A stretch of DNA of 64,000 nucleotides from Tribonema minus (taxonomy: Eukaryota; Sar; Xanthophyceae; Tribonematales; Tribonemataceae), in NCBI GenBank assembly GCA_017506865.1, contig JAFCMP010000157.1, positions 558,001-622,000 of the forward strand, in the 5' to 3' direction. How positions within the stretch are numbered: the first letter of the stretch is position 1; the number at the start of each line of letters is the position of its first letter. The notes under the pieces were generated by a model that had not been told where the DNA came from, did no database searches, and saw only the letters and a list, made by a program, of their open reading frames with translations. The position numbers were made by a program, and so were the translations under genes. This document shows positions 1-64,000 of this stretch, piece by piece.

Positions 1-756
1 TACTAATCCGCACCAGGAGCAGCTGTTGGCTCGCGCCCACTGCAGCACCTGGAGATGCCCGCTTGTCGCGGCACGCCAGCAGGTGGCCCGGTCCCAGCAT
101 GCGCCATTCGCTCGCGCCCACTGCAGCACAGCGAGGTGGCCACCTGAAGCCGCTTCTGAGCAGATGACTGAGCCGTCCCGCCCCCATTTGCAGCCGTTGG
201 CTCGCGCCCACTGCAGCACCTCGAGGTGCCCGGCCGCTGCAGCCTCGAGGCACGTGCTGTACGTCCAGCTGCAGCCCGTCTGACGCAACCACTGCAGCAC
301 CTCGAGGTGTCCGCCTGCTGCAGCAGCTGCACATGTATTTTTGTCGAACGTGCAGCCCTCCTGTTGCAGCCACTGCAGCAGCCGCAGATGCCCCCTCTCG
401 GCAGCAGTGTTGGTGTACTCTGGTCGCAGTGGCAGGTCGTGTAAGCTGTGAAGGAGAAGCAGACCTTCTAGATCTCCTTGACATACGCAGGAGTCCTGCG
501 CTAAGGATGCATCCAAGCCGTTCTGCAATGCCCACTCCATCAGGTCGGCGCTGGCCACGGCATCAGCCGCCACTGTCTGGTACTTCCGTGGGGCCTCGAG
601 CTTCTCAAGCTCAGCGTTAGAGGCGGTGCAAGTGGTTCTGGTCATGAACGACGGTGGGAGGAGAGCCAGGATAAGCGGTGCAGTAGTCAACACCGGTTGA
701 TCTGCACCTGCCGCCCTCACTCGGATGGATCTGACCGAGATCTCAGCGTCTGCCAT
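1..756 (-). CDS. Ankyrin-repeat protein, 5' part (runs off the window)
   Basis: On the minus strand the frame is open from an ATG at 756 to base 1 with no stop, about 252 codons; the C-terminus lies outside the window. From about residue 120 it reads as consecutive ankyrin repeats of roughly 27-33 residues built on GHLEVLQWARANGC, with variants GHLRLLQWLQQEGC and GHLAVLQWARANGA. Each repeat is followed by a W-x-x-x-TC-x-x-AA helix. This GHLxVLQW-type ankyrin is common in large expanded families of algae, oomycetes and giant viruses and mediates protein binding. The first 110 residues have no domain I recognise. The frame stays open upstream of the ATG to about 872 without another ATG, so the start could instead be an internal position of an earlier exon. 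No intron is apparent. The fold is certain; the partner and role are unknown. Confidence 0.9.
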   Translation of the reverse strand, partial: MADAEISVRSIRVRAAGADQPVLTTAPLILALLPPSFMTRTTCTASNAELEKLEAPRKYQTVAADAVASADLMEWALQNGLDASLAQDSCVCQGDLEGLLLLHSLHDLPLRPEYTNTAAERGHLRLLQWLQQEGCTFDKNTCAAAAAGGHLEVLQWLRQTGCSWTYSTCLEAAAAGHLEVLQWARANGCKWGRDGSVICSEAASGGHLAVLQWARANGACWDRATCWRAATSGHLQVLQWARANSCSWCGLV

Positions 757-1591
757 GGCTACCTCCCTCTCGCTGAGTGCATTCGGCGTCAACACTGACT
801 CAACAGCTGCGACGCTGAAAGATAAGGCCGATATGCTGCTGCTGCCGCCTCTGGTTCGACAAGGCCGATGTGCGCTGTTTTAACGCCTGCAAAGAAGTTC
901 AACCCACCGTTGAAGTTGTATATTATGTCCTGGACCGTTGAAGTTGATGGAGGGAAAAAAAAGGAAAAAAAAGGGAGGAAGAAAGAGGGGGAAAAGAGGA
1001 TGTTCGGCTGAAATTTGCTGCCGCCGCCCGCGGGCGTACTCCGCCGCGTGCAGCGCGGCTTCAGGCCTAAGACTTGTCAGCGTCGGGTGTGCAGAGTCAT
1101 AAAGACATGCGGCACAGCACATGTGACAGCCGCTGCAAGGGCACAGCTGCAGAATCGTGCAAAAGCAGCACCAATCTGCCATACATGGTGCCACATGTGT
1201 CCGCGATGGTGAGGGTCCCTCCACGGCTGCATTTTGCGCACAAAAATCTGAGATCACTTCCTCAAAAACGTCGATAACCGTTGATGCGCATGGGGGGGAG
1301 GAGGTTTAGAACTTCTCGTGTTTTGCCTCTACGAAGCTTGGGTGTGTCCAGAGCCGTTCTAGCCTGTAAGCGGCAGCTTGCTCGTTGCGTATACTCACAC
1401 GCACACTAAAACTAGGCGTACTAACAGCGAGTCGCGCTTCATGAGTTGCGCCACCTCAAATTCCATTTCAGTTGAAGTAGAATGCCGCCAGGGCTCAGTC
1501 AGTCAGGCGCTGCACTCTGCTGTGAACACACAACACTAGCAGACACAAAGCACTGGTGAACGCTTTGCAAGCCCACGACAGCAGTACAGGC
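757..1591. other. Intergenic region between divergent genes
   Basis: No supported gene. The stretch separates the minus-strand ankyrin gene from the plus-strand SMP-like gene, so it should hold both promoters. It contains a purine-rich tract at about 950-1000 and short TTGAAGTTG motifs at about 908 and 933. No TATA box or other element could be assigned. Confidence 0.5.
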
Positions 1592-4198
1592 ATGGAACAC
1601 ATCAAAGCGACGCCGCATGGGCTCGATCTGGACCTACAGAACATGACCAAGGAGGGCGCTGCTGCCGTGCAATCTGCTGAAGCCGCAGCTCGCGGTGGCA
1701 TTGCACGAGGAGGGCCCAGTGCCCTCGCGCAAAGCGTGGCAGACAGGCATGAAGACGAAGGCACACCGCACAAGGGCCCCCAGCGGGTGCGACTGCCAGA
1801 AGACATCGCAGACAAAATGGTGAGTTCCCCACTGAAAAAAGACGTCAGATGCTGTGAATACTTTGACCCTCAATTTTTGTCGAAGAAGTGTTTCGATCAG
1901 ATGGCGCGTTCAAGAGTCAGCTTTACTTGTCGAGATCGACTTTGTGAAGCTCATGGGGACTGGTTCGTGCGCAGTGTGCTGTGGCTAACACTTGTTTCAA
2001 ATGCCACACATCGCAGCTTGAGCTTGGATTGTTGATTTTTCACAATGTATCTGGCTTGAAGTGCCACAGAAACGTGGTGCTGCTGAATGCAGACACCTTC
2101 ATCAGGACAGCGAGGCAATGGCACTCTCTCAAGCAAAGCTACATTTGACTCCACACCTCATTATGACCAGCTTGTGTTTGAGCCTCAGCCTCGGCCCCAG
2201 CTTTGCAGTGGCATATGACGGGTTAAACACTCGCTTAGCAACGCATATTTACAGCATCCTACTGCGCCATGGCCTGCACCACGGTCTACTTGTTGATTTT
2301 GCGCAGTTAAATTGAGTGCAATAGGCACAGCTCTTACATTGTGCTTGCGGCAGCACGATGCCAGGAGCGCACTTGTTTTAGCTGAATGTGCGTGCATGCA
2401 CCACATTTGTGAGCACTTTCCTCTGCACGAGCCTTTGCACATGCACCTCTCCCTGTCATTTGCAGAAGCTGATGCAAATGTGCATGCTGAGCTCAACCTA
2501 GATGCCGAAGCGCTGCCATCTTCTCATTGAGTGTACCCAATGCGCCAGTGCACACAGATCTTACAGTTGTGACGAAGGCCTGGTCGATGTTTGGACCAAC
2601 AAAGTCACCTTGTTGTACTCATCGCCTTGTATTCCAGCGGATTCAAGGGATGCCGGCTGTCCCATTTGCCTCCAATAAGGGTTCAAAATCTATTTAGCAC
2701 CCTAATCTGCACTGCGCGCTGAGAGCTAGGACGCTGGTGCTGTGACACGGCCGCATAATCGAGCTCCACGCGCGTGCATAGGCGCGCGCGAAAAGCGTTT
2801 TGTTATTTTGTTAACTGCAAAACGTGAATGTTGCACGTGCATAAGCTGTTCTTGACAGTTGTCGATGCCATTGGTGAAAGCCTCACTGAAGCAGGGCTGT
2901 GCTATGGATTGTGCTTCTGCACATTCCTCTGCTGTGCCGCAGCCCAAGGCCGCGCACGTTCTCGCGCGGTAGGCGGGCTGCAGCACTCCCTGCATATGTA
3001 CTACATATACATGCACTTACACTTTATATGCAGTCAGACTGAGTGTCAGCGCTCAACCTCATCTGAAGAGTATGCGCACTCGCTGCATACATGCCCACTG
3101 TCCCGCAGCCTGAGGCCGTGCATGCCCGCACGCAGCAGGTCACCAGCAACATCCATATCACCACACACCTGCCCTGTACTCTGACGCACTGCAACATCGT
3201 GCTTCAAAGTACTGCAAAGGTGAACAAGACAGGTGTAACATTTGTTGCCTTTGATGTTGTTGATGTCTGTGGCAAATCCTCCCTGAGAGATGATCGTGCT
3301 CTGCTCGCGCACCCACCACCTTGTACAGCGCGAGGCGTGCACGTTTGCAAGTAGCAGCACGCAGCGGCGCTCCCTACATGCACTCGAACCGTATTTGATC
3401 TGCTCCAACTATGTCACTGCAGCCTCGTCCGAAGAGTCCATCTGCACCCACTACTACCTACTGTCCCGCAGCCTGAGGCTGCGCACGTGCGTGCGCAGCA
3501 GGCTGGCACCAGCGATCATCGCATCATTAAAATGTGTTCATTGAATTTATTCCGCCTACGTCACCGCTCCGCCTCAACCGAAGAGTGTCTGACAGTGTGT
3601 GTGCACTCGCTACATGCCCACTGTCCTGCAGCCTGAGGCTGCGCACGCACGCGCACAGGCCGGCAACAGTGCTCAGCGCATCAACACACACCTAGTGCAC
3701 ACACACTGCACCCTAAAGCAATGCAAACACTGCGCACAAGAGGTGCACCATTCGTTATGCCTGTGTCAAACCTCATGGAGAGACAATCGCTGACCATGTT
3801 GTTATCCGCACGCTCCCTCCCTCCCGCAGCCCGAGGTCGCGCACGCACACGCGCAGCAGGCCGGCGGCAGCAGCAGCAGCGCTCAGCGCATCAACACCAC
3901 ACCCAGCGCCGTCACGCACGTCACCAAGCAGGGCGCCGGCCCGCGCCAGGCGACAGACGCGCGCGCCACCGGCGGTTACACCGCGCTGAGCAGCGCTGCA
4001 GCCGGCCCGCAGACCGAGGCCGACAAGTGCGCAGCAGCACTCGGACAGGGGGGCGGCTTCCCCCTCGCAGGGGCGGGGGCGCCTTCCCTTTCGGGGGGTG
4101 GCGCGCCCCCCCTCGGTCCCGGGGCGGGGGGGAGCCAGCCTGCGAGCGCTGAGGAGGATGCGGGGATCATGCGAACCCTGGAGAAGCAGGCCAGCTAG
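1592..4198 (+). CDS. Small seed-maturation/LEA-like (SMP domain) protein, two exons
   Basis: Exon 1 is 1592-1819 (76 codons from ATG to a GTGAGT donor). Exon 2 is 3830-4198 (122 codons plus TAG, after a CTCCCGCAG acceptor). Both edges are phase 0, giving 198 residues. Exon 1 carries MTKEGAAAVQSAEAAARGG followed by a GGPSALAQSVADRH stretch, matching the pattern of seed maturation protein domains (acidic residue, AAxxQSAE, x-GG-PxAxxQSxA). SMP proteins are hydrophilic LEA-type proteins associated with desiccation tolerance. Exon 2 is Gly/Ala/Ser-rich and disordered and ends EEDAGIMRTLEKQAS. The first in-frame ATG was chosen as the start. The 2-kb intron carries four decayed copies of the exon 2 acceptor edge. 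The stop codon lies in a TAGGGTTAGGG tract. The SMP assignment rests on one motif block, and an extra small exon in the intron cannot be excluded. Confidence 0.55.
1820..3829 (+). repeat. Intron with serial copies of the downstream exon's acceptor edge
   Basis: The real exon 2 begins after CTCCCGCAG with CCCGAGGTCGCGCACGC. Degenerate copies of this acceptor plus exon edge lie at about 2936-2965, 3102-3150, 3465-3515 and 3625-3690. The last extends through the AQRIN-coding stretch before decaying into a stop. Between copies are related tails containing ACTCGCTACATGCCCACTGTC. All are in the same orientation as the gene, and the copy nearest the real exon is the longest. Confidence 0.7.
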
Positions 4199-6888
4199 GG
4201 TTAGGGTTATGCGACTGGTCACGGCAGGCAACGTGAGGGTTGCGAAAAGGGGGGTAATGTGAGTCCGGTTTTGCGTCAGCCCTAGCCTGTGCGGGTGGAG
4301 TGACGCTTGCCGTTCAGCGACCTACTTAGCAGCTGGCATGACCACGTACGAAATTTCACGTACGAAATACTATTTGGTACCTCACATACTTGAAGATGAG
4401 AAGGGATAGGGTATGTATCCATGATGGCACCTCACCAGCCTGAGGGTCATGTGTCAGTTCTAGGAACTTCGATTGGATGAGGTTCAACCTGCCAGTCTGG
4501 GGTTGGGATTTGTTCGCCACACGATCAAGCTGCAGAAAGAAGCAGGACTGAACATGTATTCTACTGCAAGCAATGGCTCGGGTGCATGTCGGCCGTGAGG
4601 CAATGGCAGCAGCCTCCGCTGCGCTGAACACTCGAGCCAGGCTGGCCCTGGATGTGCAACTTGAAGTTTATGGCTTACATGACTTGTAAATGTATGTCAG
4701 GCGATGCGCATCATGTTGAGCACCACGGATGTGCACCAGTGCAGCACCCACACAGCACATGACGTACATCGAGAAGAAAACCCTGAAGCTGTGACATGCA
4801 CCCAGTGTATTTTTTGGTACCCTGTAGTACCATGTACCATGTACATGTGCTGAGCGCCATTTGAGCCAACACACGCCCAGAGCACATTGGGGTTGCAAAC
4901 GCTCAAAATGAGGCTTTGCTAGCATGCATGCAATGTACAATCTACATGAACTCATTGGCAACCTTCTGCACATGAGGCATTACATATAGTGCATGTCTGT
5001 GCATGTGCAATATTGTACAACTGCGATGCATGCACTCTTGTACAACTTGAAGTGCGATGTTGCCTGGCCGTATATGAGATCATAGTTTGCACCTGATGTT
5101 GTTGATCATATGATACAATGCATTTCAATACCTACATATATAACACTCACGACACTAACACTAGAGGCGCCTGAGAAGCAGCGGGCCGTGCTTGCATGAA
5201 AAGCATAGCTTGACAAGATAGACAGTGCGCATTTGGCCACGCTTCAACTTCAAGTATTGGAAAAAGGGCGTGCAGCAGACATGAACGATTTATTCGGCAG
5301 ACCGAGTCATTTACTCGGGAGTTCGAGTAAGAATTGACTCGCTTCTTGACTGACCACATTGATCATGACTTGGTCAGTTTGGCAGAGGGAGTTTACTCGG
5401 TGACATATCGACTCGGATTTCACAAGTCATCCTAGCAATTTATTTGAGGGCGCAACCCCATAATTAGCAATATTTGATGAGCAGAGGTCCCGCCCGACGT
5501 CTTGAAAGTAATTTGGCCTACACAAATATTTGACTGTAGAAACTGGTTATCCCTGTCTTTGAAGCTTTCACCGAGGCTGATTTAGCCCTTGATCTCTCCA
5601 CGCATGTGGCCTAGGTCCCTCCATGTCGCGCTGCGCACAGCTGATGTGTGGAGATGAAGAAATAATTAAAAGCCCATACGTCCAGACATAGTGCAGGAAT
5701 AGGGCAACTACCGCTTGCGCTCTGGCCTGCCATCAGGGTGCTGAGAGAGGACTGGCCCCCCTCTTCTTGGCACAAATGCAAGAAGACCATGCATCCCCAG
5801 TATACCTTGTTGCACTCGCTTTGCCGGCTGCTTTGCCCTTTGCGACGCCTGTGCATGCTGCTGTTGTACTGCAGGTGCAATGCAAGTTTGGCCCCTTGAA
5901 AAAGAACAAGTAAAAGCCCACAAGTACCATGCTGGCTGCAGAGATGGTGGCGCATGTTGTGCATGCACAGAAGAAATGGGCTGTGACCATGCTGGAAATT
6001 CGCGAAGTGGCTTTTGACATGCAGTTGTGGAGCAATGCGGCAGTGCACCAGCTGCAGACAGAAAAGGGCAGTGACACGCATACAGTAGTGGTTGCTGGTA
6101 GAAAACACAATGTGATTTTGACGCTTACAGCATCACCTTGCACACTTTGGAGGTGGCAGGCGGGATTGTCACTTCAAGTGAAGTTCAAGTTGCCGCGTCC
6201 AAGAACGCAATCTAACCGGGACCGTACCGTGTGTCACAAAGGAAGACAAGGACAGGAGCGGTGAGCGTGCAATAAGCCTACAGAACGCCACAAACAAAGG
6301 TCATATGCCCAGGAACAAAGGATCTCAGGTTATCGGAGCTAACGCCCACAGCTGCAAGGCATCACACTCCACATTCTTCTTGTAAGCGCACCGCCTGTTG
6401 AGCGCTGCTTCGTCTCTACATCCGCTGCATTGCCCGCACGCTGCCAAAGCAGTCGCAACGAGACAGGGCGTGCACAAGAGCACGCCAGCATACCACAATG
6501 GCCGTTGCATCTTTGCCCCCCGCTCTACTTGCGGTGCCTCACGCGCTTGCGCTGATGTTGAGCACCGCTGCAATTGACCAGCACCATGGCTGCCGCTGCT
6601 GCTGCTGCTGCTGTGCCCGCCACCGCCGCTGCTGGGTGTCCATTGAACTTGAGGCGTGGCTGTCAAGAGAGCCAGGCGCCATATCCGCGGCAGCAGCGGC
6701 GGCGGCTGCTGCAGTGTGCATGCCTGCCAAGGCTGACAGCAACGCTCAGCAGCAGCAGCAACCCCCACCAGCAGCAAAAGCGCGTGCGCCTTCCAACTTC
6801 AACTGTCAGTTGGCGCCGCGCAGTGACACTGAGCAATGCCACTGAGGACGGCCTTCGCTCACTGCAGCAGCAGCGCAGCTCTGCCTGC
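4199..6888. other. Intergenic spacer between convergent genes
   Basis: No convincing gene. It follows the stop of the SMP-like gene and precedes the 3' end of the minus-strand membrane-protein gene. It starts with a TAGGGTTAGGGTTA tract at 4196-4209. The stretch 6580-6780 is rich in CTG/CAG trinucleotides. A plus-strand open frame at 5929-6264 has no recognisable motif and no splice context, so I do not call it. Confidence 0.5.
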
Positions 6889-7402
6889 CTATGCTCCCGG
6901 CGCAAACCAGCTGCGCGCGCCGCCGACGCCGCCGCTGCTGCCGCCGCCGCCGCTGCTGCCGCCGCCGCTGGGCGCAGGCGGCGCAAAGTCCGAGGGCTCC
7001 CGCAACAAGTCGCCGCCGCCGCCACTGATGTCGCTGCCGCCGCTGCCGAATGACGTGGAGGGCTCGCGCACCAGCGCTCTATCACTAGCGCCGCCGCCGC
7101 CACCGCCAGCGGCGAAAGCGGCGATAGAGCTGTCGCGCCGCCGCGGCCCCGCCTCGCGCACGCCGTACCCGCTGAGCAGCGCTGCCGCAGAGGCGCGCTT
7201 GCTGCCGAGGGCGACGCTCCCGCCGCCGCCGCCACTGCCGCCGCCGGCGCGTGCGAAGGGCGCCGGGCTTGGCAGCGCGCTGCTGCCGCCGCCGCCGCCG
7301 GGGTGGTGGCGCGCTGCGACGCTGGCCTTACGCTCCGCCGCGGCCGCTGCCGCCGCCTTGATGCCGACGCGCAGCGATGTGATCATGGCCACCGTGTTGA
7401 AC
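6889..7402 (-). other. Terminal exon: Gly/Ser-rich cytoplasmic tail
   Basis: 170 codons plus TAG. The acceptor GCGCGCACAG supplies G to complete the split codon left by exon 7830-8002. The tail starts with RFNTVAMITSLRVGIK and becomes a low-complexity Gly/Ser/Ala region. It has basic patches (GPRRRDSS) and two related acidic/Ser motifs, VREPSTSFGSGGSD and LREPSDFAPP, that look like phosphorylation-type tail motifs. A second copy of the exon's 5' edge lies upstream at about 7490-7525. Confidence 0.75.
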
Positions 7403-10400
7403 CTGTGCGCGCATGGCGGGGGGGCGTTCGTTAGGGTTAGGGTTGGGGTCAGGGTTTGCGTCGGCAGATAGGGTTAGCGATGCCGACGAGGCGATCATGG
7501 CCACCGTGTTGAACCTGCGCACGCATGGTGAGGGGGCGTTCATTAGGGTTAAGGGTAAGGGTTGGCGTCAGTATTGGGGTTTGGGTTAGCGTCAGCAGCA
7601 GCCCGCAGAGCGCGCGGGAGTCTGCGTACGAGCACCGCAGCGAGCGGACTGATGGGTGATGTCCTGTTGATGCCGCTGTGCATCGAGAGAGCCGCTGTCG
7701 CTGCAGCAAACTTGCAGTTGCGTGTTGTGTATCGCCTGCAACATCAGTGCTCGCCACCTAGGAGGCACTCACAACCACAAGGCTGTATGTTGATGATTGT
7801 GTGAAGTGAGTATGTATAGCAGCCCTGACCTGATCATGATGCCCCAGTAGCGGAGGGCGTCACCAAAACGCGCGCGCGCGTCGGGTTCTGCGGCTGCGGA
7901 ACGGTCCCGCGCCGTCGCACGGAACGTTTTTCGGCGCTTGTTGTTCATGCGCCCAACGAGAACCAGCACGGTGTCGAGGTAGACGGGGAGGACCAGCACA
8001 ATCTGCAGCGCTCAGAAAGATGGGACAGCGGCGCAAGTAGGTCAGTGGGTTAGGGCTAGGGTCAGGGTGAGAGTGAATCGACCACTGAAGATCGCAGCAC
8101 TCAATCCATGAGATGGAAGTAGGGCGGGATTGGGGCCAGAGCTAGGGTAAGCACCACCACAATCTGCAGCGCTCAGCAAGATGACACAGTGGCAGCAGCA
8201 GGATGCAATTGAGATGCGGGCAAGCGAGAGCACAGTTCGGCCAGCAAGCAGTAGGGCAGAGGTGGTGTAGGGCCAGGGCTAGGGCAAGCACCACCACAAT
8301 CGCACAGTGCTCATTCGACACGGCAGCTAGCGTTGGACGGTGTCGAGATAGACGGACAGGACCAGCGCAATCTGCAGCGCTCAGCAAGAGGGGACAGCGG
8401 CGCACATAGGGCGAAATGTAGGGCTACGGTGGGGGCAAACACCGCCAAGGGCAGTGCTCATTTGACAGACACCTGGCGTCGAACGTGGTTCTGGTAGGCG
8501 AGCCGGTCTGCACTGCTGGGCAATATGAGACAGCGGCACAAGCAGGACGAATCTAGGGCTAGGGCGGGGGCAAACGCGAGTTGGCCAGCAACGACTGCAG
8601 TACTCAGTTGATGAGGCGGAACAAATGGGGGCGGGTCGAGGTTGGGGCTACTGTGGGGGCGGCAAGCAGCACAGTCTGCAGCGCTCAGCAAGATGAGACG
8701 GTGGCGGAAGTTGAACAGCGGTGCCAGCTGGGTTAGAGCAAGCACGAGTCAAGCAGCAGGATTTGCAGTACTCAGTTGATGAGACGGAAGTAGGGTTCAG
8801 GTTGCTGTGAGCACCAGCATCATCTGCAGCGCCAGGTATGACACAGCGGCAAAAGATGGCAGAAATGGGGCGGGGGCTGGGGTCAGGGGCTAGGGCAAGA
8901 ACCAACAGAATCGCAGTGCTCGGTATAGTCACCATGTTGAAGAGCTGGAGGATCAGGTATGCCCCATACAGGATGTCGGCGGTGGTGACCCCGACTGATC
9001 AAACGCGTAAACCCTAAGGTCAGGGTTAGCCCCAAGGTAAGTCTAGGGTTAGTTCCATGCTGAAGAGCTGCAGGATGCGGTACGCCTTTTGGAGTACGTC
9101 GGCGGTCGTAACCCCCCACAGTAGTCAGAAGTAGTCGAGCTTGCGCTGCCGATCATCAATCCTAACTGTAGGGTTAGGGTTATCCCCAGGGCCAGGGTTA
9201 GCTCAAGCGAAACTGACCTGCTTTCAAATGATTGTGCAATCTCACCATGCTAAAGAGCTGCAGGATGAGGTACGCCCCAAACAATATGTCGGCGGTGGTG
9301 ACCCCGGACTGGTCAAACGCACTAGACCTTGCGCCGCCGACATCAACCTTGATCTTAGGGGGAGTCATACCTAGGGTTAAGGTCAGCCCTAAGGTAAGGG
9401 TTAGTTCATGCGAAGCAAACCTGCTTGATTAAATTAGCAAGCTCACCATGCTGATGAGCTGCAGAATCAAGTATGCCCCATATAGGATGTTGGCGGTAGT
9501 GGCCCCAGATCCCCAAAAAAATGGACATGCGCGCTCGAACTCGCGCCGCCGATCATAAGCCCTAAGGTTAGGGTTTACCCAAAGGTTAGGGTTCTGTAGC
9601 ACCACCTGTTATAGTGATCGTTTCTCGCACACTCACCATGCTGAAGAGCTGCAGAATGAGGTACGCCCCATACAGAATGTCGGCGGTGGTGACCCCTGAT
9701 TGGTCAAACGCGCTCGAACTCGCGCCGCCGATCATGAGCCCGAGGCACGCAATATTGACCAGCAGGGAGCAGCTCTCAGCAAAGTGCAGGAAGCTGTTGG
9801 CGAAGGGCTTCCAGGCACACACGAGCACAAAGTTTGCGCCGTATATGGCGCAGAGCACTGCTGTCGCCACCACGGCGCTGTTGACCAGCGCCGAGATCTG
9901 CGCGGGCGAGCAGAGGAGAGTCAAAGTCTTGAGTCATTAGTCATGAGTCGGGGAGACATGCGGCTGCAGTTCTGCACGCTAGACGGCGAAACTATACAGG
10001 TGGCGACATACATGACCGCAGTGAGCAGAGAAGGTCAGATTCACAAGTCAAAGAGGCATCTGGCATGCTGCCGACCAGCGCCAAGATCTGCGCGCGGGCG
10101 CGGCGTGCAAGGGAGAGAGCGAGAGTCAGAGTCATGAGTCGGGGAGGCATCCGGCATGCAGCGGCTGCAACTCTGCACGAGGCAGTGAGGGCATGTAAGC
10201 AGCGATATACATGGCGGCAGTGAGCAGTTTGTCCCTCGTTGACACCTTCATTTCACCAAAAGTGCTGTGCTAACTGCTTGTTCAGATGCAAATTCTGACC
10301 CTCAGGCTTGCCTGTCCTTCCTGACGAGTGAAGTGCTTTTGAGTTAGCCTTGAGAGAGGGGGGGAGGGAGGGATGACTGATGCGACTGTGCACAAGTTTT

Positions 10401-13400
10401 GCAACCACGCTTCACATTGTTTTGTGGACCGTAGCGTCGGTTCGCCAGGCTGCTGGCAACACGAGTAACCCTACTCCCAGCCTCAATCCTACGCTTTGCC
10501 CTAACCCTGAGCCACTGCAGAAATGGCCAGTGAAAGTTCAACCTAATCTCAACCCAGGGCTTGCGCGCTGACCAGGCTGGTTATCATAACTTGCAAGAAG
10601 ATGATGTAGTATCAACTTCTAAACCTAATCCTGACTCCAATCCTAAACCTACCTTCCGACCTTGGTAGTAACCCTAGCCCATTGCACTGGTTGACCCTAG
10701 CCCTAAGTGCGGGTAGGCCCTAACCCTATGGCAGGGCTAGTGACCCTCATCAGTACGCATAAGCCGCAACAAGATGATCGTGGTGAAGCAAGAGGCGTGT
10801 AGCATACCACACCAACCCTATTACCAATCTATACACCCTGACCTGGTCCCACACCAACCCAATTACCAACCTATACACCCTGACCTGGTCGTAATTCTCA
10901 GTCTACATTTGGGGTACCCCCAACCCTAAGTTGTGGTTAGCCTGGCCCAAGCCTGGCCCAGTGGCTGAGGACTCACCAAGCTGGTGACCATAAGCCGCAG
11001 CAGAATGACCATGATGTAGTACGAGCCATGTCCCGTAAAGTCCCTGAAGACAGGCTCGTAGGATATCATGAAGCCCTCACGACCGATGCGTTCGCTGCCC
11101 TCTTGCACGTCTGGCGGGACGGTCCAGTAGCCCTGCCACTCATGCAAAATAAAACAAATAGGCGATGTCAGTCTGTGCAATGACTTGTGGTGTGTGCGAA
11201 ACAGCAATTATCCAGTAGCCCTGCCATTAATGCAATCAAAACAGATGGGTGGTGTCAGTCTGTGCAATGACTTGGGGTGTGTGGGAAACGGTGATTACCT
11301 GAAGTTTGGGTGAGGGTTTTGTGTCAGGGGAAATGGTAAGTCCAATAGCCTTGCCAATTCGTGTGAGTGTGAGACTCTGACATTCATGCAAGTGAGAAGA
11401 GACGAGATGTGTAGGTCTGTGCAATCACATGGAGGCAGTGATCCGCATGCTCGCGCTGAAAGTCAGAGTTGCTGCTCCTATGCATTCACGAACGCCTTGA
11501 GGTTGATGTCGGTAGGTTCATATTAGTGCTTGTGTGAATTCAAGTGAATGCAAATGGGGGGACAGTCCAGTAGCCCTGGTGTTCATGCAAGCGACAGCAG
11601 ACGGATTGAGTCAATATTTGCCATGACTTGGGGATGTTTGGGAAACAGTAATTACCTGGATTGGAGTGAGGGGTTGTGTCCGGCGAAGGTCAAGGGCCTG
11701 AACGTAAACCATGACCCTAATTGAACTCCACACCAAGCAAGTACACAATGGCAGAATCTGCATGCTGGCGCCTAGAGAAATATCGACCCCTGCAGGGGCA
11801 TGAATTTGTGAATCCCTCGCAGCCAAGCGAACAAACTGTCAGGTGTGTTGGTAGGTAAGTAGGACCGGCACGTCACCTGAGCACTGATGATCTTTCACAA
11901 CACTAACAACAGCAACATTAAGCGCCGAAACGTGAATCAAGCAGGAACAACAGCATGGTGAACCTTCCTGCAGCTACAAGCATTCTTCCATCAGCAATTG
12001 CAAGAACCCTGTCAGCAAAATCAGGGAATGTGATTACAAACTTTCTCGAACAAGTGAGCACTCGAGCGTGATGTGGTGACAGTCAGAGTCAGAGCCTGAG
12101 GCAGTGGCGGCAAGCAGCCCGACCAGATGAGATGCCAGTGCGACACTTCATCATGAAGTTGACGAGCCCACTCGTAGGGAAAAATGGACTCTGCGGAGCA
12201 GCCGCAACGGGCGTGCGTAATGGCAGGGGCCACTTGAGCATGAGGTACAAAACTACATCGGGCTGCTCATCTTGAAGTTTCAAGTGTTGACTTACCTTGT
12301 CCGCGGCCGCAAACATGGACTCCCCCGGCATGCACGCGTGCTTGAAGTGTCTGGTGGCTTTAAAAAAAACAACTTAAAGGTTAATGTGTTGACTCACCTA
12401 GTCGGCGGCTGCAAACATGGCCTCTCCCAAGATAATGTCATATAAGCATTATTGCACCAGTTCAAGCTCAAGTTCAAATGTCAGGGGGTGCAAGTTCAAG
12501 TTCAAGTGTTGACTCACCTTGTCGGCGGCCGCAAACATGGACTCTCCCGTCATGCACGCGTGCTTGACGGAGGCCAGCATGACACACAGCACGCCTCCGC
12601 CGCACCTCCCACGTGCTGCATCATCATACGGATGGTATCAGCATTAAGGGGATGGTATCAGAATTTGGCATATGAAGCAGATGCCAAGCGTAGCGCGAGA
12701 ATTTTGTTCAACAAGTGATTGTACGAGTAAGTTTGGTAGCAGTGCCGACCCGCACAAATAGAAAATAATTGACACACAGCAAGCCGCCGCCGCACCTTTC
12801 GCGCGCTGCATTATCAGAGGGATGGTATGTATGGAATGGTAGCGGCGTCATGGGGATTGTGTTGGTACTTTGAACTTTGTTTTCTCACGAAGTAGGCGTA
12901 CCAGTATGTTTAAAATGGTGGCAGTGCCCACGCGTACAAGGTACTTCTGAAGTACTTGAAGTACCAGTTATGACACACAGCACCCCCCCGCCGCACCTCC
13001 TGCGCGCTGCATCATCATAGAGATGGTATGTATGGAATGGTATCAGCGTCAGGGGATGGTATCAGCATTGGGCATGTAAACAGAGCGGCATAAAGAGAGC
13101 CAAGGGTGGTGATGGTATCAAACGATGGCATCAAAAGGTGGTATCTGTAGCAAGCAGAGACAGTGAAACAAAACACGTGAGTGCAAGAAACAACAGCAAC
13201 AAAGTGTCACGCTTCGAAGGGCATGCAGATAAGATCATCATAGGGGTGGTATGTATGGGATGGTGTCAGGTGTCAGGGGATGGTATCAGTTCTTAGCAGG
13301 TAAGGCGGAGATGGCGTAAAGTGCCATGAGTCTGCGCCGGTCGTGCGTAAGGCGAGCTTTCATCCAACAAGTACTCGTGCGAGCACATTACAACTGGTAA

Positions 13401-16042
13401 GTAGCAGTGTGCTGCAAGAGTGACCGCCAACATGCAGCTACAGCACGCCTCCCGCACACTGCATCATGGGGAATAGGCGTCTGGAATAAAATGTGGAACT
13501 TTGCGGAGAGACTTTGGGAAGGAGCAGCGCCGTACCACAACTTGAGGTTGTTGGCTTGAAGTTGGTGATTATCACAGGTCAGCAACACGAGGTACGCCTG
13601 CTGCAGCAGCCCAGTAGCTGGTAGGCAAAGCAGCAAGCATGTTTGTCAACGCAGAACACTTTTCACAACTCAGAAGTACGAACAAAAATAATATGAGTAT
13701 CAATACCTTGTGTTGCAGCGACGGCGTTTGCGGGACTGGTGTGGGCAATCGTGTTTCGCGTAATATTTCTCACTGGCAACAGGGTGTGGTGTGATACAAA
13801 CATGCATACATACACACGGTTGTGGGTGATAATACATACCCTGTGCAGCGGCGTCGGCATTCACAGGACTCGCGTTGGCGCTCGTGTCGCCTGCGCCTGC
13901 CACCAGGCTGCGCGCCTCCGCCGCGCCGGCGTGAGGCACGTAAACGATGGCACCCACACGCAATGCCTGCAAGGGAAAAACACAACCCATTTAGCAAAGT
14001 TAATGTTGTCAAAGAAGCAAGGGTCAGCCAAGCGAGAAAGCAAAATAAGCCTGGAAACTCAAGCCGAGTCAAGTGATGAGCAAGGGGAGTCACCTTTACG
14101 ACGCGCCACGCCAGCACCAACAGCAGCAGCGCCAGCAGCAGTGCCTATAAGCTCAACTACTGACTGTTGAAGGTCAAGTCAAGTCGCAAGTAGAGTTACG
14201 AGTAGAGTCACCTGCACGACGCGCCATGCCAGCACCAGCAGCAGCACCGGGAAGAGCACCAGCAGTATCGCGGCGGCGGCGACGAGAGCAGTGCAGTCCG
14301 ACGTGATGACCGATGCCTGCGCAGCGACTGCGCCCTCATATGCTATCAGGAGGAAGAGGAGCTCTACGTGCGGGAAGTGGAGCCAGAGCGAGCGCGAGCG
14401 CCGCCGCACGTGGTCGGCGGGCTTGTCCTGCTCGTCATTGAAGTAGACCTGCACAAATAGTTGAAGTTAGAGTTGCTGTGATGACGCACTTCAAAACACA
14501 AAATGACAATTTGTTTACAAGATATCAAATGCATGCGCTGTTGCAATATAGTGGCAGTGGAGCCAGAGCGAGCGTGAGCGCCGCCGCACGTGGTCTGCGG
14601 GCTTGTCCTGCTCGTCGTTGAAGTACACCTGCATGCATATGGAAAGTTGAAGTTGCTGTGATGAAACACTTTCAAGTACTTCCAAACGCCCTACATGAGG
14701 ATTGTGTGCACTGCTGCGACATAGTGGATGTGGAGCCAGAGCGAGCGCGAGCGCCATCGCACGTGGTCGGCGGGCACGTCCTGCTCGTCGTTGAAGTAGA
14801 CCTGCGCGCATGCGAACCGTAGTTGAAGTTTCTGAGGTGACGCACATGCAATCTTGTGTCAAATACTGTCTATTCCGGAGCACATAAAGCTCCAGTATTG
14901 CGGTTGAGGGAGAGTACAGTATCAGTACAGCTGCGGTACAGCAGTACACAGTCAGCGCCGACACATGCTGTCCACCGGTGTGTCCTGCTCGACGCCAAAG
15001 TACGTTCAGAATAATAAGTTGAAGCTGTGACACTGTCCATCCACGTGCCAAGTCAAACGGAGCGCTGTAAACAAACGGAGCGCTGTAACCGTTAGTGTGG
15101 CAATACTGCAGTACACATAGCATGCCAAGCTCTCAAACTTTAACTTGCTGCCAGCACAGCGCCCCCCCGCGCTTGCATTTTTGATGACAACCCCCAAACC
15201 TCATGTAGCAAACACATTGCTCATGAACTCAGAGTGAAGCTGCTGCTGCATGTATGCTGGCTGTCTCTGCATCATCAAAACATGCATACCTTGGTCATCA
15301 ATACATACGTACCTTGGTGCTCCATGGCAGCGCATCTGCCTTGGCGGAAGCCTGTGCCACGATGGTGTCTTCTATAGACTGTCCTGATGACAACTGCAAG
15401 GAAGTGAGAAACGCGGCACACAGCACAAGTGTGTTGCTTCAACAGGTGGTTGTAGTCAGTGATGCCAATCTAAACGGGCAAAGGCAACACACGCGGACCA
15501 GATCACAACATGCAGTGTGCGTCTTCGACAGTTAGTCGCAGTTGAGTGGCAGCATGGCAATGCTCAGCACACGCTGGCTGCGACAGTTATTTTGTGCAGT
15601 GCATAGTTTGGCTGCTGGTGCGTAGGCAGACATATTCACACAGGCTGCAGCAACTTGCGGCTCAATTCTCGACCCATTGCAGAAAGACAGAGGTTGTAGA
15701 ACTGAAGATCATGCATGCCAAGCATTAGCTTAACTGATCATCAAGAAACAGAGATGTAGTGCAAGCATGCACAGGGTGGGGTTATTATTGCACTTTTGAT
15801 TGGTTTCGGACATGCCAAAGTCAGTCCGAACTGCAAGAGGTCGTGATTTTGCGCAGTGGGTCAGCTTGTGATGGTCATTACTTAGTGATTAAGGTCGGTC
15901 AGCCTTCCAGGCGTGTGCTCTCTGAGTTCACGAAAGTGTGCTTGCGATACTTGCACTTACACGGCAACGATCACATGACCACCTGCTTCAAAGTTGTTGT
16001 TCACCTGCTCGTCTCACGTCCAGTTTGATGCGATATGCAGGT

Positions 16043-16078
<36 letters not shown>

Positions 16079-19000
16079 GTCACATCATGCCTGAAAGTAC
16101 GCACACTGGCGCAGCCAACGCTCCACAGCAGCAGGGCCCTGAATTCACGATTTCATGACCAACACTAAACCACACAGCGGCGGCGGAGTACACACCGCTC
16201 GCCTCTCACCACGCGCAGCTAACTCTAAGCTAACGCTAACCCTAACCTTGGCCCTCTCGCCAAACACAACGCCCCACCCTAGGGCGCGGAATGCCTACAT
16301 ACAGAATACCTACACGCGCCGTGACAAAGACTCAAAAGACTCACGTCGCAGTGCGGCGCGTGCTGTAACTGCCAGACTGCGCCGCCTCCACCGCGGCCTG
16401 CCGCTCCAGGGCGTCGCTGTAGCGCTAACCCTGACCCTAACCCTAACCCTCTTGTCTGACACAACGCTCCACCAACCGCAGCGTACCAATTCACTAGAGC
16501 TCTACGATCTTTTGATTCGCTTCCATACTTGCATGCCACAAAAGACCTGCACACCACTGTGCCGAGGTACCAACATGCGCTGTGACGAAAAGTTGAAAGG
16601 CTCACGTCGCTGTCCGGCGCGTGCTGTAACTGCCGGAACTGCGCCGCCTCTGCCGCGGCCTGCCGCTCTAGGGCGCCCCTATAGCGCTAACTCTAGCCCT
16701 AACCCTAACCCTCTCATCGGACACGCCGCCCCACCGTAGGGCGCGGAATGCCTACACAATACCTACATGCGCTGTGAGAAAGGTGAAGAAACTCACGTCG
16801 CTGTGCGGCGCGTGCTGTAACTGCCGGAACTGCGCCGCCTCCGCCGCGGCCTGCCGCTCCAGGGCGTCTCTGTAGCGCGCCCTATCCCTAACCCTAACCC
16901 TAAACCCTAAATGTATCGTCAGACACAACGTTCAGCCACGCGCAGCCTACGTAAAAGACTCACGTCGCTGTGCGGCGCATGCTGCAACTGCCGGAACTGC
17001 GCCGCCTCCGCCGCGGCCTGCCGCTCTAGGGCGTCCCTGTAGCGCGCCCTGTCCTTGGCAAGCCAGTAGCCCTCCACCGCCGACACCACCAGCACGTGAA
17101 GCGTGAAGATAGTGAGGAGGATGCCCAAGACGAGGATGGTGTTGCCAACGAAGATGCTCTCGGCGTCGCCGGCGGCGCAGCTGCAAATAGGGCAGAAGTG
17201 GAAAGGAGTGCGCAGCCAGGGTTTTGATAAGGCTGTAGTGGAAGGGAGTTACAGTTCGAAAATGGCAAAGAGGATACCCACGACCAGGATGGTGTGGCCA
17301 ATGAATATGCTCTCGGCGTCGCCGGCGGCGCAGCTGCAAATAGGGCACCACAAGCGGAAGCGAGTTCGCGGCCAGGGCGTTAACAAGGTTGTAGTGGAAG
17401 GGAGGTCATCGCCAGCAACGTGTGCTGGCCGCAAAATGCGCACCGGCGGCAATGAGGCGCCTTCACCGCCGTTGCAGCCGCGGGCGCAGGAGTGAGAACA
17501 GGGGCTCCGAGGGCGCCCGGAGCGCTGCTGCAGCTCTGCAGCAGCAGAATGCGCATTGGCGGCAGAGTGCGCACCTGCACAACTGCCTGATCCTAACCCT
17601 GAGTGGCCTGAGTGCCCTGTATGAGCACTGCGCCGCGGTAAGTGGGCAAGCGTGTGTGTAAACATACGTGCGTCAGGAATGTTCCGCGCCGCAAAGTGCA
17701 GTTCACATGCTGCATGACCAATACGCACCAAGAAGTACAAGTGGACCAGTACTATGATAGAAGGCCATACGTGTGGATCAGTATTACAATAGAAGGCCAG
17801 CATGTATGTACATCCATGTACCTGCCATGTCATGATGGTGGGTAGGTATTGCACGAGTTTTCATATAGACTACATACCTGCCGTCAGGAATGATGGAGTT
17901 CGCCGACCACCACAGGTTCGCCCAGTTGAACTTTGTTATGAATGCCGCAAACTGCAACGGCAACGCCCAGAGCAAACAGACATTTGCGAAATGCGGTCAA
18001 CCTCATGTGGATGATTAGGTATGCTCATGGGTCCACTGTGATGGGCACTTTGAGGCTGTCGACGAAACTTGCAACAGCTTTTGTTACTTAACGCTACCCT
18101 ATCCCTGCAACAGCAGCAACCACCACCAAAGTGCCACTGTTAGAACAGGGCAAATGTAGGGTATGCATGTATGTGGGGCACGACATACCTACCTATGTTC
18201 TGCGGCAGGGCGAGCGACGGACGAGCGCCAATGGCCAAGTGTCGCTGTTGCACGCAAATGCGAAAGCGCACGGCTTCGCAAGTGTGCAAGGGCCGCCAGT
18301 GGCAAATGATCACTCACAGGTGGCACTGCAGTGTACATTTGAACTTCAAACACGATACTGCAGAAAACTGCCACCACAGTGGTCACCTGGGGGCTCTGGT
18401 TGGCGTCTATGAGGCTGGTGGTGACCATGAACCGTTGTACTTCAAACATGAAGTTCTGGGCAACTGCAACAAGAGGGGCGTCACCTGGGGGCTCTGGTTG
18501 GCATCAATGACGCTGGTGGTGCCCATGAACCGTTGTACTTCAAACATGAAGTTCTGGGCAACTGCAACAAGAGGGGCGTCACCTGGGGGCTCTGGTTGGC
18601 ATCAATGAGGCTGGTGGTGACCATGAACTGCAGCTGGCCCACCATCAGGAAGCTCATGGTGCCAGCGGCTGTCGCGCCTGACGCCACCTGCGCGCATACA
18701 ATATGAGTTCAAGTGAGAAATACACTTGCAAGTGTCTATAACCTGAGTACACATTACAGTACAAACGAACTGCAGCTGGCCCACCATCAGGAAGCTCATG
18801 GTGCCCGCAGCTATGGCACCCGACGCCACCTGCGCACACACATTCGCGCATGTATACATATTAATGAATTCATGATGTCTTGCAACAATGACACTTCCAA
18901 GAGTATATACCAGAGAACGCAGCAGTGCTCACCGTAGCGCCAGCGGCCATGGAACCTGCAGTCACCACTACTTCAACAAGTGACCCTCCCATGCCAACTG

Positions 19001-20151
19001 CAACTGCGCAATTGCCCGCAAGTTGATGTTGAAACAGGCATATTAGCCCACACACGCCTAAGTAATTCAACACCCCCGCGCGCAATGAGGTTTGCAGTGC
19101 CTGGTCGGCACCCTGCGCCACGCTACAGTCTCGCCTGCTTGCACTTTACGCGAGAACGAGTACCGCAGACGCAGCAGTGCTCGCCGTAGCGCCGGCGGCC
19201 ACGGAAACCTGCTGTCGTCACAACTGCAACAAGTGACGCTCCCAAAAATTGAAGTTGAAATGGGCGACCCCACACTTGCTCTACGCAGTGTAGAGCGCCA
19301 GAAAATGCAGCAATCTCACAGTAGCGCCAGCGGCCATGGACCCGCAACTGCGCGATTTCCTGCATTTGAAGTTGTAACGGGCAGCCTACATATGTACTCT
19401 AGTCAAGGTAAAGCGCCAAGTAGAGGATGCAGCAGTGCTCACCGTAGCGCCGGCGGCCATGGAGCCCGCCGTCGCCGCCGCCGGCGCCGCCACCGACGCG
19501 GTGGCCACCGCCGCAACCAGTGACGCTCCCGTGGCGGCTGTAACCGCCACTCCCGACCTGACGCCGCTGCTGACATTGGTGAACGTCGCCGGGGCCGTGC
19601 TGGCCGGCAGTTCGCAGAGCATTGATTGGTCGATTTCTATGGCGAAGGGATCTGATTGGCCGGCGGCGGCGGCGTTGAAGAGCGCGCCGGCGGTGCTGCC
19701 GGCGACCGTGATGCGGTAGTCGGAGCCTCCGAACACATTTGAGGGCTGCAACGGGGGGGGGGGGGGGGCGGGGGGGGAGGGGTGTAAGAAAGGCTGCTGT
19801 GAGCTTCGCAACACGAGGCATATACGATGAGCAGATGGCAAATTGTCTTGTAAGACAGCGCGGGCGAGCGGTGCTGCCAGCCATGGTGATGCAGTAGTCG
19901 GAGCCTCCAAACACATTTGAGGGCTGCAATGTTTTGGGGGGGGGGGGGGGGGGGCATGTAAGAAAGGTGGCTCTGAGCAGATGACGAATCGTCTCGTAAG
20001 ACGGCGCAAGCGGGAGGTGCTGCCGGCGACAGTGATGCGGTAGTCGGAGCCTCCAAATACGTTCGAGGGCTGCAACGGGGGGGGTGCGGTGCGGGGGGGG
20101 CATGTAAGGAAGGATGCTCTGAGCAGATGACAAACTGCCTTTAAGACAGGG

Positions 20152-20186
<35 letters not shown>

Positions 20187-23100
20187 TGTAAGGAAAGTTG
20201 CTGTGAGCAGATGATAAATTGCCTTCAAGACAGCGTGCCCACGATGCTGCCGGCGACCGTAATGAAGTGTTCGGAGCCTCCAAACACAATTGAGAGCGGC
20301 CACGCAGGGGGGGGTAAGAAAGGCTGCTGTGAGCTTCGCAACATGAGGCATATTCAATAAGCAGATGGCAAATTGTCTTGTAGTACAGCGCATGTGCGGG
20401 CGGCGCCGCCGGCTACGGCGACGCGGCAGTCAGAGCCTGTGAACACATTAAGGGCTGCAACAAGGGGGGGGAGGGGGGGTTGGGGGGGTATGGGGACCAA
20501 CGCGAAGACTCTCATTGAGCTTTGCGCAATGGGCACATGTCAAAAGAGCAGACGACCAGAAATAGGAAAGCGTATTTGAGGCATGCGCTGCTCTCACAGC
20601 TGAGTCTTGCGTTTGGCAGCGCAGACAGCAATATGCAGTTCGGCCAACGATGGTCATGCGACAGGTGTGCCAACCCCCAACACAGTGCATCGTCTTCGCT
20701 GCGGGCTCCGATGGCACCGGTAATGGCATTGCTCAGGCTGTCGCAACTGCAAATGTGCAGGACACTGCCACTGATATAGTGGTATTCAACCATGTGCTCC
20801 AAATGTGGCAACAGCATGCCATCACCACTACGTATAGCTTTATCTGTGGCCTACCGTATCATCGCCGGTGGAGCCAAAAGTGTAGTAGCAGAGCTCCTTG
20901 CCGGTGGCAGCGTCCAGCGTCAGCACAAATACGTCCTGGTCCGTGCGGCCTTTTGCTGTAGCAGCGTTCAACAGCAACAAACACAACCGAAACACCACGT
21001 TAGTGTACTGGTCCGTGCGTCCCTCGTTGCAGCAGCGCTCAGCAGCAACAGCGACCGCAACAACACGTTGGTGTAGGTAGGTCCGGTATTCATATTGCGT
21101 AGGCATGGATTGGGCACAAGCCCGTCCTAGTCCGTGCGGCCTTCTGCTGCAGCAGCGCTCAACAGCAATGACAACCACGTCACGATTAGTTTAGGTAGGC
21201 ACAGTGTATCGTCATGGGTATAAGCTAATGCAGAAATCGAGATATGTACCGCCATTTTGCTGCGCAGCACTCGACGACAAAAAAACGTGTGGGGCTAACA
21301 ATGCCTTGAACACGAGTTCAGTTCCCACGGGAAGCACAAATTGGACAGTACAAAATCACTAGCTTCAGCAACCTATAAAAATAGTTGTCTTGATAGGAAT
21401 TTGTGTACAGGATGTCGTCATAAGTATCAATGAGCACCAGCGCGTCCTGTTCCGTGCGTCCATTTGCTGCAGCAGCGCTCGACAGCATCAAAACCCGCAA
21501 CACCACGTTCGTATACCGCAGGTAGGTACACTATGTCGTAACGGGTCCACTATTTGCATTTCCATTCAATGGTGTGGTACCTGTCGTAGTCCCGACGATC
21601 ACCGCGTGCCCCGAGGCAGTGCTCAGCGCCACGGCCGTAACAGCAACAGTGCTCACCCATCCTGTTGCTTCCTGCTACGAGAACCGCCGAATGCGCCAGC
21701 CACACTACTGCTCAGCAGCACCGTAGCAGCAGCAGCGCTCACCTGTTGTAGTCCTGCCGATCACCGCATGCCCCATGGCAGTGCTCAGTGCCATGGTTAG
21801 CAAACAGCAGCAGTGCTCACCTGTCATCTCTCTTCCACAACCACATGCACGTTCGCACTGCTCACCGCGGCAGCGGCAGCGGCACTGCAGCAGCGCACTC
21901 CACTCACTGGTGGTAGTCCCAACGATCACCGCGTGCCCCGAGGCAGTGCTCAGCGCCACGGCCAGCAACAGCAGCAGCGCTCACCCACCCTGTTGCTTCC
22001 TGTTACGACAACCGCCGAATGCGCCAGCCACACAACTGCTCAGAAGCGCCGTAGCAGCAGCAGCGCTCACCTGTTGTGGTCCCGACGATGGCCGCATGCC
22101 CCGTGGCAGTGCTCAGTGCCACGGTTAGCAACAGCAGCAGTGCTCACCTGTCGTCTCTCTTCCACAACCACATGCACGTTCGCACTGCTCACCGCAGCAG
22201 CGGCAGCGGCAGCGGCATTGCAGCAGCGCACTCCACTCACCGGTGGTAGTCCCGACGATCACCGCGTGCCCCGAGGCAGTGCTCAGCGCCACGGCCAGCA
22301 GCAGCAGCAGTGCTCGACAACCGCCCAATGCGCCACAGCCACATGCACATTCGCACTGCTCAACGCAGCAGCGGCAGCGGCAATGTAGCAGCAGCGCTCA
22401 CCTGTGGTAGTCCCGACGATCACGGCGTGCCCCGAGGCAGTGCTCAGCGCCACGGCGAGCGCCGCCCCCGCGCGCCCCCCCGCATACTCCCACACCGCAT
22501 CGCCCAGCTTCGCGTAGCTCAGCTTCTGCGCAAACACCCCCCCCGCATCGTACCCCGCCACCACCACCCCCCCTGCCGCAGCGTCAACCGCCATGCCTGT
22601 GGCGACGACGCCGGAACGTTCTGAGGACTGGACCTCAACGCCGGTGCTGGCAACGGTCTGGAGAACGGAGAACGATCCGCCGGCGGCGGCGGCGGCGGCG
22701 GCGGCGCCGGGGGGTGCTGATGTGCGGAGGGAGGTGATGGTGGGAGGGGTGGCTGTGGCGTCGACGTATATGGCGGTGGTGGCAGCGGTCTGCACAGCGG
22801 TGCGGGAAGAGGGAGAGGTGGCAGGACGTGCATTGTTGAGATTGGTACTTGTGTGTGCATGTGTGACATTTGTTGAGAGCAGCCTTTGAGGCTCTGTTGT
22901 GCGTGTGGAGAGATGTCACACTAACCCTAAGTGGGTGCAGTGGCAGTGGCGTCGGCAAATACGGCTGTGTTTGCGACAGCAAGTGCCACACAACGACTTG
23001 AACTTGAGCTTGATCCCACTCAAACTGCAACCACAGGGGCAACCCTACTCCAACATCTTTCACCCCACGCATCTTGGAGAAAGCAACCACCTACCCACCA

Positions 23101-26100
23101 GTGCGCATTCAGCATGCGTGCTAAGCTGCCATGCTTGTGTGACAATACTTTTGAAGCAGCAAACACTGATTCATTTCTACTTCCTGCGCTGATTCACCGC
23201 TGCAGGCCCGGCCACCCGCCATTTCTCCTTGAAGTTGGCGCGTGAGTAGCGCCCTAGAAATGACGCTCCCCCGTTGGACACCCGGCGATGACTTCTACTT
23301 GAGCTTGCTCACTTCAGCTCCAGAGTCCTATATGTAAATTAACCTGCCACACTTGTGTGACAATACTTTTGGATTTATTCATCAGGAATCTGTTCATTTG
23401 TCAACTTCCAGTGGCGACTCACCGCTGCAGGCCCGGCCACCCGCCATTTCTCCTTGAAGTTGGCGCGTGAGTAGCGCCCCAGAAATGACGCTCCCCCGTT
23501 GGACACCCGGCGATGACTTCTACTTGAGCTTGCTCACTTCAGCCCTAGAGTCCTATATGTAAATTAACCTGCCACACTTGTGTGACAATACTTTTGGATT
23601 TATTTATCAGGAATCTATTCATTTGTCAACTTCCAGTGGCGACTCACGGCTGCAGGCCCGGCCACCCGCCACTTCTCCTTGAAGTTGGCGCGTGAGTAGC
23701 GCCCCAGAAATGACGCTCCCCCGTTGGACAACCGACAATGACTTCTACTTGAGCTTGCTCACTTCAGCCCCAGGGACCTATATGTAAATTAACCTGCCAC
23801 ACTTGTGTGACAATTCTTTTGGATTTATTCATCAGGAATCTATTCATTTGTCAACTTCCAGTGGCGACTCACCGCTGCAGGCCCGGCCACCCGCCACTTC
23901 TCCTTGAAGTTGGCGCGTGAGTAGCGCCCCAGAAATGACGCTCCGCCGCTAGAGCCCCCCACGATAAAGTCGTGCCCCCCAGCGTTTGCGGCGGCGCCGC
24001 TGTTCAGGACCATTCCTAGCGCATACGCTGCGTCGTCGCCGGCGCCGACGTTTTCCTGCCAAATGTTGAGCTTGCGCCCCGTAGCCGCATCGATCTGTCA
24101 GGAGCGTCACATGTGCGTTGAAGCGGCGCTGATGAGGCAACTGCGCATGCATTCAGCAGCAGTGCTCAGCGGCAGTGCTCAGCAGCAGCGCTCCTGCGAA
24201 TTGAGAACGGTGCCGCAGAGCGCAAGCTGCGTCACACCGCATGATGGAGCTTGCGCCCCATGGCCGCATCGATCTGTTCGAAAAGACAGTGGCGCGTGCT
24301 TCAAAGCAGCGCTGATGAGCTGAGCAAGCTTGCCGCTCAGGCCGCCAGCGGTGAGATAGGGTTTGCTGAGGTGCTTGGTTCTCTCCGCAGTAGCAGCATC
24401 GATCTGGCAGGAGCGTCACATGTGCGCTGAAGCAGCGCTGATGAGTCGACTTAACTGCGCATGCATTGAGCAGCAGCGCTCTGCGAGGTGAGAACGGTGC
24501 CGCAAAGCACGAGTTGCGTCACTGTGTGTTGAGCGTTCACCGCGTCGCCGCATCAATCTGTAAAGTCGGACAGCGGCGCGTGCATCAAGGGATGTAATCA
24601 TCGACCCGATTCGTTCCAAGTGATTGATATAACCGATGAGTGCACGTTGCACCACCTGCCACTTTATGAATTGGGGGGTTGATGTAGAACCCCAGGCTAA
24701 CCTCAACATCAGCAGGCAGCGGCGCGCACAACTTACTTCAAGTGCCAATCACGTTGAGCTGTAGGTGGTCTGCAGTTGGAACAAGCCCTAACCCTAACCC
24801 TAACCCTAACCCTAAACCTGACCCTCGGCATGCTGCGCCAAGTGCGAATCACGTTAAGCTGTAGGTTGTCTGCAGCTGGAATAAACCCTAACCCTCATCT
24901 TCTCCGCAACTCTTACCCTAACCCTAACTCTAACTAACCCTAACCCTATGCAGGCACGTACCTCCATGATGAGGAGCTGCGACTGTGCTGCCGCACTTGA
25001 GGAGCCGCCAATGAAGACGCTGTGGCAGAGCAAGCGGAATGTGAAAGCGGGTACAGGGATTCATTGATGAGTTCATGCGCTTGATGGCGCACTTGAGGAG
25101 CCGCCAATGAAGACGCTGTGGCGGAAGGGCACACCAATTGCAATGCGGGAGCGGTTACGGCATTTCATTCATGAATTCATGCGCTTGGTGGCGCACTTGA
25201 GGAGCCACCGGTGAAGACGCTGTTGCAGAGCAAGTGCAAGAAAGCGGTCACAGGGATTCACTGATGGAATTCGTGCACTTGCTATGTGCACAAGAGCTGT
25301 CAACAATGACGGTGTGGAGGCAGGGCAGAGCAAGTGCAAGAAAGCGGGTAGAGGGGTTTACTCATGAATTCATGCACTTGCTCGGTGCGCGAAGACCTGT
25401 CACCAATGACAGTGTACAGCGTGGAAGCAGGGCAGAGGGGAAACTGACGATGGTAACACAACCGCACCTGTCTTGAAAGGGGTATAGAGTATACGCCGTC
25501 ACTGCAGCACCGTCCGCAGCCAGGTCCTTGCACAACCTTCAGTACATTGACAATGATGATTAAAGAAAAGTCCAGAAAACCAGGAAACAGTCACACAAAC
25601 GCACCTGTCTTGATAGGGGTACAGAGTATTCGCCGTCACTGCAGCGCCATTTGCAGCCAGGTCCTTGGACACCTCCAGCTTGCCGCTGGCGCTGTTGACC
25701 CCCGTCAGCGCAATGTCGTTCAGGGCGCGCTTGCCGGTGCTGCCACTGCACACCATAAAGTGAAAAGGGGGTTGATTTCAACACACCATCACAATGAGAC
25801 GAGGTTGATTTTATGTAGGAGGCATGCATGTATACTGCTGTTGACCCCCGTCAGCACAATGTCGTTCAGGGCGCGCTTGCCCGTGCTCCCGCTGCGCACC
25901 ATGAAGAGGCATGTGCATTGATCTCATGAACACTTGTGTACTTGAAGGTATTTATGATGTATGTATGTTGAGGTATCGTATATGGCACATAGTCGTTCAG
26001 GGCGCGCTTGCCGGCGCTCCCGCTGCGCATCATACAAGTGTGTTGATGTCAGGAACACAGTGTGCTTGAAAGTATACATGTATTGAAAATGCTGAGGCAT

Positions 26101-29100
26101 ATGATTGCAGGGCGGCTTGCCGATGCTTCTCATATTGCGCATATTGAGCACTGGCATCGCTTCCCGCGTTGCATCATCGAAAAGCATGTGCACTGATGTC
26201 ATGTAGGAGGCATGCACTTCGAAGTATGTATACTGCTCTATTGAGCCCTGTTAGCGCAATGTCGTTCAGGGCGCGCTTGCCGGCGCTCCCGCTGCGCACC
26301 ATCAGAATGAAGGGTGTTGTTGCCATATAGGCGGCATGTATGTATACTGCTGTTGAGTCCCATCAGCACAATGTCACTCAGGGCGCGCTTGCCGGCGCTC
26401 CCGCTGCACACAAATAAACATAATGTGTGCACGTGCGCTGATGTTGTACTTGAAAGCATTACATTAGAACTACATGTTGAGGTCCCCCTGCCTCGCGTCG
26501 TGTGAGATAGTTGCCTCGGCGTGCCAGAGAGCATGCCAGAATGCACAAACAGAGATCTGATAGGCACATTGGATCGCCTGGCGTGTTCTGGCGTAAGAGC
26601 AACGGCAACAAGTTGCTCACTGTTGCTGCAGACGCACGTTGCGCCTGCCAAACACCTGCACTTGAAGAACGATAACACACATGGCAGTTGGTTGCCTCGG
26701 CGTGCGGCTTCAGTTGACGTGCTGAACACAGAAAGACTTCAGACTTCAACAATCGACTTCAAGAAAAACGCGCACCAAACTTCACACGCCAAACAGGCTG
26801 GCGTGGCTTCAACTGGCCATGCAATACCGAGCGCCTCCCATTGAGCTGCAAACTTCAACAACAAACTTCAATGAGGAACCTGAAAGTACCCAATCACAAA
26901 GGTTAAGTGCATACCTCAAGTTGGATGCGGACAGAAATGTGATGCCAGAGATGGTGCCTAATAAACTTCATTGATCAACTTCAAGCAACAATTCACAAAG
27001 TTCAAGTGCATACCTCAAGTTTGACGCGGCCAGATATGTGATGCCGGAGATGGCTGCCTGGCCGCCCCGCACGTCACCGCCAGTGTCTGTGACGCGGCGA
27101 CAGAGCGCATAGGCAGCAGCGATCAGTCACAGAGACTAACCCTATTATAACCCTCACCCTCCACCTGAAGCCTAACCCAATCCTAACCCCACTCCTAGAC
27201 CCTGACCATAACAAACTTCTATGAGCGGCGACAGAGCGCACAGGCAGCAGCGATCAAGCCTAACCCTGACCCTACCCCTGGCCCTGACCCCATCAAACCC
27301 TAATTTAACCCTCACGTAATCTCAACCCTACCAAAATGAGCGGCGAGAGTGCGCGCAGGCAGCAGCGGTCAGTCACCAAGACTAACCCTAACTCACCCCT
27401 CACCCTACCCGCGAACCCAGCCTAACCCTTGCCCCACCTTTAATCCTTATCGTAACAGAATGAGCGGCAACATGCGCACAGTCAGCAGCGGTTAGTCACC
27501 GAGATGATAGTTTGTGTCAGGGGGGCAGCGCACTAGTTCCCTGCATGCAAGTCAAAGAAGGAAGGCGTTGTTGGCGTAGGCGACTCGCATAGTGTGCCAC
27601 AAATTCTAGGAACCCTGCTTGAAGACAAAAGCGGGGACGTCCGCTGCTTGGAGCTCGCAGCCCTCTTCAAGTTGAAGTTCTCTTGTTGGCAGAGAAAAGC
27701 GGGAGCGGCAACCCGCCGCTTCAACACCGCAAGATCATCTTCAAACTGAAGTTCAAGCATAGTGAGAGAGTATTCAATTCACAAACATCAACATCTTGGA
27801 CTTGAGTTGCTCACAAACCTTCCCATTCACACACTCCGTGGTTTTTGACACAGGGTCAAGCACCCAACTTCATCGCCCTGGTACTCCCAAATCGCCTTCA
27901 GTTCCTTTGCAGCTTTTGCAAACTTCTTGATGTCAGAAAGTTACCTTCCAGCTTTCGCGAAGTTCTTGATTTCAGAAACTCCTTTGTTGAAAGCATAGGC
28001 TAGAGTACCCGCCTTCATCGCCCCTGGTTCTCCCAAATCGTTTTTAGTTCCGCAATCGTAAGCGGCCCAAAGGTGATGCGACTGTCGAAAGTCAAGGGCC
28101 GTACATGCGATTACAGTACCTCACTCACCAACTTCTTCATCTCAAGGAGCTCACAAACCTTCCCATGCAACCATGCCGTTGTTTAATACGAGGCAATCAG
28201 AATTGAGTGTAAGCCTCTATTCTCTTCGTGCGTTCATCAGAGTCCTACTGTCATTTCAGCAATGAATCAGCATGCACGTGATGAGGGGGTTAGGTACCCA
28301 CCTTCATCACCCTGGTACTCCCAAATCGCCTTCAGTTCCGCAACTGTCAGCGCCCCCAGGTCAAACCCCCCCTTGTCCGAAAACACATCCTCCGGTGGCG
28401 GCAGGGTGGCCGGCGCGTCAGTGGGCGTGAATGACGGGGCGAAAGACGGCAGCATCGCCGGCACCATAGATGGAGCTTGCGAGACAGGGAGAGCAGCAAC
28501 GGAGTAGAGGGCATATATAGAAGTATGTAAGTTTACATGGAGCGATGCTAATATCCATATGGCATGTGCATACATGAGATGCCACCGGTATAGCACAAAC
28601 GTATATTGAGGTAGTGCAGCAGGGTGGCCGGCGCGGCGGTGGACGTAAAGGATGGGGCGAAAGACGGCAGCATCGCTGGCAGCATAGATGGGGCTGACAA
28701 TACAGATAGAGAGGCAAAGGAGTAGAGGGCATACATGTGAAAAGGGTATGGTATGTGCATACATGAGATGCCCAGGTGCAGCATTAAACTATAGATGTAG
28801 TGTGGCAGGGTGGCCGGCGCGTCAGTGGGCGTGAAGGACGGAGCAAAAGACGGCAGCTTTGCCGGCACCATGGATGGGGCTTGAGAGAAAGGGAGAGAGG
28901 CAAGGGAGTCGAGAGCGTACATGTCAATAGGGCATGTACATACATGTGATGCACAGATATAGCATTGACGTATATATTTAGTGTGAAAGGGTGGCCGACG
29001 TGGCGGTGGGGGTGAAGGATGGGCAAAAGACGGCAGCACCGCCGACACCCTGGATGAAGCTGACGGTACAGATACAAAGGCAAACGAGTCAAGAGCGTAC

Positions 29101-29846
29101 ATGTGAATGGGGCGTGTGCATACATGACATGCAGAGGTATATCATCAACCTATTGATACATGCATTAAACGCTCAGCCCCTAGCGCAACATGGAAATGCC
29201 AAAAGCAGCGGTGCCCCATCGAAATGGGAACAGCTAGCAATACCGAAGCGCGTGCCGTTCTGTCCGTGCTCTGCAGCGGCGCGCACAACTCTTGCCCTAA
29301 CCCTAACCTTAACACTAGCCGTAACCCTTGCCTGAAACCTGGCGATACCCAATCAATGACAATTTTGGGAATCACAAGGATGCTTGGCATACTTAGGAAA
29401 AGCAAATTGTACCCGTTTGTGTGCTGTCCCCATGCTTTGCTGCGGTGCGCACAACTTCTGCCCTAACCCTAACCCTAAAAGGTGGCAATGCTCATTGATG
29501 CTGTCGTATCAATGCTTGGCGTTCTATCCGATCCGTGCTCTGCTGCGGTGCGCACAAAGCTTACCCCAACCCTAACCCTAAATTCTGGTGATGCCCAGTC
29601 ATGCTGTCGTCAACACTAACCCTCACCCCAGCCCAAAAAGCTGGCTGTGCTCAGTCATGCTGTCGTATCGATGCTTGGTGTACTGACACAACGTTGCGGA
29701 ACAACAATCACCCTAACCCTAAAAGCTGGCTATGCTCAGTCATGCTGTCGAACCGATGCTTAGCGTACTGACACGAACGTGTGGAGTTCACTCACCAAAG
29801 CTCGGTTGAAAACTTGGCGCGAAGGTGGGGGCCGCCGTCGCCATGG
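6889..29846 (-). CDS. Beta-propeller/TRP-like multi-pass membrane protein, 20 exons, N-terminus incomplete
   Basis: The exons, 5' to 3', are 29846-29796, 28475-28302, 27086-27014, 25745-25605, 25019-24962, 24094-23873, 22789-22402, 20949-20855, 19745-19443, 18687-18583, 17951-17878, 17180-16964, 15393-15313, 14448-14212, 13966-13840, 12615-12518, 11132-10977, 9897-9637, 8002-7830 and 7402-6889 (TAG). All introns are GT-AG. The 19 junction phases agree, giving one frame of 1,181 codons. The order is Pro/Ser-rich stalk, propeller-like repeats, about eight membrane segments, then a cytoplasmic Gly/Ser tail. This resembles large protist proteins that join an extracellular propeller to a TRP/Flc-like channel domain. 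An ATG in good context (GCAGCCATGG) opens the first exon. It is not followed by a signal peptide, so an upstream secretory exon beyond 29.85 kb is likely. Only about 15 percent of the locus is coding. Gene structure is firm; channel function is inferred. Confidence 0.85.
7403..7829 (-). repeat. Last intron of the TRP-like gene: exon-edge copy plus telomere-like tracts
   Basis: The acceptor edge of the terminal exon (GTGTTGAACCTGTGCGCGCATGG on plus at about 7393) recurs at about 7507-7530. Both are followed by a TTAGGGTTAGGG-like tract (7430-7450 and 7540-7590). The repeating unit of about 115 bp is therefore exon edge plus telomere-like DNA. Confidence 0.65.
8003..9636 (-). repeat. Bipartite intron: acceptor-edge copies then donor-edge copies with TTAGGG tracts
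   Basis: The part nearest exon 7830-8002 carries about six degenerate copies of its acceptor edge. On plus these read ACAATCTGCAGCGCTCAG at 8157, 8368 and 8675, with weaker copies near 8290, 8450 and 8820. The part nearest exon 9637-9897 carries copies of that exon's last roughly 110 bases plus donor at 8929, 9053, 9244 and 9447, spaced about 124-203 bp. Where the copied exon sequence stops, TTAGGG-like repeats begin (9001-9050, 9165-9200, 9370-9405, 9560-9595). Confidence 0.8.
11133..12517 (-). repeat. Intron with decayed copies of flanking exon edges
   Basis: Copies of the donor edge of exon 12518-12615 (GTCGGCGGCCGCAAACATGG on plus) lie at about 12297-12340 and 12397-12430. The acceptor edge of exon 10977-11132 (CCAGTAGCCCTGCCA) recurs at 11212, 11342 and 11570. 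The copies lie in the intron halves adjoining their parent exons. Confidence 0.7.
12616..13839 (-). repeat. Intron with acceptor-edge copies and GGTATG-rich tails
   Basis: The acceptor edge of exon 12518-12615 (GACACACAGCACGCC...GCGCGCTGCATCATCA on plus) recurs at about 12770-12815, 12970-13015 and 13430-13470. Each is followed by a GATGGTATGTATGGAATGGTATCAG-type tail, also seen alone at 13020-13070 and 13240-13290. Confidence 0.65.
14449..15312 (-). repeat. Intron with acceptor-edge copies of the VYFNDEQDKP exon
   Basis: The first about 75 bases of exon 14212-14448, including its acceptor, are repeated almost unchanged at about 14552-14635 and 14730-14805, with a weaker trace at 14965-15010. 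Each copy keeps an AG followed by the VYFNDEQDKP reading before diverging. The two nearest copies are highly similar, which suggests recent origin. Confidence 0.75.
15394..16963 (-). repeat. Intron with three donor-edge copies fused to CCCTAA tracts, plus a perfect TTAGGG block
   Basis: The 3' edge of exon 16964-17180, from the donor ACTCACGTCGC to about 85 bases into the exon, is repeated at 16338-16425, 16598-16685 and 16790-16880. In all three copies the exon sequence stops at the same TAGCGC position and is followed directly by CCCTAA repeats (16427-16452, 16687-16712, 16880-16910). A separate TTAGGG block lies at 16043-16080. Confidence 0.8.
16043..16080 (+). repeat. Interstitial telomere-like repeat (TTAGGG)n
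   Basis: About six consecutive TTAGGG or TTTAGGG units inside an intron of the TRP-like gene. The next longest is (CCCTAA)n at about 24786-24825. Neither is at a chromosome end, because genes lie on both sides. Confidence 0.9.
17181..17877 (-). repeat. Intron with one acceptor-edge copy; Cys-rich open stretch not used
   Basis: At 17262-17345 the acceptor plus about 75 bases of exon 16964-17180 are duplicated (CTCGGCGTCGCCGGCGGCGCAGCTGCAAATAGGGCA on both sides, read in parts). The stretch 17400-17590 has an open minus frame with CRRCAFCG. It has no good donor, and the flanking exons join in phase without it. Confidence 0.6.
17952..18582 (-). repeat. Intron with donor-edge copies of the SFLMVGQL exon
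   Basis: The donor edge of exon 18583-18687 (CGTCACCTGGGGGCTCTGGTTGGCATC on plus, read in two parts) recurs at 18478-18530 and 18383-18430. The copies retain the coding reading SLIDANQSPQ. Confidence 0.75.
18688..19442 (-). repeat. Intron with acceptor-edge and donor-edge copies
   Basis: One copy of the acceptor edge of exon 18583-18687 lies at 18770-18832. Copies of the donor edge of exon 19443-19745 (GTAGCGCCGGCGGCCATGG-like) lie at 18932-18985, 19177-19235 and 19318-19345. Each is followed by a CCTGCAGTCACCACT-like tail. The two kinds of copy occupy opposite halves of the intron. Confidence 0.75.
19746..20854 (-). repeat. Intron with serial acceptor-edge copies, each with a long poly-C tract
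   Basis: The acceptor edge of exon 19443-19745 is preceded on the coding strand by poly-C (16 G on plus from 19753). Degenerate copies of about 100-150 bp follow at about 19868-19955, 20018-20100, 20230-20310 and 20405-20480. Most carry their own G run on plus, including 19 G at 19936-19954, and a run of 32 G lies at 20153-20184. These runs could form G-quadruplexes, and their exact lengths may be assembly-dependent. Confidence 0.75.
20950..22401 (-). repeat. Intron with acceptor-edge copies then at least five donor-edge copies
   Basis: Copies of the acceptor edge of exon 20855-20949 (GTCCGTGCGGCC...TGCTGCAGCAGCG on plus) lie at 21002, 21138 and 21448. Copies of the donor edge of exon 22402-22789 (ACCTGTGGTAGTCCCGACGATCACCGCG, read in parts) lie at about 21580-21640, 21743-21795, 21905-21965, 22073-22130 and 22240-22300. 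Many keep the reading ALSTASGHAVIVGTTTG and a donor. Confidence 0.8.
22790..23872 (-). repeat. Near-identical ~224-bp tandem repeats containing an exon 3' edge
   Basis: The unit starting CTGCAGGCCCGGCCACCCGCC occurs at about 23201, 23425, 23650 and 23874, a period of 224-225 bp. The last occurrence is the real 3' end of exon 23873-24094. Each unit holds the last about 70 coding bases plus donor and about 150 bp of intron, and the units differ at only a few sites. A decayed acceptor-edge copy of exon 22402-22789 lies at about 22932-22995. Confidence 0.9.
24095..25604 (-). repeat. Introns flanking the SVFIGGSSS exon: edge copies and CCCTAA blocks
   Basis: Copies of the acceptor edge of exon 23873-24094 (CGCATCGATCTG-like) lie at 24262-24280, 24388-24415 and 24545-24560. 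A (CCCTAA)n block is at 24786-24825, with shorter ones at 24889 and 24915-24950. Copies of the SVFIGGSSS acceptor edge (GGCGCACTTGAGGAGCCGCC) lie at 25087 and 25192, with weaker ones to about 25430. A donor-edge copy of exon 25605-25745 is at 25470-25540. Confidence 0.7.
25746..27013 (-). repeat. Intron with serial acceptor-edge copies of the SGSTGKRAL exon
   Basis: The acceptor edge of exon 25605-25745 (CAATGTCGTTCAGGGCGCGC then TTGCCGGTGCTGCCACTGC on plus) is repeated at 25855-25905, 25990-26035, 26256-26300 and 26368-26410. A shorter trace lies at 26108-26150. The copies keep the frame reading SGSAGKRALNDIV. A donor-edge copy of exon 27014-27086 is at 26913-26960. Confidence 0.8.
27087..28301 (-). 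repeat. Intron with GAGCGGCGACAGAGCGC units, CCCTAA tracts and donor-edge copies
   Basis: Units beginning GCGGCGACAGAGCGCAxAGG recur at 27094, 27222, 27342 and 27462, each followed by a CCCTAA-like tract of about 80 bases. The acceptor edge of exon 27014-27086 overlaps the first. Donor-edge copies of exon 28302-28475 (ACCTTCATCACCCTGGTACT-like) lie at 27867-27905 and 28010-28045. The stretch 27500-27800 shows nothing I can assign. Confidence 0.7.
28302..29846 (-). other. N-terminal Pro/Ser stalk exons of the propeller/TRP-like gene
   Basis: Two exons (29846-29796 and 28475-28302) encode a mucin-like stretch with repeated PSFAPSF and PTFAPSF units. The segment PATLPPPEDVFSD and the helix LTVAELKAIWEYQGDE follow. 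The splice joins G to CT to make Ala, so PSF-A-PSM reads through and the repeat register is kept across the intron. Proline/serine linkers of this kind usually space extracellular domains from the membrane. Confidence 0.75.
28476..29795 (-). repeat. Intron with three PSFAPSF acceptor-edge copies and CCCTAA-bearing units
   Basis: The acceptor edge of exon 28302-28475 (GGGCGAAAGACGGCAGCATCG-like) is copied at about 28620-28700, 28803-28885 and 28985-29065. Each copy is about 80-100 bases and is followed by a similar 90-base tail ending in GTGCATACATGAGATGC. The other end, 29270-29770, holds about five units with GTGCTCTGCxGCGGxGCGCACAA or GCTCAGTCATGCTGTCG and CCCTAACCC tracts. Confidence 0.75.
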
Positions 29847-32287
29847 CTGCAGCCCTAGCCCTAGCCCTAGGGTTAGCAAACCCTAACCAAACCCTAACCC
29901 TAGATCCCGCGCAGCACGCCACGGCAGTCGGCACAGGGGCAAGGCAATAGCAGTACGGAACACAGACTGTGAGGGTTGTGGGTTACAACCCTTCGCGTGT
30001 GCGCTTGGATTATTGATTCTCGCTTGAGGGCGCAAAAAAGTTCAGATGATTGGTGTGGGGCTCGCTACCAGGGTCTACATGTGCCTTGTCAAAATGTTTC
30101 TCAGTGCAATGCGCATTGACGATCAGTTCCAAACGACTCTGCCAAATGGCATCTGCCCACCCAGCACATACATCCTCGCCCATTCTGTCCTCATAGTATG
30201 TACTTGAAGTTTCAGCAATGAGGCTTCTGACTGAATGACAACAACAGCCCACGTATGTACCATAAGCATGCATTCTGCCGTCAGCTGCCATGGAGCGACC
30301 ATTTCAGTGTCAGATCGAGGTTCATTATCTACCAAAAACTCTTGAGCGTTGCTGCAAGCAGCGTCACACCATAACGGCAGTGACACAACATCCATTTACG
30401 GCCTGTACAGGTTCTGTGCCAACCTTTCAATGTGGTAAGGTAGCGGGGTCATAAGCCTTGTGCATCGATTCGGCATATAAAAATGAGCGGGGCGACGCCT
30501 TGCAAAACCATGCTGTGGTTGCTGGCAGTTCAGCACCAAAAGACGTGCCTATTGGAGCAATATATATAAGGATGGATGAGTATGTCCTTGAAGCTCCAGC
30601 AATGAGGCTTGTGACTGAATAGCGACAGCTCTGTACAGTAGGTTACGCATGTGCTTGACGTATGCATTCTGCCGGCAGCAGCCATGGAGCGACGATATCA
30701 ATGTAAAATTAGAGGTTCACTATTGAGACTGCTGAGCGTTGCTGCAAGCAGCAGTCACACGGCGACAACAATGACAAAACATCCATTCGCGGCCTGTACA
30801 GGTTCTGTGCAACCTAACCCTTTCTAAGGAAGCGGAGTCAGCGCAGACCATAAGCCTTGTGCATCGATTTGGCGTACAACAATTAGCGGGGCGACACCTG
30901 GCAAGACCACTTAGGTAACTTTGGCGTTTCAGCACCACAAGAGGCGCCATATGTACTGTAGCAGTCCCGGTCAGACAGTTGGCATTGATAAACAGCAGAA
31001 GCGAAGGGACTGTTCCTTAACCCAACTAAGCATCAGTGCTGTGGTAAGTATGTAGAAAGTCATAGCGTAGCCGAAGCCAGGGCTTTCCGCTGCTGGCCAA
31101 CTCTAACCCTAGCCCCGAGCAAGCTTGAAGACAGGGAAGCGAGTACCGTAGGTATGTCGCCGTGACGCAAGAAGTGAGGCGTGTTTCCTCCGCCACACGC
31201 ATGACACTCCCTTCCCATGTAACCTTACAATGAATTCACGCCCTGGCCGTGAACTCCCTTCCGCTTCCGCCCTATTTAAAGCTGTGTCGGCGGCGACGCG
31301 GAGAGCGTCTTATGTACGTTCTGGCGGGGCTGGTATGTATGCACAAGGGTTTGTTGCTGGCGTCCAGCAACGATGGCACAGCAGTGTTCACGGTAAAAGT
31401 GCTGATGGTATGTAGATGCCTCGAATCGGTTACCTCAATTGATTACCTCAGGCCGGAAGCGGGAGCAATCACTTTATCCAGATCACACACAAAAATTGCC
31501 GTGCCATCAATTTTCATGGCGATGTCTACACAGCAGTGAAGTAATGGAATGGTCGTAGGTTCCACACTCGTTTGTGAAAGGTGATTGGGGCCTTCATGTC
31601 AACGGCAGTACGTTGACACACGCAAAGGAGCGGCGGTCTTACGAACTGACGCCGCATACTATGCCGTGAGTCTATATGGTTGCCTGGGCACTGATGCACC
31701 ACAACGCGACGAGTGCAAGCCGCCATTTTCTGAGTGTGGGGAGTGTTGCACTTGCCTAGTTTCGCAGCCGCAGTTGTAAAACTGACCAAGCGCATTGAGC
31801 GAAGCAGGCTTTCAGAAGCGCAGTGTCATATGCGCGAACCTTTTACCGGCAGTGGTGGTGCGTGGTGGCCCTCAGGCAAGCAAGCACAGGCTTATGCATA
31901 AAAGCCAGTTAGACTCCCCTGCGATGTTTGCCTCGCACGGGCTCGCGGGACGCTCACCTGCTGTAAGTCAAACGCAAGCGCACCGTCCCCTCTGCAGTTG
32001 CCCGCCCCTCCGTGTGCTGCAGCGCGCCTCGCCACGCCTCTGCAAGAGTTGAGAAAACTTCGGCAAATCCCACTGGCAAACGGCGGCTGCAGGGTCACGA
32101 ATGACGACGTCTTGGTAATGGCGTGAAGGCGTGAACCGTGGCGCAACGACAGGCAGGACACGAGTTGGCTGAGCTGCGGGTGCGTCGCTTGCCGTAGCTC
32201 GTTCGCCGCGACTGCTTGTGGAGCTTGGGAGCACAGGGGTGTACTGTAGGACACACAGGCAAGGACGCGAACACACCAGCTGAGAGC
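29847..32287. other. Divergent spacer with CCCTAA block and a ~390-bp duplication
   Basis: This lies between the propeller/TRP-like gene (minus) and the citrate carrier gene (plus). A mixed CCCTAG/CCCTAA block is at 29851-29908. A unit of about 390 bp starting AGCAATGAGGCTT is present at about 30214-30525 and again, diverged, at 30598-30915. Both copies hold GGCCTGTACAGGTTCTGTGC and CATAAGCCTTGTGCATCGAT. An upstream signal-peptide exon of the minus gene may lie here, but I could not identify it. Confidence 0.5.
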
Positions 32288-35200
32288 ATGGCGGACAAGA
32301 AAGTGAAGACGACGGTGGCTCTCACTTCGGGCACCATTGCAGGAGGCTTGGAGGCAATCAGCGTTTGGCCTATGGAGGTGAGCTATGGCGGCGCCTAATA
32401 CTTTTCTTATTTCAGGGAAGGTTATGACTGTGCTACGGCAGAGATATATGTAAAGCACCGATGAGAAGCTCGTCACGGCCGACAATGATCCAAGCGTATA
32501 GGCATAACTGGGCATATCGTTAACGGTGCGCCCAGCTCTTCCGACACGGCTCTCACAAACATCATGAAACATGTAAGTGCCCTAATAAGTGAGATGAGAT
32601 CCAGAATACAGATGCTTCATGATTTCTGAGTACGCGTTACCGAAACCAACAGGGAACTCTGTTGCACACATTGTGAACGGCCTGGATTTCATGGTAGTGG
32701 CATTCTCGATGCATCTGTCCTGTTGACCTTCCCTGGCCGATTTGGCAGGCACCGTTTTCGGCATAGTTTGAGGCGTATAAATGTCAGCGTCCCCTGCAGC
32801 AGCAGCTGTCAGTCTGCTGCAAGATGTAAGGTGACAGTCTGCTGCAAGATGTTAGGTGACTCTCGCCTACTGCAGTGAGTGAAGAGTGAAGCGGTGCTAT
32901 TTGCGTTATGCACCACAAGCATCCAGAAGGCCGCATGCAGTTCAAGAAACCACACAATGTTAATTTCTCAGCGATTACATCACCGCATGTGCCATGTGTG
33001 CTGTCAATATGTGGTGTGGCCATGTGTGTTGTGATCCCTCAAGGACTGGCAGAGGTGTCAGAGGACAAGACTGCTAGGCGGTGTTGAGTCACTAGCAGGG
33101 TTAGGGTTTGGGTTAGCCGGCCGCATCAGCACAGCTTCCAATGTGCCGCGGATTGCATGAATCCCCTGCAGCATCGCACAGTGTTGCATTTGGCGGTAGC
33201 CGTTTGCGCCGTCTTCGCATCTTATGCCTCCTGCTTCTGTACCTGGCATTTGTAACTGCCGTTTGTAGATGACGTGCCGCCCTTCTCAGTTCAAGTGGAC
33301 GCAGCTGCAGCTGCTGTAACCGCCAATTTAATTCTTACACCTCGGCAGGATCTGCTCTGCGCCTGATGCATTGTCTCACTGTGAAATGCATTGCCTGCTC
33401 TTACACCTGTCATGTTCCTCCTCAGTTCATGAAAACGCAGCTGCAGCTGATGGAAAAACTGCCCGCGGGCGAAAAGCTCCTGCTTTGTAACTGCCATCTG
33501 TAACTGACACGCCGCCCTTCTCAGTTCGTGAGAACAGAGCTGCAGCTGATATAACTGCCCCTCTCATTCTCATCCCTACTTATTCATTCATTCATTTGCT
33601 CATGCTCATTCATTGACTTCATTCTCATCCCTACTCTTGTAACTGTAATGCCCTGCTTCAGTTCATGAAAACGCAGCTGCAGCTGATGGAAAAACTGCCC
33701 CCTGGCGAAAAGCCCAAGTTCACAGGAGTGTTCAGCGGCATTGCGTACACCGTGCGCACCACCGGCTTTCTCAGTCTCTACAGGGGGCTTGCGCCGACGC
33801 TCATAGGGTCCATGCCAAAGGTAAAGTCTCATTCTGACTCTGAGTCTATTTATGGGGCCCAATCCCTGCCAATGATAACTCGTTGCCCCATCTCTACTTT
33901 CAATTCTAAGTAGTCATCGCTCTAAGGTGAGGACTTGCGCCAATGCTTGTAAGTCCATGCCAAAGATAAATCTAACCCTAGCTGTGACCTTAACTCCAAT
34001 GATCGCCCCAAGGTGAGAGCTTGCACCTACGCTACAGGCTCCATGCCAACGTAGCCCTTACTCTGACAGTGACTTTAGTCATGACTCGCTTGCGCCGACC
34101 CTCATAGGGTCGATGTCAAAGGTAAACCTAATCATAGCTGTTGCCCTGACTTTAATCACTATTCATGGTGACAGCGTGGCTCATGGGTTCCATACCAACG
34201 GCAAACTGTAGTTTTTATTAATTCTTGCTCAGGGCGCGAAAAAGCCCAGATGAACGGCATCTAACTTGAAGCGTGCTGTACGGAATCTACAAGTCGTGTG
34301 ACTGTCTGAAAGTTTCTCAATGACAACCACTCAAAATCGTACTTCTTACTTCAACCGTCACTTCAATCTTTTAGTTAAAACCCTCTGTGCTAACCCTCAT
34401 AGCATCCTTACCGTACCTGTGACCGTAACTCTAATAATGTCCTAAGGTGAGTGCTTGCACCAACCCTCATAGGGTCCATACAGGCATGTTTATCCCTAGC
34501 TGTGACCGTTGTTGTATTTCTACTCATAACCCTAGCTGAGGGCTTGCGCCTATGCTCACCGGCTCTATGCCCAGCTTGAGTCTATCCCTGGCCCTAACCC
34601 TAGGGTGGGGCTGCGCCGATGTCAACACTGTCACTCCTAGGGTAATATACCCCCCACCCCCCAACCCTGAGGTGGGGACTTGCGCGTTTGATGATGCGCT
34701 CCATGCTGAAGGTAAATGACTACATGTCATTTGTAACGCCATCTCAAACGCAAGGCAGGGTTTGGGTTGGTTCCTGAATTGTGTTTCTACCTATCGTAAC
34801 CGATACGCTGCTGCCATAGGTGTGCTGCTGCTGCTGCTGCGTATTAACAGTGATCTAGCAGTACAGGCGCTGACGGTACTAGCAGCAGTAGGTGATGAAC
34901 AGATAGCTTAGCAGTACTGGATTGCATTTGTTGACGTTATAAGGGAAACCGCTGCTGCGTATGATGCCACAATGTGGTGAAGCTACTAGCAGCCGTAGCT
35001 ATTAAGTGGTTGTGTTCTGAAAGTGGTCACATGCTTTGCTGCGTCTGGGAAAACTCGAGTTTTAATGCGCTTAGACCCATTGCAATCAAGAACTACAGCT
35101 TCACAATGCGGCGCCAGCAAGAGTTTCAACTGACAGGAACGTTGTGTGCATGGCAAAGAAGCAAGTGCGGATAAAGTTGGGAAATTCACGTGTGAATTCA

Positions 35201-38200
35201 CAATGATGTCGTTGAATTCACATTCACACTTTTGCTTGCGCACCGTCCTCTTCCGGTTTCCACAGGCGGGGATCCGGTTTGGCGGGAACAACTTCTTGAA
35301 AAAACAGCTGGCGGATAAGAACGGCAAACTGACCCCCACAAAACAGTTTGCTGCGGGGTTCGGAGCTGGTGTCGTGGAGGTGATGCTCAACTCACAGTGC
35401 GTTTAACTAGGGTTAGGCTAACCCTACCACTTCCCCTCATGACCCTGCGTCTAGGGACAGGATCTGATTCTATGCTACTCAAGTAGGGTGCTTCAAGCTC
35501 GTGTTGGCGTCAGATCAGTGGCAAGTTATTGCGCAAGGCTTGCAGTTAGCAACACTCAACTCTGCATGTACTTGGGTTAGGGTCACCCTAGATGCAACGC
35601 TGCACGCCCACTGAAGAGTTTGCCGCGGGATCTGGCGCTGGTGTCGTGGATGTAATGATGCGCAACGCTCAACATGTATGTGCACCGGTTTTGATCTACT
35701 TTACTGTTGACGTTTTGCAGGCTCTCTTCGCCCCGATGGCGGTAGAGGCCATCCAGATGAAAACAGTACAGCGCAGCATCCTCATGTACTGCTTTTGACC
35801 TGCCTGTGAACCCCTTCTGAACTGCTTTCCCTGTCGATGTGTTGCCGTGACGCCGATAGAGACCATCAGGACGGAGGCGGTACAGGGGGACGTCCTCGTG
35901 TACTGCTTTGACCTGGCTGTGAACTGCTTCTGAACCACTTGCCTGTTGGTGTGTGGCACGCTCTCGTTGCCCATGGACGCCAAGGCAACGCATCAATGAG
36001 GACGGTGCGGCACAACGTATTTATGTACTGCTTCTGACCTGCCTGTGAACTGCATTTGAACTGCTTCTGAACTGCTTTCCAGGCACTGGTCGCCGTGACG
36101 CCGATAGAGACCATCAAGACGAAGGCGATACAGGGCAACATGCCCTTTGTCGCGGGCGTCAAACACATTTTGAAAACCGAGGGCCCCGCTGGTTTGTACC
36201 AGGTATGATACAGAACAGCACCCATGCAGTTGAGATGGCACGCTGTGACTGTTTTTTTTTTTGCTTGGCTTGAGAGCACAAAGGAAGCTATTTTTGAATC
36301 GTTTCTTAGAAGGAGAAGACGTTTCGAACCACTTTCTTATCAGCGTATTCGTGTCCTTTTGACATAGAAGTACATGTTCTTCAGAAATGGCTAACTCAAA
36401 CCAACTGAAATAGTCATCTACCCCACAACTGCATTCCCTATATCAAGCAACGCCCTCAAGTGACTCCAGGTATGATACACACCCGCACCTATGCTGTTGC
36501 AGTCGAAATGGCAACTCACTGCGAATGTGCATGGCACCGTATAGCTCACCACCATTCCAGAGATCGAAGGTCCAAGGAACCCAAGCGGACACAAGACTCG
36601 CGGCAGTGCGTGTTTTGGTTTACTTCAAGTAGTGCCACTCGCGCTTCTCACCGTTTAACCCACGCTCATGAGCCGTGTGCATGTGCGTGCTGATCGCTGC
36701 TGCAGGGCGCGGGCGCAACAGTGCTCAGTTTAACGTAGTGCCATTCGCATTTTGAGCCATTGTGTTCCAACAGGCGCTGATGACCCGTGCGCTTGTGCAT
36801 GCGATCGCTGCTGCAGGGCCAAGGGCCGCATTTTCATGCCAAAGTCATGAATGCTCAGCGATAATGGCCTGGTCATGACTGGCTTTCGCTTGCAAGAACA
36901 CAGCGTGCATCTGTACGCACCTGCGGTAGTGCTCAAGTATTCCAGCCGCAGGCATGAGCGCTGCCGGTTTTACTGCAAGTGGTGCCACGCGCTTCTCCTT
37001 GTTCAACTCACGCTTATGAGCCGTGTGCACGTGTGTGCTGATCGCTGCTGCAGGGTGCGGGCGCGACAGTGCTCAACTTCACGTTGTGCCGCGTGTATTA
37101 CTACATTGCGTTTTAGCACGCGCTGCTGAGTAGTATGCATGCGTGTGCTGAGCGCTGCTGCAGGGCGCGAGCGCAACAGTGCTCAACTTCATGCAATGCC
37201 CTGTGCAATTACTCATTTGTTTTTAGCATGCGCTGATGAGTTGTACGCATGCGCGTGTTGAGCGCTGCTGCAGGGCGCGGGCGCGACAGTGCTCAAGCAG
37301 GGGTCCAACCAGGGGCTGCGCTTCATGTGGTTCAACGAGTACAAAAAGGTACACGCATACATACCTTCTGTAGTTACAAAAAGGTACACGCATGCACACC
37401 CTCTGCATTTACGGAAGCAGACAGTGAAGAATTTCAATGTCGCCATTGGATGCCTGTTAAGACTCCTCATCTATTGGTGGAACTTGAATCGCTTCATGTG
37501 GTTCAACGAGTACAAGAAGGTTTCGCGCCCTGAGCGAGAATTAACAAAAAGTACATGCTCTGATGCATACAACCTCAAAATCCTGTGATGCAGGTTGAAG
37601 GCCGCCGTTTCAAATAGCTGAGTCTCAATTCCATGACCAAACTGGAGACCAGCTGTTTGAAGTACGCGCACTGCTCGGTTTGCACACTGCATGGCCGGGT
37701 TTATGAGTATTAGTTCATAGCTGTGACCAGCACTAGGAGCGGAGTTCAACGAGTACAAGAAGGTACATGCGTGCACACCCTCTGCATTTACAGAAGCAGA
37801 CTGCGGAGAATTTCAAAAGTTGGTCGGCTAGTCAGCCATTGGATGCCAGTTTATACTCCTCGTCCATGAGTGGAATTTGGATTGCTCCATGTGGTTCAAC
37901 GAGTACAAAAGGGTACATGCCCTAATGCATACCCTCAAATCGTCAAATCTGTGATGCAGGTTGAGGGCCGCCGTTTCGAATAGCCGAATCTCAATTCTAT
38001 GACCAAACTGGAGACCAGCTGTTTGAAGTACGCGCACCGCTCGGTTTGCATACTGCATGGCCGGGTTTATAAAAATTATTTTGTCATATCTTGAAGAGCT
38101 GGATTGAGCTGAAGGTGACACGGTCGTTGGGCTCAGCAAAAAGTCCAAAACAGGAGCGGTGGGGGTTCTGCTGCATGGTCAAGTTAGTGCACCAGCTGGT

Positions 38201-39712
38201 TTTGAAATGGCTAAGAAACTGATGTTTTAGTCCTTGGAATCATGCATGCTGATGAATTGGTTCTCTGAGCTGCATTGATTTGCCAACAGATTTTTATGCT
38301 TTCAACCGCACCGGTTTAAACAGAACTTGAAGTACCCACATAACTGCCACGTGCGACGCTCCTCTCGCAGTGGCTGATGGGCAACACAAATCGCACGCTG
38401 TCCCCCCTGGAGAACCTGCTCGGCGGAATGAGCGCAGGAACGTTCTCCACGCTGGGGAACAATCCGTTTGACGTCGTGAAGACGCGCATGCAGGTATGCC
38501 ACTGTGACTGCTTGACAGATGAACCTTGATGCACTCCAGGGACGCTTGCAGTGCTGATTGGTCGGATCATTTGTAGTCATCTCTGGCTTGTTACCAACTG
38601 GACGTACTTCTAGTACATGGTGCCTGCCCCCCGCCCGCCGCATACACTTTTGTCTGGAGCATTCTTTTGGCACTCAGCACGTTTACACGGACCGACAGAG
38701 GGCATCGCAGAGTGCACCACGGTGGTGTTCAAATGATGTGCGTGACATCTGTGATACCAGTACGCACCAACCAGCATACCTCAATGCTTACCTACCCTCT
38801 CCTGCCCCACCCCCCTTTGCGAACGGAGGGCGTGGTACCAATACGTACCCTGTGGCTTACCCCCACACTTGACCCCCCCCCCCCCCCCTCTCCCCTTCTT
38901 GCATGGGCCCCCTTTCCCCCCTTCTTGCGTAGAGGGCTGCATGCCAAGATCACGGCGACCGATTGATTGCCTTACCGACCCTTCAGCTTACCACCTTGTT
39001 TACCCTAAAGCTGTCCCCGCTGGTCACACAAAGTGCAAACGTCACTTTGGAAATCAATACTCTTGACACCCTCAATCATATTGTCCCCCTGATTGCGCGA
39101 ACTGCAAACGGCAGTCTGAAATTTGATACTTGTGACGCCCTCAATCATAACCTCTAACGTTCACCCTCTACCGTAGCCCTGCTGTTTCTGTTTGTTGCTC
39201 TGCAGGGCCTGAACGCACATGTATACCCTGCGCCTGCCTCGCTGATTGCGCAGAGACCAAATTATGGCTGAATAAATCGATGCGCTCAAATGACACCCTC
39301 GTTGCAATCTTTTAACTCATGCTCTCACGTACCTCCTGCTGCTGATACTGTTGTCATGCAGGGCCCGAACGCCAACAGGCCCTAACTTAAGCCCTTGCCC
39401 TAACCTTGATACACCCTCGCCTGGTGTTGAAGATCTTGGTGACAGAGGGCAGCATAGACTGCACCACGGTTCAAAACTTGTGAAGGTCACCATCTGGCGT
39501 ACCCTCTGCTGTTTCCATTTGTTGTCATACAGGGCCTGAACGCCAACAGGTACTCGTCCACCCTCGACTGCTTTGCCAAGATCATGACGCAAGAGGGCAT
39601 CAAGGGGTTTTACAAGGGGATCGTGCCGCGACTCGGACGCGTTATCCCGGGCCAGGGCATAATCTTCATGTCCTACGAAGCCATCCAGAAGGAGGTCTCC
39701 AAGTACATGTGA
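32288..39712 (+). CDS. Mitochondrial tricarboxylate (citrate) carrier, SLC25A1-like
   Basis: Seven exons, all joined in phase 0: 32288-32377, 33662-33820, 35266-35379, 36083-36202, 37274-37348, 38371-38493 and 39533-39712 (TGA). They encode 286 residues, close to the usual length of about 300. The three mitochondrial-carrier signatures are present: WPMEFMKTQ (split by intron 1), TPIETIKTK and NPFDVVKTR. Family-diagnostic stretches of citrate carriers are also present: ATVLKQGSNQGLRF, VVKTRMQGLNA and GFYKGIVPRLGRV. The protein sits in the inner mitochondrial membrane and exchanges citrate/isocitrate for malate or related anions, supplying cytosolic acetyl-CoA and NADPH metabolism. The start ATG follows an ACACCAGCTGAGAGC leader and yields the expected short N-terminus. 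All splice sites are GT-AG. Introns make up about 88 percent of the locus and are filled with decayed copies of exon edges. Succinate/fumarate or other di/tricarboxylate specificity is less likely given the QGSNQ and RLGRV motifs. Confidence 0.95.
32378..33661 (+). repeat. Carrier intron 1: three acceptor-edge copies of exon 2
   Basis: The exon 2 acceptor and start (CAGTTCATGAAAACGCAGCT) is copied at 33284-33325, 33424-33480 and 33522-33565. The middle copy reproduces the FMKTQLQLMEKLP reading almost exactly, then hits a TAA, so its use would give a truncated protein. Each copy is followed by a related CTTGTAACTGCC...CCC tail. Confidence 0.85.
33821..35265 (+). repeat. Carrier intron 2: donor-edge copies of exon 2
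   Basis: The last about 35 bases of exon 2 plus donor (TTGCGCCGACGCTCATAGGG then TCCATGCCAAAGGTAAA) recur in degraded form at 33935-33970, 34018-34055, 34088-34125, 34455-34485, 34545-34575 and 34678-34715. Spacers contain CCCTA-like words. No copy retains a full-length exon. Confidence 0.8.
35380..36082 (+). repeat. Carrier intron 3: exon 3 and exon 4 edge copies
   Basis: A copy of the exon 3 donor edge at 35592-35660 reads TPTEEFAAGSGAGVVDV. Three copies of the exon 4 acceptor edge at about 35716-35795, 35833-35910 and 35945-36030 retain versions of PIETIKTKAIQGN. Each is followed by a shared TGTACTGCTTxTGACCTGCC tail. The real exon 4 starts at 36083. Confidence 0.85.
36203..37273 (+). repeat. 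Carrier intron 4: donor-edge copy of exon 4 and acceptor-edge copies of exon 5
   Basis: The exon 4 donor (CCAGGTATGATACA) recurs at 36466. The exon 5 acceptor edge (GCTGCTGCAGGGCGCGGGCG then CGACAGTGCTCAA) recurs at about 36698, 36807 (partial), 37042 and 37157 before the true site at 37274. Spacing is about 110-235 bp, and intervening sequence is also repeated (GTGCGTGCTGA, TTCACGTxGTGCC). Confidence 0.85.
37349..38370 (+). repeat. Carrier intron 5: ~390-bp duplication carrying the exon 5 donor edge
   Basis: The exon 5 end (TTCATGTGGTTCAACGAGTA then CAAAAAGGTACA) recurs at 37494, 37745 and 37890. A larger block at about 37446-37705 is repeated at about 37838-38070. It includes a conserved stretch from GGTTGAGGGCCGCCGTTTCG to CATGGCCGGGTTTAT. 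Confidence 0.85.
38494..39532 (+). repeat. Carrier intron 6: acceptor-edge copies of exon 7
   Basis: The exon 7 acceptor and start (CAGGGCCTGAACGCCAACAG) is copied at 39205-39235 and 39358-39385. Tails contain CACCCTCG and TGATTGCG words. A C-rich tract with a run of about 14 C lies near 38873-38887. Confidence 0.75.
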
Positions 39713-40767
39713 TCCGCACCGGTGATTTGGTTACTAGGGTTAGGATGGCATCTGTTAGGCCAGGGACAGGGGGCGGCTCAGCTAGGGCTTACTGGCGGCA
39801 CGATGCTGCGGTAGGTTTAGTGCTCAGAATGACGGGGCCATGTTGGGTCTACTTCAAGTTGAAGTGGTGGAGTATGTGGCGGCAAGCACTGTTTAGAGTG
39901 TAGTAGTGCTTTCCTTATTCCTGGGCTGTCCGGTGAGTGTTCCGCGAAACCTGGCTCATGTGCACTGTGCCCTCCTGCTGCTGAGAAGACTTCTGAGTGG
40001 CGGCGACGCTGCTAAATGCACGCTGCAACAGCGCATGACTTGCGGCCTGAAACCCTCAATCGCCCCGCCTTACGGGGGGCAACGGCAAGGTGTGCCGTTG
40101 TTGTGAGGGGTGATGGCTGACTGGCTATTGTAACCTCGTACCCGACAGCAGTTCTCAGCTCCGCTGTGCGCTGCGCTGCTGCCTTCTGCTGCTGCTATCA
40201 ACACGCAAGGGGGGGGGGGGGGGGTGGGGGCACCAGAAGCATTTAGCAGATGTACACGCGATGCGCTTTCTGGGAGCGGTACCTCCCAAAGCTGCAGATC
40301 GCCGGTTTCAAACCAACCCTCTTGCCGGAACCGCAAACCGCGCACTGCTGTCTCTGTTTGTACTGCAAGCAACACCTGCTGCCACCTTATCCCCACATTC
40401 TCTGCACAACTGCAACCTGAGTTCAGGCAAGGCGTACTGCGCATGTGATTACTGGGCACAGTGCATGATGCTGTCTGCACAGGTGTTATTTTGCAATTGG
40501 AAAGGCATGCTGAAAGGCATGCTGACTTTCTTATTACCAGAGGACATGCTCACTAAGCACTTTGCACAAAATTGAAGTTCTTGCGGTGAGCGTGCTTCTT
40601 GGAGCGATTCTGCAGCAGGTTGCCCTGCACGACCGTACTTGTTATGGCATAGAACATGCATTGGCATTTTGGAGCCGCAGTGAGCAACTTCAATGATCAA
40701 CTGGACTCTTCAGTAGAGCGGGGAGCAACTTCAACTCTCACATAGACCCCGTCTTGCAGTTGATTGA
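39713..40767. other. Spacer between citrate carrier gene and retroelement
   Basis: No supported gene. Seventeen bases after the carrier stop is a TAGGGTTAGG tract. A G run of about 15 lies at 40209-40225. The right boundary is where the retroelement reading frame becomes open. Confidence 0.5.
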
Positions 40768-42885
40768 GGGTTCTCCGGCGACGAGGTCAAGAAGCAGTAC
40801 TTTACGTCGGTCGGGGTACCGGTAGGGCACCCAGCCTATGTGCATGCTGCCATGAGCAAGCATCTTGTTGACGCAGGGACATGGCGATTGTCGTGGCAGC
40901 TAGCTGGAATGGCGCGGCATCACCTACAGGCAGCACAGTTCATTCTGCGCAGGTCACTGACGAAGCGCATGGGCTTCTTAGCTCGGGTCGTTGACACGGC
41001 TTTGAGTGAGACATGGCTGCACGCATTTGACGGGTTCTGTGCATGGACGCTTGAACGCATGCTGCACCTGCACGGCTGCGCTACCGCGGCAGTCATGAAG
41101 TCACACCTGCTGGCCGCCTGCACTGCTGGTGACAATGAGGAAGCCAGCAGTGGCAGCGTGCTGGTATTGCCGCGCTTGGGCCCGCCAGAACTCACGGACA
41201 TCGCAGTGCCACTGCGGGCGTCACGGTTGCCGGAGCGACGAGGCGGTCTGGGCATGCCGCTTTTGGGGCTACTGGCACCAGCCGCATACACGGCCCAGGC
41301 ATGCACAACACTGCGGCCTGCAATAATTCATGCCACTGTGGCAGCAGGGGCCCTGAGGCTCGGCACTGACGAACACGGCGCAGTCACCTGGTTCGCGCAG
41401 CACTCATGCGCAATACGCGAGGACCAGGGACTGCCGCCAATCATCGAGGCCGTGCGACGCTCTACGCGAGCGCTGACAGCTGATGGCGGCGAAAAATCAC
41501 GCACAGCTGTGGCCGAGCAGCTCCCAGCATCGTTGCTATGCTGGGCAGCAGATACGACGGCCGCAGCGTCGACGCTCCCCACTGCGGTGCAAGCGATCTA
41601 CGCCGCAACTGCCGTCACGAAGACGGGGACCACTGAGCCAGCCCCACACACCCACGGCATTGTGCCTGGCGCCGAGGCGGCCACTGCGGCGGCGACCGTA
41701 CCTGGCCCTTAAGCCGCTGCCGCAGCTGCCTCTTCCACGCCCGCTAAAACACAAACTAGCGCGGAAGAAAGCAGCTGCAGCGGCGGGCAGGAGGACGACG
41801 ACGACGACTGGGAGCCCTATGCTGACGAGATCTGCAGGAAGGTAGTGCCCCGCCGCCGGCGCGATCACTTCACGCACGGACTACAAGCCGGCCTTTCAAA
41901 TGTTCTTTGACGTCAATACGAGGACTGCCTGGTGGAGGACCTAGAGGCTGCCTCGGCTGGTGCCGTGGGCAAGCCGACGCAGGCTACACTTATTGGTGAC
42001 TCGCGTGACACCAGCCGCCGCCGCCAACAGGCTAGCGCGCGGGTCCTGGCGCAGCTGCGCAGCCAGCGTGCGTCCGGGGCAATGGCGTGGATGAGCGTGC
42101 CACCCGCTGCCAATGACCGCCCGGGTGCGGCGCCCATGCCCAGTATGGCAGCAGCCACGATGAGTTTGGTTGCGATCTTCATAGACGGGTGGGGCATACA
42201 GGGCGAGGTGTGCCCATGGCGGTGCAGTGACGTGAGCCCCACCTCCACGCATGCGATCAGCTGCCCCAGCCAGCACATACGGGGGCACAACGCGACACAC
42301 ACTGCCCAAAAGCGGTGCCTACAGCGCATCTTGAGACAGCACCATGTCTCTATTGTCCGCAATGAGGACGCTAGCGTCTTCAAGGTACCGGGGTATCGGG
42401 CGGACACAGTCATTGACCCAGGGTGTCTGCACTTTAGCAGTGCATACCGTAACAAGGGAATAGTGCTAGACACAAGTGTGCGCGCGCCCACAGCGAGCTT
42501 GTACCTGACAGGCAAAACAAATGCCTCGAACACGGACGGCTATGCTGCTGGGGTGGGGGAGGACGCGAAGGTCAAGCACCACACCGGCACCTTGACGTCA
42601 TCTTGGGCTTTTGTGCCATTCGTGCAGGAGTCGTACGGACGGCTGGACAAGCAGACAAGCCTTTTTGTTAAGGAGTTGGCAATGCACTCAGCACTGTGCT
42701 CAGGGGGGGGGAAGGCAGATGTGTTACGCAAGGCCGGGTTAGCTAAGCGTCAGATCCACATTGGCCTGAGCATATCGCTGGCGCGGGAGTTGGCGGAGCG
42801 CGTCATGGCATACACACGTGGAGCGCGAATGCTGGGCTGTGTTGCGGCGCCGGTATCCAAACTCCTAGGGCACAGCGCAGACTAG
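40768..42885 (+). pseudogene. 5'-truncated non-LTR retrotransposon with restriction-like endonuclease domain
   Basis: One reading frame runs from a stop at 40765-40767 to a TAG at 42885. It is interrupted by an in-frame TAA at 41710-41712 and a TGA near 41907-41909. It begins with GVPVGHPAYVHAAMSKHLV, typical of the region after the reverse-transcriptase palm. An RT-thumb-like segment with LPERRGGLGMPLLG follows, so the catalytic RT core is missing. After the stops comes a C-x3-C-x8-H-x3-C knuckle (CPWRC...H...C). Next are RGHN, YRADTVI and VLDTSVRAP and an ExxxK-like stretch, matching the C-terminal CCHC plus PD-(D/E)xK endonuclease of R2/CRE/NeSL-type elements. The copy is dead because of the 5' truncation and two stops. 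The clade is inferred from motif order only. Confidence 0.75.
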
Positions 42886-44326
42886 GCTGCTGCGTTGACG
42901 CAAGCTTTTCGATTGCATAGGCAACCCGGCCTCCCTTGGGCCTTTATAAATACAAGTCCATACGTACTTCAAGTGTCACGTCAGAAGCAGTACTTCAAGT
43001 ATCACATATGTTGCTCATGAATTTGGTGCGAGACAGTTGTCCAGATCTAAGCAACTCATACTAAGTACCTCATGTGCAAAATGATGAGCTCCTGAAGTAT
43101 CTAACGTCAGATACCTCAGCAGCTGCGCCTTCGGAATTAGCGCAAGCGATTTCTGGTACACTCTCAAGAATCTAGACAAAAAAAAAACGTTGTTCCTTGG
43201 CATGTGTATGCAGTGCCCGAGGGGCACCTGCTGTGCAGTCTAGCGTGCCAGCACCGTGTGACATTCATGCAATGTCATCATGGCCATGAGTGAAGTGACC
43301 AACTGTGTTCTGATTCACACAAAGCACACATCGCTTAAAAGACGCTGCGGTGAGGTGCTGCTGCTGCTTGCAGACGGAGAATGGGGGACATGCGCGCATG
43401 GTATGGGGCAGTCAGTAGAAGCAGCGGTCTTTAGGGACAAGAGAAGGCGGCAGATGGTATGAATCATCAGATGCTGCTTCGGTGAAAATAAGGTTCAGGA
43501 AAACCTAATCAGAGAACTTAATTATGATGAGGAAAGCCTTATTACAGCAAGTCTAACTCTGGCGTTGTTGACCAGCAACGCGAGCTCGCTAGCAGACAGT
43601 ATGATGCTGCGTCGGTGAAGGTCATGTGCAGGAAATGTGGTGTTGTTGATCATGTTGCAATCTACATGTAGCGTTTAGTTCTTCCAGAAAGATCTGCATG
43701 AAAGGGCGGGATATCGTCTTGTGTTGATGATGCTTGCATGTTGTTTGAGCATAATGCATTGACTTTTGGAGAGGCCAGCAGTAAGGCCACCTTTGCTCAG
43801 TAATGCACAGCATGCATAAGCCATCATGGGGCTGCGATCTTGAGCGCATATGATGAGGACAGAACCAACAGAGGACATAATAAATACCATTGATGTTACT
43901 TGGAGACTCTGACGTGTATTTATGAGACACTAACGGGGCTGTGGTTCACAGCACGGTGCAGCGAGCACATGGCACAATGTCTATCTGCACAGGGCTGCTC
44001 AACTTGAAGTTGTTGATGGCATCATCATGTACATGTGCACCTATAGCAACTCGTGATCGCATCACCATGCACGACCTCAGCAACGTGAACTAGCTCTTCT
44101 GAATGTGCTGGCACCATGTACTAGTAGGCAGCACCACTGCGCACAGCTGCGGATCGATGCCTGTGCGACGCAGCCTTTGTGCGGCAGTTTACATACATAC
44201 AGATGCACCAAGTATCACCTCGTTGTGCTATAGCAAATGGCAACTGGCATGCCACTTTTGCACTTTATAAGTGCTCCTCATCTTGAGTCGAGGCAGCCTT
44301 TTCTTCTGGCACACACTCCTTAATAC
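42886..44326. other. Spacer with a remnant of the 5.8-kb duplicated unit
   Basis: No gene is supported. From about 43445 onward the sequence matches 49329 onward (start of the tandem unit). The stretch 43385-43445 also resembles 49262-49329, which suggests traces of a third, mostly lost unit to the left. Confidence 0.55.
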
Positions 44327-46970
44327 TTAAGGCCTGGCGGTGCTGAAGCTGAAGCGTTCGTAAGCAGGCACCAGCCCCCTCACGGGGGCCCACACGGCTG
44401 GCTCTGAGTCAGACTCTGAGGTTAAACGCTTGCCACCAGACATGCCATGGACTCTATTGGGAGTATATGCGGGGGGGGCGTGCTGATATGCGCATGCGTG
44501 GGGGGGTAGGGGGGGGCCCGGGTAGGCCAGGTACCAGATGCTCAGAAGGCAGCCGAATGCGCACCACTTGCTGCCCCAGGTTTCCTGATAGGTGAAGGCC
44601 GCGGCTAGGGTGGCCAATATGAAAATGAGCTCTGGCAGTCTGCCTGCAAAAAAGTAGCCGACAACTTATGGGTGACATGCCTTGGTGTTGGGGGCTGAAG
44701 CAGAAAATGGTCAACTTGGCGGTGTCTGCGAGAATTTTCTCGCAAATCTACGGAGCAGCAGGGGTCAGCGCTGCATAAAATGAATTTGCCTCATGATGCT
44801 TGCAAGCCTATAGTTATCACGGCAGCACCTGCAGGGCTTTGAAACGATCCCACATCGCTGAAGCGTGCAGTCAAAGTTTGATACCTTAAGGCCAAGCATC
44901 ATGTGTAGTCCCAACATGTTATAGAAGTACGTCAAAGCAGAAATTTCCCTCTGCCAGTGCTGACAATATGGTGACTCTGTTTTTACCATTATTGAGCTCT
45001 AAACACTGTGCACACACTCGGCAGCATGTGGCACATCTTTGGGTAGCAAGAGCTCTTGTTATCACACAGGCGCCGATCCGGGTGAACGTACACTGAGCAT
45101 TTTTTGTTCCACCTATTACGCTGCAGGGCAACACTGCAACGGCTGCCTGTTGGAGCATATGGCAGTCACAGGCTCGTTGCCGTTGGCACATTTAACGGCT
45201 ACGGCAGTTACACTTGCCTGTACACAGACCACAACTTGAATACATTCACATCTAGCAGCATACGACTGCCAGTGACGGCGTTCTTCTGTTGCATAGGTCA
45301 CCTTAATGTCTGCCTCTGTTGGTGTGAAGCAAACCATCTGTTGACTCAGAGCAGCAGCTCTCTACGTTGCAACGTTGTGATTTTTTTACAGGCACTGCAG
45401 AAAGTCCTCAACGTGAACATTTGTGAAAATTCCTGGGTGTGCACAACTTGCCAGTGGACCTTACTAAAGCAGGATACCTGAGGCCAGCATTGGTGGAGCC
45501 ACCATGGTCATGTAGTAGAAGAAACCATATCCCGGTATGGTGCGGCCAGCCCACAGAGGGCTTCCGAAGTCCAGTTGCGAGGCTGTGGAGCAACGGCAAT
45601 TGGCCACATAGTGGAACCACGCTGCTGGCGTCCATGTGGCAGACGTTCCTGCACAGTTGAAAAGGAATGGGCCGCCCCTCAGACTGTGAGTCAAGAGGTT
45701 GGAGAGTGCACACTTCATTGTATGTTGAAGTTGGGCCTGCTGAGCACTGCCTTTCTGGTTCTCAGTGATCACTCTCAGCAAGGCATCTGTGCTTGGCCGC
45801 GAGGCTTGTGACTTGCTGATCGGGTCGTGTAATTGTCCATCTCCGGCCCGGTGCCACAGTGTGAGCCATATGCTCTCAAAGTCAAACGATCTGATACAAC
45901 AACAGCGGTCACATGGTCAAGCAGTCACGGTGGAATACAATGCAACAACTTTTGCAGACAGTATCTTATTGAATAAGGTTGTGTAGACCTGTTGACATGT
46001 GCGCAGTAGCAGCAGCAGCAGCTGTTGCATGCACAGCTTGACCATGCCTGTATTCACGTGAGCATGAAGAACTTGAAGCTGCGGCTGTGCAGTTTGTAGC
46101 ACTAGATGGTAGTGTGCCCAAAACACATACTTCTTGAAGTTTTGACTTCACGTACTTCTACAACAATGACGTTTGTCGCGCTGCTGACGACCGCTGCGTG
46201 TGAACCAGTATAATAGTATAGCAGACAGGTGGTGCTTTCCAGGCGACCTGGCATATGGCCACCTCCTGACAAAAGTTTGCAAATCCTACCATGATGTTGT
46301 TTTCTTGACTCTCACACTGTGCTTTATCTTAGTCAGCCAAAAGCACAGTGTTTTGCACACGGCTCTCTGCATGTACGCTATTCATGAATGCTTGTGTTGC
46401 ATCCTGATATCATACATATGTGTCACTATGCAGTGCATGCACATGCAGACCACAGAAGCCACACCTAAGAAACGCGAAGTGTCAATGCCACACCTGAGGA
46501 ACGCGACGTGTCAGTGCTACATCTCTTTCCAACACAAAGGCCAGGCCCCTCAAGCGGTACAGATCTGTCGTGTGCAGCACATTGCGAGCATCTTGAAGTG
46601 TGCATCACCGGCCTGGACTTGCCTGCGACGACGTGCGCCAGCTGGCCGATGACAGCGCCACATACCAGTAGTACGCAACTGGTGGCTAGCTGACTGAACC
46701 TCAGCTCCAGCTGCCGCCCTACCAGCTGTGCGCGTAGCGCGATGGGCAGAAACAGGGGCGTGGTGTCCTGTTGCTGAGGCTGCAGGTCCCGTCCGGATCT
46801 ATGTCCATACCATCCCACCACAACACCGCATCTGCGAACTGCATGATGCCAAGCAGACATAGTGCCACTGCGTTGGCCCTGTCCCAACGGATGTTGCGGT
46901 GGGCCAGGTAGCCAGCCGCGGCATACGTCGCAACCCCGAAGGCCAACGACGCTTTCAAACTCCAGCACAT
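44327..46970 (-). pseudogene. Left copy of the MCWS membrane-protein gene, frameshifted
   Basis: The exons correspond to those of the right copy: about 46970-46608, 45683-45478 (same 206-nt length) and 44643-44327. It starts MCWSLKASLAFGVATYA and is nearly identical to the right copy to DGTCS. A single missing base near 46770 then shifts the frame (33 bases against 34 between conserved anchors), and the LPIALRAQLVGRQLELRF stretch continues in another frame. The exon 1 donor is also damaged (GGTGATGC against GTGAGC). The middle and last exons remain open and differ mainly at silent sites. I therefore read it as a recently inactivated duplicate, unless the lost base is a sequencing error. Confidence 0.65.
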
Positions 46971-47054
46971 GCTGCTTCCTCCTTGCTGAAAGGCGGGCCA
47001 GCGGATCGCGTGTCTGATCGCTGTTGCTGTTGCTGCTGCTGCTGCTGCTGCTTT

Positions 47055-47088
<34 letters not shown>

Positions 47089-48446
47089 ACTACCGCTGCT
47101 GCTACTACTGCACACGGGCACGCCCCACGTTTTCCGCTTTCAACGTTGAAGTTGAAGTTCACCGATTCTTAACGTTGAAGTTTGACGAAAGAAAAGCTGT
47201 AGTTTGAAGTTCCTGCAAATTGTGTGGATGTCCGTTGATCATTGCATTGGACGCATCACATATCTTGACGTAGGCCACTGGCACATAGGCGGCCAAGGCA
47301 TATGCTGCGACACCGCACATTTCAGTTGGCTGATGCATCAGTGTCATGCATTATCAGGTGAGCAACTTCATGCTGTTGCAGTAGAAATAATTCACTGACA
47401 AGAACACTTGAAGGCCCACACCGCGGTCACGTGCTGCTGAACTGACATTCAGTCAGTCCACTAGCACTCCAATGCTTGAACCGCCAGCATTTGACGTCAA
47501 CATGTATGCCACAAACTATACAGTACCTGCCGTTGTCATCCTTGAACATTTAGCGACATTCGCCTACTCCGAGTCAGTGCAGATGGCAATGGCGGCAGTG
47601 CAGGCATGCGTGCAGCAGCAGAGCCGACCACAGGGAGGCAATTGTTGAATTGTCATTGGCCCGCAGGAGATACATATGCTTTTCAGCTTTGTGCTATCGT
47701 GTATGTGACACTGTGTGTGTGTGTCTTCTGTGACACTGAAGTTGTCGAAAACTACTCCAGGACCTTTTCAAAGCTGCTCTACACCACTCAGTCTGATGTT
47801 CTAACAACTACTCCAGAGTAGATGCACACCATCGTGCACAGGATGCATTTATCTCACTGTGCATGGCATGATAGTATATGGTATGTATCAGCAACTCGTG
47901 TCATCTTCTTTCAGCTTATGCAGCAGTGGCACTGGTCAGCCTGCTGCTAAAAAGACCGGTTGCAACCTCTGGATTCATGCTCGTGTCCTTGCACTGGCTG
48001 TCATGAGGCAGAGGATTGCTGAGCTCAGCGGCTCTCAGGACAGCTGCCGGGGTTGCAACTACTCTATTCTGCTTCCCCGATCGATCTGAGATGCCCTGTT
48101 GCGAATTTACGACGCCTGTGTTGAGAGGCACAGTTGTGAGCTCGGTGTCTGCTGTCAGAACCAACAAAATGGCAGCAGCTCATCCTTGTTACTGCAGCGT
48201 GGTAGCGGCTCGTGAGATTGCAACAGCGCTCTCGCGTACGTGCCCTTTGCAGCTGCTTGCTGCTGTGCCAGCTACAAACCACCTGTAATTTGAACATGCT
48301 GGTTCAAGACTGGCGCCTTTAGCGCGGTGGTAGCATCTGCCGGTGACTTCATGCTTAGCACTGCTGCTTGCAGTTGCTGATGTGCTCTCAAAGACTCTGA
48401 GTTGGACTCAACGGCCATTGGATCACTGCCAATGCCTCAGCACCTC
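46971..48446. other. Spacer between the two genes of the left unit
   Basis: No gene seen. CTG/CAG trinucleotide runs upstream of the start codon (47025-47110) are matched in the right unit at 52766-52812. A cluster of TTGAAGTT/AACTTCAA motifs lies at 47143-47185 and is matched at 52840-52886. Confidence 0.5.
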
Positions 48447-49261
48447 TCAACCAACATCTGGGGCAGCCAATACCTGGCTCTCAAGATCATACAGCAGAAT
48501 TGTGTGGATGCTGTCGCTACTGCCGCCACCATTAGCTCAAAACGGATCTCGTTGCGCAACACCGACTACTGCGGCTGTGTCAGCGTCAACAAGGTTTCTT
48601 GCACTGCCGCTGCTGCTGCCGCCACTACAATCACCACTAGCACCCGCACCAACTTTGCGACCAACAACGCCCAGCAACACCAAAGTCGGCAGCAGCGCTG
48701 CCAGCAACAACAGCAGCCACTGTAACAGAAGCGGTACAGCTTTCCGGCAATGGTGCGCACGTCACTGCTACGGCTGACGTCCCCCCCAGCTTCGCTGCCG
48801 GCGTGACACGTGCGCCGCCACCGCCGCCGCCGCTTGCCCTCTTCACTACCGCCGCCGCTGCCGCCGCCACCCGCAGCCGCCGCTGCCGCTGCCGCCGCCT
48901 GCTGCCACCGCCGCGCCTCAGGCTTGCGCGCGCGCTCCGCCGCCGTCTCCTCTGACCGAAAGCGCGCCTCAAAATCAGCGTACGCACGCGCGATCCCCGC
49001 CTCAATGTGCCTCAGCAGCTGCCGTCGCCGCGCCTTCACCCACCGCCGCCGCGCCACTGGGTTCGCCGCCGCCGCTGCCGCCGCTGCGGGCCCGCCGCCG
49101 CTGCCGCCGCCGCCGGGCCGCCGTTCACGCGGTACGCCGCCGCCGCGCAGATGGTTGCAGCGGCGGCGGACAGCAGGGTGAGGGTCACGCGCAGCGCGTG
49201 CGACGCCGCAGGTAGAGTGGAGACGGTGATCATCGTCACGAAGGCGGCGAGCGATGCTGCG
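48447..49261 (-). pseudogene. Left copy of the Ala-rich coiled-coil gene, truncated and frameshifted
   Basis: Segments matching the right copy are spread over different minus frames. ASLAAFVTMITVSTLPAASH lies in one frame at 49116-49260. RRRWVKARRRQLLRHIEAG and RFRSEETAAERARK lie in a second around 48920-49070. VTPAAKLGGTSAVAVTCAP lies in a third near 48770-48810. The last stretch ends with PDVG and a stop at 48447, as in the right copy. The acceptor and N-terminal coiled coil are absent because the duplication boundary falls inside the exon. Confidence 0.65.
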
Positions 49262-50115
49262 GCGCGGGGCATGTGGTTGGTGGAAGCAGCGATGTTTGTG
49301 GACAAGGCGAGCTGTAGCTATAGCTGTAGCCGGCAGATGGTACAAATCAACAGATGCTGCTGCGGTGATGGTTACGAGCAGTCACTGCAGTGTTGTTGAC
49401 CAACAAGGTGAGCTAGCCCGCAGATAGTACGATGCTTCTTTGGTGGAGGTCATGTTGTTGAACAACATCATGTTGCACTGCGACCACCACAGTGGGCTAT
49501 TCTGCCACTGGCAGTAAGACCTGCATGAAATGGGGGGGGCACTTCCTTGCAGGAAAAGCTGCCATATTGTTTGAGCATGATGTTGACAGGCCAGCAGCGA
49601 GGATGGCATGATGATCACTCAGCAATGCAAAACATGCAAAAATCATCATGGGGGTGCGATATTGTATCATATGTTGAACGCATGATGTAGTCCATTGACG
49701 TTACTAATAGACGTGTACCTCTATCTATTCACAAGACACCAACGGGGCTGCGGATCACAGCGCAGTACCGCAAGCATATGGCACAATGTCCTGTCTATAG
49801 ACAGCTGTTGTTGGCCATTTTGTCATGTGAACATAGGCACCTTCAGCAATTCACGATCCTAGCACCGTGCACGACCTCAGCAAGTACCTCTTCTAATTTG
49901 CTGGTACTGTGTAGCCAGTGCCACTGTGTACAGCAGCGGATGCATGTGCACCGCGACATCGTGCAGAAGTTTACATACATACAGAACGTCCAAGCATTAC
50001 TTAGTTGCTCTATGGAGAGTCCGACTACCAATCGGCAATTCTTGCACTTTGCACGAGTGCTCCTGATCTCGGCTAGAAGCAGTACCACCATCTTCTGGCA
50101 TGGACTTCTTACTAC

Positions 50116-52718
50116 TTAATGCCTGGCGGTGCTGAAGCTGAAGCGCTCGTAAGCACGCACCAGCCCCCTCACAGGGGCCCACAAGGCTGGCTCCAATTCC
50201 GATTCTGAGTCTGAATCTAAACGCTTGCCACCGCCCTTGTTCCATGTCCCGACATCAGACTCGCCATTGACTCCATTGGAAGAGTGCGCTTGGGGGGCGT
50301 GCTGATATGTGCGTGCGTGGGGGGGTAGAGGGGGGCCGGGGTAGGCCAAATACCAGATGCTCAGCAGGCAGCCGAATGCGCACCACTTGCTGCCCCACGT
50401 TTCCTGGTAGGTGAAGGCTACGGCCAGGGTGGCCACCAGCGCAATGAGCTCTGGCATTCTGCCTGCGAGAAAACAGCCGACAATATGTGGGTGACATGCG
50501 GGTGGTGGGGGCTGTTTCAGGAGAAAAATGATCAATTTGGCGGTGATTCAAAATCGAAAACATGCTTGCATATCTTTGGAGCAGCAGAGGGCAGCGGTGC
50601 ACAAGATGAGTCTTCTCATGATGCTTGCAAGCCAAAGGACAACTCCTGGCAGGGCTTTTCAAAAAGCCTACCACGTTTCGTACAAGAGTGCAGTCACAAT
50701 TTGCAACGCCAAGCATCATGCCACAGTGTGTTGTTCCAAAAATTGATTACTTCAAAGTAGTAACCCTCTCCTGACAGTGTGATGGTTCTATCGCTTATCA
50801 TCGTTGAGCTGTAAATATTGTGCACACACTTTCCAGCGTGTGGCACAGTGTCACTTTGGGTGGCAAGGGCTTTTGTTATCACTCAAGTGTCGGTTCGAGT
50901 AGATGCACAGTGGGCATCATTTGCGTCATGTATTACGCAGCAGGGTAAACTACTAACAGCTGATTAGAGCATATGGCAGTTACATGCTCGTTGCCATTTG
51001 GCGGCTACGGCAGTTACACTTGCCGGCACTTAGACCACATACATTCACTTCTAGGAGCATACGACTGGCGCCGTTCTTCTGTTGCGTAGGTCACCTTAGT
51101 ATCTGCCTCTGTCGGTGTGAAGCAACATGCTAGTGACTCAGAGCAGCAGCTCTCTACATTGCCATGCAGTGATTTGCAGGCACTGCATGCGGGAATTCCA
51201 TCACATCATCAACATGTGTGAAAATCCATGGGGGTGCGCAACTTGCAAGTAGACCTCACAAGAGCAGGATACCTGAGGCCAGCATTGGCGGAGCCACCAT
51301 GGTCATATAGTAGAAGAAACCATATCCCGGTATGGTGCGGCCAGCCCACAGAGGGCTGCCGAAGTCCAGTTGCGAGGGAGTGGAGCAACGGCCATTGGCC
51401 ACATAGTGGAACCACGCTGCCGGCGTCCATGTTGCAGACGTTCCTGCACAGTTAAAGAGAAATGGGCCCTCAGACTCACTGGCAGACTTTGAGTCAGATA
51501 GGTCTGATAGCACACATGTGCGTGCATGTTGAGGTGAAGTCTTGCTGAGTATGTCTGTTGCATCATCCTGGTTCCCAATGATATTTCCTAGCGATGCATG
51601 TGTCCTAGCCGCGGGGCTTGTGTCTTATTGCTTGGGGGGCGTGGTTGTCCCCATGTGATGTGGTGGTGAGCTGTATGCTCTCAAGGTCCAGTGATCCGAT
51701 GCAATACGATCAGTCACATGGTGTTGTAAGGCACTCACGGTGGATTTCAATAGTAGCAAAACGTGCAACGACTGTTACTGAACATGCAGTTGTGTAGACT
51801 TGTCGACTCGACACAGTAGCAGCAGCAGCAGTAGCAGCAGCTGTTGTACAGCTTGACCATGCCTCTGGTCACCTGAGGCATGAAGTTGCTGCGGCGGCGC
51901 AGATTTGTAGCACTGTATGATGGTGTGTGATCAAAACACATACCAAACAACTTCACGTACCAACACGACGTTGTGGCGCTGCTGACACCGCTGCCGACAA
52001 CTAGTAGCAGACAGTTGGTGCTTTCCTGGCGAAATGGCATATGGCCACCCTGCTGAAAAGGCTTTGCAAAACCTACCAAGTAGCTCCTGGCTCTCACGCT
52101 GTGCTGTATTCTTAAAAGCGGTGCACATGTTGTGCACTCGGCTCTCTGCGTATACGCTATTCATGGACGCTCGTCTTGCATCTTTTATGTGTCACTGAGC
52201 ATGCACACGCACCCCAAATAAACAAGCCGCACCTAAGCGCCACAAAATGTCAGTGATCCAGCTCGTATAAAGGCCTTTAAGGCCGGGCCCCTCAAGCAGT
52301 ACAGACCTGTCGTGTGCAGCACATGGGCTCATGGCGTGCATCTTGAAGCTCACACCGGCCAGGACTTGCCTGCGACGACGTGCGCCAGCTGGCCGATGAC
52401 AGCGCCACATGCTAGTAGGAGGCAGCTGGTGGATAACTGACTGAACCTCAGCTCTAGCTGCCGCCCTGCCAGCTGTGCGCGTAGCGCGATGGGCAGAAAG
52501 AAGGCCGTGGTGATCCAGTTGGCGATGCTGCAAGTCCCGTCCGGAGCCGAATCCATACCATCCCACCACAACACCGCGTCTGCGAACTGTATACTGCCGA
52601 TCAACCAAAGTGTCACTGCATTAGCCCTGTCCCAACGGATGTTGCGATGGGCCAGGTAGCCAGCCGCGGCATACGTCGCAACCCCGAAGGCCAACGACGC
52701 TTTCAAACTCCAGCACAT
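50116..52718 (-). CDS. Three-exon multi-pass membrane protein of the MCWS type (DUF5765-like), intact copy
   Basis: The exons are 52718-52354, 51478-51273 and 50462-50116 (TAA), with phases 2 and 1, encoding 305 residues. It begins MCWSLKASLAFGVATYAAAG and has about six hydrophobic segments, including ALRAQLAGRQLE-flanked helices, FFYYMTMVAPPMLAS and IALVATLAVAFTY. It ends with a disordered acidic tail (RLDSDSESELEP) and WAPVRGLVRAYERFSFSTAR. The reading frame of the middle exon was fixed by comparison with the left copy. The chosen frame shows two amino-acid changes, the alternative six, and only it gives a membrane-compatible FHYVANGRCS...GYGFFYY segment. Short membrane proteins starting MCW with conserved early Ser/Trp residues occur in algae and algal viruses, with no known function that I can name. 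The family assignment is from memory of the pattern and is tentative. Confidence 0.75.
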
Positions 52719-54216
52719 GATGCTTCTCCCGTGCTGAAAGGCGGACCGGTGGATCGCGTGCTTAAGTGCTGCTGCTGATGCTGCTGCTGCTGCTGCTGCT
52801 GCTGATGCTGCTGCCTGCTTCACCTCACCCGTTTTCCCGCACGTTGAAGTTCAACTTGAAGTTCACCGACTCTTCAACGTTGAAGTTTGACGAGGAGGGG
52901 TAGCGTTTAAACAGTTTGGATCGTCGGCTTAAAGTGCTTTGCTCTACTGCCCGTAATCGGTTTAACTGACTTTGGTACTGAGTAATGCATCATGATCTAC
53001 GCCCTGATTACTGCTCTAATTTCCTGCGACTGTATGAAGTCCACTACACATTTTGTGATGCCCACCTCAACTGAGATCACATACCTTGACCTAGGCCACT
53101 GGCAGGTAGCCGGCTACGGCATAGTATGTTGCGACACCGCCCATTTTTCAGCTGCCTGATGCACCAGTGTCATGCATCATTAGGTGAACAACTTCATGCT
53201 CAGAAATGATTCAGAGACAAGAACACTTCAAGGCGCACACCGCGGTCACGTGCTGCTGGACTGTATTGCAGACAATCCACTAGCACTCCAATGCTTCAGT
53301 TGTCAGCATTGGCGTCAACATGTATGCAACAAACCATACTATCTGCCATTGTTATCCTTCAAGATTCAGCGACATTCGCATACCCTGTGCAGAGGGCGAT
53401 GGCAGCAGTGCAGGCATGCGCGCAGCAGCGCAGCTGACAAGAGGGAGGCAATTGTTAACTGTCTCTGGCCCACAGGCAACATGAATGTAGCAGTCAGCTT
53501 CGTGCTATGCTGCTCTAAAATACTGACTTTATTGAAAAACCCTTTTCGAAAGTTGATGCACGCCATCGTGCGCAGGACGCCTTTTACCTCACTGTACGTG
53601 GCACTCTAGTACACCGCATGTATCTGCAGCGCTCAGCAACTTGTGTCATCGTTTTTCAACATCTGTACGCAGCCCTGGCACAACTCAGAAAGCTGCTCAG
53701 AAAGGCCGCTTGCGGCTTCTGGTTTCATGCTCACGGCCCTGCACTGTACTAAAGTGGCGGTCAAGAGGCTGAGGATTGCTGATTGCTGAGCTCATCGGCT
53801 CTTGGGACAGAAGCTGCCGAGGCTGCTACTGCAATCTACTGCTTCCCCGATCAGTCTGAGATGCCACTTGCAACCTTGCGACGCCTGAGTTGAGATGCAC
53901 GATGCTATTGGTGAGCGCAGTGCCTATTGTCAGACCAAGGCGGCAGCGGCTCACCGCAGCATGGCAGTGGTTCGTGAAGTTGCAATAGCGCTCTGGCGTA
54001 TGTGCCCTTTGCCGCCGACTGCTTGCTGCTGCTTTAGCTACAAGCCAGCTCTACCTCAAATCAACCGGGTCAAGACTGCTGCCACAGCGCGGCGGTGACA
54101 GCTGCCACTGCCCTTCATGCTGAGCACTGTTGCAGGATGCTGTGGTAGCTCCCAAAGACTCTGAGAGGGACTTCTTGACAGCTGATGATGCGTTGCTGGG
54201 AAGGTCCTGGTGCCCC
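52719..54216. other. Spacer between the two genes of the right unit
   Basis: No gene seen. It is the counterpart of 46971-48446. Conserved islands with the left unit include CGTTGAAGTTCAACTTGAAG near 52840 and CACCGCGGTCACGTGCTGCT near 53238. Confidence 0.5.
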
Positions 54217-55125
54217 TCAACCAACATCTGCGGCCGCCAACGCCTGACTCTCAAGATCACACAGCATTGTCGTGTGGATGCTGTCGCTGCCGCCGCCGGC
54301 ATTCACAAAACTGGCATCTCGTTGCACAGCACTGCCTTCTGCAAATGTCTTCGTGTCGATAGGGTTGCTATAATTGCTGCTGCTGCTGCCACCACCGTCA
54401 TCACCACCAGCACCCGCACTAACTTTACGACCAACACCCCCAGCACCACCAAAGTCGGCAGCAGCGCCGCCAGCAACGATAGCAGCCCCTGAACCAGGAC
54501 TGCTGCAGCTTTCAGGCGACGGTGCGCACGTCACTGCCACGGCTAAAGTTCCGCCAGGCTCCGCCGCCGGCGCGACACGCGCGCCGCCGCCGCTGCCCCT
54601 CTTCGCCGCCGTCGCCGCCGCCGCCGCTGCTGCTGCCGCCTGCTGCCGCCGCTGCGCCTTGCGCGCGCGCTGCGCCGCCGTCTCCTCCGACCGAAAGCGC
54701 GCCTCAAAATCAGCGTATGCACGCGCAATCCCCGCCTCCATGTCCCTCAGCAGCTGCCGCCGCCGCGCTTTCACCCACCGCCGCCGTGCCGCTGGGTCCG
54801 CCGCCGCCGCCGCCGCAGCAGCGGGCTCGCGTGCCGCCGCTGCTGCCGCTGCCGCCGCGGCGCCGTCCGCGCGGTGCGCCGCCGCCGCGCAAACGGCGGC
54901 GGCGGCGGCGGACAGCAGGGCGAGGGTTACGCGCAGCGCGTGCGGTGCCGCAGGGAGGGCGCTTATGGTGACCATCGTCGCGAAGGCGATGAGCGATGCT
55001 GCGCCGCAGCGGCGGCGGCGGCGCTGCGCACGTGCGTACGCGGCGGGCTCCTGCAGGCGCGCCGCGTGCGCGTTGCGGAGCGTCGCCGCTTGCGCTTCGA
55101 CCCTGGCCTGCGCTGCCGCCTTATC
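54217..55125 (-). CDS. Ala-rich coiled-coil protein with a hydrophobic hairpin, terminal exon
   Basis: A 909-nt exon starts after a CCGCCCCCTACAG acceptor (phase 0) and ends at TGA 54217. It opens with a coiled coil (DKAAAQARVEAQAATLRNAH), then RRRRR, and two hydrophobic segments, ASLIAFATMVTISALP and ALRVTLALLSAAAAAVCAAA. Next come a poly-Ala stretch, a basic helix (RRRWVKARRRQLLRDMEAG) with ARFRSEETAAQRARK, and a low-complexity C-terminus ending LESQALAAADVG. The frame is supported by protein-level conservation with the decayed left copy. The best upstream partner is exon 57423-57178, which ends in phase 0 within a coiled coil; that would give about 382 residues. I do not recognise the family. 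A 488-codon open frame on the opposite strand is a by-product of GC-rich repeats. Confidence 0.55.
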   Translation of the reverse strand, partial: DKAAAQARVEAQAATLRNAHAARLQEPAAYARAQRRRRRCGAASLIAFATMVTISALPAAPHALRVTLALLSAAAAAVCAAAAHRADGAAAAAAAAAAREPAAAAAAAADPAARRRWVKARRRQLLRDMEAGIARAYADFEARFRSEETAAQRARKAQRRQQAAAAAAAAATAAKRGSGGGARVAPAAEPGGTLAVAVTCAPSPESCSSPGSGAAIVAGGAAADFGGAGGVGRKVSAGAGGDDGGGSSSSNYSNPIDTKTFAEGSAVQRDASFVNAGGGSDSIHTTMLCDLESQALAAADVG

Positions 55126-55976
55126 CTGTAGGGGGCGGGGGCGGGCGATGCGCACGTCAGGGGTATGTATGCCAACACCAGATTACCGCAAACAGAAAGC
55201 GCCTGAGCATGAACTGCAGTACCACGTGTTTGGAAAAATACTTTCAACTCATCATGGTGACGTAGCGGAAGGGGGGGGCGTGATGGGACTGCAGCAGTAC
55301 ATTTCGCTAGCCAGTGTTGCAGAAACAGCAGACACTAGGGTCACTGTAGTCTTTGTGCCTCTTACATCACTATGTTGTGTATGCAGTCCGGTGGGTAGCA
55401 GTACAAGGTCATCTCCAGCATGCGTAGCGATTGCATGCTGCAGCAATCGGCACTCTGTGCCACCATATTGCAGGGCCATGCGGGCCACCACTGAGGCTGC
55501 ATATGTTGCCTTCAAGGGGGTCATTTACTTCACCAAAAAACTTCAGTACCAATGGGCGGCGATACTTCCGGCCAAAGGTTGGGGGTTGAGGCGCCCGCGC
55601 TGGCAAGAGCTCCTGCTGCCCTTTGACTCCAAAGTTGTGCGCCCAGATGTTGTCAATGCAACGCACACCGGTACTTGCACAATATGTGTTAAAAAAACAA
55701 CCCGTCTCAGTTCCTGTACGATACAACGCATCTCAGTACCGGTACGATACTGTCGTACTATGAGGAAATGCATCTCGGTACCGAGATGCGTTGCATCGAC
55801 AACACCTAGGCGCACAAAGTGGGCAAAGGTGTTGACATGACCTCATAATGACGCACCTTCAGGTGTATGCAAACACCAGACACCACGTACATAAGTACCT
55901 GAGCTGGAGTTGAACAACCGTGTACATGAACACAACTTCGACTCATCATGCCATAAAACACCACTTAAAGCATAGA
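55126..55976. other. Spacer or intron with one MITE-like element
   Basis: No coding exon is supported. It contains the inverted-repeat element at 55636-55819. If the coiled-coil exons splice as proposed, this is intron of that gene. Confidence 0.4.
55636..55819. mobile_element. MITE-like element, copy 1 (terminal inverted repeats ~35 bp)
   Basis: The left end TGTGCGCCCAGATGTTGTCA is the approximate inverse of the right end GACAACACCTAGGCGCACA. The inverted similarity continues inward to CAACGCA and TGCGTTG. The inner region holds a perfect palindrome, GCATCTCGGTACCGAGATGC. The element is flanked on both sides by AAGT, a possible 4-bp target duplication. A related copy with the same ends is at 61379-61552. 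Confidence 0.6.
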
Positions 55977-57423
55977 TTACAATATGGTCCCCTTGACGAC
56001 TTGAAGGGGGAAACTTTCATTTCTTTCAAGAAAGCCGGGTAACTCAGACTTGACTTTAGAATGTTCAAAGGAACTATGCGCGTTCACCTTCAGGAAGGCA
56101 TGGAATTTTCTGAGCTCCTCATCGACCTCCTCTCCCTCCTCCAGTTGCCTGTGCCCCGGCTTTGATGCACTTGTGGCAGCCTTTTTGCGGTTTGCCAAAC
56201 GCTCACCCTGCATGATCATGCAACGTCGTCTCACATTCAGCTGTCAGTGATACATTAGCCGACTTCACAGCAGCAGTGTTCAGCCTTCTGTTGACGTTGG
56301 CATGGAAGGGGTGTTTTGCGATTCACCAGATGTTAACCCTTTGGCATCCCGTACTTCGCTGCGCATTCATCCATGAGAAATTTGCGGTGGGCGGCTACAA
56401 AGCAGCAGGTAGACTTTGCATTGAACCCTGCATTAAAGAGATGGGACAAGTGGCTGGGTTGAGCAGTGCTGTTTAAGATGCTGAGCGATGCCGAACACGT
56501 GACGGTCATGTGTGAGTGTGCAGCAGTGTCAAAAGTGGGAACATTACGAGTCATCTCGCACTATTCGGACTTTTCCTGTTTTGGCACACGCACACGCCTG
56601 AGACCGTTCTGCGGGCCGAGCGTGTGGAAGTGCTTGATGAGGCAAGAAGCGTTGAGTTGTCATCATGCATACAATTGTGCTTCGAAGTACATGCAATGGA
56701 CACACCATTTCAAAGTATGCATGGCCAAAACATGAATCGAAGCCATGATTGTCAACGGCACGCGACTTCAGAAGCAACGACAGCGTTTGCGCTTCCGGAC
56801 CAAACAGCCTTAGTATTTAACTTGAGGAGCATGTGTGCTGGTGGACTTTTTCATGATCTGAGACTTCTGCTGCTGATTGTGTGCTGCCCGTCTGACGCCC
56901 TTATGCCGATTGTGCTTCTATCGATGCTAAACTAAACTGCCCGACTGTCGCATGCTCCGAGCTTCTGATGCTAATAATGTGCGCTGCCCATCTAGCGCTC
57001 TTGACGCCGACTCTGCTTCTATCGATGCTAAATTTGAGCTGGCCTGTTTTCAGTGCAGGTAGTGGTTGAGCCAGATGAAGTTTCACTCTCTGTTGTCGAC
57101 GATGGTCAACATCTAAACAGTTGCTGTTGTGTGCTGAAGCCGTAGCCTCATCCATGGCAGCCGGCTTGTTCACGTACCTCGAGTCTGTGCGCTTCCTCTT
57201 TACGCTTGTCCATTTCCGCTCGAGCTGCGGCCAGCAGCTGCTTGAAAGACGCCGCCAGCATGTCATTGTGCTTGACCGTGACTTCCGATTCGCAGAATTG
57301 AGCGAACAACCTCAGCTGACCATCGTTCAGCTGGCCGACCCGCTCCACCAATGTGGCCTCATCTCTGGGGCCCTCGTCGCTTTGCAAGGCGATGATGAAT
57401 TGAGCTATGGATGGCATGCTTGT
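55977..57423 (-). CDS. Small coiled-coil protein of unknown function, two exons
   Basis: Exon 57423-57178 follows a CCTCACAG acceptor. It has ATG at 57417 and encodes 80 residues including ATLVERVGQLNDGQLRLFAQ and a charged helix ending AEMDKRKEEAHRLE, then a GTACGT donor in phase 0. Exon 56207-55977 (acceptor GATCATGCAG, phase 0) adds GERLANRKKAATSASKPGHR, an acidic EEGEEVDEEL stretch and a TAA-terminated tail. The total is 156 residues, highly charged and helical, with no signal peptide or membrane segment. The first exon may instead be spliced to the Ala-rich exon at 55125, since both acceptors are phase 0 and both continue the coiled coil. The two models could be alternative 3' ends. ATG 57417 as start is a guess. 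I do not recognise the family. Confidence 0.4.
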
Positions 57424-58730
57424 CTGTGAGGTCTTGCCTCGGCTGCCAGCGCTGCAGCGCTATGTGCAGCAGGTGACAACCCTGCAAAAGCGTACCCCCT
57501 AAGTACCCTCCGTTACTTTCCTGCCGTTTCAAATAGCTAAGAAAAGTGAGGTGTCAAGAGATACGCACCTGGGGGCAACAGCTGTGTTAGCTGAGTACCA
57601 GATCTCCTGTAGAAGCTGTCAAAGTACCCTCAGAAACCCTCCGTTACTTTCCTAACCGTTTCTAGTGCGAAGACAGATCGGAGGTTTTTCAAAAAAAAAA
57701 GTATGCACCATGGGAGCAACAGCTGAGTTCGCTGAGTACCAGATCTCCTGTAGAAAGCTGTCATCAACATTGCAATGACCAGGCACCTTGTGGTGCTGCT
57801 GCATTCCATCCATTCTAGAGCCGGCAGACAATTCTCTGTCCCATGCAGCATTAACCACTGTGCGTTGATCCAGCATCCAGCCTCGCTCTAAACCAGACTG
57901 CAAGTCAGCATGGGTCAAATGATGCATTTTGGGGCTGACAACAGCAGTTACAGTCGGAAATCTGCAGTGGCTCAACAATTTTGATGTAAATTAAGCCAAG
58001 GAGACACATGATCACCAGCAAGCAGCGCAAGTCACGCATAAGTGACACACATTTTGTGGTGTTCCATCACTCACATTCATATCCATCCCATTTGCTGATT
58101 GAGTGACTGTGCCCCCCGGTCGAAGGCTGCTGATGCTGGCGCTCATGCATGTTGACTCTTCAGTCCTTCAGCCATCTGCGCATTGTTTTTTGCCCTGTAG
58201 GCATTGGCAACATGCAGTGCAGTGCGTAATGCACCTCACATGTGGCGCCCCTGTGGCCTTGGGCCATGCGAGGCCTGCTTGCTTGGTGGCTCAGAGCTTC
58301 AGACCCCCCTGCTTACGCACAGCCGTGCGGCAGTTGAGGGCCCGAGCTTACACGCATATATACCTGCCCCCTGGCAGAGATCCGAGCGTAGCCTCATTGT
58401 GCGTGCAGAATATTTGCTTGCATCGCGAGTGGCGACGCAGCTGGCTCGCAGCAGTGACCAGCTGTACCGCGGCGTTGCCAGCCACTTGCAGTTCCACCAT
58501 GACCACATCAGACACTCAATGCTGTGTGCGCATGTGTGTGATGCGGTTGACTGCGCACATGGAAAACCGCATGAGCGCTGCCGCATGCGAAACCGCCGAC
58601 TCAGGGTCGCTCCACGCACAGCGCCTGCGGTGCCTGAGTGGCAGAGCACTGATCTGGTGCGCAGCAACGTGCGCGCTCTATGTAATATAGAAGGACCCTA
58701 TTAACGTGATTGACGAATTTGCAGCAGCGC
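57424..58730. other. Spacer with a ~150-bp duplication
   Basis: A unit with GCAACAGCTGTGTTAGCTGA then GTACCAGATCTCCTGTAGAA at about 57572-57660 is repeated at about 57714-57775. Both lie near a CCCTCCGTTACTTTCCT motif (57506, 57640). A minus open frame at 57652-57978 and a plus one at 58204-58704 lack recognisable motifs and splice context, so I do not call them. Confidence 0.45.
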
Positions 58731-61700
58731 TCAGCGCCGTGGCATCCTGCTGCGCCCGCGTCCCCTGCCAAAGCTGATCTCGCTCGGCACTACCGACATC
58801 CTCCTGAACGCAGTGCCCAAGTCATCAACATCCATGCTTTCCGGTGCGCTGCCGTTAGCACCGCCGCCACCTTTATGCAACAAGCTGCTGCTGCCGCCGC
58901 CGCCGCCACCCGCGTCTGCTTGGGTTTCAGTATTCGTGCTGCTGGCGCCAGTGTCGCTTGTGATGCTAGGCTGAGCACTGCTGCTTTTGTGCTCCTCAGC
59001 CAGGCCGGCGACGACGTGCAGAAACGGGCACTCCGCGCCGTTGCGGCAGCCGGCGGCGGTGTCAAAGAAGTGGCAGCGGCGGCGCCGCTTGGCCGTCTTG
59101 CCGCCGTGTTTCTTGCTGCGTTCTGATTGGTTGACGACGATGGCCGCCGCGGCATCCGATTGGTCAGCGGGAGCTTGTGATTGGTCAGCGGCGCTGCCGC
59201 TGCGGCCCCGCAGTGCGCCGGTGTGGTGCTTCACGGTCGGTTTTTGGCCGGGGGGGCGGTGGAAGTCGAAGGCGCGGGGGTAGTGGTGCACCGCGATCAT
59301 GTGCGCGCGGCGGCCGTTGTTGTCCTTGAACTTCTGCGATGGGGTAGGTAGGTTGTGTGCATGGGGGAGAACACTGAATCCGTCAGTCAGGTTTGGTCAA
59401 ATGTACTTTTATTAATTTCGCTTCGCAAGGGGCGCGAAAAGCCCTCTCTTTGGATGTGCACTCAATGCAACATTCCTTGTCAAATGTACTTTAACACATC
59501 AGAGGCGCCAGATACTTGTACACATTATCGGTGCCAGGCCAAAAGTGCTCAAGGCACAGTGCCGACGCTAGCTGCGGGGACAGGTGCTGTTGTCCATGAG
59601 CTTCTGCGAGTGGGTATTTATGTAGTGCGCGCGGGGAAACACTGAATCAGTCACGTTTGGCCAAATGAACTTGTACACGCCAGAGGTGCCAGGCTAGTTG
59701 TGCTCACTCACGATAGAAACCTGCGGGGACAGTGGCTGATGCTAGCTGCAAACACAGGTGTTGTTGTCCGTAAACTTCTGTGAGGGGTATGTGTTTAGTG
59801 TGCATGGGGAAACACAATCCGTCAGTAAGGTTTGGTCAAATGTACACGGCAGAGGTGCCAGAACAGTAGGCTTATGACACATATCTGCAGGCACGGCAGG
59901 CACAGCAGCTGATGCTAGCTGCAGACACAGGCTTTGGCATCCTTGAATTTCTGCGAAGGGCATATATATTGCGCATGGGAATTACTATCTGCAAGGGGTG
60001 GCCAGATGCACACGTTAGAGGTGCCAGACCAGCAATGCTCACGACACGTATCTGCAGGCACAGTGGCTGGTGCTAGCTGCAAACACAGGTGTTGTTGTCC
60101 CCTGAACTTCTGTGAGGGGTATGTAGGTAGTGCGCTTGGGAAGCGCATTCTGTCAGGTTTGGCTGTACACGGTTAAGGTGCCAGACCAGTAATGCTCACA
60201 CACATCTGCAGGCGCAGTAGAGGCTGCTAGCTGCAAACACGGTGCCCGTCGCACAATGAAACTTGTGTGCATGGCAGGAATGCGGTCCCTGCTTCCTCAG
60301 TGAAAAGCGGCTCATTCACTGCAACGGATGTGGCCCACAAAACATGCAAGCGGCTTCTCAAAAGTCATTCGCAAGATGCAGCCAGCGATAATCACAAGCG
60401 ACAGATGCGCTTTAACCCTAACCCTAAATGATCACAATGCGCAAACTAACCCTAACCCTGTTTCTAACCCCACCCCTAACCCTCACCTTAACTCTGACCC
60501 TAAGATCACGGTACTGCTTCCTTCTGTGGCTGCAAATATCTAATGGTTATGGCGCGCATGCAGCAGCTGTGGCTTTCAAGTTCAAACTTCAAACACCTGT
60601 GCGCTCGCTCATGCGGCGGCCATTGGCACTAGTAGATTTTGCCATGAATTAAGTGCCTCCGAACAGCAAGGTCAGCATCATGACGCCATTCAATGCGCGG
60701 ACTACCTGTGCACAGAGCCATGGGGCACCAATTAAACTTCAGCAGTGAGACAGGCGCCTTGACAGCGGCTGAGCATCAGCACACAGCGTTACAAGTACTC
60801 TGTCGACATCATGTCAGTGGCTTGAATGCACGAGGCTGCATAGGCCAGAAAGTTACCTACTTCATTAATCAACTTTAAACACCCCAAAAGTCAAGCAAGG
60901 GCTAGATTTCAGGTCAGGGTTAGGGTACATACAACCACTTGCTGTTCACGGATGGTGGGCCAGCAGGCAAACAGTTACAGTAGTGGACTTCAACGCGTAG
61001 TCATCAGGTGATACCGCAACAGTGAAGTTTGTCACCTTTCGTACTTCAACGCTAAATAATCATCAGCAATACTTGCAACATTGAAGTGTGAGATTTTGGC
61101 ACCTTTCCGCAGCCTTCCACCAGGCACTCGTACATGTGCCGCTTCTCCGCCATGGCCTTGAAGTACGAGTCGTGCAGCTCGCTGAGGTGAAGATCGAGGA
61201 GCCTGCAGGAAAAACATCAAATATTGCATGAAAGCGAATCAAAAGATCGTAGAGCCCTACTAGTAGATGACAAGGTGTGGTTAGCCTTCAATTGAATGTG
61301 TGAACTGGTGCTCTGTAGCATGGATACATGTGGCTCGTGAGCCTGCAAAAAAAAAGCAACATCGAATATATGTGGATTGTGTGCGCCCAGGTGTTGTCGA
61401 CACAACGCATCTCGGGACCTGTATGACACTCTTGTCGATACAACGCATCTTGATTAACCCTATCCCTAACCCTAACTTCTGTACGACACTTGGGTATACA
61501 ATAGTCAGTTGCCGAGATGCGTTGTATTGACAACACCTGGGCGCACAGTTGGTGCTTTGTAGCATAGACTAGAGACATGCCTGCAGAAGAGCAAAAACCT
61601 CGAATGTGTGTGTTGCACCGTAGAGAGAGGGTCACCAATGCAACCGAAGACCGACGCCAGTCGTGGCGCTGCTAGAAGTGATGGTGTTGCGGTCTGCATG

Positions 61701-63903
61701 CCGGCAAGCGTAAGTGCCGTACCCGTCAAGCGTGCAAATGGCAATGAGCATGCAACTGCCATATGCTCCAACAGTGTGGATTGGAGTCTGACATGTATTC
61801 AAATGCGTGTACATGTGCATGTATGCGCACGTGTACCTACATACCTTGGCGTGATGAACGCGCGGCCGCAGGTGGCGCACGTGTGCCTGTGCGAGGTGTC
61901 GTAGTGCTCGTTGAACCTGCAGCAGCATCGCGGCGACGATTTCACACAACAGTTAAAAACAACGTAGTCATCAACCCGATACATCAATGGGCAGCGTCAG
62001 CAGGGTCGTCAAACGCGGTGCATGACTACATGTACACACTCTTAGCACGTTGTACAGTCGAAGTGCTCGTTGAACGTGCAACAGAGCGATTTGGCAACGA
62101 TACGCCGTTAATGGCGGGGCGCTATGTGCTGTGTCAGTAGGGCCGGCAAACGCGCAGATCGCCTGTGTGCTTTAACAGCGGGCAGTCAGCTCTGCTCGGG
62201 ACATTCGCTGGGAACACCTCACAGCACTCCCAATTTGATGCGATAAAATTAAATTGGTGTGGCGCCAGATGTGTCTGCAACCCTAAAACGTGTTGACACA
62301 GCGGTTCCTGTGGGTAGCTGAGCAATGTCGCAGTGGTTGCGCAGCGCTGCTCAACAAAGCGCGCGTGATTTGCAGTGGCGAACATCATACTTGAAGTATG
62401 CTACTTGAAGTATGCGGCAACATGCGCGTCCCTGCCTCGCCACACGTTCAAGACAACACTTGTTGTGCGCTATTCATGATAATAAAAAAAGGAGCATAAG
62501 TAGGTATACATGCTCTATTTCGAAGTCTCCACGGCACACTGAAAGCGAGCAGGTATATACCTGGTGGTGCTAGCGCAAGCGGTGGCTTCTGATTTTTTAA
62601 ACACGCAACAGAAACCTAAGCATGTTCCAGCACCTTTAGTGCTTTTGCATGTTCAAGACACATTCGTGCATCTACTCATCCACTGCTCGCTGTAAACCTA
62701 CCAAAGAACTTTTGCAATCAAATATACCCCCCCTCCCCCCCTTTTCAGTAGCTGTTGACCCACCAAAGCTCATCTGCTTCACATCCCCCCCCCTCCAGTC
62801 TTGGCTAAAACCAAGAGCGCATACCTGGCAGTGCTGGTGAAAGTGGCGTTGCACCCGCCTATTCTGCAGGCAAAGCCCCCCGTGTGTGCGCGCCCCCCCG
62901 CTGACTGAGCATCCTCCTCATCATCCCACAAACCGTGCAGCACGCTCATCTTGCAGGCTGTTGCCCTGGCCAGATCGCCTGCAATGAGTCAACGAGTCAT
63001 GCAATTGAAAGAGTCATGAGTCGCTGACTGAGCATCCGCTTCATCATCCCTCAAATCGTGCAGTTGCCCTGGCCAGATCTCCTGCAGTACGTCAACAAGT
63101 CATGTGAGTCTGAGATTCATGAGTCTATAAGCAGTGCTCTCATGTTGCCGGCCATCGCCCTGGCCAGATCACCTGCAGTGAGTCAAGGAGTCATGTGAGT
63201 CATGGAGTCATGAGTCATTGACTGAGCTCCTCCTCATGATCCCACAAGCCGTGAAAACGCTCATCTTGCAGGCCGTCGCTCTGGCCAGATCGCCTGCAGT
63301 GAGTCAACGAGTCATGTGAGTCAAAGCGTCCTGAGTCTCTCAGCATTGCTCACCACTGCTTGCCAATGTGGCATAATTGAAGCTTCTGTTGTTGCGGGCC
63401 CTTACAGAGGCTAGATCGCCAGATAACACTGCAGCGAGCCTTAGAGTCATGAAACCTCTCAGCAAAACGCGAGTTGAGGTCTGAGCTTTCCTCGGCAGAC
63501 AGGATGAATTAGGATAAACTTTGGGAGCTTCGATGCGCAGTTATATCTGTGGCGTTGCAAAGACGAAGCAGATTTACACCGTCTTCTGCGGCGTTGCTTT
63601 TATAACATCAACCTGAGGGACCTCCAAAGGCTGGAAGCATGATCGCAGGTATATGGCCTGGATCTTCAAGGGCATTGCGAGCGATACTGTCTGAAGCAAC
63701 ATGTTTAGCACCGAGTAACAAGACATACCTGCCTCAAAGAACGGATCATCTGGCTGGTATCGCCTCTTGAAAGGTGCTGTGTGAAGCGTAGCCAGGGCAC
63801 TTGCGGGCACAGGCGGCTCCACCTCCATGCCCACATCCCCATCAGCTTCCTGTGACTTGCCAAGCCCAGCGGCCACCAGCTCTCCCTCGTCCATCATTGC
63901 CAT
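58731..63903 (-). CDS. ZNF511-type zinc-finger protein with an added CCCH finger, five exons
   Basis: The exons are 63903-63729, 62978-62825, 61916-61845, 61202-61103 and 59333-58731 (TGA), with phases 1, 2, 2 and 0, encoding 367 residues. Three C2H2 fingers lie in the ZNF511 arrangement: C-x4-C-x12-H-x4-H (CRIGGC...HYDTSH), C-x2-C-x12-H-x4-H (CATC...HLSELH) and C-x4-C-x12-H-x4-H (CLVEGC...HMIAVH). The family hallmarks FNEHYDTSHRHTC, RLLDLHLSELHDS, MYECLVEGC and HYPRAFDFHRP are all present. A C-terminal CHFFDTAAGCRNGAECPFLH is a CCCH finger (C-x8-C-x5-C-x3-H) of the RNA-binding type, preceded by a basic KKHGGKTAKRRRR nuclear-localisation-like run. The tail is Gly/Ser-rich and ends GRGRGRSRMPRR. 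The N-terminus from MAMMDEG includes RRYQPDDPFFEAGDLARAT. It is probably nuclear; RNA or DNA binding is inferred. Start at 63903; Met 63894 is an alternative. Confidence 0.93.
59334..61102 (-). repeat. ZNF511 intron 4: serial acceptor-edge copies of the last exon and a CCCTAA tract
   Basis: The acceptor edge of the last exon (GTTGTCCTTGAACTTCTGCG on plus) recurs at about 59587, 59762, 59938 and 60090. Each is followed by a GTATGTxTxTAGTGxGCxTGG tail and a TGCCAGACCAGTAATGCTCA-like segment, a unit of about 155-175 bp. A CCCTAACCC-rich stretch lies at 60413-60510. The remainder, 60520-61100, shows nothing I can assign. Confidence 0.8.
61379..61552. mobile_element. MITE-like element, copy 2, in a ZNF511 intron
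   Basis: The left end TGTGCGCCCAGGTGTTGTCG, continuing ACACAACGCATCTCGG, is inverted at the right end (CCGAGATGCGTTGT then ATTGACAACACCTGGGCGCA). This gives inverted repeats of about 36 bp around a roughly 100-bp centre, which contains a CCCTATCCCTAACCCTAACT tract. It has no coding capacity. The ends are shared with 55636-55819. Confidence 0.65.
62979..63728 (-). repeat. ZNF511 intron 1: serial acceptor-edge copies of exon 2
   Basis: The exon 2 acceptor edge (GCCCTGGCCAGATCGCCTGC on plus) recurs at about 63066, 63158 and 63275, with a weak trace at 63408. Each is followed by AGTGAGTCAACGAGTCATG-like sequence rich in GAGTCATGAGTC. Sequence from deeper inside exon 2 (CATCCTCCTCATCATCCCAC) also recurs at 63035 and 63225. 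Confidence 0.8.
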
Positions 63904-64000
63904 GCCGATGGCGTTATTTGGGGAACCTCAAAGCTCAAGTTGCACTTGAAGTTCACATTCAGTTGATTCAAGGGCGTGTCGACAAATCTGCGTGATGATA
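63904..64000 (-). promoter_or_regulatory. 5' flank of the ZNF511-type gene
   Basis: This is the only sequence available upstream of the proposed start codon. It contains AAGTTGCACTTGAAGTTCAC near 63937, one of the recurring TTGAAGTT motifs. No core promoter element is identifiable in the 97 bases present. Confidence 0.3.

Follow-up and report, generated by a model that had tools for sequence, protein, structure and literature searches.

Much of the intron length in four genes of the xanthophycean alga Tribonema minus consists of copies of the introns' own exon edges together with their flanks. Long introns are commonly attributed to transposable elements. In the stretch that we analyzed (hereinafter the window; 64,000 nucleotides of contig JAFCMP010000157.1, positions 558001-622000, from an assembly of 158.2 Mb), the copies form arrays at splice junctions, and the pattern is real and non-random, most likely a stramenopile case of mirage-type arrays at high density. 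Structures of this kind having already been described in amphioxus, T. minus is of interest for the scale, the lineage and the anchoring statistics; what is new in it is the lineage, the density and these statistics. Three matters thereby become testable in a single alga: junctions as duplication hot spots, exons as masters for the concerted evolution of their flanks, and the way in which the spliceosome ignores decoy sites in their full context.

Exon-edge copies and their arrays in four genes

The four genes code for an SMP-like protein (S, plus strand), a citrate carrier (C, plus strand), a propeller/TRP-like protein (P, minus strand) and a ZNF511-like protein (Z, minus strand), the names SMP-like and ZNF511 being taken from a first-pass annotation of the sequence. 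Our hand-built models of these genes together comprise 34 exons and 30 introns, with GT-AG boundaries in all. The hand-spliced C gene (7 exons, 286 aa) is 100% identical to an annotated T. minus protein over the full 286 aa, and this annotated carrier agrees with the outermost splice sites of C. The 20 exons of P (29845-6889) join into a single 1183-aa frame with no internal stops. A protein search with P recovered four homologues among the 8000 candidates scored, none of them named as T. minus; one of these (P0121), which to judge by its name is an assembled transcript, is 43% identical, and a homologue from Ectocarpus 32%. The alignment is ungapped (within 6 aa on either side) at 10 of the 13 P junctions within the aligned range of the transcript-named homologue and at 8 of 12 within that of the Ectocarpus one. 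Comparison with Pfam gave a weak TRP match for P (E-value 1e-4, below the cut-off) and no match for S; the Z protein contains C2H2 and CCCH zinc fingers.

We used 60-bp probes (score of at least 40) from all 60 exon edges, 30 acceptors and 30 donors, to search the introns, with searched lengths summed over probes. The adjacent intron of an edge yielded 61 matches in 64.1 kb, as against none in 735 kb of other introns of the same gene and none in 1070 kb of introns of the other genes in the set, a comparison of adjacent with non-adjacent introns that had been set beforehand as the check on the pattern. The opposite adjacent intron gave 3 matches in 53.5 kb; every one of them came from an exon of 58 or 73 bp, of which a probe spans the greater part. 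In antisense orientation there were no matches in an edge's own intron (64.1 kb) and a single one in other introns (1859 kb). Longer probes, of up to 120 bp, found 60 copies, 55 of which lie in the intron half adjoining their own exon. The observation made in the first-pass annotation, namely about 60 exon-edge copies, always in gene orientation and surrounding only their own exon, is thus confirmed. Its interpretation is partly supported: a recurrent local process duplicating across splice junctions agrees with the array families described below and with other loci, but the description of nearly every long intron as bipartite was overstated, as 25 of the 30 introns hold copies of at least one edge and only 6 hold copies of both. 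The annotation had also held that no common element was spreading, which the empty non-adjacent introns bear out. In this respect, the lack of any match to the 60 edge probes (that is, to the exon-edge parts of the copies) in non-adjacent introns of the window's four genes leaves hardly any room for introners or another transposable element as the source; such a source would account for recurrence at many loci, but would place one element family in many introns.

At least one copy was found with the 60-bp probes for 31 of the 60 edges (17 of 30 acceptors and 14 of 30 donors; one of eight edges in Z and one of two in S), and 36 of 60 edges have a copy when counted by array families. Self-comparison of the window yielded 141 direct versus 3 inverted local pairs at spacings below 1.6 kb. 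The introns of the four genes total 32.0 kb, of which array spans account for 59% and the repeat copies for 47%; repeat-copy coverage is 11% outside genes and outside a duplicated block, and 0% in the duplicated gene pair at 43.4–55.1 kb, where blastn found no local repeat pairs and Tandem Repeats Finder gave short-period repeats (e.g., a 29-bp repeat at 46458-46521). The number of copies does not rise significantly with intron length (rho 0.28, P 0.14), which lends no help to the idea that the copies set intron length.

Periods given by Tandem Repeats Finder in the edge-array families range from 35 to 328 bp. On the plus strand, S exon 2 (3830-4198) has an acceptor array at 2929-3909, the copies of which comprise the acceptor and the 5′ edge. 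In C, likewise on the plus strand, exon 2 (33662-33820) has an acceptor array at 33249-33713 and a decayed donor array at 33787-34479, which splits into two families, one anchored (33787-34126) and the other not (33972-34479); by eye, the latter repeats the donor edge of the same exon. Further along C are a donor-edge copy of exon 3 (35266-35379) at 35332-35666, an acceptor array of exon 4 (36083-36202) at 35679-36135, an acceptor array (period 110 bp, 36619-37296) and a two-copy donor array (37319-38081) of exon 5 (37274-37348), and an acceptor array of exon 7 (39533-39712) at 39145-39550, which was missed by the edge probe. On the minus strand, Z has acceptor arrays of exon 2 (62978-62825) at 62899-63351, with three copies found by the longer probe, and of exon 5 (59333-58731) at 59316-60244, with a period of about 173 bp and missed by the edge probe.

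P, also on the minus strand, contributes the largest set. Exon 2 (28475-28302) has a two-copy donor array at 27826-28356 and a three-copy acceptor array with a period of 186 bp at 28398-29157; exon 3 (27086-27014) has a donor-edge copy at 26860-27059 and an acceptor array at 27086-27504, which touches the exon by 1 bp only and was counted as anchored; and exon 4 (25745-25605) has a donor-edge copy at 25453-25678 and a four-copy acceptor array at 25689-26411. An acceptor array of exon 5 (25019-24962) lies at 24986-25437. Exon 6 (24094-23873) combines a young three-copy donor array (23122-23948; period 225 bp, 96% match) with an acceptor array at 24068-24588, and exon 7 (22789-22402) has a donor array at 21579-22460 whose five copies stand in a 328-bp higher-order unit, as in minisatellites. 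The acceptor array of exon 8 (20955-20855) is at 20923-21516, and exon 9 (19745-19443) has a donor array at 18910-19476 and a four-copy acceptor array at 19679-20492. A second young donor array, with a period of 98 bp and a 95% match, belongs to exon 10 (18687-18583) at 18339-18628, together with an acceptor-edge copy at 18625-18842; in both young arrays the repeats (23194-23948 and 18382-18628, respectively) run plainly head to tail across the donor. Exon 12 (17180-16964) has three donor copies with telomere-like motifs between the units at 16229-17054 and an acceptor array with a period of 153 bp at 17117-17404; exon 14 (14448-14212) has a donor-edge copy at 14087-14249 and two acceptor copies with a period of 180 bp at 14373-14851; and exon 16 (12615-12518) has two donor copies at 12268-12567 and an acceptor array at 12579-13289. 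The remaining P arrays are those at the acceptor of exon 17 (11132-10977) at 11112-11687, at the donor of exon 18 (9897-9637) at 8929-9741 with four copies, at the acceptor of exon 18 at 9877-10227, at the acceptor of exon 19 (8002-7830) at 7968-8921 and at the acceptor of exon 20 (7402-6889) at 7375-7569; of these, the exon 17 and exon 18 acceptor arrays were missed by the edge probe.

Among the 40 array families of the window, 36 (90%) hold exactly one exon edge (26 of the 28 families in P are anchored). We set this against two different nulls, in both of which families were taken as independent. Random placement with the CDS kept intact gave 12.0 ± 2.8 single-edge families, with a maximum of 20 in 300 runs (18.6 ± 2.8 when unfiltered), and a neutral forward simulation of decay led us to expect 21.6% edge families with almost no detection bias. 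Hence, uniform duplication combined with selection would leave the arrays less closely tied to edges than they are, a conclusion that both nulls support. The corresponding rival reading, in which tandem duplication is uniform, selection purges the exonic events and the anchoring is apparent because exon units are recognizable for longer, is rather unlikely in our judgment. It could point to two younger tandem arrays in P introns that are edge-free (10807-10890, of 42 bp, and 29623-29780, 16 bp from a donor), and refreshment of the copies by the exon, should it take place, would keep edge arrays recognizable far beyond their simulated lifetime. However, where two intronic members of a family are at least 85% identical, the family is edge-bearing in 6 cases and edge-free in one, and the nulls fall far from the observed count. 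Detection bias alone was rejected, as the forward simulation recovered edge duplications and intron-only ones at nearly the same rate for neutral distances of up to 0.18. The anchoring is compatible both with junctions being duplication hot spots and with arrays merely being better retained there.

Most copies (54 of 60) reach the junction, with an exon part of 23–105 bp (median 55), and those from one edge often end at nearly the same exon-side point, as expected of a single array. Junction-reaching copies in the window retain the GT in 25 of 28 cases and the AG in 25 of 26. Their median splice-site scores are 5.3 for donors and acceptors alike; true donor and acceptor sites reach 6.6 and 6.1, and GT and AG dinucleotides taken at random from introns –1.5 and –0.5. 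In 20 of 54 the copy scores at least as high as its own true site. Telomere-like TTAGGG inserts were considered as a possible cause and set aside; their association with the copies is modest. Such a 6-mer lies within 30 bp of 12 of 60 copy ends, as compared with a frequency of 9.8% in stretches of 30 bp drawn at random from these introns, and near copy ends in only 6 of 31 edges.

Divergence of the copies and a proposed mechanism

Most copies differ from their exon by several percent to 20%. In the window, exon and copies differ at 8.0, 5.6 and 17.8% of codon positions 1, 2 and 3, and at 20.6% of fourfold sites. Changes private to one copy are distributed over the three positions as 45/865, 37/854 and 56/854 (5.2, 4.3 and 6.6%), those private to the exon as 2/307, 3/301 and 13/301 (0.7, 1.0 and 4.3%), and mixed columns, which reflect shared older states, as 7/307, 3/301 and 26/301 (2.3, 1.0 and 8.6%). 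This split indicates that the copies in the window decay nearly evenly, that the exon is constrained and that past synonymous exon states are common to the copies; the copies thus decay as non-coding DNA. An indel or stop is present in 16 of 60 copies, with some frameshifts, and 12 of 18 gaps are single-base deletions. Both features, along with the nearly even private changes and the partial nature of the copies, which break off 23–105 bp into the exon, argue against the copies being functional as alternative or regulatory exon pieces under selection. We regard that alternative as improbable, although the third-position excess between exon and copy hints at selection at the protein level, the splice dinucleotides are mostly retained in the window, and the exon-derived parts are far more conserved than the flanks.

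This last difference has a sharp position. Divergence between copies is 0.10–0.20 over the first 70 bp of the exon part, 0.29 at 70–80 bp, and 0.26–0.46 in the flank; gaps between copies make up no more than 0.01 of the alignment over the first 60 bp of exon part, as compared with 0.02–0.13 in the flanks. The step at the splice junction suggests that the live exon acts as a conserved master, and together with the 328-bp higher-order unit it suggests concerted evolution of the units. In 31 out of 46 pairs, the copy lying nearer to the exon is also the more similar to it (P = 0.025). A neutral snapshot simulation reproduces the private changes but misses the flanks (copy-copy identity of 0.68–0.89 simulated versus 0.59 seen) and does not reach the full third-position excess (at most 0.154 simulated versus 0.178 seen). 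Given these failures, we infer from sequence divergence that the live exon would refresh the exon-derived part of its copies, and the same divergence points to putative gene conversion among the units. Conservation that ends at the junction would follow from an RNA-mediated route, for instance conversion of the locus by cDNA or by reverse-transcribed pre-mRNA, and such a route would fit the exclusively sense orientation; yet the young arrays take in intron flank, their best-copy alignments extending into the intron by at least 200 bp for P exon 6 and by 148 bp for P exon 10, and a homology-dependent conversion tract bounded by diverged flanks accounts for the step without RNA. We therefore consider RNA-mediated copying very improbable.

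The explanation that we favor, mirage-type exon-anchored tandem arrays in introns, has four steps and as a whole appears probable to us. First, as the young arrays display, a segment straddling a junction, of some tens to about 330 bp and made up of 23–105 bp of exon and the adjacent intron, is duplicated head to tail. Second, going by the gene models, whichever unit has kept its connection with the body of the exon would remain exon and the extra units would become intron, with splicing probably keeping to the outermost intact sites despite good decoys, as exon definition would allow. Third, as the window shows, intronic units decay with little codon-position preference and some frameshifts and the exon changes mainly at third positions; with new units arising continually, the copies of one edge come to record different past synonymous states of the exon. 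Fourth, the exon unit, being the sole member preserved by selection, would persist as the master copy in unequal exchange or gene conversion, such that the exon-derived half of the copies is kept similar, the intron-derived half drifts, and introns may grow outward from exons. The own-intron, sense-only copies, the young head-to-tail arrays and a paralogous locus with copies of its own (see below) support this explanation. Tentatively, and with rather more doubt than confidence, it could be extended to a joint proposal for T. minus: some feature of transcription, splicing or exon chromatin would steer duplication to splice junctions, introns throughout the genome would grow chiefly in this way, the live exon would go on overwriting the exon-derived half of its copies, leaving in each intron a fossil record of earlier synonymous states, and the splicing machinery would cope with very large numbers of almost perfect decoys.

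Other loci in the genome

A paralogue of P exon 18 on another contig (C113) is 88% identical and has further edge copies downstream. The window and C113 exons differ at 3, 2 and 22 of 86 sites at codon positions 1, 2 and 3, respectively, and small insertions in the C113 exon indicate that it is probably a recent pseudogene. In a tree of this exon and its copies, the C113 exon is joined by two of the four copies from its own locus (support 0.71) and the window exon by one of the four window copies (support 0.90); copying probably continued after the two loci split, and some copies may be older. The other five of the eight copies do not group with their own-locus exon and are placed elsewhere or without resolution, which counts against the four-step explanation. 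Paralogues as the donors of the copies are disfavored, with three of the eight copies grouping with their own-locus exon and the placement of the other five as just stated. An assembly artefact, for which the near identity of the youngest units (96% array match) might speak, has a negligible probability, given the divergence of most copies from their exons and the recurrence of the same pattern at the C113 locus on a different contig and in random loci.

These random loci were 20 random 10-kb stretches in which exons were predicted ab initio with a predictor trained on the window (score 16 used); in a leave-one-gene-out trial at score 14, it overlapped 21 of 26 inner exons, placed 36 of 52 edges exactly and made 4 false calls out of 27. 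Local pairs at spacings below 1.6 kb were again mostly direct (112 versus 6 inverted). Copies were found for 25 of 123 predicted exons and, with exon prediction being imperfect, for 30 of 246 predicted edges (12%), as compared with 31 of 60 in the window; an equal strength of the pattern genome-wide is not supported. The lower copy density outside the window counts against the four-step explanation. In the flank belonging to the edge, the 115.0 kb searched for acceptor copies yielded 15 and the 116.6 kb searched for donor copies 28; opposite flanks (185.7 kb) gave 5 matches, the flanks of other loci (1394.5 kb) 3 and the antisense strand (231.6 kb) 1. Non-coding probes had a local copy in 33 of 407 cases, that is, 0.66 matches per 10 kb, next to edge densities of 1.3 (acceptors) and 2.4 (donors) per 10 kb, so that the excess of edges over non-coding DNA in random loci is only two- to fourfold.

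The 56 array families of the random loci include 21 with a single predicted edge, 6 with at least two, 3 inside exons only and 26 with none. Purely non-coding local duplications therefore also occur, a point against the four-step explanation, and these, like the non-coding probes with local copies, favor uniform duplication; the 21 single-edge families, set against 11.4 ± 2.7 simulated and equal to the maximum of 300 runs, speak against it. The phenomenon is thus general, but edges are not its only site and its strength is below that seen in the window. Among junction-reaching copies at predicted exons, the AG is retained in 8 of 14 acceptor copies and the GT in 18 of 21 donor copies. The codon pattern of the window was not repeated in the 47 copies of predicted exons in the random loci, which, like the low retention of the AG there, also counts against the four-step explanation: exon-copy differences are 9.3, 11.7 and 14.7% at positions 1, 2 and 3, copy-private changes 5.0, 8.2 and 10.2%, and mixed columns number 1, 3 and 3 of 173–179 each.

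Comparison with known systems

The claim that nothing of the sort had been described does not stand as to the kind of structure, in view of the amphioxus mirages (PMC3087553); our searches of open-licence papers yielded no genome with exon-edge copying as the main mode of intron growth. Mirages are tandem duplications of exon-intron boundaries in a few genes; in an amphioxus globin gene, units of 150–160 bp span the intron end and the exon start, the donor edge is duplicated in another, and earlier reports from Adh3 and differences between haplotypes are mentioned (PMC3087553). As in mirages, the units in T. minus cross the exon-intron boundary (36 of 40 families and both young arrays) and affect both 5′ and 3′ boundaries (14 of 30 donors and 17 of 30 acceptors). 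The repeat unit is again of minisatellite scale: mirage units measure 10–160 bp, with copies 81–100% alike in one gene (PMC3087553), and the T. minus periods 35–328 bp. In mirages many copies keep the AG or GT, with splicing reported as undisturbed (PMC3087553), and the window copies likewise mostly keep these dinucleotides. Unlike the mirages, which are described from a few cephalochordate genes (PMC3087553), the T. minus arrays are found in a stramenopile alga at 36 of 60 edges in one window, are mostly decayed, and span more than half of the intron length (59%, as given above).

Tandem repeats at exon-intron boundaries are also described in recent human paralogues (PMC2812944). In a potato RdRp gene, a tandem duplication crosses an intron-exon boundary and, like the T. 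minus units, carries splice signals; however, that was a single event creating a new intron (PMC4974935), whereas in T. minus existing introns are lengthened and we claim no new intron. A model of intron gain through tandem duplication of an AGGT-containing exon segment (PMC3443670) similarly has tandem genomic duplication within genes as the source of intron sequence. As we read it, the copies would lie at the far end of the new intron, with the next exon's edge at the intron start and the preceding exon's at its end; this layout was not found in the window, where 55 of 60 copies are near their own exon. Introners, like the arrays, are a recurrent source of intron sequence in many genes of one genome, but there one element is copied into many genes (PMC9860276), whereas in T. 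minus the sequence is a separate one for each exon. Finally, the neointrons of Daphnia contain internal direct repeats from staggered breaks (PMC4202315), and there, too, repeated local duplication lengthens introns passively; the Daphnia repeats are exon-intron repeats of 4–12 bp in new introns, and the T. minus copies comprise 23–105 bp of exon in long introns.

Telomere-like motifs

The telomere-like motifs TTAGGG/CCCTAA occur at four to six times the frequency expected under a first-order model, both in the window and in the 20 random 10-kb loci taken from the genome for comparison. Examples are found across the whole window (e.g., 16700-16900, 24786-24948, and 9200-9600), and the density of the motifs is approximately threefold higher within the four hand-modelled genes than outside them. 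A telomere-like repeat stretch was also observed on another contig of the same assembly (C113:497340-497400; L022/L026), where it appears to interrupt the paralogue of exon 19 of P, the minus-strand propeller/TRP-like gene.

Sequence features of the arrays in P

At P exon 9, the acceptor is directly preceded by a poly-C tract on the minus strand, and so are most copies of this acceptor (tracts within 19746-20490). At P exon 2, part of the 186-bp array contains a single open frame of 197 aa (28548-29141), which spans several array units, inclusive of their intron parts.

Other repeats and open frames

A minus-strand gene region is duplicated in tandem (43445-49265 and 49328-55007), with the three largest pieces of the duplication showing 73-80% identity; blastn recovered no local repeat pairs within this duplicated block. 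Two long intergenic open frames on the plus strand (40768-41712, 314 aa; 41911-42885, 324 aa) are possibly remnants of a mobile element. A further local repeat (57505-57763), located in an additional, unnamed minus-strand gene, was excluded from the copy counts because no model was built for that gene; it contains an apparent exon with both an acceptor and a donor.
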